DNA from: Verrucomicrobiota bacterium
GTDB lineage: Bacteria; Verrucomicrobiota; Verrucomicrobiia; JAWXBN01
Direction: 5' to 3'
NCBI GenBank assembly: GCA_034440155.1
Contig: JAWXBN010000090.1
Location: 1 to 53,015 of the forward strand
Length of the DNA stretch: 53,015 nucleotides
Shown: in pieces, positions 1 to 53,015 of the stretch
How the letters are laid out: every line of letters starts with the position of its first letter
How positions within the stretch are numbered: the stretch's first letter is position 1
The notes under the pieces: generated by a model
Told to the model about the DNA's origin: nothing
Seen by the model: the letters and a program-made list of their open reading frames with translations, nothing else
Database searches by the model: none
Translations under genes and position numbers: made by a program

Positions 1-128
1 ATTTGCACCACGAAGGATGATGGGAACAAGATGGGTTAACTCATTCTGTAGGGCGCGCGACCCCGGTTGCCGAATGCCGAATGTCCGCGTGAAACTCTGG
101 GATTATGCCCAGAACCGTACGACCCCCA

Positions 129-581
129 TCATATCGGCACCACTAGTCCTTCCACCTCGGCCAATTTCTTCTGGTTCATATCTAATGTGAGGAATGCACC
201 CGCACCCAGATGAAGTGCAGTGGCCACGTGGAGAATGTCTGCTAAGCGGTGACCTCCATCTAAAGTATGCGCGCCGCTCAGCGACTCCGCCCGCTGATGC
301 ACGTCAGCCCAATCTACAGGCAGCACACTCAGGATTCCCGCATTCAGATCGATCTGAATATCTCGCAGCATTTGCAGGCCTTCATTTTGGGGAAACCCCT
401 GAGTTCTGTCATGGTTGTACAGACGGATTTGGAGCCGCACGGACTGCCGAAACTCCAGCAGCAACAGACTCGAGACCCGTAGCGGTCCTAGAAGCCCCAC
501 CATGAAAGCATCCGCTTTCGAAGAATTAAACTGCGTCCGGTAAAGCGCACAGAGAAAGGACGTGTCGGGAAAGTGACTCAT
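129..581 (-). CDS. PIN-domain (VapC-like) ribonuclease toxin
   Basis: 150 residues, the usual size of a VapC-type toxin. The four acidic residues expected to bind the catalytic metal are visible: D6 in the N-terminal PDTSF stretch, E43 in LLEFRQ, D115 in LADILH and D134 in TLDMNQ. PIN toxins of this kind cleave RNA, often tRNA or rRNA, and are neutralised by a protein encoded just upstream. The ATG overlaps the stop codon of that upstream gene (ATGA, 578-581), which implies translational coupling, so this is the second gene of a type II toxin-antitoxin operon. The active-site set looks intact. The RNA target cannot be read from the sequence. Some PIN proteins lack toxin activity, but the paired antitoxin argues against that here. 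Confidence 0.88.
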   Translation of the reverse strand: MSHFPDTSFLCALYRTQFNSSKADAFMVGLLGPLRVSSLLLLEFRQSVRLQIRLYNHDRTQGFPQNEGLQMLRDIQIDLNAGILSVLPVDWADVHQRAESLSGAHTLDGGHRLADILHVATALHLGAGAFLTLDMNQKKLAEVEGLVVPI

Positions 582-835
582 CCTTCTTCCCCCTCTAGCT
601 CGTCTTCCCGCATTGCCGCCACCTCCCCTTCGGTGAATACCCGATCACCCCAAATAGCCTTGCGACGCGCAGCAAAGTCAGGTTTGGCAGGACGAGCATC
701 CCGCGCGGGGGTCCATCCCGTGAGCACCCCGATGGGTTTCCCACGCTTTTCGATATGGATTTCTTCTCCTTCGGCGAGCCATACTTCAAGCTTTGAGAAG
801 GAATTACGCAGATCACGAACAGTTACGGTTCTCAT
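578..835 (-). CDS. Phd/YefM-family antitoxin
   Basis: 85 residues from the ATG at 835. The N-terminus MRTVTVRDLRNSF is typical of the DNA-binding half of Phd/YefM antitoxins, followed by a KRGKPIGVLTG strand-turn segment and an acidic C-terminal tail (EDELEGEEG) that would wrap the toxin. In-frame upstream starts exist (ATG at 856, TTG at 871), but only the 835 start gives the normal family N-terminus. No clear Shine-Dalgarno sequence precedes it. It is the first gene of the pair and overlaps the toxin start by 4 bases. Proteins of this family usually repress their own operon, and an 8-bp inverted repeat lies directly over the start codon (834-856). Confidence 0.85.
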   Translation of the reverse strand: MRTVTVRDLRNSFSKLEVWLAEGEEIHIEKRGKPIGVLTGWTPARDARPAKPDFAARRKAIWGDRVFTEGEVAAMREDELEGEEG

Positions 836-856
836 GTGGACATATTTAGTCCACAT
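834..856 (-). promoter_or_regulatory. Inverted repeat over antitoxin start, candidate operator
   Basis: A perfect 8-base inverted repeat, ATGTGGAC and GTCCACAT, separated by 7 A/T-only bases, covers the antitoxin start codon. Its size and place fit an autoregulatory site for the Phd-like protein. That role is inferred from how the family usually works; the sequence shows only the repeat. Confidence 0.5.
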
Positions 857-957
857 ACCATTTCGCGTCAATAAAAGTTTTACGCAAAGTCCGCGACGGG
901 ACGTAAAGTTTTTTTCATGATTGCCAGACGTGGTGAGAGGGCCTTATCCTCGGCGCG

Positions 958-1407
958 ATGAAACGCCTATTCTTTTTAATCATTTTATTCGGAACCCCCG
1001 TTTTCTCCCATGCGGATGAAATCCAATTACCACCTCCTGTGCGCGACGGGTTAAAGGCCTTGATCGACAAGGGGGCACAACAAGCTGTTAATATCTGGGT
1101 AAAAGGAACCCCTGTCGAAAAAGATGCAAAACTGACCACCAGCCTCCTGCAAAATCTCGAACCCATGATCGCCATGATGGGTAATGTGAATGGTTATGAG
1201 ATCGTCCGCCAGGTCCAGATCAGCCCGTCGGTGGTCACCTCCTATATCGTGATCAAACTCGATCTAGGCCCGATTTACATGGTTTCGGACGCCTACCAGT
1301 CAAAAAACGGGTGGATCATCGCCAATATCCGTTTTGACGGGAATCTGCGTCCGCTCTTTAGCGAAGACTTCATTATTGATCTTTACGATCAGGCCCAAAA
1401 GAAGTAG
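958..1407 (+). CDS. Secreted protein of unknown function
   Basis: 149 residues. It starts with a basic then hydrophobic segment (MKRLFFLIILFGTPVFSHA) that looks like a signal peptide with cleavage after about residue 19, so the mature protein should be periplasmic or exported. The mature part begins PPPVRDGLKALIDKG, continues with an amphipathic helical region and ends in alternating strand-like segments (TSYIVIKLDLGPIYMVSDAY, then GWIIANIRFDG). I recognise no catalytic motif or named family. It lies 13 bases before ffh on the same strand and may be cotranscribed with it. No good ribosome-binding site is visible. Confidence 0.7.
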   Translation: MKRLFFLIILFGTPVFSHADEIQLPPPVRDGLKALIDKGAQQAVNIWVKGTPVEKDAKLTTSLLQNLEPMIAMMGNVNGYEIVRQVQISPSVVTSYIVIKLDLGPIYMVSDAYQSKNGWIIANIRFDGNLRPLFSEDFIIDLYDQAQKK

Positions 1408-1420
1408 TCATTGATCCCTT

Positions 1421-2785
1421 ATGTTTGAATCCCTGACGGATAAACTCCAGCAGGCCTTTAAAACCCTCTCGGGTTATGGCCGTATCTCGGAGAATAATAT
1501 CGGAGACGCTCTGCGCGAAGTGCGCATGGCGCTGCTCGACGCTGACGTGAATTTCCAAGTCGTCAAAGACTTCATCGAGCGGGTGAAAGAAAAGTCCCTC
1601 GGAGCGGAGGTCATTAAGTCCGTTTCCCCCGGCCAACAAATCATCAAAATCATCCATGATGAATTAGTCGGCCTCCTCGGATCGGAAAATGCCGAGCTGA
1701 ATACAAACTACAACCCCACTAAAATCATGATGGTCGGGCTGCACGGCTCCGGGAAAACGACCTCCACTGGGAAACTCGCCAAGCTCCTGCAAAAACAAGG
1801 CAAAACCCCGCTCCTCGTGGCTTGTGACGTTTACCGCCCTGCGGCTATCGACCAGCTCAAAACCCTCGGGGCCCAGCTCAATATCCCGGTTTATACAAAA
1901 CTCGGCGAAATGAATGTCCCGAAAATCGCCGAGGAAGCCATCGGATTTGCTATCCTCAAACAATGTAACGTCCTGATTTTTGACACGGCCGGACGCCTCC
2001 AGATCGATGAACCACTCGTCGAGGAACTCAAAAACCTGAAGAGCAAGGTCAAACCCCAGGAAATCATCCTGGTGGCGGACAGTTCCTTAGGCCAACAAGC
2101 CGTCGATGTGGCCAAAGGTTTTAATGACGCCCTCGACCTGACCGGGGTGATCCTGACTAAACTCGACGGTGACGCCCGCGGGGGAGCAGCCATTTCCATC
2201 AGGTCTGTGACCGGAAAACCCATTAAATTCGTCGGGACCGGCGAAAAAATGGATGCCTTGGAGCCATTCCACCCGGATCGTATGGCCTCACGTATCCTCG
2301 GGATGGGTGATATCGTGACCTTGGTCGAAAAAGCCCAGGAACATATCGATACAGACAAGGCCGAGGAGCTGGAGCGCAAAATGCGCAAAGGCGACATGGA
2401 CATGAATGATTTTCTGGAGCAGCTCCGGCAAGTAAAAAATATGGGGAATTTGGAGAATTTACTTGGCATGCTCCCCGGAGTTGGTAATGTGCTCAGTTCC
2501 CAGTCAGGCGGCGGGCTTATTGCGCAGGGCGAGAAACAGATGAAACGCTCTGAGGCGATGATCCAGTCCATGACACCGGGTGAGAGGCGTTTTCCGCATC
2601 TGATAAATGTCAGTCGCAGACAACGTATCGCCCGTGGCAGCGGTGCTTCCCTTGTGGAAGTGAATCAATTCTTGAAGCAATTCGAGGAAATGAAAAAAAT
2701 GATGAAAAACATGGGTAAAATGCAAAAACTCATGACGAAAATGGGAGGCGGGCTCCCGATGCAGATGCCCGGCATGCCCCGCTAA
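1421..2785 (+). CDS. ffh: Signal recognition particle GTPase Ffh
   Basis: 454 residues, normal for Ffh (SRP54). It binds signal sequences of nascent membrane and secreted proteins together with 4.5S RNA, and delivers ribosomes to FtsY at the membrane. The domains are in order: helical N domain (about 1-95), G domain with P-loop GLHGSGKTT (106-114), DTAGR, and TKLDGDARGG, then a methionine-rich M domain. The M domain contains MTPGERRFPHLI and the RNA-contacting SRRQRIARGSG motif, and ends in a Met/Gly-rich tail. It leads the group ffh-rpsP-trmD-rplS, an arrangement common in bacteria. No SRP RNA gene was noticed in the window. Confidence 0.98.
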   Translation: MFESLTDKLQQAFKTLSGYGRISENNIGDALREVRMALLDADVNFQVVKDFIERVKEKSLGAEVIKSVSPGQQIIKIIHDELVGLLGSENAELNTNYNPTKIMMVGLHGSGKTTSTGKLAKLLQKQGKTPLLVACDVYRPAAIDQLKTLGAQLNIPVYTKLGEMNVPKIAEEAIGFAILKQCNVLIFDTAGRLQIDEPLVEELKNLKSKVKPQEIILVADSSLGQQAVDVAKGFNDALDLTGVILTKLDGDARGGAAISIRSVTGKPIKFVGTGEKMDALEPFHPDRMASRILGMGDIVTLVEKAQEHIDTDKAEELERKMRKGDMDMNDFLEQLRQVKNMGNLENLLGMLPGVGNVLSSQSGGGLIAQGEKQMKRSEAMIQSMTPGERRFPHLINVSRRQRIARGSGASLVEVNQFLKQFEEMKKMMKNMGKMQKLMTKMGGGLPMQMPGMPR

Positions 2786-2857
2786 AAACGGGGAAATCAG
2801 AATAAAGAAAACAAGCATTGGCAATAAACAAACAGGATTTGTCAGAGGAAAAAAGTT

Positions 2858-3115
2858 ATGGCAGTTAAGATTCGTCTCACCCGTACGGGAACAACAAACG
2901 CACCCAGCTATCGTCTGGTTGTCACCGATAATCGTAATCCCCGTGACGGTCGTTACCTTGAAAATCTCGGGACTTATACCCCGAGGGATGCAAAGCAGAA
3001 TTCCGATTTGAAGCTCGATCGTATCGAGCATTGGCTTTCTAAAGGTGCAGAAATGACCGAAACAGCTGCGAGCTTGATTAAAAAAGCGCGTAAAATCGCC
3101 GTCCAAGTCGCGTAG
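2858..3115 (+). CDS. rpsP: 30S ribosomal protein S16
   Basis: 85 residues, the normal length. The opening VKIRLTRTGTTNAPSYRLVVTD and the following RDGRYLENLGTY are hallmark S16 sequence. S16 binds 16S rRNA early in 30S assembly. An AGAGGA ribosome-binding site at 2844-2849 precedes the ATG. In most bacteria rimM, the 16S-processing factor that partners S19, lies between rpsP and trmD. Here only 63 non-coding bases separate them, so rimM is absent from this locus. Confidence 0.98.
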   Translation: MAVKIRLTRTGTTNAPSYRLVVTDNRNPRDGRYLENLGTYTPRDAKQNSDLKLDRIEHWLSKGAEMTETAASLIKKARKIAVQVA

Positions 3116-3178
3116 TTTTGGATTTTTATCACCCAACGGGTAATTCCTTTAGCGGAATGCCGGGAGGTCAAAAAAACA

Positions 3179-3883
3179 ATGCAAATTGAAGTTTTGACCT
3201 TGTTCCCCGGAATCGTCGAGGGTTCGGTGGGTGAAAGCATTATTAAACGCGCACAGGAAAAGGAACTCGTTTCGATTCGTGTGCGGAATTTACGGGATTG
3301 GACCCGTGACCGGCATAAAACAGCCGATGACCGCCCTTACGGGGGTGGTGCAGGGATGGTTCTGAAACCCGAACCGATATTTGAGGCGGTGGACGCCATC
3401 TGTGGGGAGTCGAAGTCAGAATGGCATGTGATTCTGACTTCTCCCGCAGGAAAAGCCCTCACGCAGGAAAAAGCGCGGGAGCTGGCCGGAAGGCCAAAAG
3501 TTCTTTTGATATGCGGTCATTATGAAGGAATCGATGAAAGGGTCAGGACGGCCCTCGTCGACGAGGAAATCTCCATCGGAGATTATATCCTGACGAATGG
3601 TTCTCTGGCGGCCTCGGTGATTATCGACGCCACGGTCCGGCTCATCCCCGGAGTGCTTGGTTGTGAGGAATCCGCCGAGACTGAGTCATTCAACGATTTC
3701 CTTTTGGAGTATCCCCATTACACACGGCCCGAGAATTACCGGGACATACCGGTGCCGGGGGTTCTCCTCTCGGGTAACCACGCGCAAATTGCGCAATGGC
3801 GATACGAGGAGTCCCTGAGACGGACCACCGAAAGGCGACCGGATCTCTTAGAAAAACATTTGCAGTACAAGAAAACCAATTAA
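3179..3883 (+). CDS. trmD: tRNA (guanine-N1)-methyltransferase TrmD
   Basis: 234 residues. TrmD methylates N1 of G37 next to the anticodon using S-adenosylmethionine, which prevents +1 frameshifting. Diagnostic segments are QIEVLTLFPG at the start, RPYGGGAGMVLKPEP, LLICGHYEGIDERV, and the deep-knot SAM-binding region EISIGDYILTNG with RLIPGVLG. The usual TGGE is TNGS here, a mild variation. A GGGAGG ribosome-binding site lies about 10 bases upstream. One copy of the repeated word GCAAATTGC sits at 3784-3792, read as codons for Ala-Gln-Ile-Ala. The gene is followed by rplS, the normal order. Confidence 0.97.
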   Translation: MQIEVLTLFPGIVEGSVGESIIKRAQEKELVSIRVRNLRDWTRDRHKTADDRPYGGGAGMVLKPEPIFEAVDAICGESKSEWHVILTSPAGKALTQEKARELAGRPKVLLICGHYEGIDERVRTALVDEEISIGDYILTNGSLAASVIIDATVRLIPGVLGCEESAETESFNDFLLEYPHYTRPENYRDIPVPGVLLSGNHAQIAQWRYEESLRRTTERRPDLLEKHLQYKKTN

Positions 3884-3910
3884 AAAAAACAAATAGAGTG
3901 GAGAAGACAT

Positions 3911-4279
3911 ATGAGCAGCGCAGTTGACATCATCCGTGCGATCGAAGCCGAACAATTTAAAACTGATCTCGCCCCTTTCAATATAGGGGACACGATCAAA
4001 GTACACACCCGTGTTAAAGAAGGTGAAAAAGCCCGTATCCAGATTTTTGCCGGGCTCGTCATTGCCAAAAAAGGAACCGGGATTAATGCAAATTTCACCG
4101 TCCGCCGTATTTCTTATGGTGAAGGTGTCGAGCGTATCTTCCCCCTCCACTCCCCAAATATCGCCAAGGTCGAAGTGGATAAACATGGAGCCCCACGCCG
4201 CGCCAAACTTTATTACCTCCGCGATCGCCTCGGTAAAGAAGCCCTTCTCGTTAAAGAAAAAGGCGGCCGTAAAAAATAG
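3911..4279 (+). CDS. rplS: 50S ribosomal protein L19
   Basis: 122 residues, normal for L19, which sits at the 30S-50S interface. Recognised by FNIGDTIKVHTRVKEGEKARIQ, the GTGINANFTVRRISYGEGVERIFPLHSP segment (positions about 55-85) and the basic C-terminus with AKLYYLRDRLGKEA. It is the last gene before a strong intrinsic terminator at 4319, so the ffh-rpsP-trmD-rplS transcript probably ends here, although rnhB and yraN, common downstream partners, appear 2.6 kb later. Confidence 0.98.
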   Translation: MSSAVDIIRAIEAEQFKTDLAPFNIGDTIKVHTRVKEGEKARIQIFAGLVIAKKGTGINANFTVRRISYGEGVERIFPLHSPNIAKVEVDKHGAPRRAKLYYLRDRLGKEALLVKEKGGRKK

Positions 4280-4318
4280 TTTTTATTAAGAACCCCTCTC
4301 TAAAGGTTTTCTTTTATA

Positions 4319-4355
4319 ACACCCGTCACTTGACCAAGTGACGGGTGTTTTTTTA
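4319..4355 (+). terminator. Intrinsic terminator after rplS
   Basis: A 13-bp perfect stem (ACACCCGTCACTT with AAGTGACGGGTGT) and a 4-base loop are followed by a run of T. This is a textbook Rho-independent terminator ending the ribosomal/tRNA-modification operon. Confidence 0.93.
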
Positions 4356-4378
4356 TATGAATTTTCCGGTGCCGACCG

Positions 4379-4447
4379 GTTAGGCCTTTTCCCAGCGGCT
4401 AACGGCCAAGGGAAGGTGGGTGGGCGGAGAAGTCGGGGGAAAGAAAA
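4379..4447. repeat. Direct repeat copy A, left of toxin cassette
   Basis: Begins GTTAGGCCTT and ends with a 21-base block (4420-4440) identical to one at 5368-5388. The same start and end are found in copy B after the toxin gene, with a different middle, so the two copies are imperfect and bracket the toxin-antitoxin cassette. The rest of the 4286-4615 gap holds the rplS terminator and otherwise featureless DNA, with an AAGGAG ribosome-binding site at its end. Confidence 0.7.
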
Positions 4448-4615
4448 TATTGCGCCGTCGATAAGAAGTGATAGAATCAGGATGTGGGATATCCCACTAA
4501 AATAAAAAACACTCTAAGCTGGAATCAAGAGTTCATCCACACGGTGATGATAAGATACAAAAGCCTCATATCACTTAAAAAATGCTAATCACTCTGAGAA
4601 TAAGGAGCAACTAAC

Positions 4616-4861
4616 ATGACGACGACATTAGTCAAAAAGTATGAAGCGCATTTGGATGCCAAAAAACGTCTAGTCCTCCGGGGAACAGAATATCAGCACT
4701 ACCAAGTCCGTATCTATAAGGATGGCCATGTCGAGTTGGAGCCCCGAGTGCTCATTCATCCCTGCGCGGTATCGAAACGAACACTTAAAACCATGGATGC
4801 ATCGATGGCTAACTTCAAAAAAGGAAAAGTCTCCAAGCCCATTGATCTGTCCAGATACTAA
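4616..4861 (+). CDS. Small antitoxin-like protein
   Basis: 81 residues with an AAGGAG ribosome-binding site 10 bases before the ATG. The first half resembles a small beta-rich domain (KKYEAHLDAKKRLVLRGTEY, YQVRIYKDGHVELEPR). The C-terminal segment MANFKKGKVSKPIDLSRY has the pattern NFKxGKVSxPIDLS that I associate with antitoxins placed before RelE/ParE-like toxins. The downstream gene begins 17 bases later with its own strong ribosome-binding site and fits such a toxin. I assign it as an antitoxin from this C-terminal pattern plus context; I cannot name the family with certainty. Confidence 0.65.
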   Translation: MTTTLVKKYEAHLDAKKRLVLRGTEYQHYQVRIYKDGHVELEPRVLIHPCAVSKRTLKTMDASMANFKKGKVSKPIDLSRY

Positions 4862-4878
4862 TCTGGAGGAGCAAGAAA

Positions 4879-5300
4879 ATGGACCGTTTCGAGATCGTCA
4901 TGGGCGTCCCTCATATGGGAAAATATTGGGACGAGCTGAAAAAAAACAGGCATCAAATAGACTATCAAAGTCCGAACAGAAGGACTTCAAGAAACTCATC
5001 AAGGCCTTCAAGTTGTTGGAGGCGAATCCCCAATATCCGGGATTACAATCACACGAGATTGATCCTCTGACGCGGCGTTATGGTTCAAAGGTCTTTCAGT
5101 CCTATCTGGAAAACAGGAAACCCGCCACCGGTCGGCTCTTTTGGGTGTACGGCCCAGGCAAAGGTCAGATCACAATCATCGGTCTTGAACCGCACCCTGA
5201 AGATAACAAAAGGGGCGGTTATGATCGTGTGGAACTGTCCCAGTTACGGCCCCACAAATCGTCGGATAAAGCTTTAAAAAAGAGTTTTTTTCTTTGTTAG
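4879..5300 (+). pseudogene. RelE/ParE-like toxin gene with -1 frame break
   Basis: A GGAGGA ribosome-binding site (4865-4870) leads to ATG 4879, reading MDRFEIVMGVPHMGKYWDELKK. This frame soon degenerates into a short ORF. The adjacent -1 frame continues QASNRLSKSEQKDFKKLIKA and then YGSKVFQSYLENRKPATGRLFWVYGPGKG and ITIIGLEPHPEDNKRGGYDRVELSQL (segments from about 5065 onward), ending at 5300. Joined, these give one coherent protein of about 140 residues. The switch lies in a run of eight A followed by C (4939-4947). This contains the heptamer A AAA AAC in exactly the phase needed for -1 ribosomal slippage. It could equally be a one-base deletion or a homopolymer sequencing error. The RelE/ParE superfamily assignment is by overall look and position after an antitoxin-like gene. 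Confidence 0.62.
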
Positions 5301-5395
5301 GCCTTACCCCAAGAGCCAAGGAGAGGTGGGGGTGGGTCTATGACAGGAGTGTGATGGATCCGCGGTGGTGGGCGGAGAAGTCGGGGGAGAAAAGT
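5296..5395. repeat. Direct repeat copy B, right of toxin cassette
   Basis: Starts GTTAGGCCTT, overlapping the toxin stop codon, and ends with the 21-base block (5368-5388) identical to 4420-4440. The interior is longer than in copy A and contains extra GGTGGG/GTGGG units. Together the copies bracket the cassette at 4616-5300, as expected if it arrived by, or was duplicated through, recombination between short repeats. No transposase is present. Confidence 0.7.
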
Positions 5396-6033
5396 GCTGG
5401 ATCATTGAAGAAAAAAACTGTCCAATATGAAGAGGAAGTTACTGAGAACTAAAAAATGGAGCCGTTTATGGTAGGAATTATCTCGCAAACTAACTGCCAT
5501 TCCAGTCTGGCCTCGATTTCTATTGCTATTGGTGCGTGCAGACGTATGGCAGTAATAACGATTATGTGAGGCTGAGATTTTAGATTATTTTTTTCAGCAA
5601 ATTGCTCAAGAGGCTATCTTTGGGGAGCATACTCGCTCCCCGAGTGTTGCAGGCATACACCCGCTCCGCCGTTTTTTATCAAATGCCCCCGGAAGGCGTT
5701 CGGGGCCTAAATGGTTCCATCGGGCGGGGACGCCCTCGGATGCACTCGGGGACACATGCTCTCCCCGATCCTCGGCAAGCAGAGCCGCCCGCCCTACCCG
5801 CGTAAAAATCAAAACTTCTTCCTTCGGGAGCAAATTGCTCCCTAGATGGGAACGGGAGCTCTGTCGCCCTACACACTCACTCGTCAGGCTTTTTCTTCGT
5901 GCCCTTTGTGATCTTCGTGGTGAATACCCCCCCCTTTGACGGACTTGCGCTGTGAAACTCATCTGTTTTGGAGGGGGTTTGCCGGGCAACTTGCGCGTTG
6001 ACTTGATGGGGTGAATGTTCTTGAACAGTATTC
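5396..6033. other. Non-coding, palindrome-rich intergenic region
   Basis: About 640 bases with no credible gene; open frames here have low-complexity Arg/Pro-rich translations that match no family. From about 5595 onward it is full of GC-rich inverted repeats: GGGGAGC and GCTCCCC around 5619-5640, TCGGGGA and TCCCCGA around 5748-5772, and a perfect 17-base palindrome at 5826-5842. Two exact copies of GCAAATTGC (5597, 5830) and one variant (5986) fall here. The segment around 5888-5925 reads, on the minus strand, as TTKITKGTKKK, a repeat phrase I associate with dispersed non-coding elements in environmental genomes. The stretch looks like accumulated repeat debris, and it separates the terminated rplS operon from the next gene block. 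Confidence 0.7.
5826..5842. repeat. 17-base perfect palindrome containing the repeated word
   Basis: GGGAGCAAATTGCTCCC is symmetric around its central A (8+1+8 bases) and contains GCAAATTGC at 5830-5838. It is the most symmetric copy of that word in the window and lies in non-coding DNA. It could be a protein-binding site or the tip of a hairpin in the repeat region. Confidence 0.75.
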
Positions 6034-6879
6034 ATGCGCAAAACCATCCTTTTCCCATTATTTGCCGCGCTGATCGCGGCTTTCACTTTCCCTGGTTGTT
6101 CCCAAGGGGAAAAAGCCAGCAAAACGGTCGCTGAAGGCCAGATGATTAGTAAAATCCGGACGCGGGGAGTATTAAAAATCGGTGTAGCCATTTTTGTGCC
6201 TTGGGTGATCCAGGGTAAAGACGGTAACCTGAAAGGGTTTGAAGTCGAACTGGCAAATCAACTTGCCGCCGACATGCAGGTCAAACCACAATTTGTCATC
6301 AGCGACTTTGACCAGTTGATCCCCAAACTCCAAGCCGGTGAAATCGACATCATCATCTCGGGAATGTCGATCACCCCTGAACGCGCCCTGAAAGTCAATT
6401 TCACGGTCCCTTATAATGAATCCGGTACTTATATCGTGGGGAATAAAAAGAGCATGAAAAAGGTCGAAAAACCTGATGATTTGAATGATAAAAAGTATGT
6501 GATCGGATTTGTCGCAGGCACGATATTTGAAAACACGGCCCAGAAAATTTTCACAAAAGCAGAACTACATCCCTTCAGCAGCGATGATGAATGTTACAAG
6601 GCGCTCAACCTCATGCAAATCGATGCCGTGATCTCCTCGAGCCCCCGCCCCGAACTGGAAGTCCTCATGAATCCTGACAAATTTTTCATTCCGTTCAACG
6701 ATTCCCTCACGAATACGGGTCAAGCCATGGTCATCCAGAAAGGGGATCCTGATTTTGTGAATTTCCTAAATTCCTGGATATTCTATTACACAGCAAACCA
6801 ATGGTTGCTTGAGAGAAGACACTACTGGTTCCGTACATTGGACTGGAAAGACGCCGATGTGACTTTCGGTTTAAACTAA
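6034..6879 (+). CDS. Amino-acid ABC transporter substrate-binding lipoprotein (SBP family 3)
   Basis: 281 residues. A signal sequence ends in a lipobox-like FPGC (Cys about 22), so the protein is probably lipid-anchored in the envelope. The mature part has the family-3 solute-binding pattern: RGVLKIGVAIFVPWV, GFEVELANQLAADM, LIPKLQAGEIDIIISGMSIT and ERALKVNFTVPY, then the second lobe with a DAVISSSP segment. Such proteins capture polar amino acids or related small solutes for an ABC importer. No permease or ATPase gene accompanies it, so its partner must be elsewhere or the protein acts as a sensor. Its TAA overlaps the rnhB ATG (TAATG), suggesting cotranscription. Confidence 0.88.
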   Translation: MRKTILFPLFAALIAAFTFPGCSQGEKASKTVAEGQMISKIRTRGVLKIGVAIFVPWVIQGKDGNLKGFEVELANQLAADMQVKPQFVISDFDQLIPKLQAGEIDIIISGMSITPERALKVNFTVPYNESGTYIVGNKKSMKKVEKPDDLNDKKYVIGFVAGTIFENTAQKIFTKAELHPFSSDDECYKALNLMQIDAVISSSPRPELEVLMNPDKFFIPFNDSLTNTGQAMVIQKGDPDFVNFLNSWIFYYTANQWLLERRHYWFRTLDWKDADVTFGLN

Positions 6880-7502
6880 TGCCTCCGACACTGGATTTCG
6901 AAAAGGTGGCCAGGTTCAAGGGCTACGTGCAAATTGCGGGAATCGATGAGGCCGGGCGCGGACCGTGGGCGGGACCGGTTTCTGCCGCAGCGGTGATCTT
7001 GCCTAGAGATTTTGCGCACGCGGTCCTGAATGACTCCAAACAACTCACCGAAAAAAAGCGGGAAATAATTTTTGAAGAGTTAATGGCGGACAAACAAATT
7101 CTTTGGGGCATCGGTTTAGCTAGCGCAGAAGAGATCGATTCCCTGAATATCCTCCGTGCCACCCATCTGGCTATGCAACGGGCTGTGGCGGATTTATGCA
7201 GCACCCCCGATTTCCTCCTCATTGATGGACGCCCAGTCAAAGGTTTCGCCATTCCCCAACAAGCCATCGTCAAAGGGGACGCCAAAAGTCTGTCAATCGC
7301 CGCCGCATCGATTCTGGCAAAAGTGACCCGAGACCGTTTGATGCTGGAAATCGGCCGGGAATTCCCTCAATATGGATTTGCAAAACACAAAGGATATGGA
7401 ACAGCCCAACACTCAAAAACCCTTCAAGAATTTGGTCCGTGTCCCGTTCACCGTAAAAGCTTCGCGCCTGTTCGCGCGGCTCTTGCTCAAAGACCCCTCT
7501 GA
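6879..7502 (+). CDS. rnhB: Ribonuclease HII
   Basis: 207 residues. RNase HII cleaves RNA in RNA-DNA hybrids and starts removal of single ribonucleotides from DNA. The catalytic motif AGIDEAGRGPWAGPV (D23, E24) is intact. Further matches are LNDSKQLTEKKRE, FLLIDGRPVKG with the third Asp, SIAAASILAKVTRDR with the fourth, and the C-terminal YGFAKHKGYGTAQH. The start overlaps the upstream stop codon. The last 130 bases overlap the yraN reading frame. In many bacteria rnhB-yraN directly follow trmD-rplS; here about 2.6 kb intervenes. Confidence 0.97.
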   Translation: MPPTLDFEKVARFKGYVQIAGIDEAGRGPWAGPVSAAAVILPRDFAHAVLNDSKQLTEKKREIIFEELMADKQILWGIGLASAEEIDSLNILRATHLAMQRAVADLCSTPDFLLIDGRPVKGFAIPQQAIVKGDAKSLSIAAASILAKVTRDRLMLEIGREFPQYGFAKHKGYGTAQHSKTLQEFGPCPVHRKSFAPVRAALAQRPL

Positions 7503-7881
7503 GACAAAGGCCATCGGTGATTTCGGTGAAGAGATGGCGGCCTATTATCTCAGGAAATACCACCGTTATAAAATCCTCGCCCGTCAATGGGAGGCTGAAC
7601 ACGGGGAAATCGACCTCCTCGCGCGTGACCGCGACACCCTCGTCTTTGTAGAGGTCAAAACCCGGGCTTCTGAAGATTTCGGCAGGGCTGCGGCAGCGGT
7701 CAATGCCCAAAAGCGGCGCAACCTCAGCCGTGCAGCACTCGAATACCTCCGCCGCCTCAATAAAAAGGATATATACTTCCGCTTTGATATCGTCGAGGTG
7801 GTCAAAGTCGAGGCACCGGAGACTTATGAATGCCGCCTGATTCAAAATGCATTTGAACTCAGCACACCTTATCGTTATTAA
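7372..7881 (+). CDS. yraN: YraN/UPF0102 family endonuclease-like protein
   Basis: 169 residues from the ATG at 7372. The conserved domain begins near residue 46 (KAIGDFGEEMAAYYL) and carries the restriction-endonuclease-like core EHGEIDLLARD and LVFVEVKTR, with the D-ExK arrangement of metal-dependent nucleases. Its biological role is poorly known. The first 43 codons overlap the end of rnhB in another frame. No ATG exists between the rnhB stop and the conserved domain, so either this long overlap is real or an internal start (ATG 7396 or a TTG near 7432) is used. A dapF gene follows after 14 bases. Confidence 0.86.
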   Translation: MDLQNTKDMEQPNTQKPFKNLVRVPFTVKASRLFARLLLKDPSETKAIGDFGEEMAAYYLRKYHRYKILARQWEAEHGEIDLLARDRDTLVFVEVKTRASEDFGRAAAAVNAQKRRNLSRAALEYLRRLNKKDIYFRFDIVEVVKVEAPETYECRLIQNAFELSTPYRY

Positions 7882-7895
7882 CTAGGGGATCACCT

Positions 7896-8705
7896 ATGAA
7901 AATTCCTTTTATCAAAATGAATGGCGCGGGTAATGACTTTGTCATGATCGATAACCGCGATCTGAAAACAAACCTGACCAAAACCCAGATCGAACACATC
8001 TGTGAGCGCCACCGAGGTGTCGGGGCGGACGGGCTCCTCGCTGTCGAACCCGCCCAAAAGGGGGGTAACTACCGTTTCCGTTATTATAATAGTGACGGCG
8101 GCGAAGCTGAAATGTGCGGCAATGGGGCGCGTTGTTTTGCGCGTTTCGCCCAGAGACTCTCTCCGGGAGCTAATCAACTGGCCTTTGAAACAATCGCCGG
8201 AATGATCCACGCTATTTTCGAAGGTACACTCGTCCGCTTGAATCTCAGTGATCCTAAAGGCTTTGAACTGAATAAAAAAATCAAGCTCTCCGACGGGGAA
8301 TTCCTCATCCATAACTGTAACACGGGAGTGCCCCATGCTGTACTGATCGTCGATGACGCTGACAAAGCCTATGTCGGTAAATACGGGGCGGAAATCCGTT
8401 ACCACGCTGATTATGCGCCCAAAGGCACCAATGTGAATTTTGTCCAAAAAACGGGGGAAGACTCGATCCGTGTCCGCACGTATGAGCGCGGGGTGGAAGG
8501 CGAAACCCTCGCCTGCGGGACCGGGGTGAGCGCCTCGGCGATTGTTGCTCATTACGTCCTCGGAACTAAGACCCCCGTCAAGGTAAAGGTGCAGGGTGGA
8601 GACACCCTCGAAGTCGATTTTACAGTGGAAAATGAGCAAATCTCGAGGGTTTTCCTCAAGGGGCCTGCGGATTTCACCTTCAGCGGTGAAATCGAGATTG
8701 AGTAG
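7896..8705 (+). CDS. dapF: Diaminopimelate epimerase
   Basis: 269 residues. DapF converts LL- to meso-diaminopimelate, the direct precursor of lysine and a peptidoglycan cross-link residue. Both catalytic cysteines are visible: C74 in EMCGNGARC and C207 in TLACGTGVSA. The opening FIKMNGAGNDFVMID is typical. A purine-rich AGGGGATCACCT stretch precedes the ATG. It stands at the head of dapF-dapA-dapB, three steps of the same pathway, so the genes form a lysine/peptidoglycan cluster. Confidence 0.97.
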   Translation: MKIPFIKMNGAGNDFVMIDNRDLKTNLTKTQIEHICERHRGVGADGLLAVEPAQKGGNYRFRYYNSDGGEAEMCGNGARCFARFAQRLSPGANQLAFETIAGMIHAIFEGTLVRLNLSDPKGFELNKKIKLSDGEFLIHNCNTGVPHAVLIVDDADKAYVGKYGAEIRYHADYAPKGTNVNFVQKTGEDSIRVRTYERGVEGETLACGTGVSASAIVAHYVLGTKTPVKVKVQGGDTLEVDFTVENEQISRVFLKGPADFTFSGEIEIE

Positions 8706-8787
8706 TGGACTCCCCGGAAATCACAAGCGGGGCGAGAATATCTTACGCGTGACAACCGGGGCAAATTGCTTTAGTTAAAAAACCACC

Positions 8788-9666
8788 ATGTTTAACGGTA
8801 CATACACAGCTTTAGTGACCCCCTTCCGGAATGGAAAAATCGACACACAGGCATTTGACAAGCTCATACAAGGGCAAATTGCAGGGGGCGTGGACGGGAT
8901 TGTGCCAGTCGGTACGACCGGTGAATCCCCCACCCTCGATCATGATGAACACATCGAGGTCATCCGATTGGCAAAGGAATACTCACGCGATAAGCTCAAG
9001 GTAATTGCCGGAACTGGAGCAAATTGCACCAAAGAAGCTATCGAGCTGACCCTGGCTGCCGAGGCCCTCGGCATCGACGGCACCTTGCAAGTGGCCCCCT
9101 ATTATAACAAGCCCAGCCAAGAGGGGCTTTACCAGCATTTTGCCGCAATCGCACGTGCGACGAAACTGCCGATCATCCTTTACAGTATTCCCGGACGTTG
9201 CGGGATCGAGATTTCAGTTGAAACCACTCTCCGCCTCGCCACAGACTTTAAAAATGTGGTTTGTATGAAGGAAGCCGGCGGGACACCCGAGCGCGTCAGT
9301 GCCCTGCGCCAAGCGGGACTCCCCGGAAACTTCACCATCCTGAGCGGAGACGATTCACAGACGCTTCCCTTTATGAGCGTCGGTGCTGTCGGTGTCATCA
9401 GCGTGGCCTCAAACCTGATTCCGTTGGAAGTCTCCAAAATGGTTCGGCTTTTTGCCCAAGGCGACCTCGATGCCGCGCGCAGATTGCACGAGCGGCTCTA
9501 CCCGGCATTCAAGGACCTTTTCATCGAGACAAATCCGGTTCCGATCAAGGCGGCCCTTGCGATCAAAGGCCTGATTGCCGAGGAGTACCGTCTGCCATTG
9601 GTCCCCATGTCCGCCGCTAACCGTGCTAAAATGGTGGAATCCCTTAAAAAAGCAGGTGCTTTATGA
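8788..9666 (+). CDS. dapA: 4-hydroxy-tetrahydrodipicolinate synthase
   Basis: 292 residues. DapA condenses pyruvate with aspartate semialdehyde, the first committed step to diaminopimelate and lysine. The Schiff-base lysine is K161 in VVCMKEAGG. GTTGESPTLDHDEH and the pyruvate-site PYYNKPSQEGLYQHF are intact. It lies in a probable operon between dapF and dapB and overlaps dapB by 4 bases (ATGA). Two copies of GCAAATTGC lie inside the gene, in two codon phases (8874 as Gln-Ile-Ala, 9019 as Ala-Asn-Cys), and a third sits just upstream at 8761. I saw no lysine riboswitch in the 82-base gap before the gene. Confidence 0.97.
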   Translation: MFNGTYTALVTPFRNGKIDTQAFDKLIQGQIAGGVDGIVPVGTTGESPTLDHDEHIEVIRLAKEYSRDKLKVIAGTGANCTKEAIELTLAAEALGIDGTLQVAPYYNKPSQEGLYQHFAAIARATKLPIILYSIPGRCGIEISVETTLRLATDFKNVVCMKEAGGTPERVSALRQAGLPGNFTILSGDDSQTLPFMSVGAVGVISVASNLIPLEVSKMVRLFAQGDLDAARRLHERLYPAFKDLFIETNPVPIKAALAIKGLIAEEYRLPLVPMSAANRAKMVESLKKAGAL

Positions 9667-10406
9667 GTGTGACAAATTTAATGATTGTCGGAGCCAAAGG
9701 TCGTATGGGCCAAATGCTCATCCAATGCGCCGGACAGGACAACGAACTCAAAGTCATCAAAGGGCTCGATATCGATAATCCCTCGTTTGATCCAGAGATC
9801 AAACAAGCACAGGCCGTTATTGAGTTCGCCCTCCACGATGCGACCACCCGGACCCTTGAGGCGTGTTTATCAAACAAAGTGCCCTTAGTCATTGGCACGA
9901 CCGGCCACTCGAAAGAGGTCCTCGCGCAAATTGCGGCAGCGGCAAAGCTCATCCCTATCGTTCATGCGAGCAATTATAGCCTAGGAATGAATGCCCTTTT
10001 TTACCTCGTCAAAAGGGCCGCCGAAATCCTCGGTAGCGACTATGATCAAGAAGTCATCGAGATGCATCACCGCATGAAAAAGGATGCCCCCAGTGGTTCA
10101 GCCCTCTCGCTGGCGAAAGTCCTCGCCGAAGTTAAAAAACAAGATCTTGAGAAACTTACCCGGCACGGCCGCGAGGGAATGCCGGGTGAACGTAGCCGCG
10201 ACGAAATCGGAATCCATGCTCTGCGCGGGGGTGACGTCGTCGGTGATCATACCGTCATGTTTGCCGGGATCGGTGAACGTGTGGAGCTCACCCATAAAGC
10301 CTCCAGCCGCGAGACATTCGCTCGTGGGGCTTTGCGTGCCGCGAAATGGGCCACGACCCAGACACCCGGCCTTTACGAAATGTCTGATGTCCTTGGTTTA
10401 AAGTGA
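9663..10406 (+). CDS. dapB: 4-hydroxy-tetrahydrodipicolinate reductase
   Basis: 247 residues, the usual length. DapB uses NAD(P)H to reduce the DapA product. The N-terminal nucleotide-binding loop MIVGAKGRMGQML and the catalytic EMHHRMKKDAPSGSALSLA segment are clear, as is the ASNYSLGMNALF stretch. Translational coupling to dapA is likely from the 4-base overlap. The C-terminus GLYEMSDVLGL matches the family end. Confidence 0.97.
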   Translation: MSVTNLMIVGAKGRMGQMLIQCAGQDNELKVIKGLDIDNPSFDPEIKQAQAVIEFALHDATTRTLEACLSNKVPLVIGTTGHSKEVLAQIAAAAKLIPIVHASNYSLGMNALFYLVKRAAEILGSDYDQEVIEMHHRMKKDAPSGSALSLAKVLAEVKKQDLEKLTRHGREGMPGERSRDEIGIHALRGGDVVGDHTVMFAGIGERVELTHKASSRETFARGALRAAKWATTQTPGLYEMSDVLGLK

Positions 10407-10410
10407 TTTT

Positions 10411-10917
10411 ATGATCCCCGTGGGCATCGCTCTTGGTTCAAACGTGGGGGATTCCGCGGGGAATATTGATAAGGCTTTTGAATGGCTCAAAACCCTTTCT
10501 TTGGATGGTACCCTCATCCCCTCGGGCCTCTACTTGTCCACCCCTGTGGAATGTGCACCCGGCACCCCCCTTTTTCTGAATGCTGTCTGCGAAATGAATG
10601 TCTCTGACCAGACCGATCCCCCCGGATTCCTCCGCAAATTGCAACAATACGAAATCCTGTGCGGACGACCCGCGATCCATGGGATCAACCAACCACGGAC
10701 TATCGACCTCGATATCATCTATTTCGGAAATAAACGGAGCAATTTGCGTGAACTGGTAATTCCCCACCCGCGTGCGCACACGAGGCAATTTGTACTGGAA
10801 CCGCTCGCCGAAATCCGGCCCCATCTGGTTCTACCCAGGCAAACAAAAACCGTTACCCGGTTGCTCAATGAATTGTCCGATAGAGACCCGCTCTTCAAAA
10901 AGATGTCCAGCCCATGA
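10411..10917 (+). CDS. folK: Hydroxymethyl-dihydropterin pyrophosphokinase
   Basis: 168 residues. HPPK transfers pyrophosphate from ATP to 6-hydroxymethyl-7,8-dihydropterin in folate synthesis. Hallmarks are VGIALGSNVGDSAGNI at the start, the middle GRPAIHGINQPRTIDLDIIYFG with the catalytic Asp pair, and LVIPHPRAHTRQFVLEPLAEI. The gene begins 4 bases after dapB. GCAAATTGC (10634) and its reverse complement (10739) both occur within about 110 bases of coding sequence. No other folate gene is adjacent. Confidence 0.96.
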   Translation: MIPVGIALGSNVGDSAGNIDKAFEWLKTLSLDGTLIPSGLYLSTPVECAPGTPLFLNAVCEMNVSDQTDPPGFLRKLQQYEILCGRPAIHGINQPRTIDLDIIYFGNKRSNLRELVIPHPRAHTRQFVLEPLAEIRPHLVLPRQTKTVTRLLNELSDRDPLFKKMSSP

Positions 10918-10960
10918 GAAACCTTTTCATTCTCCCTGGATTTGTCTAGGCTTTCAAATC

Positions 10961-11797
10961 GTGAATCAAGGCAGCCTGAAAACTTTTGGAATCGTCGCCG
11001 GCAGCGGGGTTTATCCCCGGTTAATGGCACGTGCGGCCCGCCATAATGGGGTCGAGAAGATAATCGTCGCAGCTTTCGAGAATGAAACCGACCCGCAAAT
11101 TGCTTCGTTTGTCGATGAGGTAATCTGGATGCGTGTGGGACAGCTGGGAAAACTATGCAAATCCTTTAAGAATGCCGGAGTGCAAGAATGTGCCATGGTC
11201 GGGGCTATCGGGCTCAAAAACCTCTTTGACCTCAGGCCGGATTTACGCTGCATCAAAGTCATAGCGAGCCTGAAGGAAAGGAATGCCGCGACACTTTTCG
11301 GGGCGGTCGCGGGTGAACTCGAAAAAGACGGCATCCATGTCGTCGAAGCGACACGTTTCCTCGATGACATGCTCCCGCACGCCGGACATATTGCCGGGCC
11401 CAAGCCCGATAAAAAGCAATTAGCGGATATCGCTTACGGTTCACAAGTCGCCAAACAAATCAGCGCGATGAATATTGGCCAATCGGTGGTTGTCCGCAAC
11501 GGGACAGTGCTTGCAGTCGAAGCCTATGAAAGCACCAGCGACACAATCATCCGGGGGGGTAAAGCAGGCAAAGAAAATGCCATTCTCGTGAAAGTCAGTA
11601 AACCCGGCCATGATTTCCGTTTTGATGTCCCTGTCATCGGGATTAAAACCCTGGAGATCGCCAAAGAGGCCCAAGTCAAAGTCATCGCCGTAGAGGCGAG
11701 AAAAACACTCCTGCTTGAGATCGAAGACCTGAAAGTTTTTGCTGACCGCCACAAAATCACCCTCTACGCTTTTGATCCGGAGCAGATTCCATCATGA
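10961..11797 (+). CDS. lpxI: UDP-2,3-diacylglucosamine pyrophosphatase LpxI
   Basis: 278 residues from a GTG start at 10961 (VNQGSLKTFGIVAGSGVYP). An in-frame ATG at 10772 would extend it backward through folK and is unlikely. LpxI hydrolyses UDP-2,3-diacylglucosamine to lipid X, replacing LpxH in many bacteria. Family segments are GIVAGSG, MVGAIGLKNLFDLRPDL, LEKDGIHVVEATRFLDDML and GQSVVVRNGTVLAVEAYEST, with the PGHDFRFDVPVIG C-terminal region. Its stop overlaps lpxB (ATGA), so two successive lipid A steps are translationally coupled. Confidence 0.94.
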   Translation: MNQGSLKTFGIVAGSGVYPRLMARAARHNGVEKIIVAAFENETDPQIASFVDEVIWMRVGQLGKLCKSFKNAGVQECAMVGAIGLKNLFDLRPDLRCIKVIASLKERNAATLFGAVAGELEKDGIHVVEATRFLDDMLPHAGHIAGPKPDKKQLADIAYGSQVAKQISAMNIGQSVVVRNGTVLAVEAYESTSDTIIRGGKAGKENAILVKVSKPGHDFRFDVPVIGIKTLEIAKEAQVKVIAVEARKTLLLEIEDLKVFADRHKITLYAFDPEQIPS

Positions 11798-12966
11798 AAG
11801 AAATCCAAGATCATTCAAAAATTTTTGTCATGGCCGGCGAGGCCAGCGGGGACGCAATCGCTGCCACAGTCATTGAGTGCCTTAAAACCCAACACCCCGG
11901 GATTGAAATATATGGGGCTGGCGGACAAAAATTAAAAGCTGCCGGACAAAAACAATGCCTCGACCTGACTCCCGATGCCGTGATGGGCGCCGCCGAGGTG
12001 ATCCTGAAGCTCCCGAAATTTTTTAGTTACTTCAAACAAATCGTGAAGGAAATTGAAAACACCCATCCCGATATCCTTTTACTGGTTGACTACCCGGGAT
12101 TCAATCTCCGCCTGGCAAAAGCGATAAGGAAAAAATCTCCTCAAATCAGGATTATCTACCTGATCTCGCCCAAAGCTTGGGCTTGGAAATCAGGACGTGC
12201 AAAAATACTCGAGAGAAATGTCGATCTCCTGATTTCAATATTCTCATTTGAAATGGATTGGTATCGCTGGAAATGCCCGAGCCTCAAAGTCGAATATGTC
12301 GGTCATCCTATGGTTGATGAACTCGAAAAGATCCAGGTTCCTGCCAACCGCGACCGGCATATCCTCGGGATTTTCCCCGGCAGCCGCCGTCGTGAAATCC
12401 AGCATATTCTGCCTCCCCTCTTGGATGCCGCCCGCAGGATCAAAGAAAGAAGTATCATTAATAAAATATTTATCGCCGCGCCAAATGAATTGGCCGCTGA
12501 ACAAGTCCGAGCAGTCATTCACTCACAGAGTGCCAAATATCCCACGGCGACCTATGATATTGTCACAGGGATGTCCCGTGAGGTGGCGGCCCAATCATTC
12601 GTCGGCATAGTCAAGTCGGGTACGATCACCGCCGAATGTGCTTATCTGGGACTGCCCATGGTGGTGGTTTATAAGGCCGGATTACTGGAGGCTTTCCTGA
12701 TGTGGATTTTTGTCAGGGTCAAATATTTCTCATTGGTGAACCTCATTGCTGGGCGCGAGGTCGTCCGGGAACTGGCCCAATTTTATGTCACTGGCCCGAA
12801 AGTCGCCCAAGAAACCCTGAAGCTGATCAATAACCTAAAAGCCAACCAAGAATGTGCCCGAGGACTCAGTGAAGTCCGTCAAAAGCTGGGTACTGCCGGT
12901 GCGGCTGGCCGGGCAGCAACATTAATTAATGAAGTTTTGAAAAAAGACGAACTTGCGTTATTGTGA
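11794..12966 (+). CDS. lpxB: Lipid-A-disaccharide synthase
   Basis: 390 residues. LpxB joins lipid X and UDP-diacylglucosamine into the tetraacyl disaccharide of lipid A at the inner membrane. Diagnostic stretches are FVMAGEASGDAIAA at the N-terminus, DYPGFNLRLAKAIRK, YLISPKAWAWKSGR, YVGHPMVDEL, GIFPGSRRREI and SGTITAECAYLGLPMVVVYKAG. Direct coupling to lpxI is as expected. Together they show a lipid-A-containing outer membrane. Confidence 0.97.
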   Translation: MKEIQDHSKIFVMAGEASGDAIAATVIECLKTQHPGIEIYGAGGQKLKAAGQKQCLDLTPDAVMGAAEVILKLPKFFSYFKQIVKEIENTHPDILLLVDYPGFNLRLAKAIRKKSPQIRIIYLISPKAWAWKSGRAKILERNVDLLISIFSFEMDWYRWKCPSLKVEYVGHPMVDELEKIQVPANRDRHILGIFPGSRRREIQHILPPLLDAARRIKERSIINKIFIAAPNELAAEQVRAVIHSQSAKYPTATYDIVTGMSREVAAQSFVGIVKSGTITAECAYLGLPMVVVYKAGLLEAFLMWIFVRVKYFSLVNLIAGREVVRELAQFYVTGPKVAQETLKLINNLKANQECARGLSEVRQKLGTAGAAGRAATLINEVLKKDELALL

Positions 12967-12970
12967 AGCC

Positions 12971-13195
12971 ATGTCGGATGTCTATCAACAACTCGGGGAG
13001 CTCTTGGATGTATTCGTCGGTGGAAAAACATTGCCGGAAGGAAAAAACATATCTGTTATCCTTCAGGAACTCGACCACATCAAAGATACGTGTCGTGAAG
13101 AGCTCGATCCACAAATGCTGCATTACCTTGACCGTCGCAGTTACGAAAAAGCTTTTGCCTACTTAAAAAATCCACAACTTCCCCACCGTCCATGA
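12971..13195 (+). CDS. Small conserved-looking protein of unknown function
   Basis: 74 residues from ATG 12971 (MSDVYQQLGELLDVFVGG), starting 4 bases after the lpxB stop; an in-frame start at 12953 would overlap lpxB. It is predicted mainly helical and charged, with no signal or membrane segment and no motif I recognise. The next gene's ATG overlaps its stop (13192-13195), so it is probably translated as part of the lpxI-lpxB transcript. Tight spacing on both sides is the main support. Confidence 0.65.
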   Translation: MSDVYQQLGELLDVFVGGKTLPEGKNISVILQELDHIKDTCREELDPQMLHYLDRRSYEKAFAYLKNPQLPHRP

Positions 13196-13965
13196 TATCC
13201 CCAATCAAAACGTGCCTTTTTATCTTCTTAATCACCTGCACCACACAGGTCTTTCCGGCGATTAACGAGTCTTCGATTCCAAAGGCCATGACCCCGGAGC
13301 TTTTCGAAGTATTCCCCATGGAAATCAAAGACGGGTATGTCGTCTTATCAAAAACGATCCTGCTCGGTGAACAAGGCATTATTCCGGCCGGGACAATCAT
13401 CCTGAATCTTCATGCCCCTGTCTTAAAAAATCAAAAAGATACACGCAGTTATGCTTCTGATGACAGGCTGAAAAACACTTTTACAAAAGGACGCGGATTA
13501 AGAAATGCCTACACAGACCTCACACCAGAGCAAAGGGCTGCTAACAAACGAACCTCCCAGACAGAATGGTTTGAAACGGAAGTTTTTGTCGAGGCCCTCC
13601 GATACGCCTCAAAAAATCCCCTCTCCTTGAGTTATGTGGATCCAGTAAAAAATACGATTGAAACAGCTCCATTGATGTTATTTGAAGGAATGTTCGTCGC
13701 AGAAGATGCCGGTAAAATCACCGTCTTGGCAATTGCCCAAAATGGCCGAGCGGCTCAGGCAGGTTTCTTGACCGGGGATATCATCACGACTTTGAATAAT
13801 AAGCCCCTGCCCAACGGAGTAAATTCTTTAGTGGAAGAATATTCTCTTCATAAAAAAATGTCCGGTACGCAGCAGGCTGAAATGATATTCAGTGTTAATC
13901 GAAAAGGGGAACAGATTAGCCATACGCTTAAAGCCCCTGTCTCATTGAATTCTAGTTTTTTCTAG
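13192..13965 (+). CDS. Exported protein with PDZ-like domain
   Basis: 257 residues with an N-terminal signal-like segment (CLFIFLITCTTQVFPA, cleavage near residue 24). The middle is rich in Lys, Thr and Arg and has no motif I know. Residues about 165-240 look like a PDZ fold: MLFEGMFVAEDAG, ITVLAIAQNGRAAQAGFLTGDIITTLNNKPL, then EMIFSVNRKGEQISHTL. PDZ domains bind C-terminal peptides and often regulate envelope proteases, but no protease domain is present here. It is probably a periplasmic scaffold or regulator. It ends convergently with the TatD gene, and the two stop codons share the tetranucleotide CTAG. Confidence 0.7.
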   Translation: MISPIKTCLFIFLITCTTQVFPAINESSIPKAMTPELFEVFPMEIKDGYVVLSKTILLGEQGIIPAGTIILNLHAPVLKNQKDTRSYASDDRLKNTFTKGRGLRNAYTDLTPEQRAANKRTSQTEWFETEVFVEALRYASKNPLSLSYVDPVKNTIETAPLMLFEGMFVAEDAGKITVLAIAQNGRAAQAGFLTGDIITTLNNKPLPNGVNSLVEEYSLHKKMSGTQQAEMIFSVNRKGEQISHTLKAPVSLNSSFF

Positions 13966-14780
13966 AAACGGAAAAAATCATAAGCATTTTGGGTGGTCAC
14001 CTTAGCGACTTCCTCAAGGTTTATCCCTTTGATTTCAGCAATCTTCTCTGCAACAAGACGGGTATGGGCCGGTTCACACCTTTTCCCGCGGAAAGGAACA
14101 GGAGCCAGGTACGGACAATCTGTCTCCACCATCATCGCCTCTAGGGGAAGGGCCTTGACGGTGTCCTGGATTTCTTTGGCATTTTTAAAGGTTACAATTC
14201 CAGTAAATGATACTAAGGAACCAATTTCAAGAATCTGCGCGGCCTCTGCGGCATTATTGACAAAACAGTGCCATACCCCGCGGACCTTCTCCTTATATTC
14301 AGTCATAATCCTCAGGCAATCGTCAAAAGCACTCCGTTGATGAACGACGACATTTAATCCCAGCTCCACAGCGAGATCGAGTTGCTGGCGAAATATCAGT
14401 TCTTGTTTGACCTTATAAGGATCATCCCGTTTTTTCTTTTCAGATTCGCTGGCGTCTGGACCAAGGGATTCACTCGGTAAATGGTAATAATCCAGGCCGG
14501 TTTCACCGATAGCGACTACTTTGGGTGCACGGGCTATTTCAAGCAGCGTTGCGATCACATTATCAGGGGCCTCCAAACAATCGGTCGGGTGCCAACCAAC
14601 GGCTGCGTAGACGCTTTCATAACGCGCTGCGAGGGCGACCGCCCCTTGGCTGGAAGTAGCCTTTGTCCCAATCGAAATGATTTTGGATATTCCTCTTTCA
14701 TTCGCTTGTGACAAAAGGATTTCGCGGTCATCATCAAAGGTAGCGTAATCCAAATGGGCATGTGTCTCAATGAGTTCCAT
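13962..14780 (-). CDS. TatD-family metal-dependent deoxyribonuclease
   Basis: 272 residues from ATG 14780, which has AAAGGTG just upstream; a GTG two codons earlier is also possible. The TatD metal ligands are recognisable: ETHAHLD near the start, GETGLDYYHL, VVHQRSAFDD, WHCFVNNAAEA and the late VETDCPYLAPVPFRGKRCEP. TatD enzymes are Mg-dependent 3'-5' DNases, implicated in DNA repair and quality control. An insertion between residues about 120 and 140 is Lys/Glu-rich. It stands alone on the minus strand and overlaps the convergent PDZ gene by 4 bases. Confidence 0.93.
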   Translation of the reverse strand: MELIETHAHLDYATFDDDREILLSQANERGISKIISIGTKATSSQGAVALAARYESVYAAVGWHPTDCLEAPDNVIATLLEIARAPKVVAIGETGLDYYHLPSESLGPDASESEKKKRDDPYKVKQELIFRQQLDLAVELGLNVVVHQRSAFDDCLRIMTEYKEKVRGVWHCFVNNAAEAAQILEIGSLVSFTGIVTFKNAKEIQDTVKALPLEAMMVETDCPYLAPVPFRGKRCEPAHTRLVAEKIAEIKGINLEEVAKVTTQNAYDFFRF

Positions 14781-14866
14781 AATCACCTTTATTCTTCGGC
14801 CTTCCAGAGTCTTTATTCAAGGCTATTTTCATCATGGCAGATTGATGCTATAGGATAAATACGGTT

Positions 14867-15427
14867 ATGGATCAAAAAAATAAATCCCTCAAAGGGGCAT
14901 TCCTCTTGGACAACGGGTCTTTAGCAGGGACTTTTTTTGCCCGCTCGGTTATTTTAATTTGTGAACACAATGAAAAAGGGGCTTACGGATTGATCGTGAA
15001 TAAATCGGTATCCACCACCATCGGCTCAGCCCTCGCCGCCGACCTTCCTCAAAAAACAAAAAACTCACCCCTTTTTATCGGCGGCCCGGTTCAGACAAAA
15101 TCCCTGAGCTTTCTCTATACCTCCTCGGAAGACTCTTTCCACTCTGTCATCAAGGGAGTGGACCTCGGGCATGATCTGGACGATTTGCAGGAGATATCTA
15201 GACAAGATGATCCTTTGTTCAAGGTGAAGATTTTTGCCGGTTATTCAGGATGGACTTCCGGGCAGCTGGAAAATGAAATCGAGAGGGACTCTTGGTTAAT
15301 CCTCCCATCAGATTCCAACCAGATTTATGAAGAGCCTCATGATACCTTATGGCAAGGTATGCTCCAAGCACTCGGATGGAAATACAAACTCATCGCTGAC
15401 TTTCCCGAGGATACTTCCTTAAATTAA
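14867..15427 (+). CDS. YqgE/AlgH family protein (UPF0301)
   Basis: 186 residues, normal for the family. Recognised by KGAFLLDNGSLAGTFFARSVILICEHNEKGAYGLIVNK (about 9-46 in two stretches), LFIGGPVQTKSLSFLY and FAGYSGWTSGQLENEIERDSWL. The biochemical role of the family is not settled; in pseudomonads AlgH influences alginate production. It is transcribed divergently from tatD with 86 bases between the starts. A tRNA gene follows. Confidence 0.93.
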   Translation: MDQKNKSLKGAFLLDNGSLAGTFFARSVILICEHNEKGAYGLIVNKSVSTTIGSALAADLPQKTKNSPLFIGGPVQTKSLSFLYTSSEDSFHSVIKGVDLGHDLDDLQEISRQDDPLFKVKIFAGYSGWTSGQLENEIERDSWLILPSDSNQIYEEPHDTLWQGMLQALGWKYKLIADFPEDTSLN

Positions 15428-15495
15428 ACTCCTCCCCCATGAGTTTTCTCTTGCACGGTTGAATAATGTTGAGTAAATCTTTTCATTCGTTTCAT

Positions 15496-15570
<75 letters not shown>

Positions 15571-15688
15571 CTTCTTCTGATTAGAATGCCTATTTACCAT
15601 TATATACAATACTAAATCGCTCTGACTTTATGCTGATTTAATAAAAATATCTATTGATAGTAATCTCTAACTATCATAATATGAATAA

Positions 15689-16300
15689 ATGATTGACGGT
15701 GGTGAACTAAGGGTCCTCTGCGTTGATGATGATGTCGTTATGTTAGAATTAGTGGTATCATTCATCAATTCTCTCGGATATACGGCGATTGAAGCCGTTA
15801 CCTTTGATGATGCCTTGAGCAAGGTACAATCTTACTCACCGCACATTATCATCTGTGACTGGAAACTTGAGGATAAAGATGGGTTGGATCTTTGTCGCCG
15901 CATACGCACCCTCGATCAGGTTGGATACATTTATTTTATTCTCCTTACCGCTTACGGCGGTGAACGGAACGCGGCCACAGCTATGGATGCGGGAATTGAT
16001 GACTTCTTAACCAAACCAGTTCAAAGAAATGAATTAATTTCTCGTATGAAGGTTGGCAAACGGATTGTTAACGCCATCAACTCAAAACAGCGGCCTATCC
16101 ATGATGAAGAAGGGCTACCTGTATGTGTTTATTGTAAATCTGTGGAAGACAAGGCTCGGGTTTGGGGGCCGGTAGAAGCTTATCTGGCTAAACTCACATC
16201 GGAGCCCATTCTTCCGGATATTTGTCCTACATGTTATGACCGTATCATGAGATTTAATTCTCCAAGATCATCACATCCTCAATCTCATCCGACTGCCTGA
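15689..16300 (+). CDS. Response regulator with C-terminal CxxC zinc-knuckle-like domain
   Basis: 203 residues. Residues 7-125 form a receiver domain: acidic pocket CVDDD (12-15), phosphoacceptor D57 in ICDWKLED, T87 in LLTAYGG and K109 in LTKPVQ. The C-terminal part has C146-x2-C149 (PVCVYCKSVED) and C179-x2-C182 (DICPTCY), with a WGPVEAYL stretch between. This arrangement resembles the short Cys-containing module seen after receivers or PAS domains in some two-component proteins (CxxCKxIRD...YW...ICPxC). It probably binds a metal or forms disulfides. There is no DNA-binding domain and no kinase gene nearby, so the output is likely protein-protein or redox-linked. No ribosome-binding site is evident. 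Confidence 0.85.
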   Translation: MIDGGELRVLCVDDDVVMLELVVSFINSLGYTAIEAVTFDDALSKVQSYSPHIIICDWKLEDKDGLDLCRRIRTLDQVGYIYFILLTAYGGERNAATAMDAGIDDFLTKPVQRNELISRMKVGKRIVNAINSKQRPIHDEEGLPVCVYCKSVEDKARVWGPVEAYLAKLTSEPILPDICPTCYDRIMRFNSPRSSHPQSHPTA

Positions 16301-16403
16301 TAGAATATTGGGTTAATTAACTCCAAAAATCTCCTCCTGTTTAACATTAATTTTTTATTTCTATTAATGGAGAGAGTCGTAGCCATAGAGATTCAGACAT
16401 AAA

Positions 16404-16431
16404 AAAACCCGCAAGAAAGATTCCTTGCGGG
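16404..16431 (-). terminator. Intrinsic terminator of the peroxiredoxin gene
   Basis: CCCGCAAG and CTTGCGGG form an 8-bp stem with an 8-base loop. Read on the minus strand it is followed by TTTTTTT, so it ends transcription of the peroxiredoxin gene, which stops at 16458. Confidence 0.85.
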
Positions 16432-16457
16432 TATTAAATGTGAATCTAGAAGAATTT

Positions 16458-16937
16458 CTAAGAAAGATTCGCCAATACTTCTTTAATTTTATTAAAATCA
16501 GGTAATTCTTTAGGTGTAGGTGTTTGTTCGCTGTACTGGATAACTCCATTTTTATCGATTACAAACGCTGCACGAGCACTGACAGAACCCAAACCAATCA
16601 AATCGTCGAGTAAAACTCCATAATCAGCGGCTGTTTTCTTATTCAAATCACTTAGTACCGGGATTTTGATCGCATTTTTTTCTGCCCACGCTTCTTGAGC
16701 GAATGGACTATCAACGCTGATCGCATAAACGCTAGTATTTAAGGCTTCATAAACACTGATTCCTGAAGTGATATCACACATCTCTTCCGTACAAACACTC
16801 GTAAATGCTAAAGGAAAAAAGAGGACGATTGTATTCATTTTCCCAAAGTTATCACTCAGTTTAACATCAGAAAGTCCTTCTGCGGTCTTTCTTTTAAGGC
16901 TGAAATCTGGGGCTTTTGTTCCTACTGAGAGTGGCAT
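16458..16937 (-). CDS. Peroxiredoxin (AhpC/TSA superfamily)
   Basis: 159 residues. The peroxidatic cysteine is C49 in PLAFTSVCTEEMC, within the PxxxTxxC motif shared by all peroxiredoxins. A second Cys, C54, sits four residues after the active site, and the late segment ARAAFVIDKNGVIQY is typical. No resolving cysteine is present in the C-terminal half, so it is an AhpE/1-Cys-like or atypical form that reduces hydrogen or alkyl peroxides with an external thiol donor. AAGGAATATT before the ATG is a good ribosome-binding site. The gene stands alone with its own terminator, and could protect the oxygen-sensitive oxidoreductase encoded next to it. Confidence 0.93.
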   Translation of the reverse strand: MPLSVGTKAPDFSLKRKTAEGLSDVKLSDNFGKMNTIVLFFPLAFTSVCTEEMCDITSGISVYEALNTSVYAISVDSPFAQEAWAEKNAIKIPVLSDLNKKTAADYGVLLDDLIGLGSVSARAAFVIDKNGVIQYSEQTPTPKELPDFNKIKEVLANLS

Positions 16938-17217
16938 AATATTCCTTTTTGAATTTTTGTTTAAAGTTAAGACTCATAAATTGCCTAGAGATACTCAATT
17001 GTCAAGTTATTGCGATTACTTCTCAATTAATCAGCAGTTAAATTTCATTTTTACTTTAAGTTTACCCCTCACCCACTCCATCTTCATGATTAATATAAGT
17101 ATTTTATAAAGTAGTGATATAATTTTAATTGACTCGCTCGGTTTCTTGGTCATTTTTTAAATTTATTTGATTTAGAAATATACCGTGGTACTCTATTTTT
17201 AATCAAAACCTAAAATT

Positions 17218-19062
17218 ATGTCTTCTGAACCTAATCAAAATATCAATTCCACTATTGCTCCCTCTAATAATACTAACGGTGTACCACCAAAAATTCATGA
17301 TGCAGTTATTCGTCTTGCTGGGAATTCACAAGATGGGATTCAAGCTGTAGGAGCAATTCTTGCAAGATTGGCTGGGCGCAGTGACCAAGATGTCATGACC
17401 TATATGACAATTCCTTCCACCATTTCAGGGGGGCCTTCGATTTTCCAGGTGAGAATCGGTTCCGGTGAGGTCATGTCCAGTGGGGACGAGGCGGATTTTC
17501 TCGTCGCATTTTATCAACATTCTTATGAAGAGCACATTAGCAGCCTTAAGAAAGGCGGAATTCTGCTATACGACTCCGATCACGTAACACCGAATCTTGA
17601 TGACCGTAACTATAAATATGTGGGTATTCCCATCTCTGGTTTAACTGTCGAGGCGATTGGGGGAACAGCCCGTGATAAGGGGAAGAATATGTTCCTTTTA
17701 GGATCACTCACTAAAATTTTTAATTTGGATCTGGTAAAGGTGGAACGCCTTTTAAACGAAAAATTTAAAAGCAAAGACGAAAGTATTATCAATACAGTCA
17801 TGTCAGCATTCCATGCAGGTCACGGATACGATACAGGAAATATTATCGGTCTTTATCAATTTGAATCTGTTAAAAGGGCTGATGGACGAGCCCAAGTCAC
17901 CATGACCGGCAATGAGGCACTTTCACTGGGAGCGATTGCAGGCGGTATCCGTTTTGGGTCCGCTTATCCGATTACCCCATGGTCGGATATTATGGAGTAT
18001 TTGCGCCGTGAACTTCCAAAATATGGTGGGCTCTTTATACAGGCGGAAGATGAATTAGGGGCCATTTCCATGGCTATCGGCGGATCTTATGCGGGTAAAC
18101 TCGCCCTGACGGGTAGCTCGGGACCCGGGATATCACTAAAATGTGAGGCCATTAGTTATGCCGTTATGGCTGAGATTCCTTTAATTATCGTGGACGTTCA
18201 ACGTGGAGGTCCCTCTACCGGATTACCGACCAATGCAGAACAAAGTGACCTCTACATTGCCTGTTTTGGTGGACACGGTGATGCCCCCCGCGTAGTGCTT
18301 GCCCCTAATAGTGTCGAGGATTGTTTTTACCTGACCATCGAGGCGATTAATATTGCCCGAGAATACAGCACCCCGGTCATCATCCTCTCGGACCAGGCTA
18401 TCGCCACACGTATTGAAGCATTTGCCGAACCTGATCTGCAAAAATACGTGCAAGATATCACTCCTGATTTCAAACCAAAACCGGTAGGATGGAAACCTTA
18501 TACACTCGATGGACTCACTCATCATGCGCCTCCCGGTACTTTTATGAGTGATGGGAGGTATCCTCTCGTGACAGGTTTAGAGCATGATGAATACGGCCAT
18601 CCGACAGGCAAACCGGTCCTCCATAAACTCATGACTGAAAAGAGACGGGAAAAAATAAAAAAAATCGCTGAAAAACTACCACCCTCAACACTCTACGGCC
18701 CTAACGAAGGTAATGTACTCTTGGTCAGCTGGGGTTCCTCTTGGGGGCCCGTCTGTGAGGCGGTGGATAAAGGCCGTGCCAGCGGGAAAAGTGTTTCAGC
18801 ATTGAATATCCGTTACGTTAACCCGCTTCCCAACGGATTAGACAATATCTTTGCCGGCTTTAATGCTGTCTGTGTCGTCGAACTTAATGACCAAGGCCTC
18901 TATGGTTATGGACAACTAGCCAGCCTATTACGGATGAAATATTGTGATCCAAAAATCAAGAGCATCACCAAAGCAGACGGATTAACCTTTAAAGTCAGCG
19001 AAATCCTGGATGCCATAAAAGAATATACCGGAACCGAAACCCTAGACCCCGTAAAAGCTTAA
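17218..19062 (+). CDS. korA: 2-oxoacid:ferredoxin oxidoreductase, fused gamma-alpha subunit
   Basis: 614 residues. Residues about 24-205 are the gamma domain (AVIRLAGNSQDGIQAVGAIL, then GGPSIFQVRIGSG). Residues about 225-610 are the alpha pyrimidine domain (GNEALSLGAIAGGIRFGSAYPITPWSDI, FIQAEDELGAISMAIGGSYAG, TGSSGPGISLKCEA, VDVQRGGPSTGLPT, in separate stretches). With the beta subunit downstream it forms a thiamine-diphosphate, iron-sulfur enzyme that oxidises 2-oxoglutarate or a related 2-oxoacid to the acyl-CoA while reducing ferredoxin, or runs in reverse. The 2-oxoglutarate preference is inferred from the two-subunit KorAB layout. A 280-base AT-rich gap (16938-17217) precedes the gene; I saw no clear promoter or ribosome-binding site in it. 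Confidence 0.93.
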   Translation: MSSEPNQNINSTIAPSNNTNGVPPKIHDAVIRLAGNSQDGIQAVGAILARLAGRSDQDVMTYMTIPSTISGGPSIFQVRIGSGEVMSSGDEADFLVAFYQHSYEEHISSLKKGGILLYDSDHVTPNLDDRNYKYVGIPISGLTVEAIGGTARDKGKNMFLLGSLTKIFNLDLVKVERLLNEKFKSKDESIINTVMSAFHAGHGYDTGNIIGLYQFESVKRADGRAQVTMTGNEALSLGAIAGGIRFGSAYPITPWSDIMEYLRRELPKYGGLFIQAEDELGAISMAIGGSYAGKLALTGSSGPGISLKCEAISYAVMAEIPLIIVDVQRGGPSTGLPTNAEQSDLYIACFGGHGDAPRVVLAPNSVEDCFYLTIEAINIAREYSTPVIILSDQAIATRIEAFAEPDLQKYVQDITPDFKPKPVGWKPYTLDGLTHHAPPGTFMSDGRYPLVTGLEHDEYGHPTGKPVLHKLMTEKRREKIKKIAEKLPPSTLYGPNEGNVLLVSWGSSWGPVCEAVDKGRASGKSVSALNIRYVNPLPNGLDNIFAGFNAVCVVELNDQGLYGYGQLASLLRMKYCDPKIKSITKADGLTFKVSEILDAIKEYTGTETLDPVKA

Positions 19063-19081
19063 TTATTTCAAAGACACTGAT

Positions 19082-20068
19082 ATGAATGCTACCCTCCCCA
19101 CACCAAACTCCACACAAATCAAATCTGAGCCCGTCGATCTGACTGAGCGTCCGAGCCTAGAGAACCGTTCTAAATATACCAAAAAAGACCTCACCGCTGA
19201 CCATCCCACTTGGTGTCCTGGATGCGGGGACTTTGGGGTCTTAGCCCTTTATTATAAACTCCTCGAAAAAAAGCAATACCCTGTCGAAAACATCACCACG
19301 ATTGCAGGGATAGGTTGTTCAAGCCGCTTTCCTTATTTTGTCAATGGCCATGGAGCCCATTTTATCCATGGTCGCGCAGTGGCATTTGCTACGGGGGTGA
19401 GTTTGAGTCGCCCTGACCTGCACGTATTTACTTTTGGTGGTGATGGGGACGCTTTCTCTATCGGGGGGAACCATCTCGAACACGCTGCCCGACGCAATGT
19501 GAATATGACTTATGTGATCATGGACAATAATGTCTATGGACTCACTAAAAAACAGACTTCCCCCACTTCCCCCATCGGTTTTAAAAGTAAAACTGATCCT
19601 TGGGGTGCTTTTGATTACCCGATTAACCCCATGAAAAAGCTCATTTCATCGGGAGCGACATTTATCGCCCGTGGCACTACCACAAACGCCGCTCATCTGG
19701 CAAAACTCTTTGAACGCGCCGCTGATCATAATGGATTTTCTGTTATCCACGTTTTATCGGAATGTGTGGAATTTTTCGCAGGTGCCTTTGACTCCGCAAA
19801 TCCCCGCAAAGGCGGTATTTTCAGGGAAATTGAAGAAAAGAAAAATGACGGTACGCCCGAAGACAATAAACGCCATGATGTCTCCAACGAATTGGCCGCT
19901 TATAAGCTTGCTCAAGACGACTTCCCGGGTTGGTTCGGTGTGTTTCATGAAATAAACCGTCCGACAAAAAATCAGCAAGAATGGAAAGTTATCGAAAATG
20001 CTCGTGCAAAATCAAATAATGCCTCAGCTATCGAGCTACTCCAACAAACCTTTGACCGCTTAAAATAA
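19082..20068 (+). CDS. korB: 2-oxoacid:ferredoxin oxidoreductase, beta subunit
   Basis: 328 residues. The N-terminal TWCPGCGDFGVL and AGIGCSSRFPYF supply cysteines for the iron-sulfur cluster, and the thiamine diphosphate motif is GGDGDAFSIGGNHLEHAARRN followed by DNNVYGLTKKQTSPT. It pairs with the gene 19 bases upstream. No separate ferredoxin (delta) subunit is encoded, as in the two-subunit KorAB type. The C-terminal tail after about residue 260 is charged and variable. Confidence 0.95.
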   Translation: MNATLPTPNSTQIKSEPVDLTERPSLENRSKYTKKDLTADHPTWCPGCGDFGVLALYYKLLEKKQYPVENITTIAGIGCSSRFPYFVNGHGAHFIHGRAVAFATGVSLSRPDLHVFTFGGDGDAFSIGGNHLEHAARRNVNMTYVIMDNNVYGLTKKQTSPTSPIGFKSKTDPWGAFDYPINPMKKLISSGATFIARGTTTNAAHLAKLFERAADHNGFSVIHVLSECVEFFAGAFDSANPRKGGIFREIEEKKNDGTPEDNKRHDVSNELAAYKLAQDDFPGWFGVFHEINRPTKNQQEWKVIENARAKSNNASAIELLQQTFDRLK

Positions 20069-20072
20069 GCCT

Positions 20073-20108
20073 TTCAACCATAAACCCGGCCACTGGTTCA
20101 TGGTTGAA
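20073..20108 (+). terminator. Hairpin after korB, weak terminator candidate
   Basis: TTCAACCATAAACC and GGTTCATGGTTGAA form a long stem of about 13 pairs with one mismatch and an 8-base loop, immediately after the korB stop. No T run follows, so termination is uncertain; it could act as an attenuator or an mRNA 3'-end protector before tolR. Confidence 0.4.
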
Positions 20109-20138
20109 TATTCCCGTAAGTCTGGTATGGCTTAGGTC

Positions 20139-20555
20139 ATGCGACAATCACGCCGTAAAAGGACACCCCACCATTCCGCCCTGACGGAACTCAATGTCAC
20201 TCCGTTACTGGATTTGGCCTTTGTTCTTTTGATCATTTTTATGATTACGACTCCATTGGTCGAAAAAACCGTATCCATCGATATTCCCACGTCGGATACC
20301 GCCAGCCAATCAATTGATGCTGATACGATTAAGATTATAGAAGTGGATAAGGAAGGGAAAATATTTCTGGAAGGTGAAAAGCTTGAACCTTCCATGCTCG
20401 ATCAACGCTTGGTTTCCATGAAACATGCAAAGCCTGACTCGGCGGTGGTCGTCAGGGGGGATCAAATTTTGAAACTTCAAGAGTTGATCAGGGTTATTGA
20501 TATTATTCAGAAAGCCGGAATTACAAAATTTGGCATTGTCACAACACCCCACTAA
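20139..20555 (+). CDS. ExbD/TolR biopolymer transport protein
   Basis: 138 residues with the ExbD/TolR layout: a short basic cytoplasmic start, one membrane helix with the functional Asp (ELNVTPLLDLAFVLLIIFMI), then a periplasmic domain ending in VIDIIQKAGITKFGIVT. With an ExbB/TolQ partner it forms a proton-driven motor. No exbB/tolQ lies next to it. The next gene, 3 bases away, encodes a TonB/TolA-like protein. Because tolB and pal occur at 45-47 kb, a Tol role (envelope constriction and outer membrane integrity) is more likely than TonB-type iron uptake, but sequence alone does not decide. Confidence 0.92.
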   Translation: MRQSRRKRTPHHSALTELNVTPLLDLAFVLLIIFMITTPLVEKTVSIDIPTSDTASQSIDADTIKIIEVDKEGKIFLEGEKLEPSMLDQRLVSMKHAKPDSAVVVRGDQILKLQELIRVIDIIQKAGITKFGIVTTPH

Positions 20556-20558
20556 ATA

Positions 20559-21656
20559 ATGGAAAAACGATTCAGTATTAATTTTGTGATTGTGGTCGCG
20601 GCTCACGCCACTTTGATCTTTTTTATCCTTTATTTTGGACACTTTCTCATGTCAAAACCCATGGTTACTGAAAAAGTCGCTTGGATGAGTCCGGGCATTA
20701 TGAATGCCATGGGGCAACAAGGAATGGCTAAACAAGCCACCGTGCCCATTCCTGACAAAAAACCATCCCAATCTCAGGCGGCCATAACTCAGCCGTCAAT
20801 TCCTAAAGCACCCCCACTCCAACCTGCTCCGATTGAAAACACCCCCACCGCTCTCCCCCCAAAGTCAGAGCCGAAAGTGCCCCCTACCCCACAGCCTACG
20901 CCTGAAATCAAAAAGACTACCCCTCCTAAAAAGGTGGTTCCTTCCCCTGCCGTCACCAAAAAGCCTGACATCACTACCCAATCAGAAACCAAGGGTGATT
21001 TGAATATTGCCAAAATACAAAGTCCAGAAAAGAATCCCCCGTCGGCTTCCACTTCCGTAGTAACTGGCGAAACAAAAGTTTCCACGGGAAAATCTTCACC
21101 CGTCATCAAAAAATCAGATAAAATAGTCAAAAAGAGTGCCCCAGGCAACGTTGCAACGACATCTTCTATAACCCAAAAGAATACAGACTCTTCTACAGCA
21201 AACACCGACTCTAATCAAGAATCAACCGGTTCGGGATCGGCTAGCGCAGCTGCTATCAGTAGCTTGGAATCTATCGCCGGGAATATAGCAGGATCGGGGG
21301 CTGCAAAGTCCGGTCTTACCACATCGATGACGATCGGCACTTATGGTGTGGCAGGAGGACAGGAATCTGATTTTTCAGATTACTTTGGCCACATTAAAAG
21401 CAGAATGATTGATGCATGGGACCAACCCAAAGAACTCCTCGGTGTGGGGAAAAAGTTTAAAACGGGTATCAAAGTAAAAATCACAAGGGGAGGGGCTATT
21501 TCTTCTGTGAGTGTTATTTCCTCATCGGGCAATCCCCTATGGGATGAGTCCGCACTTGCCGCTGCAAGGAAAGTCTCAAAAGTCAATTCCCTACCAGAAG
21601 GCCTCGGGGATGATACGGGACTTAATCTGACCATTTACTTTGAGCCTGAGGATTAA
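20559..21656 (+). CDS. TolA/TonB-like energy-transducing protein
   Basis: 365 residues. A membrane helix near residues 8-30 (FVIVVAAHATLIFFILYFG) anchors it in the inner membrane. Residues about 60-230 are a Pro/Lys/Thr/Ser-rich extended linker that would span the periplasm. The C-terminal 100 residues (SDYFGHIKSRMIDAWDQP, then FKTGIKVKITRGGAISSV, NPLWDESALAAARKV) match the TonB/TolA C-terminal fold. It is translationally linked to the ExbD/TolR gene. Likely partners are the TolB and Pal encoded 24 kb away. Confidence 0.87.
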   Translation: MEKRFSINFVIVVAAHATLIFFILYFGHFLMSKPMVTEKVAWMSPGIMNAMGQQGMAKQATVPIPDKKPSQSQAAITQPSIPKAPPLQPAPIENTPTALPPKSEPKVPPTPQPTPEIKKTTPPKKVVPSPAVTKKPDITTQSETKGDLNIAKIQSPEKNPPSASTSVVTGETKVSTGKSSPVIKKSDKIVKKSAPGNVATTSSITQKNTDSSTANTDSNQESTGSGSASAAAISSLESIAGNIAGSGAAKSGLTTSMTIGTYGVAGGQESDFSDYFGHIKSRMIDAWDQPKELLGVGKKFKTGIKVKITRGGAISSVSVISSSGNPLWDESALAAARKVSKVNSLPEGLGDDTGLNLTIYFEPED

Positions 21657-21660
21657 TCAT

Positions 21661-21692
21661 AAAAAAAAGCTGCCAGTAAAAATACTGGCAGC
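21661..21692 (-). terminator. Intrinsic terminator between tolA-like gene and class II aldolase
   Basis: GCTGCCAGTA and TACTGGCAGC form a 10-bp perfect stem with an AAAA loop. Read on the minus strand it ends in TTTTTTTT, so it terminates the fba gene. On the plus strand the stem is followed only by TGATTAAAAAA, so it may be less effective there. Confidence 0.88.
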
Positions 21693-21722
21693 TGATTAAA
21701 AAATCTTCCGCTTTGCAAAAGA

Positions 21723-22679
21723 CTACTTTTTAGTTACCGACGCACGGATGGCATCCAAAGTTCCAGCGGAACCGAGCTTCACATTTTTGGCAGCGATAAA
21801 TTTCGCATATTCATCCATAAAGATTTTACCCGGAGGACGGAAATCAAATTCACTGGGTTTTTCATGGAAGAATTCACGGTGGACACGGGTCCAAACCAAA
21901 CGGCCATCAGTATCAATATTGACTTTTGTCACACCCAGCTTTGCTGCGGGCAAGTATTCATTTTCATCCACGCCACAAGCACTCGGGTCAAGGGTACCAC
22001 CGGCCTTATTGATCCGGGCGACTTCTTCTTTAGGAACACTGCTGGAGCCATGCATGACAATGGGTTTACCTGGGCAGATTTTCTGAATTTTCTCAATGAT
22101 GTCGAAATGCAAACTCTGGTGACCTTTGAATTTATAGGCACCGTGACTGGTTCCTATTGCAGCGGCAAGAGAGTCACAACCCGTCTTATCGAAAAATTCT
22201 TTAGCTTCATCAGGGTTAGTCAAGCAGGCATGCCCATCCTCGACAACGATGTCTTCTTCCACACCCCCGAGCTGACCGAGCTCAGCTTCGACGCTGATTC
22301 CCTTAGCATGGGCCTTATCGACGACACGTTTGGTAATTTCCATATTTTTCTCAAATGTCTCGTGGGAGGCGTCAATCATGACGGAACTGTAAAAACCGGA
22401 GTCGATACAGTCATAACAAGTTTGCTCATCACCATGATCGAGATGTACCGCAAATATCGCCTCGGGAAAAATCTGGTCGGCAGTACGGATAATTGCTTCG
22501 AGCATGAGTTTATTCGAATAATTACGGGCACCTTTCGAAAGCTGAATAATGAATGGGGCCTTTGAGTCCATACATCCACGGAAAAGACCCATGGTTTGTT
22601 CAATGTTATTAATATTGTAAGCGCCTACGGCAAATTTACCGTATGCAACGTCGAAGAGTTGTTTTGTGGTTACGATCAT
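21723..22679 (-). CDS. fba: Class II fructose-bisphosphate aldolase
   Basis: 318 residues from ATG 22679, which has AAAGGAC seven bases upstream; the frame is open for 25 further codons (to 22754), but that extension is hydrophilic and lacks family similarity. Class II aldolases are zinc enzymes that cleave fructose-1,6-bisphosphate. Visible features are FAVGAYNINNIEQTMG, the zinc-site AVHLDHGD, MIDASHETFEKN, VEAELGQLGG, AAAIGTSHGAYK and VMHGSSSVP, and VTKVNIDTDGRLVWTR. A non-homologous class I aldolase is encoded divergently 165 bases away. Confidence 0.95.
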   Translation of the reverse strand: MIVTTKQLFDVAYGKFAVGAYNINNIEQTMGLFRGCMDSKAPFIIQLSKGARNYSNKLMLEAIIRTADQIFPEAIFAVHLDHGDEQTCYDCIDSGFYSSVMIDASHETFEKNMEITKRVVDKAHAKGISVEAELGQLGGVEEDIVVEDGHACLTNPDEAKEFFDKTGCDSLAAAIGTSHGAYKFKGHQSLHFDIIEKIQKICPGKPIVMHGSSSVPKEEVARINKAGGTLDPSACGVDENEYLPAAKLGVTKVNIDTDGRLVWTRVHREFFHEKPSEFDFRPPGKIFMDEYAKFIAAKNVKLGSAGTLDAIRASVTKK

Positions 22680-22844
22680 ATCTTTGTCCTTTTTAGATGA
22701 AGCTTTTGATTCGGAAAGCTCCAATTCTGTAATTTCGTCCCTTTCTTTGACCAAAAGAGACCTCTTTTGTCAAAGATAGTCGTCGCAAATATTTTACTTG
22801 ATATTATCTTTTCAAAAATTGTTTCCGAGAGCATACTCCGGCCC

Positions 22845-23909
22845 ATGATCAAAGAAATCTCCAATCTCCTCGGCGATAAAGCGGATTCACTGCTCAATCA
22901 TACTTGTCAAACAATTCCCAAAGACATGCTTCACATCCCCCGACCGGGTGTTGTCGACAATCTTTTCGGCCCTAGCGACCGGAATAACCGTGTGTTAAAC
23001 AACTTGCACCGTCTGTATAATACCGGCCGGCTGGCTGGTACAGGGTACATGTCTATTTTACCTGTGGATCAGGGTATTGAACATTCTGCCGGGGCTAGCT
23101 TTGCGAAGAACCCGATCTATTTTGATTCGGAGAATATTGTCAAACTCGCTATTGAGGGCGGGTGTAACGCTGTCGCCTCGACATTCGGGGTTTTAGGCAG
23201 TGTTGCCCGGAGATATGCCCACCAGATTCCATTCATCGTCAAAATCAACCATAATGAATTGCTCACTTATCCAAATAAGTTCGATCAAATCATGTTCGGC
23301 ACCATCGAGGAAGCCTATGAAATGGGTGCAGCCGCTGTGGGAGCTACCATTTACTTTGGATCAGAAGAAAGCGGACGTCAGATTGTGGAGGTGTCACAAG
23401 CATTTGCTTATGCGCATGAACTAGGAATGGCCACCGTCCTCTGGTGCTATTTGCGCAACAACGAATTCAAGAAAGATAAAGATTACCATGTCTCCGCCGA
23501 CTTGACCGGACAAGCAAACCATATCGGAGTCACTATCCAGGCGGATATTATCAAACAAAAACTTCCTGAAAATAACGGCGGTTACACTGCATTAAATATG
23601 GGTGATTCCAGTTATGGAAAGATTGACAAACTGGTTTATGAAAAACTCAGTAGCGACCATCCGATCGACCTCTGCCGTTACCAAGTGGCAAATTGTTATT
23701 TAGGCAGAATCGGCCTGATCAATAGCGGCGGCCCCTCTGGTAAAAACGACTTTGGCGAGGCAGTCACCACAGCCGTGATTAATAAACGCGCTGGAGGCTC
23801 AGGCCTGATCTCGGGACGCAAAGCTTTCCAACGTCCCATGGCTGAAGGGGTAAAACTCTTGAATACCATCCAAGACGTTTATCTCTGTAAAGAAATCACG
23901 GTCGCCTAA
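22845..23909 (+). CDS. fbaB: Class I fructose-bisphosphate aldolase (FbaB/DhnA type)
   Basis: 354 residues from ATG 22845 ([14 protein letters not shown]); an in-frame start at 22767 would add 26 poorly conserved residues. The family uses a Schiff-base lysine instead of zinc. Segments seen are [48 protein letters not shown] and [10 protein letters not shown], then [14 protein letters not shown] and [19 protein letters not shown]. The enzyme interconverts fructose-1,6-bisphosphate and triose phosphates, with gluconeogenic use common in this type. It is divergent from the class II enzyme, so the two may be regulated oppositely. A bidirectional terminator follows. Confidence 0.92.
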
Positions 23910-23930
23910 TTTTCTATCAAAACTCATCAA

Positions 23931-23967
23931 AAAAACCCGCGCAAATTGCTCTGCGCGGGTTTTTTTA
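23931..23967. terminator. Bidirectional intrinsic terminator carrying the repeated word
   Basis: An 11-bp stem AAACCCGCGCA/TGCGCGGGTTT with an 8-base loop is flanked by A-run and T-run, so it can terminate both convergent genes (fbaB and the fusion gene). The word GCAAATTGC (23941-23949) begins inside the left stem and runs through the loop, which recalls DNA uptake sequences placed in terminators. Confidence 0.92.
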
Positions 23968-23990
23968 TATGACTTTTTAAAAAAAGTTTC

Positions 23991-26159
23991 TTAGTAAGGT
24001 AATGGAAACCGGGAGGTTAATTCGCGTACTTTTCCGCGGATTTCTTTTAACTTTGGATCTTCGGCATTCCCCGTAGCCAATGCCTCGGAAATCAAGTCAC
24101 CTACCTGGTCAAATTCTTTTTCCTTAAACCCACGTGTGGTACAGGCCGGTGTCCCCAGACGGATTCCGCTGGCGACAAACGGGCTCTTTGTATCAAAAGG
24201 AATCGCATTTTTATTCACCGTGATTCCAGCTTGGTCGAGGATCGTTGAGGAATCTTTACCCGTCAACCCCTTGACAGAGACATCCACGAGGCAAAGATGG
24301 TTATCTGTCCCCCCGCTGACAATCCGGAATCCATTCTTCTGCATCCGGGCGGCCAGAGTCTTTGAGTTTTTCACCACTTGCTCTTGGTAAGTATTAAATG
24401 AGGGTTGTAATGCCTCATGGAAACAAACCGCTTTTGCGGCGATGACATGTTCCAATGGCCCCCCTTGGATTCCGGGGAATACCTGGGCATCGATTTCCTT
24501 TGCATACTTTTCCTTGCAAAGGATCAGGCCACTGCGCGGGCCACGGAGGGTTTTATGTGTGGTGGTCGTGACAAAATCCGCAAAGGGAACCGGAGAAGGA
24601 TGTACCCCGGCTGCCACCAAACCGGCAATATGCGCCATATCCACCATCAGAAGGGCTCCCACTTCTTGGGCTACTCGGGAGACCTTTTCAAAGTCAATGA
24701 TCCTAGGATAAGCAGAAGCCCCTACTGTGATCAGTTTTGGTTTATGCTCATGAGCAAATTGCTCCAGTGAATCATAATCAAGTAACTCATTATCCCTACG
24801 GACACCATAATGGACGACCTCATAAAAGCGTCCTGAAAAATTAGTTTTAAACCCGTGGGTCAAGTGACCGCCATGGGCCAGATCCATTGTCAAAATCTTG
24901 TCCCCAGGCTGCAAAAAGGCAAAATAGACAGCCATATTTGCGCCACTTCCGGAATGGGGCTGTACGTTGGCATGTTCCGCCCCGAAAAGTTTTTTGGCGC
25001 GGTTAATAGCAAGTTGCTCCACCTCATCGACAAATTCACAACCGCCATACCAACGTTTTTTAGGGTAACCTTCCGCATATTTATTGGTCAGTACGGATCC
25101 TTGGGCCTCCATCACCGCCGGACTGGTGAAATTCTCACTGGCAATCAGCTCGATATTCTCCTGTTGGCGTTCCCTCTCCTGCTCAATAAATTTCGCAATT
25201 TCAGGATCCACATGGCTCAAACGTAATGAAGTCTCCTCAATCTTGGAAACACGACGCTCATGGCGACCTCCTTCGAAATTTGTATTCAACCAGATATCCA
25301 CGATTTCCTTAGCCCTATCCGGCGAAGTCTCATCAGCAGAGAGGCAAATAACATTCGAGTTATTATGTTCACGGCTTAAACGGGCTGTCATGTCATCGTG
25401 GACCAAAGCGGCCCGCACCCCGGGGATTTTATTCGCCGAAATGGACATCCCGATGCCAGTTTTACAGACTAATATACCGCAATCAAAATTCTCATTAGAA
25501 ACCGATTCGGCGACTTGATGGGCAAAATCCGGATAATCCACTGAATCCTTGGAATGGGTGCCAAAGTCCTCAATATTAATATTATTATTTTTCAGGGTTT
25601 CCTTGATGGATTCCTTGAGCTCAAAACCGGCATGATCCGATCCGATAGCGATGCGCAATTTGCGTTGTAGTTCCTGTTCCATAGGCTTTTGTTTTTGTGA
25701 CTCCTCGATAAATTCTAAAATAGAAGATAAGGCTTTTTTAATTTCCTGGCAACAATCCATGTAAATTTCCAGCGGCATTCCGATCGGATCGACGATATCC
25801 CTCTCAAAGTCTTCGATATCCATGACAAACTCTTTGACCAAAAAAGTCTTCTCAGATGCAAACGGGAAGAGCATTTTAACCGCTTGGGCGTGTGACGAGG
25901 TCATGCAGAAGATATAATCGGCAAGCACAGCGATCTCCTCAGTCATATTCTGACTGCGGATATTGGAGATATTAATCCCTTCTTCACGACAGGCAATCAC
26001 CGAATATTGACTCGGCGGCTGGTTTGGCATCGCTCCCAAACCACATGAAATAACCTGAAAATCATCATGCCCAGCGGACTGGACAAGCTTTTCAAAAAGC
26101 CCTTCAGCCATTGGGCTGCGGCAGATATTACCTGTACATACAAAGACGACTTTTATCAT
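23991..26159 (-). CDS. Fused LMW protein phosphatase - ribose-5-phosphate isomerase B - serine hydroxymethyltransferase
   Basis: One uninterrupted frame of 722 residues with three complete enzymes. Residues 1-155 are a low-molecular-weight phosphatase of the YwlE/Wzb type: P-loop [10 protein letters not shown] (C8, R14) and general acid D124 in DIVDPIG. Residues 168-307 are Rpi[11 protein letters not shown] (D175, H176), catalytic C232 in [14 protein letters not shown] and end [13 protein letters not shown]. Residues 311-722 are [41 protein letters not shown] and the PLP lysine K536 in [11 protein letters not shown]. The phosphatase-RpiB junction has an internal Met (160) without a well-placed ribosome-binding site; the RpiB-SHMT junction has no start codon at all. 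In Bacillus the same three functions are separate neighbours (ywlE, rpiB, glyA), so this looks like a fused ancestral operon. All active sites seem intact. Confidence 0.93.
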
Positions 26160-26295
26160 GGAATATTACCCAGACTATAACACGCCCTATTTTTTTTCAA
26201 ACATTGATTCTGATATTCCTCTAAAACATAAAATCTCAATATTTGATTCTGAAAATAAAATTGACACGGCAATTTTTCTGCCGGATGCTACCACG

Positions 26296-26964
26296 ATGAA
26301 ACATCCGCTTAAACTTCAAGCATTTACATTAATTGAACTCCTTGTCGTGATCGCCATTATCGCTATATTGGCAGGCATTAGTTTTCCCGTTATCATGAGG
26401 ACAAAAATGAAGGGAATGATTGTTAAAAGTTCCTCGAACCTAAAGAATATCGGGGTAGCTTGTCGCTTATACACGAGTGATAATGATGGATTCTTCCCGG
26501 TCAGTGCCATCCCCGCCACTACCGCCGCCCGATCTGATTATAACCTCTTGATTCCTAACTATGCGAGTAAAGGAGTATTTCAAGCTCCTACAGATACGAC
26601 TGCATTAAATATCGCAAAAACTAATTCATCAGCCACCCTTGTATCAAATGAAAATAGTTATACTTATTTTTCAGGCTTGGATGTCATTGCTCTGTCCGGT
26701 GCTGTCAGCAGTTCAACAGACTCAAGTATTCCTCTTGCTTCAGAAAGGTTGAATCAAAAACCCTTGGTGAATACCAATGCCCAAGCCCTGACAACCACGA
26801 TTTTTAATGGAACGGGGGTGAACATATTAAAATCAGATGGTTCAGTCGCCTTCACTCCCGCCACAAATGCCCCTACGGCATCAGTCAAACTCTATCGGGA
26901 TATCACCGTGGCTGTCGGCATCACAAATTTGAATACCAACGCTGGCTGGAGGAATAATGAATAA
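26296..26964 (+). CDS. Type II/IV pseudopilin-like protein
   Basis: 222 residues from ATG 26296; the frame is open back to 26158, but the family N-terminus begins at MKHPLKLQA. The prepilin motif is clear: QA-FTLIELLVVIAIIAILAGISFP, with cleavage before Phe and Glu at +5, followed by the helical spine. The residue before the cleavage site is Ala rather than the usual Gly. The C-terminal domain is Thr/Ser/Ala/Asn-rich and contains ACRLYTSDNDGFFP, like the ADNDGFIP segment of the pseudopilin at 31870-32412. It would need a prepilin peptidase not found here. It is divergent from the triple fusion gene. Confidence 0.88.
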   Translation: MKHPLKLQAFTLIELLVVIAIIAILAGISFPVIMRTKMKGMIVKSSSNLKNIGVACRLYTSDNDGFFPVSAIPATTAARSDYNLLIPNYASKGVFQAPTDTTALNIAKTNSSATLVSNENSYTYFSGLDVIALSGAVSSSTDSSIPLASERLNQKPLVNTNAQALTTTIFNGTGVNILKSDGSVAFTPATNAPTASVKLYRDITVAVGITNLNTNAGWRNNE

Positions 26965-26994
26965 AGCCGCGTGATTAGAGCGGCTTGATTTTAT
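26964..26994. terminator. Hairpin between convergent pseudopilin and diiron-protein genes
   Basis: AAGCCGC and GCGGCTT pair across a 9-base loop directly after the pseudopilin stop, followed by GATTTTATT. The T run is imperfect, so this is a modest terminator candidate that could serve both convergent genes. Confidence 0.6.
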
Positions 26995-27014
26995 TGATAC
27001 CATGCCTGACTGAC

Positions 27015-28442
27015 TCAGGCTGAAGCGGATATTGTCTTTAAATCCGGTCTTTTATTCTGGTATGTTTCAGCGTAGGCGAGGACTTTGGGATCAGGCTCGA
27101 TACCCCAAGCCTTGCAGGCATCCTGATAAACCTCCGGCCACCAGCTTTTGTGTTCAGTTAACCCGTCAGTCTGATACTTATTCCAATCCATGAGGATTTT
27201 TGACCAGCATTGGTCACCATATTCAATGGCCTCGTGGGCATCTTTAAAATCGCTGACGTACCAATCACGCCCGATCCGTGCATGGAGCACCTCATCAGCC
27301 CAGTCATAATCCTGGAAGAGCGCTGAAAGGGGATTTCCGGATATCTGGGCAACCTCCCACTCATAACGCTTACCTGTCTTTGGCATCAACCCTTGCTCGA
27401 TAAAATAAAGCACGGCATGCCGTTCAATCGGTTTGAGCTGGGTATTGAGTCCCATGGACCAGTTAAAAGTGAATGTTATTTTTTTCCAATCGATACCTAG
27501 ATTCACAAATCCCACTTCCCCCATCATCCCATGGCGGGCCTCATCCCAGAGCTGCCGGCTCAAATCACGGTAATATTCCCAAGGTTTACCCTTTGTCTGG
27601 GCGATAATACCGGCCATCATCTCCGGCACATCGACCTCCCGGAAACGTTTAAAAAACATCATGATCGTTTTTGCCTGAGCGGAGTAATCGGGATTATACA
27701 AAAATGCTTCGGCATTGACCCCTTGGTTATAAAGATCCTTGAACCGTTCATCACGTTTGGGCACCGGATCATAGGTGTAAGGCTTTAGGGAATAAAACGT
27801 GTCGGCTTTTTTCCCAGACACCTGATGGGTCCCATCAATCCCGCCAGAGGTAAGGAGGGCTTCATCCAAGACTTCGCAATAATGATTCATCTTATCCTGG
27901 CACTGGGCATCAATCATCCCTTTGATAGCCTGTCCGCCAAAATCATTCATATCATTCAACTCCAGTAAGGCAAAACGCAAAATCCGGACGGTAGGTTGAT
28001 CCGCCAGGATATTGGTGTCCTGCTGGAATTTTTCGATCGCTCCTATCAATGAGGGAATCGCCTTCCCATAAAGGCCGAAAACAAGTTCCTCGGAGGTAGG
28101 GCAGCAAAGGATCTCATCAAAAAAGACTTCTAAATTCCCATCTGGAACGGTATCTAATCCCAATGGTGGCTCCCTCATTTCCCCGACACGTTTCCTTAAG
28201 GCTGCGACATGTTCGGCGGCCAACCATGAGTGGAGACTGTAAGCCGATTTTAGCTCGTAGATTGGTTCGGCAGTGATACGGGCTGTCATGATTTCGTGCA
28301 AACGTTTTAATGAATAATGAAATCGTTTCAGACGACGGACGACCTCTTCGACGGAGAGTCCTGGCCTCATCGCATCTGTCATCAGTCCTATTCCCGCAAT
28401 ATGGGGAATGCCACGGTATTCAGGGTAATTTATTGCTATCAT
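27015..28442 (-). CDS. Ferritin-like (putative diiron) protein of unknown function
   Basis: 475 residues from ATG 28442, which has AGGAAG seven bases upstream (an earlier in-frame start at 28484 is less likely). I do not recognise a named family. It is helix-rich, without signal peptide, and has Glu/His pairs in the style of ferritin-like diiron sites: SAYSLHSWLAAEHVAALRKR, ALLELNDMND, QLWDEARHGMMGEVGF and YDWADEVLHARIGRDW. The last two are the most ExxH-like. A metal-binding redox role is inferred from these motifs only. It is divergent from an aldo/keto reductase 127 bases away. GHs, transporters or siderophore genes are not adjacent. Trp and Tyr content is high, which suits an oxygen-handling protein. 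Confidence 0.7.
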   Translation of the reverse strand: MIAINYPEYRGIPHIAGIGLMTDAMRPGLSVEEVVRRLKRFHYSLKRLHEIMTARITAEPIYELKSAYSLHSWLAAEHVAALRKRVGEMREPPLGLDTVPDGNLEVFFDEILCCPTSEELVFGLYGKAIPSLIGAIEKFQQDTNILADQPTVRILRFALLELNDMNDFGGQAIKGMIDAQCQDKMNHYCEVLDEALLTSGGIDGTHQVSGKKADTFYSLKPYTYDPVPKRDERFKDLYNQGVNAEAFLYNPDYSAQAKTIMMFFKRFREVDVPEMMAGIIAQTKGKPWEYYRDLSRQLWDEARHGMMGEVGFVNLGIDWKKITFTFNWSMGLNTQLKPIERHAVLYFIEQGLMPKTGKRYEWEVAQISGNPLSALFQDYDWADEVLHARIGRDWYVSDFKDAHEAIEYGDQCWSKILMDWNKYQTDGLTEHKSWWPEVYQDACKAWGIEPDPKVLAYAETYQNKRPDLKTISASA

Positions 28443-28569
28443 AGAGTGCTTCCTAAAATGTTTAGTGATGTTTTGACAATCCATTAAAAATATCCATGTT
28501 AATTAGAAATTCAACCTTTCATTGACATTCCTCTGTTAATAAAAAAAACAGAAACCGGCCAATAAACTT

Positions 28570-29757
28570 ATGAAATATAGACGTTTCGGACGGACTAACC
28601 TTCAAATACCTGTTTTATCATGTGGCGGAATGCGTTACCAGCACAGCTGGAATGACACTCCCCTGGGGGATATCCCCGCAGATAACCAGTCCAATCTAGA
28701 GCAAACAATCCATCGTGCGTTGGAACTAGGGATTAACCACATTGAAACCGCACGCGGGTACGGTTCATCAGAGGTGCAGCTCGCACAAGTCCTCCCGCGC
28801 GTTGAAAGGAATAAGATTATTGTCCAGACAAAGGTAGCACCGTTTGAAAATCCGAAGGAATTCCTTGCGACTTTCGAGACATCCATGGAGCGGTTAAATC
28901 TGGATTATGTTGATTTATTTTCCCTTCACGGGATTAATACCGCTGAGATACTAGACTGGTCCCTAAAAAAAGGTGGATGCATGGACATCGCCCGCCAGCT
29001 CCAAAAGGATGGACGTGTCCGTCATATCGGATTTTCCACCCACGCTACCTGCGATGTCATTACAAAAGCGATTGAATCCGATGAATTCGACTATGTGAAC
29101 CTCCACTGGTATTTTGTGAATCACCTGAATTGGCCGGCAGTGGAATGCGCCGCCCGTCACGACATGGGAGTCTTTATTATCAGTCCGAATGACAAGGGGG
29201 GGAAGCTCTACGCGCCACCGGAGAAATTAGTCCGTTTGTGTGAACCCCTTTCCCCGATGATTTTTAATGACCTTTATTGTCTTTCCAAATCCGGAGTCCA
29301 TACATTGAGTATAGGTGCGGCCAAACCTTCCGATTTTGATGAGCACATCAAGGCCTTGGAATATTATGATGATATCTCTACGACCATCGCATCCATTGAA
29401 AGCAAATTGCGCAAAGAGATGGATTCCGTCCTCGGTCATGACTGGTGTGCAAAATGGGATCAAGGAATCCCCGAATATTTCGATATTCCTAGCCAGATCA
29501 ATATCAAAGAGATCCTGCGGTTATGGACCTACACAAAATCTTTGAATCTAATCGACTGGGGCAAGATGCGCTACAATTTGCTCGGGGGCGCCGGAGGACA
29601 CTGGTTCCCCGGTGAAATGGCCAAGGAAATCGATAACGAAAAAATTATTCAGGCCTGCCAAGCAAGCCCGTTTTCGGAAAAAATCCCGACTATTCTGAGG
29701 GAAGCCCATGAGTTACTTTTTGACAAACCAGTTAAACGCCTCAGTCAAAGTGATTAA
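28570..29757 (+). CDS. Aldo/keto reductase
   Basis: 395 residues. The N-terminal RRFGRTNLQIPVLSCGGMR, the catalytic region NHIETARGYGSSEVQL (Asp replaced by Glu in the usual FDTAxxYG), the lysine in IIVQTKVAPFE, and DLFSLHGIN follow the family barrel. The C-terminal part (about 290-395) is extended and carries no CxxCxxC cluster site, unlike some ferredoxin-type relatives. It should reduce aldehydes or ketones with NAD(P)H; the substrate is unknown. The expected Asp-Tyr-Lys-His tetrad is only partly visible (Glu for Asp), which lowers certainty about activity. It is divergent from the diiron-like gene and may share its control region. Confidence 0.85.
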   Translation: MKYRRFGRTNLQIPVLSCGGMRYQHSWNDTPLGDIPADNQSNLEQTIHRALELGINHIETARGYGSSEVQLAQVLPRVERNKIIVQTKVAPFENPKEFLATFETSMERLNLDYVDLFSLHGINTAEILDWSLKKGGCMDIARQLQKDGRVRHIGFSTHATCDVITKAIESDEFDYVNLHWYFVNHLNWPAVECAARHDMGVFIISPNDKGGKLYAPPEKLVRLCEPLSPMIFNDLYCLSKSGVHTLSIGAAKPSDFDEHIKALEYYDDISTTIASIESKLRKEMDSVLGHDWCAKWDQGIPEYFDIPSQINIKEILRLWTYTKSLNLIDWGKMRYNLLGGAGGHWFPGEMAKEIDNEKIIQACQASPFSEKIPTILREAHELLFDKPVKRLSQSD

Positions 29758-29778
29758 TCTCACCCTCTGCTAATCCGT

Positions 29779-31200
29779 TTAGACAAATTGCATCTTCATT
29801 AAAAACTCAGCATTGGACTGTGTGGCACTGAGTTTCCCGAGCATATTGGTGTAAGCCTCCACGGCGGGCAAAGTTCCCATAGCTTTCCTCATCAGATTCA
29901 CACATCGTAACTCATCAGGGTGCAGTAATATCTCCTCCCTGCGGGTTCCAGACCGCGCAACATCCACAGCAGGGTAAATCCTCATATCCGAAAGGTCCCT
30001 GGAAAGGTAGAGCTCCATATTTCCCGTGCCCTTGAATTCCTCAAAAATCAATTCATCCGCCTTGCTCCCGGTATCGACGAGCGCAGTCGCAATGATAGTG
30101 AGACTCCCCCCCTCTTCCACATTCCTTGCACTCGAGAAAAACTTCCGGGGCCGCATCAATGCCTTTGCATCCACCCCGCCTGAGAGCACACGGCCATTAC
30201 TTGGCATCATATTATTATACGCCCTTGAAAGGCGTGTGATACTATCTAACATTATTAATACATGCTTTTTATTCTCCACCATTCGTTTGGCGCGTTCCAT
30301 AGCCAGTTCTGCCACTTGGATGTGACGGGCGGGATTCTCGTCAAAAGTCGATGCGATGATTTCAGCTTGTAGATTCCTCTCCATGTCGGTCACCTCTTCA
30401 GGGCGTTCATCGATCAAGAGGATAATCTGAACCAGCTCTGGATAATTTGCGGTGACCGCTGTGGAAATTTTCTGCATCAGGACGGTCTTTCCTGTCCTGG
30501 GGGGTGCGACGATTAATGATCTTTGACCCCGGCCAATGGGACAGAGGAGGTCGATTACCCGTGAAGATATCTCATGAGGGTCATGCTCCAAAATCAGACG
30601 TTCCTTGGGGAATTCAGCAGTCAATTGCTCAAAAGGCATCCGAAGGCGGTTCCCGTCAGGATTATTTCCATCGACAGCCTCGATTTTTAATAGCGCGAAA
30701 AATCGCTCATTATCTTTAGGCGGACGGATGTGACCGGTGATCTGGTCTCCTGTTCTTAAACCAAACCGCTTGATCTGCGAGGGGGAAATGTAAACATCCT
30801 CAGGACAGGGGAGATAATGGTACTTTGGGTAACGAAGAAAACCATAACCCTCTTGGGTGATTTCCACGATTCCCTCGGCGACCATATGCCCGTATTTCTC
30901 GGCATTTTTCTTTAAAATTTGAAAAACCAGTGCTTGGGTATCATTCGGATTAAAATCCTCCACCCCATAGTCCCGCGCCAGATTAAATAGATCGGGTGCT
31001 GCCATGGATTGAAGATCAGAGATATTCAGGTCGGTGCCGACCAGATCTTCACCTCGGAATTTCCGCCGGACAAAACGCCTTCCCTTTTTAAAATAGGGCC
31101 GGGCCACCTTCCCTTGGGGTTTGTCGACATGTTCACCCTGGCGGGGGGTTCCATTTTCAGCGGGATTTTGTGGTGTGGGATGTAGTGGGTCAGAAGTCAT
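29779..31200 (-). CDS. rho: Transcription termination factor Rho
   Basis: 473 residues. Rho is a hexameric RNA helicase that ends transcription. After a basic extension of about 60 residues rich in Pro, Lys and Arg, the N-terminal helix bundle (DLQSMAAPDLFNLARDYGV), the RNA-binding cold-shock-like domain (EGYGFLR, DVYISPSQIKRFGLRTGD) and the ATPase core (RGQRSLIVAPPRTGKTVLMQ, LIDERPEEVTDM, MLDSITRLSRAYN, LSGGVDAKAL) follow. The extra basic N-terminus is a known variable feature of Rho in several phyla. It lies immediately before coaE on the same strand. Confidence 0.98.
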   Translation of the reverse strand: MTSDPLHPTPQNPAENGTPRQGEHVDKPQGKVARPYFKKGRRFVRRKFRGEDLVGTDLNISDLQSMAAPDLFNLARDYGVEDFNPNDTQALVFQILKKNAEKYGHMVAEGIVEITQEGYGFLRYPKYHYLPCPEDVYISPSQIKRFGLRTGDQITGHIRPPKDNERFFALLKIEAVDGNNPDGNRLRMPFEQLTAEFPKERLILEHDPHEISSRVIDLLCPIGRGQRSLIVAPPRTGKTVLMQKISTAVTANYPELVQIILLIDERPEEVTDMERNLQAEIIASTFDENPARHIQVAELAMERAKRMVENKKHVLIMLDSITRLSRAYNNMMPSNGRVLSGGVDAKALMRPRKFFSSARNVEEGGSLTIIATALVDTGSKADELIFEEFKGTGNMELYLSRDLSDMRIYPAVDVARSGTRREEILLHPDELRCVNLMRKAMGTLPAVEAYTNMLGKLSATQSNAEFLMKMQFV

Positions 31201-31266
31201 GTCAGGGGATTGCTCTTGAAGATTAGTGGTGTATTGAAGAGATGTAATTAATAGGTAAACGACTAT

Positions 31267-31869
31267 TTATCGATCCGACAAGTTCAATTTTTCTAACAAA
31301 ATACATGTCTGACGATCCCTATGGCCGGTCGTGAAATTATTCCAAATAATAAAATCTGATTTTTCAGCTTTTATAGCCATTGGAATTTGCGCGTCAATAC
31401 GTAAAAGAGCCTCATTACGGGATAACTTGCGTTCATTGACCAATCGACCGACTTGGATTTCTGGTGAACAAACCACACTGACAATCATGTCAAATTCACC
31501 TTCGGCATGGGTTTCAAACAGGAGGGGGATTTCCACAAATACAGTTTGGCCCGGGTTTTTCCCTACAAATTCTGCAGCTTGTGTTTTCCAAATCCGTCGA
31601 ATTTCAGGATGTAGGATCCCATTTAAAACCCCCCTCTTTTCGCTGTCCCCAAATACTTGCCGGGACAGTTTTTCGCGTGAGATATTTCCGTTGTTATCAA
31701 TAATCTCGACACCGAATCTCTCAATGATTTTGGATGCGCAAACAGACGTTTTGAGGAGTAACCCGTGTCCAATCTGGTCAGTTAAAATAACGGAGTACCC
31801 TTTCCCCCTGATAAAACCAGCTACACTGGATTTTCCACATGCTATCCCGCCTGTTATGCCAACAAACAT
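31267..31869 (-). CDS. coaE: Dephospho-CoA kinase
   Basis: 200 residues. CoaE phosphorylates dephospho-CoA, the last step of coenzyme A synthesis. The P-loop is GITGGIACGKSSVAGF, followed by ILTDQIGHGLL and the VFVEIPLLFE and ERKLSRNEALLRIDAQ segments. The start ATG directly abuts the stop of the upstream pseudopilin gene with no gap, so translation is probably coupled across the end of the pilus-associated cluster. Rho lies 66 bases further. Confidence 0.95.
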   Translation of the reverse strand: MFVGITGGIACGKSSVAGFIRGKGYSVILTDQIGHGLLLKTSVCASKIIERFGVEIIDNNGNISREKLSRQVFGDSEKRGVLNGILHPEIRRIWKTQAAEFVGKNPGQTVFVEIPLLFETHAEGEFDMIVSVVCSPEIQVGRLVNERKLSRNEALLRIDAQIPMAIKAEKSDFIIWNNFTTGHRDRQTCILLEKLNLSDR

Positions 31870-32412
31870 TTATTCTAACACTATTTGACCATTACCTAAT
31901 AAATGATGGGCTTTCCCTTTATGCCAATTTTTTACCTCTGACATAAGATATAATGCACTCAGTGGAAAATCACCACCCTCTAATGTTTTACCGTCCAACC
32001 TCTGACCGCCTCCCCTGTATAGATAACTCGTTCCCAAATTGTAATCATAATAACCGAAGGATGGATATTTTTTATTTTTTGGTGATAAAAATATTTTATT
32101 CGGCACGTAAGCAACGAGGCAATAAGGTAAATCCAAGCGTCCATCTGGAAGTGTTGATTGTGGATCATCGACTATCAAATCACCATTTTCATCGAATTTT
32201 GCAATTGCCGGTATAAATCCATCGTTATCGGCGGCGTAAGCCAGAATACCGGTATAAATCGTTCGTAATTGGGTCAAGGCTGTCCCTCTATCCGCCATAT
32301 CCCGTACATTTTTGAAGAGGCTAAATGAGATTGTAGCAAGTACCGTAACAATCGCTAATACACATATTATCTCTATTAGCGTAAACCCTTTATTATGTTC
32401 ACGATAGGACAT
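31870..32412 (-). CDS. Type II/IV pseudopilin-like protein in the pilus cluster
   Basis: 180 residues. The prepilin motif KG-FTLIEIICVLAIVTVLATISF gives the classical Gly before the cleavage site and Glu at +5. The globular part contains TIYTGILAYAADNDGFIP and a YDYNLGTSYLYRGGG stretch rich in Tyr and Gly. It lies 3 bases after the Tyr-rich secreted protein gene and is probably cotranscribed with the Amuc_1098-1102-like genes upstream, making it a candidate pilin of that apparatus. The other pseudopilin (26296-26964) shares the DNDGF element. Confidence 0.87.
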   Translation of the reverse strand: MSYREHNKGFTLIEIICVLAIVTVLATISFSLFKNVRDMADRGTALTQLRTIYTGILAYAADNDGFIPAIAKFDENGDLIVDDPQSTLPDGRLDLPYCLVAYVPNKIFLSPKNKKYPSFGYYDYNLGTSYLYRGGGQRLDGKTLEGGDFPLSALYLMSEVKNWHKGKAHHLLGNGQIVLE

Positions 32413-32415
32413 ATA

Positions 32416-33573
32416 CTAAAATCTAAATCCATTGGAGGTATTATCAATAACATTTAATTTAATATTAACAGATACTAAGTTTGCAGTATAACTTCCAAAT
32501 CCTGCCTGCACTGTCACTGACCATGTACCTTTTGCGGGAACATTCAAAGCCAATAATGAACTATCCGGTATGAAGCTACCAAAGATTGGAATTTTTCCTA
32601 CTGAGTATATTGTCTGTTTTGCATTACTTTTAAAATTCAGCGAATGCGTATATGAAGCAGAACTAGTAGTAGCAAACCCTGACGTACCCCTATAAAAAGG
32701 GCGGAGTAATGAATAGGTATTTCCCTCTGGATCAGTAAGAACAATTGAAATACCATCCAAATCCCATGTGGTCTGCACAACCACTTTTACCTCCGCAGAA
32801 TACACAATACCATTATCATCTACATCCGCGCTTACAGTTGCGGGAAGATATCCATCAGAACTTCCATAAACATATTGATAATAATCAGTACCATATGAAT
32901 TATAATAGTAGATTGATGTGTTAGTGTATCCATAAAATGATGAAGTGCTCGTATTGGTTGTTGCCGCATTATTCACGACGTTCAGGTTAGTAGAGCCTGG
33001 GTATGTGTAGCTGTAATTTGTATTTCCATATTGGTCTACACTTGTATATGTTTCGGTAGAATTATATGTGATATTTGAAATAAGTGGTGGTGGCGTCGTA
33101 ATATCAACGTAAGTATATCCCGAATAATAATATGTGTAATTAGTGCCATCTTGCGTGTAACTGCTTGTGGTAGATGGATAAGAATAGTTATTTGTGTAAT
33201 ACTGGCTGAAATTAGAATTAGTCGTATAGGTGACATTATATGCCGCAGTCAGTGCTTGAGGCATATTTATCTTAGCATTTACGGCTCTTGTATTTACAAC
33301 TACACCACCGGACGAACTAAAACCATTGATCTGTCTCCTCTGAGTATCAATAAAATAATTTGTATTCCCAGTCCCTTGACTTACTAACGATGGTGTATTT
33401 GTTCCTGAATTTTGTCCTGTAATAGTAACCCCATTAGACGTGGTAGTTGCAGAATTTGTAATGGCAGTAGGGGGTATACTAGGAGTAGTCGATTGTGCGC
33501 TTAAAGGATTTGTAAGAATTAACGCGACTAATAATATTAAAAAAACACGCATAAGGGACTTTCCAACTTTCAT
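32416..33573 (-). CDS. Secreted Tyr/Thr/Asn-rich protein with P-domain-like C-terminus
   Basis: 385 residues. A signal peptide (MRVFLILLVALILTNPLSAQ within residues 8-27) is followed by a region of about 200 residues dominated by Thr, Asn, Ser and Tyr, with many YTYYY-, TNTS- and SYTY-like runs. Residues about 245-385 look like a proprotein-convertase P domain: DVDDNGIVYSAEVKVVVQTT, DLDGISIVLTDPEGNTYSLL, and GTWSVTVQAG near the end. P domains are beta-sandwiches that follow bacterial exoproteases. No protease domain is present. It sits between the secretin gene and a pseudopilin on the same strand, so it may be exported by, or build part of, the pilus-like machine. That role is inference from position. 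Confidence 0.78.
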   Translation of the reverse strand: MKVGKSLMRVFLILLVALILTNPLSAQSTTPSIPPTAITNSATTTSNGVTITGQNSGTNTPSLVSQGTGNTNYFIDTQRRQINGFSSSGGVVVNTRAVNAKINMPQALTAAYNVTYTTNSNFSQYYTNNYSYPSTTSSYTQDGTNYTYYYSGYTYVDITTPPPLISNITYNSTETYTSVDQYGNTNYSYTYPGSTNLNVVNNAATTNTSTSSFYGYTNTSIYYYNSYGTDYYQYVYGSSDGYLPATVSADVDDNGIVYSAEVKVVVQTTWDLDGISIVLTDPEGNTYSLLRPFYRGTSGFATTSSASYTHSLNFKSNAKQTIYSVGKIPIFGSFIPDSSLLALNVPAKGTWSVTVQAGFGSYTANLVSVNIKLNVIDNTSNGFRF

Positions 33574-33588
33574 AGAATTATGTCAATT

Positions 33589-35910
33589 CTATTTGTTTAA
33601 TGGCTGTCCAGAAGGATCCACCAATGATGCCGTGACAAAAATCGTCAGATTCTTTTTCAAACTCTGGTTGGTTTCGTTTTGGAATAACCTTCCGATTCCC
33701 GGGAGATCACCTAAGAATGCCACTTTATCATGGGTTTTTTGAATATCCTCACGGATCAGGCCACCTAATGCTACGGTTTCCCCGTCATAAACATAGACTT
33801 GTGTTTCGACTTTACGGACACTAAAAATAGGTTGATTGATCACATTTTCTGTCAATAACTCCCCGGTGGCCGCACGAATCGGACTACCATAGTTAATAAA
33901 ACCGTCAAATTCTGTCACTTCAGGGACCAGTGTTAGCTCAATGGTTCTCTTGTTTGCACCCACTGAAGGTGTCACGGTAAGAATCACACCCGTCTCGCGT
34001 GTGACAAAGGCTGTCGGTGTCGAGGGGGTTACGATTGCGGCTGAGACTGAATCACCCGTACCGGTAGGCACCTGAGGCCTTTCATATTCAGACGGATAAA
34101 TAAACTCACGGGTGATCCCCAGACGGGCCTGCTGTCCACTCTTTGTGGTTACGGATGGTGCTGAAAGCAAATCCACATTCTTTTTCTGTTGTAAAGCACG
34201 AATCACTACTTGGAACTGGGGATTTGTCAACACACCGGTAATCGCCAAAACAGGATCAGGTGCCACGGTTAACGCATTGCCTAAAAGTGAATCAATCGTT
34301 GAATTTTGAAGAGAATTTCTCCCATCTGCTGCAGAACCATTGGCATTTCTCAAACCTCCTGTGATCAAATTCCCCACAGAACCAACAGTACCAGCCCCAC
34401 CGACAGTTACTTTACCATTACCCACACCAATATTACCCAGAATCCAGTCAAAACCTAATTCCTTTAAGTCATTCTGGTTGAGTTCCACAAAACGCGCTTC
34501 AATTTGAATTTGAAAATTCTCTTCGTCGCCAATTCTCACAAGTTCGTCAATCAATTCCAGATTGGATGTTGTATTTACTACCAGTAATGTGGTCGGGCTA
34601 ATTAAACTCGCTGAGGCCCCTTCGGGGAATGTTACCCCCTTGGCTTCAAGGCTTTCACGTGCGCCACCTTGAGAAATCGTTGTCCCTGATGATACCCGTG
34701 CTGAATTCCCTGTGGTGGCAGGGCCAGTCGAAACCTCGGAAGTAATAAAACCAGCTGGAATTTTAAATTTACGGCGTTGTAAACTCTCATTTTCACCTGC
34801 ACCGGGCACGATCACTACAGCAACAGGATCAATCCTAAAACCAACATTGGCTCCTGTGGTAATAAAACGAAGGGCATCCCTCAGGGAAACATTTTGTAAA
34901 TCCAATGTTACTGGATTGGGTTGGACATCGGGAGGTAATTGCACTACAAAATTCACCCCTTTTTGGCCATCGGGAGATTTTGTATCTAATATTCTCGCCT
35001 GTTCTTGCATATATTTTACGGCTGATTGAAGGCTTGCATCCGTAAATTTCAAATTTGGAATTTTAATATCATTGAGTTTTTTCTCAATATCTGTGCCCAT
35101 AGACACGGGATCTGAATAGGTGGAATCACTGGGAGCAAAATTAGATTTTCTGCGATAATCTTGAGACCACTTATTTTTAACTTCCCAAGCTGCTTTTTCA
35201 TCAATCGTATCCTTGAGGACTTCTGCCGCCTTATACTTCTTTTGATAGACGGCTTCTAAACGTTTGGCAGCGGCTGTATTATCCTTATCAATCGAAAGAA
35301 TTTGCTCATAACTTTTAATCGCTTGGTCATATTGACCGGACTGGAAATAAGCATCACCATTTTTAAAAAGTGTGCTCACATCTTTTGATTGTGCCAAAAA
35401 TTCCGGACTAAGAGCCTGATTGATATTTTCGCGGTCAAATTGCCTTTTTTCAGCTAATTTTTTAGCTTTGATCTCTTCTTGTCCTAAAAGCGCGAATGCT
35501 TCCGCATTATTCGGATTATACTTGAGGGATTCCTTCAGATACTGGACGGCCAATTCAGGATCCCCGTCTTGGGATGCTTTTACAGCCCTCATGTAGGCTA
35601 CCGAACTCAACCCATTCTGCACATTGGCATAGGCTACGCTATTTGCCGGAGAAGGATCACCTAAGAGTGATTTCGCTGCATTAAAGGCTTCTTCAGCCTT
35701 TTCGAGTTCACCCCCATTAAGGTAAAGATAACCATTAGTAATTAATTGATCGGCTTGTTTGAGCTCAGCTTGTCTTTGTTTAACTTCCTCAGCAGAAAGT
35801 TTATTAACCCCCGTGGGCCCAGCATAAGTGCCCGCCATTAAATTCATTTTTACTGAATTTAATAAAAATAAAATTCCTAAAATGTAAATGACCCTCAACA
35901 TGACTTTCAT
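33589..35910 (-). CDS. Amuc_1098-family secretin (pilus outer membrane protein)
   Basis: 773 residues from ATG 35910, preceded by TAGGACTAAAT; an in-frame ATG at 35931 overlapping the upstream stop is also possible. The signal segment VMLRVIYILGILFLLNSVKM leads to tetratricopeptide-like repeats over about 45-240 (ELEKAEEAFNAAKSLLGD, PELAVQYLKESLKYNPNNAE, QYDQAIKSYEQILSIDKDN). Two short N-like domains follow (VTLDLQNVSLRDALRF; SLISPTTLLVVNTTSNLELI), then the secretin core with VPEVTEFDGFINYG and VYDGETVALGGLIRED plus KVAFLGDLPGIGRLF. Secretins form the outer membrane ring for pili or type II secretion. This layout, and the four genes before it, match the Akkermansia pilus-like cluster. Confidence 0.95.
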   Translation of the reverse strand: MKVMLRVIYILGILFLLNSVKMNLMAGTYAGPTGVNKLSAEEVKQRQAELKQADQLITNGYLYLNGGELEKAEEAFNAAKSLLGDPSPANSVAYANVQNGLSSVAYMRAVKASQDGDPELAVQYLKESLKYNPNNAEAFALLGQEEIKAKKLAEKRQFDRENINQALSPEFLAQSKDVSTLFKNGDAYFQSGQYDQAIKSYEQILSIDKDNTAAAKRLEAVYQKKYKAAEVLKDTIDEKAAWEVKNKWSQDYRRKSNFAPSDSTYSDPVSMGTDIEKKLNDIKIPNLKFTDASLQSAVKYMQEQARILDTKSPDGQKGVNFVVQLPPDVQPNPVTLDLQNVSLRDALRFITTGANVGFRIDPVAVVIVPGAGENESLQRRKFKIPAGFITSEVSTGPATTGNSARVSSGTTISQGGARESLEAKGVTFPEGASASLISPTTLLVVNTTSNLELIDELVRIGDEENFQIQIEARFVELNQNDLKELGFDWILGNIGVGNGKVTVGGAGTVGSVGNLITGGLRNANGSAADGRNSLQNSTIDSLLGNALTVAPDPVLAITGVLTNPQFQVVIRALQQKKNVDLLSAPSVTTKSGQQARLGITREFIYPSEYERPQVPTGTGDSVSAAIVTPSTPTAFVTRETGVILTVTPSVGANKRTIELTLVPEVTEFDGFINYGSPIRAATGELLTENVINQPIFSVRKVETQVYVYDGETVALGGLIREDIQKTHDKVAFLGDLPGIGRLFQNETNQSLKKNLTIFVTASLVDPSGQPLNK

Positions 35911-35927
35911 ATTTAGTCCTATAATAT

Positions 35928-36950
35928 TCATTTTTTCGTGATATCTATCTCAAACCGTTGATCTTCAGCATTTTGCTTTTGAACACTAACTTTATCAGAT
36001 TGAATGTCAATAACTTTGTATTCGTTTTCCCTAATTTTAAAAACTTCACCTACTTTGACATTATAAGAGTTCTTTTCATCTTTCTGTGCTAAAGGGAAGT
36101 CAATGATGGCCGAAATAATACTTGCTTGTTTACGGTCACCTAATATCAAGGTAATTTCCAAACCATCGTCTCTTTTGACCTTAAGCTCAGAAAGGTCCAC
36201 CATTTCGTTACCTCCCGTTGAGGGATTTATCCGTTTTTCAGCCTTTTTCTCAAAAGCCATAATCGAGTATTCACCATCCGCACCCAGGCTTTTTTCCCCT
36301 AATTTCAAGAATTCGGTCTTCACCTTTCCAGCCTTGTCAGAGCGGTTCACCTGGAATGTTTTGACACCGCCTGTTTCGTTATATTCTTTAAAAAGAATAT
36401 AAAAATCTTCTTTGATATATTCTTTCCCGACAAGCTTTGTAGCCCAATCCGGCCTACTATCGGCTGAAACAGGAGAGGTCTCCTGCTTACCCTCGGTTAC
36501 TTTAGAAAACCAAATATACTCATCGTACGTGGTAAATCCGTCCTTATCCGGATCATCACTACCGACTCCCTCCACCTTCGAAAGGGCATATTGGTCTAAC
36601 CACCAAAACGGGATTCCGTCGATCGTCTCATTTTTTTGATCCACCCACTCGGCTTTTCCTGACTCCGGATTATATTTTATTTGCCCTTTGGGCCCGAAAA
36701 CTTGATGGCCAATCTGGTCATCACGAACCCAAGGTTTTGGATTCTTCAAGTCTTCAAAAATTTTCACAGTCGGAGCCGCATTCCAATTACTGACTCTTCC
36801 CCCCTTTAATTGAGTAGGGTCCATGACTGGTCCGAGATTTTTACTGAACTCCCCGTAACTCATAAAGGTCATGATACAAATCACGATTAGCAGCAGCATG
36901 GCCGCCGCCAATGCGACGGGTGCCTTCTCTGATTTAAAATCAATTTTCAA
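35928..36950 (-). CDS. Amuc_1099-family pilus-like system protein
   Basis: 340 residues. One membrane helix near residues 14-32 (ALAAAMLLLIVICIMTFM) with a short cytoplasmic start, and a large periplasmic part containing a KDGFTTYDEYIWFSK-like stretch (about 140-155) and late beta-rich segments (NVKVGEVFKIRENEYKVIDI). It resembles an inner-membrane alignment protein but has no motif outside its own verrucomicrobial family. The gene overlaps the next upstream one by 4 bases, as all members of this cluster nearly do. Assignment rests on size, topology and position between the Amuc_1100-like and secretin genes. Confidence 0.85.
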   Translation of the reverse strand: MKIDFKSEKAPVALAAAMLLLIVICIMTFMSYGEFSKNLGPVMDPTQLKGGRVSNWNAAPTVKIFEDLKNPKPWVRDDQIGHQVFGPKGQIKYNPESGKAEWVDQKNETIDGIPFWWLDQYALSKVEGVGSDDPDKDGFTTYDEYIWFSKVTEGKQETSPVSADSRPDWATKLVGKEYIKEDFYILFKEYNETGGVKTFQVNRSDKAGKVKTEFLKLGEKSLGADGEYSIMAFEKKAEKRINPSTGGNEMVDLSELKVKRDDGLEITLILGDRKQASIISAIIDFPLAQKDEKNSYNVKVGEVFKIRENEYKVIDIQSDKVSVQKQNAEDQRFEIDITKK

Positions 36951-37846
36951 GGTTGAACCTCGCTTTTAATGGGTTCCGTACCCGGATAATTGAATATTAA
37001 AAGCTCAAAGCGAACTGTGACATTGATTTTATCTAAGCCGAAAATGATCCGAGGTGCAGAACTCTTCTTCTGAGTTTCCTCGATTTCTTCACTGGTCATG
37101 TCCTTTAATGTGGGAATTTTGAGATTTTGGTTCTTGGCGATCACGTCCTTTACCACAAAAAGGTTCCTTGATTTGGCCATCTGATTAACCAACTCTCTCA
37201 GGGAAGTAATATCCCCGACAAATGAAACTTCAAAGGGAAGGCGCATCAGGCCCAGTTCGCTATCCTCAGTAATTTTCAGGTTCATGGAACGGGCGCTCTG
37301 GGTGGGTTTTTCATTGGGTAGTCCGGCCCTGTCTATGGACTTTAATTCTTCAATCCCATCAATATTCAAAACCATCGGGACAAGGGCTTTTAAGGCACCT
37401 AATTGTTTATAAAGGATATCCGTGTTTGAATCATCAGGCAACACGCCCCCGTACATTTCAAAACTAAACCCGTAATCTTTGGGTATTTGGACTTCCGCTG
37501 TTTTTGCCATGGTGGTCATTTCTTGGCGGAATTCGACAATTTCATTACGCAGGTCAATCGGCTTGATATTATCTTTAGGAATTGCCGGATTATTAAAGTA
37601 ATCAAGGAATTGTTGTTTCGCTGAGGCAATCTCCTTTTGGCTATTTTGGACTAATTTAATATTTTCCGCTGATGGAAATGGTTTTGACTCGAGGAGAGGA
37701 TTGAGTTGTCCCCGTTTAATCTCAATATTTCCTTCTGCTTCCTGTAATCCCTCCGATGAAGAAGAGATCAAATATAAACCGATCAACCCGAGCACCAATG
37801 TCACGGATGTGATGACGATAATCGTGATGTTATCTTTGAATTTCAC
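36947..37846 (-). CDS. Amuc_1100-family pilus-like protein
   Basis: 299 residues. An N-terminal membrane helix (IIVITSVTLVLGLIGLYLIS) is followed by a coiled-coil-prone segment (EAEGNIEIKRGQLNPLLE, KLVQNSQKEIASAKQQ) and a periplasmic alpha-beta domain (SMNLKITEDSELGLMRLPF). The plan is that of a PilO-like protein. In Akkermansia the corresponding protein is well known for its effect on host immune signalling, but nothing here shows a host association. It overlaps both neighbours by 4 bases and is therefore almost certainly co-translated with them. Confidence 0.87.
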   Translation of the reverse strand: MKFKDNITIIVITSVTLVLGLIGLYLISSSSEGLQEAEGNIEIKRGQLNPLLESKPFPSAENIKLVQNSQKEIASAKQQFLDYFNNPAIPKDNIKPIDLRNEIVEFRQEMTTMAKTAEVQIPKDYGFSFEMYGGVLPDDSNTDILYKQLGALKALVPMVLNIDGIEELKSIDRAGLPNEKPTQSARSMNLKITEDSELGLMRLPFEVSFVGDITSLRELVNQMAKSRNLFVVKDVIAKNQNLKIPTLKDMTSEEIEETQKKSSAPRIIFGLDKINVTVRFELLIFNYPGTEPIKSEVQP

Positions 37847-39621
37847 TGTTTTAATACTTCACTTTGATTTTGATTCAAAAAAGCCTCGACGGGTTTGATT
37901 CCCACGCGGATCTGGAATGAATAAACAAAATCCCCTTGTTTGGGAGTCTCCAGCTTTACAATCGCCTTATTCACATCAGGAACCACAAAATAAGGCGATT
38001 CCTTCAGCCTTTCGACAAACTGGTACACCACATCGGATTTCCCCTGTCCTATCTCTTTTTCATTGTCGACTTTGCAGAGACCTTCAATCATGTAAACTGT
38101 AGCTGCCAATTGTCTTTCAGCTTCATTCTTGTTTTTGTTCAAAGGCTTCTGTTTCTTGTCATCTTTGGCAGGTTGTGAGCCCAAAGGAATCGTCGCATTA
38201 GTCGGTTCAAATGTCGTCACCCACATATTCTGGTGGATCCTCTCGGTCATATCGCGGGCTAACTGGGAAAAATAATCTTTTTGGGAGATGATCCCAGTGA
38301 TTTTTTTAATCTCATTCTCCATCTCCACCTGTTTTTTTAATTCTTTAGTGATCGTATCCTTGTTTGATTGATACTGATCGACCACAGCATTGATATCTCC
38401 CAGATTCTTCTGGACTCTTTCTTCTTTCCGGTAAATCGCAAACCAAGCGATATAAATGGATAATAAAATCGCTGTCGCCGTGGCAATATACTGGGGCAAC
38501 CGCAGTCGCGCAGTCCTGCGCGAAACGATAGAAGGCGGTTCCAGATTTATCTCCACAGTTCCTTGACCTGATTGCCGGAGCGCCAAGCCGGTTAATTCTG
38601 AGAGGGAATGGACAGAGGAAGAAATATTTTCCTCACTAATCCGGGGTGATACTTTGATATTTTTGAGGGGATTCAGGTACTCCACCTCCACATTGAGTTT
38701 TTCTTTAAAAAACTGTGGCGTGTACGTCATGATACTACTGCCACCACAGAGATATAAACGATCCGCTGATTTTCCCCCTTGTTGTGTGCGGTAGAAATTC
38801 GTTGACCGTGTGATCTCGGCATGGAGACGGGTCATCCCTTGGCGGATTAATTTACTGATCCGGGCGACATCCGGATCTTTGGGATCTTCATAGGCACCCC
38901 CTAACCCCACAAATCCCTTACTCCTTTTGAGTTTCTCGGCCTCTGCGAAAGGAACCTGGAATTCCGTCGCAATACTCTGGGTCAAATTATTCCCCCCTAC
39001 CGGGATGGAACGGCAGAAAAAACGGTCTTTTTCGATAAAAATAAGATTTGTGGTCCTCGCCCCGATATCGACAATCAAACTACAGCCTGATGCCAGACCG
39101 TAACTATTCCGGAATGAATTATAGGTCGCCATCGGGGCCACATCCGTGAGGATGGGTGTCAACCCGATATGGGTCATCATCGCGTAATTTTCCTCAATGA
39201 CATCGCTTTTAACCGCAAAAAGGGCGACTTCATATTCCACACTCCCAGGGGGTGATATAATCTGGTAATCCCAAACAACTTGGTCAATCGGGAAAGGCAC
39301 ATTCTGCTGCGCTTCGTATTTGATGATTTGCTTGAGTTTTTCCGGGCGATCTATGGGTGGAAGCTTGATGAATTTCGGGAAAACAGATTGCCCTGAGATC
39401 GTGTAAGCGATCTTTTTATGTTTGATGTGGCGTTCCTTAAAGATTTTCGCCAAAGAATCCTGGACGAGCGGGAGCGGATTGATTTCTTTTGACGGATCTA
39501 GTTCCAAATCCGTAAAAAAGAAATTCTCAAGGACCAAAATTCCCCCTTTATCTTGGGAAAATTCAGCTACCTTCAGCGTATAAGAGCCTATGTCAATGGC
39601 AACAATCGATGTATTGGACAT
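37843..39621 (-). CDS. Amuc_1101-family PilM-like protein (PilM-PilN fusion plan)
   Basis: 592 residues. Residues 1-350 are an actin-like PilM ATPase domain: IVAIDIGSYTLKVAEFSQD, IDRPEKLKQIIKYEAQQNVPFP and SLIVDIGARTTNLIFIEKD, with RLYLCGGSSIM. A membrane helix follows near 380-398 (YIATATAILLSIYIAWFAIY), then a coiled coil and a periplasmic PilN-like domain. Fusion of a PilM-like domain to a membrane-anchored PilN-like part makes it the inner-membrane platform of the pilus-like machine. No PilB/PilT ATPase or PilC platform gene occurs in the window, so those must be elsewhere. Confidence 0.93.
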   Translation of the reverse strand: MSNTSIVAIDIGSYTLKVAEFSQDKGGILVLENFFFTDLELDPSKEINPLPLVQDSLAKIFKERHIKHKKIAYTISGQSVFPKFIKLPPIDRPEKLKQIIKYEAQQNVPFPIDQVVWDYQIISPPGSVEYEVALFAVKSDVIEENYAMMTHIGLTPILTDVAPMATYNSFRNSYGLASGCSLIVDIGARTTNLIFIEKDRFFCRSIPVGGNNLTQSIATEFQVPFAEAEKLKRSKGFVGLGGAYEDPKDPDVARISKLIRQGMTRLHAEITRSTNFYRTQQGGKSADRLYLCGGSSIMTYTPQFFKEKLNVEVEYLNPLKNIKVSPRISEENISSSVHSLSELTGLALRQSGQGTVEINLEPPSIVSRRTARLRLPQYIATATAILLSIYIAWFAIYRKEERVQKNLGDINAVVDQYQSNKDTITKELKKQVEMENEIKKITGIISQKDYFSQLARDMTERIHQNMWVTTFEPTNATIPLGSQPAKDDKKQKPLNKNKNEAERQLAATVYMIEGLCKVDNEKEIGQGKSDVVYQFVERLKESPYFVVPDVNKAIVKLETPKQGDFVYSFQIRVGIKPVEAFLNQNQSEVLKQ

Positions 39622-39638
39622 TTTAAGCGATAAACTTT

Positions 39639-40301
39639 TTATTCTTTAATCATTTCATACGTTCCCCACCAAGATTCATTCCAAGGGGTTTTTGTCTTCT
39701 TTAAAAGTACTCCGGAGGTTGTGGAAATGGCACTTTTCCAATCAATATTTTTTAAGAGTGCTTTATCGGTACTATAAGCATCTTTCTTTTTTCCCCCGGC
39801 GGAAATCTCTACATATACAAAGGCTTTTGTATTCGACCTGAAGGCTGAACTCCCCCCGTAACGTTTAACAAGATTCGGATGAATATACACAGAGGCATAG
39901 TGGGGCGCACCATCATAAACATTCAAGTAAACCACTTCCGTGCTGAAAAATGAATAAGAGTCATACCATTCCTTTCCTTTGGGTTTGGTTACATCATCTA
40001 TTCCCATAACAAAGTTAAATTGAACTTCCGGTGTGAAAGCTTCTGCTGGAGTGGCCGGTTTTGTGTCGCGTTTTGGATGAACCTCATATTCCACAAAAAT
40101 TTCTATCCAATTTTTATCAATACTGGTAATCGCTGGCCGTCCGGGAGTTCCTTCATTGTTATTTGGTAACTCGTTAATCTCCACTTTCTTAATTTTAAAA
40201 TCCACACCCATCGGTTCATTATCCTGTGCAATAAGGCTCAGTTGGGCCCCTTGAATTACGAAAATCATTATGAAAATTTTAAATATTGCTTTTATGGACA
40301 T
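39639..40301 (-). CDS. Amuc_1102-family pilus-like protein
   Basis: 220 residues from ATG 40301, preceded by AAAGGAAG; an in-frame start at 40334 is less likely. A signal peptide (IFKIFIMIFVIQGAQLSLIA) is followed by a beta-rich secreted domain: VDFKIKKVEINELP, DKNWIEIFVEYEVHPK, EVVYLNVYDGAPHYASVYIHPNL split over residues about 120-160, and AFVYVEISAGGKK. It has no known catalytic residue. It is the first gene of the cluster, so the AT-rich 180-base gap upstream (40302-40482), shared with divergent gatC, should contain the cluster promoter. Confidence 0.85.
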   Translation of the reverse strand: MSIKAIFKIFIMIFVIQGAQLSLIAQDNEPMGVDFKIKKVEINELPNNNEGTPGRPAITSIDKNWIEIFVEYEVHPKRDTKPATPAEAFTPEVQFNFVMGIDDVTKPKGKEWYDSYSFFSTEVVYLNVYDGAPHYASVYIHPNLVKRYGGSSAFRSNTKAFVYVEISAGGKKKDAYSTDKALLKNIDWKSAISTTSGVLLKKTKTPWNESWWGTYEMIKE

Positions 40302-40482
40302 GGACTTCCTTTCTATTTCTATGTAGAAACTCACATAAACCTACGTATTGTGAGGCCTTCGGTCAACTAAATAAGATTTTTTAACTTGCTCAATTTGGTC
40401 TTTTTTCCTCGTAAATGAATTTTCGACTATCTCAATCTTAATCTTGCCCCCTTGCCATGAAAAAGCTATTTACCATAAGCTT

Positions 40483-40776
40483 ATGTCAGCAAATCAATCT
40501 CTCGACGTAAAATATGTGGCTCATCTGGCCCGCCTGAGCCTGAGTGAAGACGAAATTTCCCGTTTTCAAGGCCAATTAACCCAAGTCTTGGAGTATATCG
40601 AAGATCTCAAAAAACTCGATGTCGACCATGTTATTCCTACAGCCCATGCTGTACCGCGCTTTAATATCTGGCGGGAAGACGTGGAAAAAGCTTCTTTGGA
40701 TGTTAATCAAGCCCTCCTTAATGCCCCACAAAAAAACGGGGAACTCTTCTCCGTTCCTAAAGTCGTCGAATCATAA
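40483..40776 (+). CDS. gatC: Asp-tRNA(Asn)/Glu-tRNA(Gln) amidotransferase subunit C
   Basis: 97 residues from ATG 40483 (MSANQSLDVKYVAHLARLSL), the normal length; a start at 40444 would add 13 residues. GatC stabilises the GatAB heterodimer that converts mischarged Glu-tRNA(Gln) or Asp-tRNA(Asn). The VAHLARLSLSEDEISRFQ opening and the VIPTAHAVPRFNIWREDVEKAS segment are characteristic. gatA follows after 26 bases. Divergent from the pilus cluster. Confidence 0.95.
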   Translation: MSANQSLDVKYVAHLARLSLSEDEISRFQGQLTQVLEYIEDLKKLDVDHVIPTAHAVPRFNIWREDVEKASLDVNQALLNAPQKNGELFSVPKVVES

Positions 40777-40802
40777 ATCACCCATCCCCTTTATAAACAG
40801 CC

Positions 40803-42248
40803 ATGAATCTCTCCACCCTCCCCCTCCACACACTCCACGAGCAACTTGTTTCCAAGCAAATTGCTCCGCTAGACATTGCCGAATCTTTAATCTCCCGCAC
40901 TGAAGCCGTCGAATCCAAGGTCGGGGCTTTATTGAATTTCGACCCCGAAAAACTCCGGAAGGAAGCCTCTCAAACGACTTTTGACCCCGAAAAACCCCTC
41001 TCTGGTATTCCTGTCACACTTAAAGACAATATTAATGCCTTGGGTGAAACTTGCTCCTGCGGTTCAAAAATCTTGGCTCCATACCGTTCACCCTATGATG
41101 CCACCGTCACACGCAAATTGCGCGAGGCTGGGGCTCTGTTTTTTGGTCGGGCAAATCTTGACGAATTCGCCATGGGCTCCTCCACAGAAAATTCCGCCCT
41201 CAAAATAACCCGTAATCCTTGGGATCTTGAACGTGTTCCGGGTGGATCAAGCGGTGGTTCAGCCGCCTCTGTCGCTGCCGATGAGGCTATTTGTTCACTC
41301 GGCTCTGACACCGGAGGATCGATCCGCCAACCGGCATCTTTGTGTGGCGTAGTCGGCCTGAAACCCACTTATGGACGTGTCTCCCGTTTTGGACTGGTCG
41401 CATTCGCCTCTTCCCTCGATCAAATCGGCCCGATCACTAAAGATGTCCAGGATGCAGCCATCCTCTTAAATGTGATTTCAGGCCATTGCCCGATGGACTC
41501 CACCTCATTAGATACCCCGAAAGAAGATTTTACAGCGGACTTGGGCAAGGGTGTCAAAGGACTCAAGATCGGGCTCCCTAAACAATATTTTATCTCGGGG
41601 ATCGATGCCGAGGTCGAAAAAGCTGTTCGTGACGCGGTCAAACAATATGAATCTCTCGGAGCGGAAATCGTCGAAGTCGACCTACCCCATACGGAATATG
41701 CCGTGGCCACCTACTATATCATCGCCACTGCGGAAGCCTCTTCGAATCTGGCCCGTTTTGACGGGGTGCGTTATGGACTACGCTCTCCTGAGTCTGATGG
41801 GATCATCGATATGTATGGAAAGACCCGTGAATTAGGTTTTGGCCCCGAGGTCAAACGCCGCATTATTTTGGGCACTTATGTCCTGAGTTCAGGATATTAT
41901 GATGCCTACTATCTGCGTGCCCAAAAAGTACGCACACTGATCCGGAAAGATTTTGAGCAAGCCTTTACCCAATGTGATGCCATCATCACCCCGACCTCTC
42001 CGACAGCTGCCTTTAAGGCCGGTGAAAAAACAGAAGACCCCCTTCAAATGTATCTGGCTGATATCTTTACAATCGCGGTGAACCTCGCCGGTAACTGCGG
42101 AATCTCCATTCCTTGCGGATTCACCGGCAGCGGGTTGCCCATTGGCCTACAGTTATTAGCAAACTCGATGGAGGAAAGCAAATTGCTCCGGATCGCCGAT
42201 GCTTACGAGCAATCCACCTCGTGGCACAGACAAAAGCCGAAATTGTAA
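40803..42248 (+). CDS. gatA: Asp-tRNA(Asn)/Glu-tRNA(Gln) amidotransferase subunit A
   Basis: 481 residues. GatA is the amidase that releases ammonia from glutamine for transfer to the tRNA-bound acid. The amidase signature is complete: catalytic Lys in IPVTLKDNINALG, the cis-Ser and nucleophile Ser in PGGSSGGSAASVAADEAI and SDTGGSIRQPASLCGVVGLK. Three copies of GCAAATTGC occur in the gene (40856, 41113, 42178). gatB, usually next, is not in the following 10 kb, so it must be encoded elsewhere. Confidence 0.97.
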   Translation: MNLSTLPLHTLHEQLVSKQIAPLDIAESLISRTEAVESKVGALLNFDPEKLRKEASQTTFDPEKPLSGIPVTLKDNINALGETCSCGSKILAPYRSPYDATVTRKLREAGALFFGRANLDEFAMGSSTENSALKITRNPWDLERVPGGSSGGSAASVAADEAICSLGSDTGGSIRQPASLCGVVGLKPTYGRVSRFGLVAFASSLDQIGPITKDVQDAAILLNVISGHCPMDSTSLDTPKEDFTADLGKGVKGLKIGLPKQYFISGIDAEVEKAVRDAVKQYESLGAEIVEVDLPHTEYAVATYYIIATAEASSNLARFDGVRYGLRSPESDGIIDMYGKTRELGFGPEVKRRIILGTYVLSSGYYDAYYLRAQKVRTLIRKDFEQAFTQCDAIITPTSPTAAFKAGEKTEDPLQMYLADIFTIAVNLAGNCGISIPCGFTGSGLPIGLQLLANSMEESKLLRIADAYEQSTSWHRQKPKL

Positions 42249-42372
42249 GGGCTTTTTGGATTCTCATTTTTGGTTTAAACCAGCATCTTTGATGTATTCG
42301 TCACGACTGGTATGATCCGAAAAATACAGTCAAACCTAGCCTGATTTCAGCCGAGTGATGCCGCCAAGGAGA

Positions 42373-43464
42373 TTACTTTTTAATCAGTTCAGGATATTGC
42401 TCGGCAATCTTGCGGTATGCCATAAACGCCGCCCGGCGTACTTCGGGGTCGTTATTCTGATTCTTGATGATTTCCTCAAGGAGACTTACAGAATCTTTAT
42501 CCCCATAAAGGCCGATCGCCAAAAGGGCAATATAGCGTACCTCTGGGGCAGGATCACTTTTTGCCATTTCACGGATACGCGGCAGCCCCGGCCCCGATTT
42601 CATCTCCGCCAAGCCGTCCACAGCAAAACGACGGTAATCGGCATCTGGATCTTTCGTGAACTCGATTAAAATAGCTTCGGCTTGGGAATCTTTGAGATTT
42701 GCGAGGGCTTGCGCGGCTGTCATCCGAGTTAATTTATCATCTGACGACAAGGCTTTTTGAAAAACCGCTTTGTTTTCGTTTGAACCTAAAAGCCTCAGCG
42801 AAATCGAGGCATTTTCCCGGACATAAGAATCTTTATCACTTAAAAGCTTGATTAAAGCTTCAGCCGCTTTGGGATCACCAATTTTCCCGAGTGATTGGGC
42901 GGCCTCTCCCCGGACAAACCACGATTCATCGCCCAGGACCTCGATCAATGCATTCACAGCCTGTTTTTCCCTGATTTCACCAAGGGCATTGGCGGCAGCA
43001 CGGCGGACATCTTTGTCCGGATCTTTCAGCAAGGCGACTAATGGTTTGAGACTATTGGGGTCTTTGGCAGAGGAAAGGGCTTTGGCAGCTGCATTACGGA
43101 CGACCGGGTTCTTACTGGCAAGTGCATCGATGAGCACAGGGTCGGAGTCACGGTATTCAGGCTCACCTGTCTGTCCCTTTTTACGGGGTTTTTCGAGCAA
43201 TTTGCGGTAAGCACGGTAAGCCGTGCCTGGATCATTTGCATTCAAGTAGACAATGACTACTTGGCGTTGGAGCTTGAGGTTAGTTGGTTCAGCTTCTAAT
43301 CCGTCAGCCAAAAGGGATAAGGCATCGGAAAATTGTTTTTCCTCTATCAGTTGATTGGTTCTCTCCAATGTCTGGCGCTCTACTTTGGATGAGCAACCAC
43401 CCAAAATGAACATCCCAAAGGTGAGTACGAGCGCAAAAGATAAAAAGTCCAAGTTTCTCTTCAT
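42373..43464 (-). CDS. HEAT-repeat lipoprotein
   Basis: 363 residues. The N-terminus ends in a lipobox LGGC (Cys about 24), so the mature protein is lipid-anchored in the envelope. Residues 33-95 contain a tetratricopeptide-like stretch (QFSDALSLLADGLEAEPTN). The remainder is about seven HEAT-type repeats of 30-32 residues with a D/E-VRRAAANALGEI-like core (e.g. DKDVRRAAANALGEI, ESWFVRGEAAQSLGKI, DSYVRENASISLRLL). Such solenoids bind proteins; no catalytic site is visible. Convergent with gatA, divergent from the C39-like gene 81 bases away. Confidence 0.9.
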   Translation of the reverse strand: MKRNLDFLSFALVLTFGMFILGGCSSKVERQTLERTNQLIEEKQFSDALSLLADGLEAEPTNLKLQRQVVIVYLNANDPGTAYRAYRKLLEKPRKKGQTGEPEYRDSDPVLIDALASKNPVVRNAAAKALSSAKDPNSLKPLVALLKDPDKDVRRAAANALGEIREKQAVNALIEVLGDESWFVRGEAAQSLGKIGDPKAAEALIKLLSDKDSYVRENASISLRLLGSNENKAVFQKALSSDDKLTRMTAAQALANLKDSQAEAILIEFTKDPDADYRRFAVDGLAEMKSGPGLPRIREMAKSDPAPEVRYIALLAIGLYGDKDSVSLLEEIIKNQNNDPEVRRAAFMAYRKIAEQYPELIKK

Positions 43465-43545
43465 ATAAAAAACACTAACGATTCATAAAAATAGTCACAA
43501 GTGTAATTTTCTTTCCCCGGAAAATGCTTTATTATACATTTCATC

Positions 43546-44199
43546 ATGCTTCAGAGACGCAGACGTATATATTATTACTCCATCCTCTCAGCATTTTTCC
43601 TGTTAGTTTTGGTGGTCACCTCTTTTTATCTCTATCAAAAACTCTCTCCCAGGCCTCCCGAAAAACCCTTTCCATCGACGGGGGGTGAAAGTTTCCCCGT
43701 CCGGGTCATCTATGACATCCCGCAGTTCTACCAAGATGATCCGCTTTGGTACCACGATGAGATCGGTATCAGTGGTTCACGCATGGGGCCGGAAGGTTGT
43801 GCGGTGACGGCAGCAGCCATGACCCTTGACTCCATGGGCATTGATACCGATCCAGGGAGATTAAATGCTTATTTATCAAAAACACACGGGGGCTACACTG
43901 CCAGGGGCTGGATTTACTGGGAAAAGGCTGCGGAGATACAGCCCAGCAAGGTTTATAAGGCTTTTGAAGGGATGGGCGACCACAAACTGATTGATGAATC
44001 TCTCAAAAAAGGCCTTACGCCGATCATCAAGATTTACTTGCCAAATGGGGTCAGCCATTTTGTCGTGGTCATCGGCAAGGAGAAAAAACGTTACCTCATC
44101 CGCGATCCCAGTTCCCGTTTCGACGGGCAAATTGTTTATCTCGATGAAGCGCACCCCCAGACCCTCATCTACGGTGTACGCCTCTATGATTACCGTTAA
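43546..44199 (+). CDS. Membrane-anchored C39-like peptidase domain protein
   Basis: 217 residues. A membrane helix near 9-30 (ILSAFFLLVLVVTSFYLY) precedes a papain-like C39 domain exposed to the periplasm. It has Cys85 in GPEGCAVTAAAMTL, His171 in GVSHFVVVIG and the Asp in YLIRDPSSRF. The phrase IPQFYQDDPLWY is the typical domain start. Such stand-alone domains may cleave peptides or bind them without activity; all three catalytic residues appear present here. Its stop codon overlaps that of the convergent tatC gene (TTAA). Confidence 0.87.
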   Translation: MLQRRRRIYYYSILSAFFLLVLVVTSFYLYQKLSPRPPEKPFPSTGGESFPVRVIYDIPQFYQDDPLWYHDEIGISGSRMGPEGCAVTAAAMTLDSMGIDTDPGRLNAYLSKTHGGYTARGWIYWEKAAEIQPSKVYKAFEGMGDHKLIDESLKKGLTPIIKIYLPNGVSHFVVVIGKEKKRYLIRDPSSRFDGQIVYLDEAHPQTLIYGVRLYDYR

Positions 44200-44960
44200 T
44201 TAGCCGCCTTACGTTCCCGAAAGAGAGCGATCCAGACACATATCTCATAAAGACCATAGAGCGGTAGGGATAATGCCATGAGGGTGAAGGCATCCGATGT
44301 CGGCGTCACAGCAGCAGCGATAATAACAATAATCAAAAAAGCATAACGCCTGCCCTTACTGAGCACCCGGGCAGGTAATACTCCCAGCCGGTTTAAAATC
44401 AAAACCACAATCGGTAATTCGAATGAAAGGCCAAAGGCTAGAAGGAAATTCGATACAAATGAGAAATAACCCATCATGGACCAGCTGGGTTTAAAACCCA
44501 TTTTTAAGGATTGGGAAAAAAAGAAGTCTAGAGTCAGGGGTAATAACAAAAAGTAAGCAAAAAGGACCCCCGTCAAAAAAAGAAAAATCCCTGATCCTAC
44601 CCCCGGTAAAATGTATTTTTTTTCTTTTTTTGTCAATGCTGGTAGGATGAATTCCCCGAGAAAATACAGGATAAATGGGGCCGAAATAACAGCCCCTCCA
44701 TACATCGCGATATTCAGTACCATATTAAAAGAATCCGCCACCCCGAGATTCAATAAAAAACTCTTTGGATCCCCTAATCCGTTGACTTTCGAAAGCGGAT
44801 ACAAGTAAAGATTCACCAGTTCATCCGTAAAAATAAACCCGATCAAGATTCCGAGGGCGACAGCAATCACCATTTTGACAATCGCTTTGCGCAAATCATC
44901 CAAATGTTCGAGGAATGATTTATATCCTCCACTATCGATTAATGCCCGTTCGTCATCCAT
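44196..44960 (-). CDS. tatC: Twin-arginine translocase subunit TatC
   Basis: 254 residues from ATG 44960; a TTG at 44990 would add ten residues. TatC recognises twin-arginine signal peptides of folded substrates. FLEHLDDLRKAIVKMVIAVALG at the start, six membrane helices, and the SFELPIVVLILNRLGVL and AAVTPTSDAFTLMALSLPLYGLYE segments are typical. A terminator separates it from tatA upstream, so tatC either has its own promoter or depends on read-through. Confidence 0.95.
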   Translation of the reverse strand: MDDERALIDSGGYKSFLEHLDDLRKAIVKMVIAVALGILIGFIFTDELVNLYLYPLSKVNGLGDPKSFLLNLGVADSFNMVLNIAMYGGAVISAPFILYFLGEFILPALTKKEKKYILPGVGSGIFLFLTGVLFAYFLLLPLTLDFFFSQSLKMGFKPSWSMMGYFSFVSNFLLAFGLSFELPIVVLILNRLGVLPARVLSKGRRYAFLIIVIIAAAVTPTSDAFTLMALSLPLYGLYEICVWIALFRERKAAN

Positions 44961-44973
44961 TTGATATGCAGAA

Positions 44974-45009
44974 TAAAAAAGCGGCTTCAACTGTTAAATT
45001 CAAGCCGCC
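44974..45009 (-). terminator. Hairpin terminator between tatA and tatC
   Basis: GCGGCTT (7 bases) pairs with AAGCCGC across a 14-base loop and, on the minus strand, is followed by TTTTTTA. It lies just 39 bases after the tatA stop and would partly end the tolB-pal-tatA transcript before tatC. Confidence 0.78.
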
Positions 45010-45047
45010 TTTCTGTAAATTTTTTTAATAAAATCAATGAGGGGGAA

Positions 45048-45254
45048 CTACTTTTTATCCTCATCATTTTTCTTGTCTGATTTGGCACCGGAATCATCCA
45101 CATCCTTAGCCTTCTTAAATTCATTAATGGCTTTCCCGAGGCCCTTGGCTAATTCAGGCAACTTTGCCCCGCCAAAAAGAAGAATGACAATGCCCAAAAT
45201 AATGATCCACTCATATCCACCCGGCATACCAAAAGCAAAAATAGGATTAATCAT
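45048..45254 (-). CDS. tatA: Sec-independent translocase subunit TatA
   Basis: 68 residues. A short N-terminal region ends in the membrane helix and hinge WIIILGIVILLFGGAKLPEL, then an amphipathic helix AKGLGKAINEFKKAK and an acidic/lysine tail, all typical of TatA. TatA oligomers form the pore or membrane-thinning patch of the Tat system. It follows the pal gene by one base and precedes tatC, so Tat and Tol-Pal genes form one block here. No tatB is visible; TatA may act in both roles. Confidence 0.96.
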   Translation of the reverse strand: MINPIFAFGMPGGYEWIIILGIVILLFGGAKLPELAKGLGKAINEFKKAKDVDDSGAKSDKKNDEDKK

Positions 45255-45255
45255 A

Positions 45256-45825
45256 TTATTTCTTTACGATACCAAATTCACAACGACGGTTAAGAGCCCA
45301 AGCTTTTTCGTTATTCACTTTATCCAGAGGACGTTCAAATCCATAACTCAATGTTCCCACCCTCTTCCCGCTGATACCCAGACCGATCAAATAATCACGG
45401 CAAGCAATCGCACGGCGTTCACCCAAGGCACGGTTATAATCGGCTGTTCCGCGCTCATCCGTGTGCCCGAGGATATAAATATTCATATCAGCGTTTTGTT
45501 TCAGATAGGTTGCGACAGTCTCAAGCTTCGAACGCTGATCTGGAGCGATCGTGGAGCTATCGAATCCAAACTGCACGTTATACAGTTTAAGGGTTTGTTT
45601 ATCGAGATTTTTGTCAGGATCAAAACTATCACCCACTCCAAAAGTACGGTCGGCAGGCATTTCAGTCGCAGAATCCCAACCTCCTGCGTTAGCCCCCGCA
45701 CTTCCCGCGCCTGCGCCTGCGCCGGGATCCTGCAGGTCTTCGGAAGCACAACCAGCCAAGAAGGCGACACCAGCACATAGAATGAGGATTTTGAAACGAT
45801 AGATAAGTTCGATCATTGTTTTCAT
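45256..45825 (-). CDS. pal: Peptidoglycan-associated lipoprotein Pal
   Basis: 189 residues. The signal sequence ends in the lipobox LAGC (Cys about 26). After a Gly/Ala-rich linker the OmpA-C domain begins: VQFGFDSSTIAPDQRSKLE, YILGHTDERGTADYN, LGERRAIACRDYLIGLGI and SYGFERPLDK. Pal anchors the outer membrane to peptidoglycan and meets TolB. The start choice between ATG 45825 and the ATG three codons later is not settled. tolB lies 54 bases upstream. Confidence 0.96.
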   Translation of the reverse strand: MKTMIELIYRFKILILCAGVAFLAGCASEDLQDPGAGAGAGSAGANAGGWDSATEMPADRTFGVGDSFDPDKNLDKQTLKLYNVQFGFDSSTIAPDQRSKLETVATYLKQNADMNIYILGHTDERGTADYNRALGERRAIACRDYLIGLGISGKRVGTLSYGFERPLDKVNNEKAWALNRRCEFGIVKK

Positions 45826-45879
45826 GGAGATATATTAATCAATATTGGAATCAATCAGTTTTTTAAGTTTTTTAATAGG

Positions 45880-47064
45880 TTATCGGGACCAGGTTGATTC
45901 CGTCGCATTTCCCGATCCTCCAACTACTTGTAAAGTTTCCCCGCTACCAACGTCAAGAACAATAAGATCAGAGCCACCCCCGCGGTGGCGGGTATAAATT
46001 AATTGACGGCCATTTGGTGACCAACAAGGATCTGTACTTTCATCCCCTTGTGTCACCGTTTTTGTCTGTTTTGTCGCGAGGTCATAGATGGCAATCTGGA
46101 ATCTCCCACCTTGGCGCGTGGTAAAAGCGATTAATTTTCCGTCGGGTGACCAGTTTGGCCGAGTGCTGTAAGTGGAGCCTGTCGAAAGACGCTCGGAATT
46201 CCCCCCCCCTTTAGAAATGATGTAGAGCTGCACGCTGCCACGTTCATCCGACACATAACAAAGCCTTTGCCCATCTGGCGACCATGTAGGTGAAGACGAT
46301 GTGCCCCGAGTCTTTGTGACGCGGGCAGGTTTATCCTTGCCCACTCCTGTGAGTGGAATCAAGGCGATCTCGGGTGTCCCGAAAATACTCGCTGAAAAGG
46401 CAATCTCGGAATTATCAGGAGAAATGGCTCCCCCGGTATTTGTCCCGGCATAGGCAGCCACGGTTTTCCGGTCTTTCTCCACAAGCCTCTGGAGGACTAG
46501 ATCAGGGAATCCAGCTTTGTAGCTCGTATAAACCAAGTATTTACCGTCACGGGAAAGACTGGGACCCACATTGAGCTTTTGGTCACTAGTTGCTTGCCGG
46601 GCATTAGCCCCATCATAGTCGGACAAGAAAATTTCCTTTTTACCCCCGCGCTCTGTGACAAAAGCGATCTTGCTATTCCCAATGCCTTTGACACCAAATT
46701 CCGCCTTCACAATTTCATCCCCCAGACCGTGAGCACCGTCACGGGGAGAACCGGCAAATGACTGGTCGATAATCGTCTTTCCAGTAGTATCCACCACGAC
46801 TCCTTGCACGCCCGAGGCACTTGAGGTACCTTTCACCGTATAACGTCCTAATCCCGCGGCCACGATCTTAAATCCTTGGATTCGTAAATCCTGCTCGAGG
46901 ACTTTAGTCGCTTCCGCCCCGCCTGCACCTGTAATTGTTTCAACAGTAATCGGAGTCTGAGCTTTTGATGCGACTTGGACCGTAATGGCCTGTTCTTGGG
47001 CAAATACGGGTAGGGATATAAAAATCAGTGAAAGACAAAAAAATGATATGTTTCTGAGTATCAT
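45880..47064 (-). CDS. tolB: Tol-Pal system protein TolB
   Basis: 394 residues from ATG 47064, where a normal signal peptide (MILRNISFFCLSLIFISLPVF split at residue 20) begins; the frame is open to 47172, but that extension is not signal-like. An N-terminal alpha-beta domain is followed by a six-bladed propeller with repeated WSPDGQRLCYVSDERG-, WSPDGKLIAFTTRQGG- and WSPNGRQLIYTRHRGG-like blades. TolB is periplasmic and links TolA and Pal. Adjacent pal confirms the assignment. Confidence 0.95.
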   Translation of the reverse strand: MILRNISFFCLSLIFISLPVFAQEQAITVQVASKAQTPITVETITGAGGAEATKVLEQDLRIQGFKIVAAGLGRYTVKGTSSASGVQGVVVDTTGKTIIDQSFAGSPRDGAHGLGDEIVKAEFGVKGIGNSKIAFVTERGGKKEIFLSDYDGANARQATSDQKLNVGPSLSRDGKYLVYTSYKAGFPDLVLQRLVEKDRKTVAAYAGTNTGGAISPDNSEIAFSASIFGTPEIALIPLTGVGKDKPARVTKTRGTSSSPTWSPDGQRLCYVSDERGSVQLYIISKGGGNSERLSTGSTYSTRPNWSPDGKLIAFTTRQGGRFQIAIYDLATKQTKTVTQGDESTDPCWSPNGRQLIYTRHRGGGSDLIVLDVGSGETLQVVGGSGNATESTWSR

Positions 47065-47192
47065 ACATTCCAAGAAAAGCATTTCTCCCATTACATCAAG
47101 CGCAATCTGGTTTATTCTTCCCAAAACCCGACCACGCAGATCTGAAAAAATCGCCCACTTTTCCTCTCCCACGCTTTTCCTCTCCCACGCTT

Positions 47193-50100
47193 TTACTTCA
47201 CCAGGTCTTGGTTAGTCCGGGTATCACGGGTGGCGATTTTTGCGGGTTCATAATTCAGGTAAGGAGAAAGCCACCTTTCAGCCTCCTCCTGGGAGATTTG
47301 TTTACGCAGGGCGTAGTCGATGACTTGGTCGCGCCCGAGTTTACCCACCGCAAAATAATGGCTTTCGGGATGGGCAAAATATAACCCGCTTACCGAACTA
47401 GCCGGCCACATCGCGCAGCTTTCCGTCAGGGTAATACCCGCATTTTTCTCCACGTCGAGCAGGCTCCAGAGAGTGTTCTTCTCGGTATGGTCCGGACAAG
47501 CGGGATACCCCGGTGCTGGACGGATACCTCGGTATTTCTCCTCGATGAGTTCGTCATTGGAAAGCCCCTCGGTCTTACCGTAACCGAAAAATTCACGGGC
47601 TTTTTTATGCATGAGCTCTGCAAACGCCTCGGCTAAGCGGTCGGCCAAGGCCTTCGCCATGATTGACTGGTAATCGTCGTGGTCTTTCTCGAAACGAGCA
47701 CAGAGTGTATCCAGACCGGCACCCGTCGTGACAGCAAATCCACCCAGATAATCCTTGAGCCCGCTCGCCTTAGGCGCGATAAAATCCGCCAAAGCCTCAT
47801 TGGGTTTGCCTTCACCTTTATTCATCTGCTGACGCAGCGTATGGAGACTCGTGAGCAATTTGCTGCGGGACTCATCGGTATAGACCTCGATGGTCTCTCC
47901 CACACTATTGGCGGGGAAGAACCCGATCACGGCGCGGGCTTGAAGCCATTTATTTGCGATGATTTCCGAGAGCAATTTGCGGGCATCGTCGTAAAGCTCC
48001 CGGGCTTCCTTTCCAATCACTGGATCATTAAAGATTTTCGGGAAACGACCGCGGAGTTCCCACGTATGGAAAAAGGGTGACCAATCGATAAACTCGGCAA
48101 TTTGTGCGAGGTCAAAATCTTCAAACGTACGGATACCGGTGAATTCAGGCCGGGCAATTTGCTCGGGCTCCCAAGCAATTTGCGGGGCGCGCTGGCGGGA
48201 TTCATCCAGAGAAAGGAGGTTGGCTGCAGAACGGCGCAGGGCATGGTCCTCGCGGATTTTGGCCTGCTCGACTTTCAGGTCCGCAGCAAATCGCTCACGG
48301 TTCACCGGATTAAGCAACTGTGAAACCACGGGTACGGAGCGGGAGGCATCGAGGACATGGATGACTTCCTTGCTATAATGCTGGGCGATTTTCACGGCGG
48401 TGTGTGCTTTACTGGTCGTGGCCCCACCGATCAGAAGCGGCAGGGTAAAGCCTTCACGCTCCATCTCGCGGGCGACATGCATCATCTCATCTAGTGAAGG
48501 CGTGATCAGCCCGCTTAACCCGATCACATCGACTTTCTCTTCCCGGGCACGGGCGAGTATTTTATCACAGGCGACCATGACCCCCATGTCGATCACTTCA
48601 TAATTATTACATTGCAGGACGACCCCGACAATATTTTTACCGATATCATGGACGTCACCTTTGACCGTGGCCATTAATACTTTGCCCTGGGCACGGGTGT
48701 CCCCGCTGAGACGTTTTTCTTCTTCCATGTAAGGAATCAGGTAAGCGACGGCTTTTTTCATGACACGCGCACTTTTTACGACTTGAGGTAGGAACATTTT
48801 TCCCTCACCAAAAAGGTCGCCCACTACATTCATCCCGCCCATGAGCGGGCCTTCGATGACCAGAAGTGGTTTCGGATATTTCTGGCGGGCCTCCTCGACA
48901 TCGGCATCGATGAATTCAATAATGCCTTTAATCAAAGCGTGTTTGAGCCTTTCTTCTACTGTCCCCTCACGCCAGCTCATGTCTTCCTTCGACTCGGCTT
49001 TTCCCGTTTTTTTGACGGTTTCAGCAAAATTCACGAGGCGTTCTGTGGCATCGATGCGACGGTTAAGCAGCACATCCTCGACCATTTCCATAAGGTCTTT
49101 GGGCACCTCCTCATACACGGCTAATTGCCCGGCATTCACGATCCCCATATCTAGCCCGGCCTTGATCGCATGGTAAAGGAATGCCGAATGCATCGCCTCG
49201 CGAACGTGGTTATTGCCCCGGAAACTAAATGAAATATTACTGATCCCTCCGCTGACTTTGGCATGGGGCAAGTTGCCCTTGATCCAATGCGTCGCGCGGA
49301 TGAAATCCACCGCATAATTATTATGCTCCTCGATACCCGTGGCCACAGTCAGTACATTGGGATCAAAAATAATGTCTTCCGGCGGGAATCCAACCGTATC
49401 CGTCAGCAGCCTGTATGCGCGTGTGCAAATCTCGACACGGCGCTCAAAGGAATCAGCCTGCCCCTTTTCATCAAAAGCCATGACGACCACCGCCGCCCCA
49501 TAAGCGCGGACGAGGCGTGCCTGATCGATAAATTTCGCTTCGCCCTCTTTCATGCTGATGGAGTTCACAATCGCTTTGCCCTGCGTACACTGGAGCCCTG
49601 CCTCGATCACCGACCATTTGGAGCTGTCGATCATCAGGGGCACACGTGAGATGTGCGGCTCGGAGGCGATGAGATTAAGGAATGTCCGCATCGCGGCTTC
49701 CCCCTCGATCATTCCTTCATCCATATTAATGTCGAGAATCTGGGCGCCATTATCCACTTGCTGCCGGGCGACATCGAGGGCGGCTTCGAATTGATTTTCC
49801 TTGATGAGCTTGGAAAATTTTGGCGAACCCGTCACGTTACAGCGTTCCCCTATATTTACGAAGTTCGTTTCCTTGACGACATTCAGGGGCTCAAGCCCGC
49901 TCAAGGAAAGGATATGATTGGGCTGTGGCCATTGGCGAGGCTTGGATTTCGCAGCGACCTTGGCGATCTCGCGAATGTGATCCGGGGTCGTCCCACAACA
50001 ACCACCGACAATATTCAGCCAGCCGGCCTTGAGCCATTCTTCGATCATGGGAGCCATGGTCTCAGGGGTCTCGGGGAACCCCGTCGCTGACAGGGGATCG

Positions 50101-50936
50101 GGCAACCCGGCATTTGGATAAATACAAAGTGGGACGTGCGCAAGTTGCGCGAGCTCCTCGACATACGGGCGCATTTCTTCAGGCCCGAGAGCACAGTTTA
50201 ATCCTACAGTCAAAAGGTTCGGCGTGTGGCTGATGGAGTTCCAAAAAGCCCCGATCGTCTGGCCGGAAAGGGTGCGGCCACTCCGGTCGGTAATCGTGCC
50301 CGAGAGCATCACCGGCAGTTGTTTACCACTGTCATTAAAGTATTTTTGAACGGCAAAAATCGCAGCTTTGAGCACGAGCGTATCAAAAGTCGTCTCGATC
50401 AAGATCACGTCGCTACCTCCTTCGACCAAGGCTTTAACCTGCTCGTAGTACGCTTCGACAAATTGCTCGTAAGTGTGTGTCCGGTACGCGGGATTATCGA
50501 TATTTACCGCGAGTGAAAGCGTCCGGTTGGTCGGTCCCATCGCCCCGGCGACCAATGCAATCTTCCCAGGATTTTTTGCGACAAAATCATCCGCGGCCTT
50601 CCGCGCAATTTGTGCAGCGGCAAAATTCATCTCAGCTACCAAGGACTCCATTTGGTAGTCATGCATGGCGATTGTTGTCCCACTGAAAGTATTTGTCTCA
50701 ATCAAGTTCGCACCGGCTTCAAGGTATTGCATATGAACCTCATACACCACCTCAGGCTTAGTCAGGACAAGCAGGTCGTTATTCCCTTTGACATCAATAG
50801 GCCAGTCCTTGAAGCGTTCACCCCGATAATCCGATTCTTCGAGTTTATAACGTTGAATCATGGTTCCCATCGCGCCGTCGATGACCAAGATTTTTTCTTT
50901 GAGGATATTTTTAAGTGTAAGGATGTCGTATTTCAT
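47193..50936 (-). CDS. metH: Cobalamin-dependent methionine synthase MetH
   Basis: 1247 residues with all four MetH modules. The homocysteine domain (about 1-325) holds [13 protein letters not shown] and the zinc cysteines in [12 protein letters not shown] and [14 protein letters not shown]. The methyltetrahydrofolate domain (about 345-620) has [14 protein letters not shown] and [15 protein letters not shown]-like sequence. The B12 domain carries [14 protein letters not shown] with the cobalt-ligand H763. The activation domain (about 920-1230) reactivates oxidised cobalamin with SAM. It makes methionine by methylating homocysteine. Four copies of the repeated word (sense GCAAATTGC) occur at 47855-48183. 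No cobalamin riboswitch is seen in the 114-base leader. Confidence 0.98.
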
Positions 50937-50963
50937 ATCAAGTTATCAAGATATGATGATATG
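50934..50963 (-). promoter_or_regulatory. AT-rich inverted/direct repeats at the metH start
   Basis: CATATCA and TGATATG form a 7-base inverted repeat with 16 bases between, overlapping the metH start codon. Inside are further ATCAAG/CTTGAT-like units. Repeats in this position could bind a repressor of methionine metabolism. The sequence shows only the repeats; no regulator gene is nearby. Confidence 0.35.
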
Positions 50964-51050
50964 ACATTTCGAATTCCTTCGCAACCGTTTTTTTCGTGCA
51001 AGACATATTTTATCTTAAAATAAAATTCCCTTTTAACCGTCGGTCCTTAA

Positions 51051-53015
51051 TCAAACCACAAACTCTTTTATCAAGGGCTTGATACCCGTCAGCTCGATAC
51101 TGCGTGTATCTGGTTGCGAGCCACCGACATAGAGCTTGAAGCGGCCGGGTTCAACAAAACGTTTTCCGGCATCATCAGTCACGAGGAGTTGATCCCGGTC
51201 GATTAAAAGCCGGATTGTCCGGGATTCCCCTGCCTTGAGATGGATTCTTTCGAAAGCGGCAAGCTGGCGGATGGGGGTCGGGTAATTACTTTCACAATCG
51301 CTGACATAGGCTTGGACGACCTCGTCGCCATCGCGCAAACCTGGATTTGAAAGAGTGACTTCCGCCACGATTTCAGGAGTGACGGAGACTTGAAGATGAT
51401 TGTATGTAAATTCCGCATAACTGAGCCCGTAACCGAAAGGGTAAAGTGGATCACCGCGGAAAAAACGATACGTGCGGTTATCCATGGCATAATCGCTGAA
51501 ATCGGGTAAATCGTCTGTGGAACGGTAGAAAGTGAATGGCAACCGGCCCGATGGATTCGTTTCTCCAAAAAGAATCTCGGCAATGGCCTTTCCCCCTTCC
51601 GCACCCGGATACCATCCTTGGAGAATAGCCGGGAGATTCTCATCTGCCCAGACGGGAGCAAGGGCACTGCCGCTCATGAGGACGAGAATGACCGGCTTTC
51701 CTGTGGCGGCGACTTTTTGGATCAAAATATTTTGTACAGCGGGTAATTCAATGGCCGTTTTGTCCCCGGCAGCTTCTGAGTTAAAGGCATCTCCCGCTTC
51801 TCCTTCAATGCGTGGGGTGAGGCCCATGAACATTACGACGACATCGGATCGTCGTGCCGCGATGAGGGCCTCGGAGATACGGTCGTCATCCTCGGCACAA
51901 GCCTCGGTGCGTGCAGAGATGTGTTCACACCCCCGGGCATGCCAGACTCTGCATCCTGACTCGACAGCTTCGAGAATGCCTTCCAGCGGGGTGATCTGAC
52001 GGGTCGGAGTACCATTGTAGTTACCCAGTAAGATATCGCGCAAATCTGCATTTGGTCCGATAACGGCAATCGATTTAATTTTCTTTCGATCCAGCGGGAG
52101 CAAATTGCCCCGGTTACGCAAGAGCACGATACTCTGACGCGCGGCATCGAGGGCGGCCTGACGGTGGGCATCACACTCGATAATTTCATAAGGTGTATCA
52201 CTTAAAGGGGCTGAACCCTCCGGATCGAAAATGCCGAGGCGAAATTTCACCCGGAGCAAATTGCGCAGGACTCCATCAATCTCGGACTCAGTGATGAGAC
52301 CGCGCTCAAAAGCAAGGGTCACCCCCTGCTCCCAATCAGTCAGGCAATCAACTCCGTTTTTGAGTTCCATTGCGGCAGCCTCGGCATAATCAGCACATTT
52401 TTTATGTTCCTTATAAAGTGCCTCTCCTGCCCCGGCATCACTGACGACAGCCCCGTCGAAACCCCATTCCCCACGCAAAATGTCTTTGAGCAGGAAAGTA
52501 TTTGCACTCGCAGGCACTCCATTAATCGCATTATAAGCACTCATGACGGAATTCGCCCCCGCTTCCACACACATTTTGAATGCGGGCAAATAAGTCTCCC
52601 GCATATCACGCATGGAAACAACCGAATCAAAGCTCAGCCGTGTGGCCTCCGGCCCACTATGAATAGCAAAATGTTTCGGAGTCGCACAAACCTTCAGGTG
52701 ATCGGGGTCATCACCTTGGAGACCTTTGACGTAAGCGACTCCGAGGGAGCCGGTCAAAAAAGGGTCTTCACCATAGGTCTCATGGCCGCGGCCCCAGCGT
52801 GGATCCCGGAAAATATTAATATTTGGCGCCCAAAAAGTCAGCCCTTTATAGGTGCCAAAGTCGCCCTGCCTCACGGACTCATGATGACGCGCACGGCCTT
52901 CGAGGGCTATAATCTCTCCCATTTTTAATACCATATACCTGGAAAAAGTCGCTGCCATGGCGATGGCTTGGGGAAATACAGTCGCCGAGCCACTGCGCGC
53001 CAGACCATGGAGGGC
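51051..53015 (-). CDS. Glycoside hydrolase family 3 (beta-glucosidase/xylosidase type), N-terminus outside window
   Basis: At least 654 codons; the frame is open through the window edge (position 53015), where it already reads ALHGLARSGSATVFPQAIAMA, an internal GH3 segment, so the true start lies beyond. The core features are GLTFWAPNINIFRDPRWGRG (two stretches), KHFAIHSGPEATR, the nucleophile Asp in FDGAVVSDAGAGEA, then the C-terminal alpha-beta domain (VVMFMGLTPRIEGEAGD) and a fibronectin-like end (EVVQAYVSDCESNYPTPIRQLAAF in pieces). GH3 enzymes of this plan release glucose or xylose from beta-linked oligosaccharides. Two copies of the repeated word (sense GCAATTTGC) lie at 52100 and 52256. 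Secretion cannot be judged without the N-terminus. Confidence 0.93.
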   Translation of the reverse strand, partial: ALHGLARSGSATVFPQAIAMAATFSRYMVLKMGEIIALEGRARHHESVRQGDFGTYKGLTFWAPNINIFRDPRWGRGHETYGEDPFLTGSLGVAYVKGLQGDDPDHLKVCATPKHFAIHSGPEATRLSFDSVVSMRDMRETYLPAFKMCVEAGANSVMSAYNAINGVPASANTFLLKDILRGEWGFDGAVVSDAGAGEALYKEHKKCADYAEAAAMELKNGVDCLTDWEQGVTLAFERGLITESEIDGVLRNLLRVKFRLGIFDPEGSAPLSDTPYEIIECDAHRQAALDAARQSIVLLRNRGNLLPLDRKKIKSIAVIGPNADLRDILLGNYNGTPTRQITPLEGILEAVESGCRVWHARGCEHISARTEACAEDDDRISEALIAARRSDVVVMFMGLTPRIEGEAGDAFNSEAAGDKTAIELPAVQNILIQKVAATGKPVILVLMSGSALAPVWADENLPAILQGWYPGAEGGKAIAEILFGETNPSGRLPFTFYRSTDDLPDFSDYAMDNRTYRFFRGDPLYPFGYGLSYAEFTYNHLQVSVTPEIVAEVTLSNPGLRDGDEVVQAYVSDCESNYPTPIRQLAAFERIHLKAGESRTIRLLIDRDQLLVTDDAGKRFVEPGRFKLYVGGSQPDTRSIELTGIKPLIKEFVV

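What the first reader, a model, noticed from the sequence alone, without database searches (positions are those of the whole stretch)
3784..52264. A 9-base near-palindrome, GCAAATTGC, is massively over-represented
I count 25 exact copies on either strand in 53 kb, against about 0.4 expected by chance (2 x 53,015 / 4^9). The 21 genic copies use three codon phases and encode different peptides: Gln-Ile-Ala 8 times, a Lys-Leu pair 8 times, Asn-Leu 3 times, Ala-Asn-Cys once, Gln-Phe-Ala once. The Lys/Asn-Leu copies always use TTG for leucine. So the DNA word, not a protein motif, is conserved. Intergenic copies and one in a terminator loop agree. It is comparable in kind to HIP1 (GCGATCGC) of cyanobacteria, or to DNA uptake or methylation words, but I know of no described GCAAWTTGC element in Verrucomicrobiota. 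Function is open: uptake signal, methyltransferase site, nucleoid or repair protein site.
Basis: seen in the sequence. Interest (0 to 1): 0.9.

Follow-up and report, generated by a model that had tools for sequence, protein, structure and literature searches.

The report
Genome-wide iterated 9-base palindrome word
One bacterium of the Verrucomicrobiota repeats the DNA word GCAA-A/T-TTGC about 1,500 times across its whole genome, even at the cost of changing its proteins; it looks like a 'self' mark on DNA, probably for recognising its own DNA during uptake, and nothing like it turned up in some 400 related genomes.

Summary
The window has exactly 25 copies. The whole genome (2.76 Mb) has 1,522, against 7 for the reversed control word, about one per 1.8 kb. 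Codon usage explains less than a tenth: synonymous shuffles give 47 coding copies against 498 observed. The word even inflates its own peptides (Gln-Ile-Ala 3.9-fold). The real element is a larger dyad, [AC]GCAA-W-TTGC[GT] with outer G/C. A one-base centre is obligatory and the half-sites vary independently, as expected for a symmetric DNA-binding protein. It is not promoter-biased, is densest between convergent genes, and is sparse in AT-rich DNA; an 18-kb type III CRISPR contig has none. No other genome sampled in the phylum has it. Four DNA-methyltransferase families are absent, which speaks against the HIP1/methylation reading. ComEC, DprA, a ComEA-like protein and an Akkermansia-type pilus operon are present. 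Best reading: a dyad-symmetric DNA-uptake ('self') sequence, about 0.5; main rival, sites for an unknown chromosome-organising protein. The protein that reads the word is not identified.

The parts
3784..3792 (+). GCAAATTGC, in gene 3179-3883+ (AQIA)
5597..5605 (+). GCAAATTGC, intergenic
5830..5838 (+). GCAAATTGC, intergenic; flanks GGGA..TCCC extend the palindrome (hairpin-like)
6929..6937 (+). GCAAATTGC, in ORF 6879-7502+ (QIA frame); my gene caller left this ORF out
8761..8769 (+). GCAAATTGC, intergenic between co-directional genes
8874..8882 (+). GCAAATTGC, genic (GQIA)
9019..9027 (+). GCAAATTGC, genic (ANC)
9926..9934 (+). GCAAATTGC, genic (AQIA)
10634..10642 (+). GCAAATTGC, genic (RKLQ)
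10739..10747 (-). GCAAATTGC on minus strand, genic (SNLR)
11095..11103 (+). GCAAATTGC, genic (PQIA)
23941..23949 (+). GCAAATTGC between convergent genes
24754..24762 (+). GCAAATTGC, genic (EQFA) in the SHMT fusion gene
25655..25663 (-). GCAAATTGC, genic (RKLR) in the SHMT fusion gene
29402..29410 (+). GCAAATTGC, genic (SKLR)
40856..40864 (+). GCAAATTGC, genic (KQIA), amidase gene
41113..41121 (+). GCAAATTGC, genic (RKLR), amidase gene
42178..42186 (+). GCAAATTGC, genic (SKLL), amidase gene
43197..43205 (-). GCAAATTGC, genic (RKLL)
47855..47863 (-). GCAAATTGC, genic (SKLL), metH
47972..47980 (-). GCAAATTGC, genic (RKLL), metH
48154..48162 (-). GCAAATTGC, genic (EQIA), metH
48175..48183 (-). GCAAATTGC, genic (PQIA), metH; none of 80 homologues carries the word or the peptide
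52100..52108 (+). GCAAATTGC, genic (GNLL), glycosyl hydrolase family 3 gene
52256..52264 (+). GCAAATTGC, genic (RNLL), glycosyl hydrolase family 3 gene
33589..39621 (-). Akkermansia-type pilus operon: PilQ-like secretin (Amuc_1098 family), Amuc_1099-, Amuc_1100- and PilM-like Amuc_1101-family genes. Candidate uptake machinery; itself inside a word-free 11.4-kb stretch
26158..26964 (+). prepilin-like protein (N_methyl, AFTLIELL)

Best explanation
The word is the core of a genome-wide, dyad-symmetric recognition site (consensus about CCnG[A/C]GCAA-W-TTGC[G/T]CnGG) that works as a 'self' mark for DNA uptake, like the DNA uptake sequences of Neisseriaceae and Pasteurellaceae. Shown: the site is genome-wide, strand-neutral, dyad-symmetric with a fixed one-base centre, maintained by a force stronger than mild protein constraint, restricted in these data to this lineage, depleted in AT-rich DNA, and found in a genome with core competence genes but without the four searched DNA-methyltransferase families. 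Inferred: a symmetric or dimeric surface receptor, most likely a minor pilin of the type IV pilus system, prefers DNA fragments bearing the site; incoming conspecific fragments recombine into the chromosome, so alleles with the site spread (a molecular drive) and mutated sites are converted back.
For: Count and density (1,522 in 2.76 Mb) lie in the range of known iterated words (500-2500 per Mb for HIPs, PMC4390886; 1,294 dyad-arranged uptake-sequence occurrences in Simonsiella muelleri, with dimer-based recognition suggested there, PMC3630211). Site distribution: genic 0.53 and intergenic 0.60 per kb, twofold enriched between convergent genes, slightly depleted around start codons. It is sparse in AT-rich DNA (rho 0.42 with regional GC, against -0.01 for same-composition control words). 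Only 2 of 120 pieces of 5 kb or more lack it; the larger is a type III-B (Cmr) CRISPR contig. It is installed at variable protein positions: none of 80 MetH homologues carries the word at any of the 4 sites. ComEC, DprA, a 94-aa ComEA-like HHH_3 protein, a PilQ/PilM-type operon and prepilins are present. Methyltransferases were searched and not found.
Against: No uptake experiment and no identified receptor. The pilus and competence genes found are common in bacteria without uptake specificity; I did not compare their presence across relatives. Most known uptake words are asymmetric. The pilus operon itself lies in a word-free stretch. No relative close enough to watch gain and loss was held.
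Confidence: 0.5

Rival explanations
1. The word is the binding site of an abundant, sequence-specific, dimeric nucleoid or chromosome-organising protein. Sites are kept by selection for protein loading along the chromosome.
For: Dyad symmetry with independent half-sites and graded outer preferences looks like a protein-dimer site. Enrichment between convergent genes and even use of genic and intergenic DNA would fit.
Against: Selection on about 1,500 individual sites strong enough to change protein residues is hard to sustain without a drive. Spacing is clustered rather than regular (5-kb bins, variance/mean 1.48; gaps above 10 kb). From general knowledge, sequence-specific organisers such as ParB, Noc, SlmA and MatP use tens of sites.
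Confidence: 0.27
2. A HIP-like word created by methylation-directed mismatch repair, as Elhai proposed for cyanobacteria.
For: Similar density, palindromy, and one-off variants concentrated at the terminal bases, as in HIP1 (PMC4390886). The word lies inside the CRISPR repeat of this genome, as a HIP1-like site does in Synechocystis (PMC6604393).
Against: No match to the N6_N4_Mtase, C5 DNA_methylase, N6_Mtase or MethyltransfD12 families in the 97% complete assembly, though each rings in 4-13 of the 14 control genomes. A motif scan of the 2.1 Mb in hand suggested none either (those candidates were not profile-checked).
Confidence: 0.08
3. A transcription-factor regulon or transcription terminator element.
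For: Twofold enrichment between convergent genes; a few copies sit in longer hairpins (window 5830).
Against: About 78% of copies are inside genes; divergent intergenic density (0.53 per kb) equals the genic density and sites are slightly depleted near starts. Only 2 of 175 intergenic sites extend to a stem of 8 or more added pairs.
Confidence: 0.03
4. Codon or peptide usage, a dispersed repeat family, or an assembly artefact.
For: One repeat family (35 linked contexts) and a CRISPR array carry copies.
Against: 996 independent contexts among 1,144 sites; 10-fold above synonymous shuffles; only 2 of 120 pieces of 5 kb or more lack it; reversed control word 7 in the genome.
Confidence: 0.01

Closest known systems
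DNA uptake sequences (DUS) of Neisseriaceae, including the dyad-arranged simDUS/kingDUS of Simonsiella
   Same: Hundreds to thousands of short exact copies, lineage-specific, genic and intergenic, enriched in native over foreign DNA, in a genome with ComEC, DprA and type IV pilus genes; dyad arrangement reported in Simonsiella and Kingella
   Different: Different sequence and phylum; a 9-base core with one-base centre instead of overlapping 10-12-mers; no ComP homologue identified; uptake untested
Uptake signal sequence (USS) of Pasteurellaceae
   Same: 9-base core at similar density, intragenic and intergenic
   Different: USS is stated not to be palindromic (PMC12616744); different sequence and phylum
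HIP1 and alternate HIPs of cyanobacteria
   Same: Palindromic, one per 1-2 kb, one-off variants biased to the end bases, a copy in the CRISPR repeat
   Different: The HIP association with a matching methyltransferase was tested and not met here; 4+1+4 odd dyad instead of even palindrome; other phylum

Membership tests
DNA uptake sequence (DUS/USS) | Extreme genome-wide over-representation of a short exact word | tested here: met
   1,522 vs 7 control; 676 vs 13.8 Markov
DNA uptake sequence (DUS/USS) | Preferential uptake or transformation of DNA carrying the word | not testable with these tools
   Needs a competent culture
DNA uptake sequence (DUS/USS) | Competence machinery (ComEC, DprA, ComEA, type IV pilus secretin and pilins) | tested here: met
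   core set only, HHH_3 match is ComEA-like by length and domain
DNA uptake sequence (DUS/USS) | Specific receptor (ComP-like minor pilin) | not tested
   Prepilins listed, none linked to the word
DNA uptake sequence (DUS/USS) | Accumulation in native DNA, scarcity in foreign islands | tested here: met
   GC correlation with controls; Cmr CRISPR contig has none. Core genome not defined by orthology
HIP1/HIP | Highly iterated palindrome at 500-2500 per Mb | tested here: met
   551 per Mb; near-palindrome with W centre
HIP1/HIP | Cognate DNA methyltransferase in the genome | tested here: not met
   Four families absent
Transcription-factor regulon | Sites concentrated upstream of genes | tested here: not met
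Chi/KOPS-type polar motifs | Asymmetric, strand-polar motif | tested here: not met
   Dyad symmetric; 766 vs 756 strands; neighbours share orientation 323/601, a slight excess possibly due to gene strand

The most novel reading that the evidence does not exclude
A symmetric 'self' word of a new type: a genome-wide, methylation-independent dyad site read by an unknown symmetric receptor in Verrucomicrobiota, which evolved independently of Neisseriaceae, Pasteurellaceae and cyanobacteria and is strong enough to rewrite protein sequences.
Probability: 0.5. Interest if true: 0.88.

Novelty: new variant of a known kind. Interest (0 to 1): 0.78.

Why it matters
Sequence-specific DNA uptake is known to me only from two proteobacterial families, and HIP1 has lacked an agreed function for decades. 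A third, independent case in another phylum, with a symmetric site and no methyltransferase found, would separate the uptake/drive explanation from the methylation explanation. It would also show how strongly such a word can bend a proteome: Gln-Ile-Ala is nearly four times too common here. It offers a ready tag for assigning contigs, phages and plasmids to this lineage.

Tried and rejected
Literature searches for the exact word and its degenerate forms found no described element (open-licence papers only). The one scan of named genomes used MetH, which is mosaic, so it gave no close relative; none of the 80 loci shows the word at density, and no comparable palindromic word of their own stood out in 8-24 kb pieces. 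Paralogue comparison was dominated by repeat families. An apparent asymmetry among one-mismatch words weakened after masking exact sites: the strongest enriched variants are RCAANTTGY, though GCAAATCGC and GCAAAATGC stay about 4-fold enriched, unexplained.

Full report
Observation. The window holds exactly 25 copies of GCAAATTGC on the two strands; shuffled sequence gives 1.0 on average and never more than 4. The window lies in a 2.76-Mb, 132-contig, 97% complete genome, which holds 1,522 copies against 7 of the reversed word.

Is it codon or composition? No. In 1.257 Mb, 676 copies stand against 13.8 expected (order-2 Markov) or 15.5 (order-4). Synonymous shuffling inside each gene gives 27 and 20 copies of the two coding-strand forms against 307 and 191 observed. 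The shuffle is conservative, because the word has also changed the proteins: Gln-Ile-Ala is 3.9-fold, Gln-Phe-Ala 3.3-fold and Ala-Asn-Cys 3.0-fold above composition, while most control tripeptides stay near 1 (Gln-Val-Ala and Gln-Met-Ala reach 1.5). In metH, which carries four copies, none of 80 homologues has the word, and the peptides sit at variable positions or depart from the common residue (for example Ala where 51 of 80 have Asp). The 1,144 sites read in 2.10 Mb fall into 996 independent contexts, so dispersed repeats are not the cause.

Anatomy. The centre may be A or T, and G/C is still about 14-fold enriched. Removing the centre (GCAATTGC) leaves 18 against 35 expected, and widening it leaves 1 against 5. 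Flanks are symmetric: [A/C] then G outward on one side, [G/T] then C on the other, with C-rich and G-rich positions a few bases further out, also at intergenic sites alone. Where one half is ACAA instead of GCAA, only that half's flank changes, to A-rich, while the other half keeps its own preference. Perfect palindromes rarely extend further, so this is not a hairpin. Independent half-sites around a fixed centre are what a symmetric, probably dimeric, DNA-binding protein would produce; that step is inference.

Distribution. Density is 0.53 per kb in genes and 0.60 between genes. It is 1.18 per kb between convergent genes, 0.53 between divergent genes, and slightly low around starts. It rises with regional GC (rho 0.42) although the word is AT-leaning; same-composition control words give -0.01. 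Two of 120 pieces of 5 kb or more lack it; the larger, an 18.4-kb contig, encodes type III-B (Cmr) CRISPR proteins. Gene calls are from my own simple caller (80% coding), so these densities are approximate.

Who has it. None of 140 same-class genomes or 387 genomes drawn across the phylum (the sets overlap, and one search used the longer form GCAAWTTGCKC) comes near it: the highest for the 9-mer is 165 copies in 4.3 Mb. Fifteen genomes behind the MetH loci show background counts too. No genome of the same order or family was held, so the age of the word and its gains and losses are unknown. The Verrucomicrobiota label is supported by the Amuc_1098-1101-type operon at 33589-39621.

Machinery. 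ComEC, DprA, a 94-aa ComEA-like helix-hairpin-helix protein, a PilQ-like secretin and PilM-like protein in the window and several prepilins are present. Four DNA-methyltransferase families gave no match, though each is found in the control genomes. Other methyltransferase families were not searched by profile, and 3% of the genome is missing.

Mechanism. Known words of this density are DNA uptake sequences and HIPs. The HIP model ties each word to a cognate methyltransferase (PMC4390886); that test is not met here. The regulon model fails on position. Two readings remain: an uptake mark and sites of a chromosome-organising protein. I favour uptake, because transformation-driven conversion can maintain some 1,500 exact sites even where they alter protein residues, because the core competence genes are there, because foreign-looking DNA lacks the word, and because dyad-arranged uptake sequences with suggested dimer recognition are on record in Simonsiella (PMC3630211). 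Uptake was not tested and no receptor is identified, so confidence is about one half.

A parallel worth noting: this genome's CRISPR repeat contains the word, as the Synechocystis CRISPR1 repeat contains seven of eight bases of HIP1 (PMC6604393). With the word this frequent, chance alone gives roughly 2% for a 37-bp repeat.

Noticed in passing
L222 (G000:C89) 4253-4901: CRISPR array with 37-bp repeat GTCTCCAATGCCTTTCGGCAAATTGCTTCGGGTCTTC that contains the word; the two leftmost repeats carry a roughly 53-bp insert inside the word (GCAA^ATTGC).
   Followed up: partly
L038 (G000:C27) 1-18387: Type III-B (Cmr2/Cas10, Cmr3, RAMP) CRISPR locus on a contig with no copy of the word.
   Followed up: partly
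L047 ~230-480 and ~585-830; L173 5600-5860; L012, L026, L057, L175: Repeat family with two copies of the word about 97 bp apart next to a MITE-like element with inverted ends GTGTAGGGCGA...TCGCCCTACAC.
   Followed up: partly
window 23991-26159 (-): Triple fusion in one 722-aa frame: low-molecular-weight phosphotyrosine phosphatase, RpiB/LacAB isomerase, serine hydroxymethyltransferase.
   Followed up: no
window 33589-39621 (-): Amuc_1098/1099/1100/1101-type operon; the 1100-like protein is below its curated cut-off, so a divergent relative of the Akkermansia Amuc_1100 protein.
   Followed up: no
L023 12059-13378 (-): Two nearly identical prepilin genes side by side.
   Followed up: no

Follow-up and report, generated by a model that had tools for sequence, protein, structure and literature searches.

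A prepilin-like gene and a P-domain protein gene behind the secretin of a divergent Amuc_1098-1102 (MUL2) type cluster: a probable accessory module in Verrucomicrobiota

Amuc_1100 and the gene cluster to which it belongs have been studied for how they affect the metabolism and immunity of the host and for a part in glycan attachment, and the published Amuc_1098-1102 cluster names no classical prepilin gene. On a 53,015 nucleotide contig from a Verrucomicrobiota bacterium (this whole stretch of DNA is called the window here) a cluster of this type is followed, directly behind its secretin gene, by two further genes encoding a secreted protein and a prepilin-like protein, which raises the question of whether the pair belongs to the machine and what the machine would then assemble or export. 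The reading we favour, at a probability of roughly 55%, is that the locus encodes a MUL2-type machine with a two-gene accessory module, a (pseudo)pilin and a P-domain protein exported by way of a secretin-based fibre. The machine itself is already known; no description of such a conserved accessory pair was found within the limited set of literature that could be searched.

Five machine genes and their neighbours

The five-gene cluster, now called MUL2, is known from Akkermansia muciniphila (PMC5332112), and a part in glycan attachment has been proposed for it. For Akkermansiaceae, a 2026 paper shows it in synteny with genes for a secretion channel, dephospho-CoA kinase and Rho (PMC13174399). 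Five minus-strand genes of the window, spanning 33589-40301, match the NCBIfam profiles of the Amuc_1102, 1101, 1100, 1099 and 1098 families in that order (Table 1), which upholds the identity proposed in the first-pass annotation; its positions, strand and gaps for all seven genes are also right. Scores for the 1099 and 1102 homologues lie over the curated NCBIfam cut-offs and those for 1098, 1100 and 1101 lie under them in spite of very small E-values, as would fit a divergent relative. The Amuc_1102 family profile matches the Amuc_1102 structure in the PDB (7dsz, E 3e-57), and the Amuc_1100 family profile matches the Amuc_1100 structures 6lad, 6kny and 6laf (best E 4e-26).

Table 1. Features of the locus, in order along the minus strand (positions in the window).
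Feature	Coordinates	Strand	Evidence or remark
Amuc_1102 (MUL2A) homologue, secreted	39639..40301	-	NF042424 E 4e-18, over cut-off
Amuc_1101 homologue	37843..39621	-	NF045709 E 1e-161, below cut-off; Pfam PilM_2 E 6e-44
Amuc_1100 homologue	36947..37846	-	NF038287 E 4e-34, below curated cut-off
Amuc_1099 homologue with EF-hand-like loop	35928..36950	-	NF042425 E 1e-18, over cut-off
Amuc_1098 homologue, outer-membrane secretin, N-terminal TPR	33589..35931	-	NF042912 E 1e-183, below cut-off; Pfam Secretin E 5e-36
Extra gene 1, 385-aa secreted protein	32416..33573	-	Signal peptide; stretch rich in Thr, Tyr, Ser and Asn; P-domain at the C-terminus
P-domain of extra gene 1	32416..32850	-	BLASTP to S8 protease P-domain; profile match to relatives' proteins
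Extra gene 2, 180-aa prepilin-like protein	31870..32412	-	Pfam N_methyl E 4.5e-7
coaE, conserved neighbour, 0 gap to pilin	31267..31869	-	Pfam CoaE E 1e-42
rho, conserved neighbour	29779..31200	-	Matched as Rho in the order secretin-coaE-rho

Like the Akkermansia cluster, the window carries the five homologues in the same order, with dephospho-CoA kinase and rho downstream of the secretin; it differs in the divergence of its proteins (three of five under the NCBIfam cut-offs) and in the two extra genes between secretin and coaE. The arrangement also resembles pilMNOPQ, the alignment subcomplex operon of type IVa pili, in having a PilM-like protein near the start, two membrane-anchored proteins and a secretin last. 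The 1101 homologue, which matches PilM structures in the PDB, consists of a PilM-like domain, a transmembrane segment and a C-terminal region that occupies the place of PilN and, from this position, may be PilN-like, so that PilM-like and PilN-like parts appear fused. Two further differences from pilMNOPQ are the additional Amuc_1102 gene and the 1100 and 1099 homologues, neither of which has a sequence match to PilO or PilP in Pfam or the PDB. An observation apart concerns the 1099 homologue, which contains a canonical EF-hand-like loop (DPDKDGFTTYDE, 36519-36554, minus strand); 63 of the 82 distinct proteins of the Amuc_1099 family show this pattern, as against 4 of 1329 ORFs of comparable length outside it, which suggests calcium binding in this family.

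Of the parts of a type IV pilus system, a PilM-like protein and a secretin are present here, and the motor, platform and peptidase families are encoded elsewhere in the genome. No PilB (T2SSE), PilC (T2SSF) or PilD (Peptidase_A24) family member was detected on this contig, as had been claimed for the window; T2SSE occurs on contigs C45, C56, C93 and C110 among others, T2SSF on C93, C103 and C105, and Peptidase_A24 on C115, the single PilD-type peptidase found.

The 1102 homologue is likely the first gene of its operon because the next gene upstream runs divergently, and its start at 40301 is preferred to a longer GTG start at 40334 because AGGAAG lies just upstream of 40301. The 1099 and 1098 genes overlap by 4 bases, 15 bases separate the secretin gene from that of the secreted protein, 3 bases separate the latter from the pilin gene, and the pilin gene abuts coaE. 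Neither the gaps between secretin, secreted protein and pilin nor that before coaE holds a terminator-like site on the minus strand, and RNA folds around the first two gaps (secretin/secreted protein and secreted protein/pilin) are not stronger than those of shuffled sequences. The first-pass proposal of one transcript for machine and pair gains from the short gaps and from the lack of a terminator-like site, and these make joint transcription plausible only.

The two genes between secretin and coaE

The second extra gene encodes a protein with the leader MSYREHNKG/FTLIE, a type III (prepilin) leader in which Gly-1, Phe+1 and Glu+5 are all present. Its N_methyl motif bears out the earlier call of a pseudopilin. 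The protein is a member of a large, class-wide family. Another prepilin-type protein is encoded apart from the cluster, at 26158-26964 on the plus strand (N_methyl E 6e-7, weak DUF1559).

The first extra gene had been described as encoding a Tyr/Thr/Asn-rich secreted protein, and this description proved accurate: behind a signal peptide, residues 27-245 comprise 19% Thr, 14% Tyr, 13% Ser and 12% Asn. The C-terminal P-domain was absent from that description. When isolated, this domain scores 18.0 bits for Pfam P_proprotein, just under the gathering cut-off of 21. In BLASTP it shares 29% identity over 122 residues (E 6e-10) with an S8 protease, within a domain that itself scores 40.6 bits for P_proprotein. 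Among 384 class genomes the isolated domain found only two matches besides itself, the P-domains of one S8 protease (E 1.6e-8) and one M6 protease, both confirmed by Pfam. We assign it as a putative proprotein-convertase P-domain by sequence homology, not by Pfam threshold. Searched at full length against 57 genomes, the 385-aa protein found no relative. A P-domain would have a galactose-binding-like beta-sandwich fold. AlphaFold predictions made from the single sequence without an alignment were poor, both for the complete protein and for the isolated domain, whose low-confidence model is mostly beta (pLDDT 55), and Foldseek returned no significant fold match. Pfam detects no peptidase or other catalytic domain in the protein, and neither a lipobox nor a peptidoglycan-binding domain was seen.

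What these two proteins are bears on the main rival to a minor pilin with an exported partner, namely that a type II secretion-like machine secretes the P-domain protein as its cargo, the pilin being part of a short periplasmic pseudopilus, with no surface pilus. The secretin also gives GspD-like matches, the N-terminus of the pilin is similar to GspG and PilA alike, and P-domains in these genomes sit on secreted proteases. We nevertheless regard cargo secretion of this kind as unlikely: PilM-like proteins typically belong to type IV pili, not to type II secretion, and the secreted protein carries no catalytic domain in Pfam.

Recurrence and descent of the pair

Synteny was counted over 157 secretin loci (some of them duplicates) with at least 1.2 kb of downstream sequence. 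The first recognised gene 3' of the secretin is coaE at 77 loci, an exonuclease at 17, a prepilin-like gene at 8 and rho at 3; at 52 it is none of these. That only 8 of 157 loci are pilin-first, against 77 with coaE, counts against reading the pair as a module. The eight are the window, G017, G044, G001, G042, G051 (twice) and L085, the last of which was left out as a module, with other genes standing between its secretin and pilin. Secretin-coaE-rho is the commonest order in named Verrucomicrobiota genomes and sampled class-mates, and the slot behind the secretin may be empty or hold an exonuclease-like gene, a second secretin or the pair. Because in most relatives this slot holds coaE or some other gene and no pair, the pair is an optional module in a variable slot before coaE, not a core part of the cluster.

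Five genomes (G017, G044, G001, G035, G026) belong to one family, f2, and G042 and G051 represent two others. Three of the f2 genomes (G017, G044, G001) have secretin, one secreted protein and pilin in the same order as the window, and beyond the pair no coaE is seen in that lineage. G035 has the same pair on contig C68, and its secretin gene runs up to the very end of contig C2, which leaves any linkage out of view; G026 lacks the pair. The pair in G044 and G001, and the arrangement in G051, were found by profile searches of all ORFs and are missed by greedy longest-ORF calls. In the G042 and G051 families the secretin is followed by an unrelated secreted protein and a short pilin, which we rejected as orthologues: the pilins are not the best matches in their own genomes and the secreted proteins have no P-domain.

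Other contents of the slot were also recorded. Tandem Amuc_1098 secretins, frequent in other families too, are followed in G051 (L047, L145) and G015 (L057) by a 225-246 aa secreted protein unrelated to the P-domain protein, and in G051 a short pilin comes after it. A 5'-3' exonuclease-like gene stands directly behind the secretin in several families (L051, L053, L048 and other loci), in the slot that the pair takes here. Short full-length pilins belonging to a different clade are encoded outside the secretin cluster, beside a conserved protein of ~190 aa and ABC transporter genes (L243 in G188, L258 in G051).

Descent was assessed for each member of the pair. Three f2 pilins were made into a profile that left the window out. 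This profile matches the window pilin along its whole length with E 9e-19 among 12,841 ORFs, and has it as the best match in its own genome by a small margin (67.3 bits vs 63.6 for the next pilin); some pilins of other loci outscore it. Trees were built with the nearest other pilins because pilins form a large family. A first tree, containing duplicate rows of two sequences and two very long branches, did not recover the window and f2 pilins as a clade, and its clade test was discarded, with duplicate copies of two rows lying on both sides. With duplicates and the two long branches taken out, a second tree placed the window pilin and four f2 pilins in one clade among 56 near pilins (support 94/93, 91% of 200 bootstrap trees), and their clustering was matched by 0 of 500 shuffles, which gives moderate support to a common clade of the five pair pilins. 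For the secreted proteins, a profile of the window P-domain and those of the two proteases matches the f2 proteins by hhalign with E 1.1e-6; taken alone, the G044 protein gives 2.2e-8 and the G035 protein 0.03, no clear match. For G051 and G042, whose secreted proteins are unrelated, the values are 0.37 and 0.18.

The earlier proposal linking the two extra genes to the machine thus survived the synteny test, with the ordered pair behind the secretin in G017, G044 and G001 and the pilins in one clade. In a PilM tree the window stands isolated on a long branch, grouping with neither f2 nor G042/G051, and the order secretin, secreted protein, pilin needs at least three changes on this tree; either an old arrangement that was lost on many occasions or transfer of the module could account for this. 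A second rival takes the two genes for passengers in the variable slot, with no functional tie to the machine. The changing contents of the slot, the pair's absence from most genomes, G026 of f2 included, and the abundance of pilin genes in the class would all suit it; we consider it improbable, given the same order, pilin clade and partner domain in two distant lineages, one of them without coaE beyond the pair. Since the same pair, pilin clade and P-domain recur and most loci lack them, the pair appears to be an accessory module, conserved yet sporadic in occurrence, that is added to a known machine, and it probably works with the machine rather than merely adjoining it.

Proposed working and meaning

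On the accessory-module reading, a MUL2-type envelope machine arranged as a pilM(N)-O-P-Q operon would be served by PilB/PilC-type motor proteins encoded elsewhere. The prepilin-type protein would be cleaved by the single PilD-type peptidase, also encoded elsewhere, and would most likely serve the machine as a minor pilin or an initiating pseudopilin. The P-domain protein would be exported by Sec, would most likely leave through or ride on the secretin-based fibre, and would be displayed or released outside the cell, where it may act in adhesion or as cargo. Only very faint odds attach to its being instead a periplasmic or outer-membrane accessory of the secretin (an assembly or gating factor) that is not exported: its gene directly follows that of the secretin and its signal peptide takes it across the inner membrane, whereas neither lipobox nor peptidoglycan-binding domain marks it for such a place and a long Thr/Tyr/Ser/Asn-rich stretch would be more usual in a surface-exposed protein.

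Type IV pili include sets of minor pilins with PilY1-type tip adhesins, and the window likewise has a prepilin gene beside that of a secreted non-pilin protein. It differs from those sets in having a P-domain in place of the PilY1 propeller and one pilin only. More tentatively, the Amuc_1098-1102 machine of deep Verrucomicrobiota lineages may have a prepilin and a P-domain protein (tip or cargo) dedicated to it and encoded in the same operon, and a similar unit may sit elsewhere in, for example, Akkermansia genomes.

A prepilin and a P-domain protein behind the secretin provide two concrete candidates for the product or export of the machine, and named homologues to seek in tractable relatives. 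If both are indeed dedicated to it, they would reveal what an otherwise pilin-less cluster assembles and exports.
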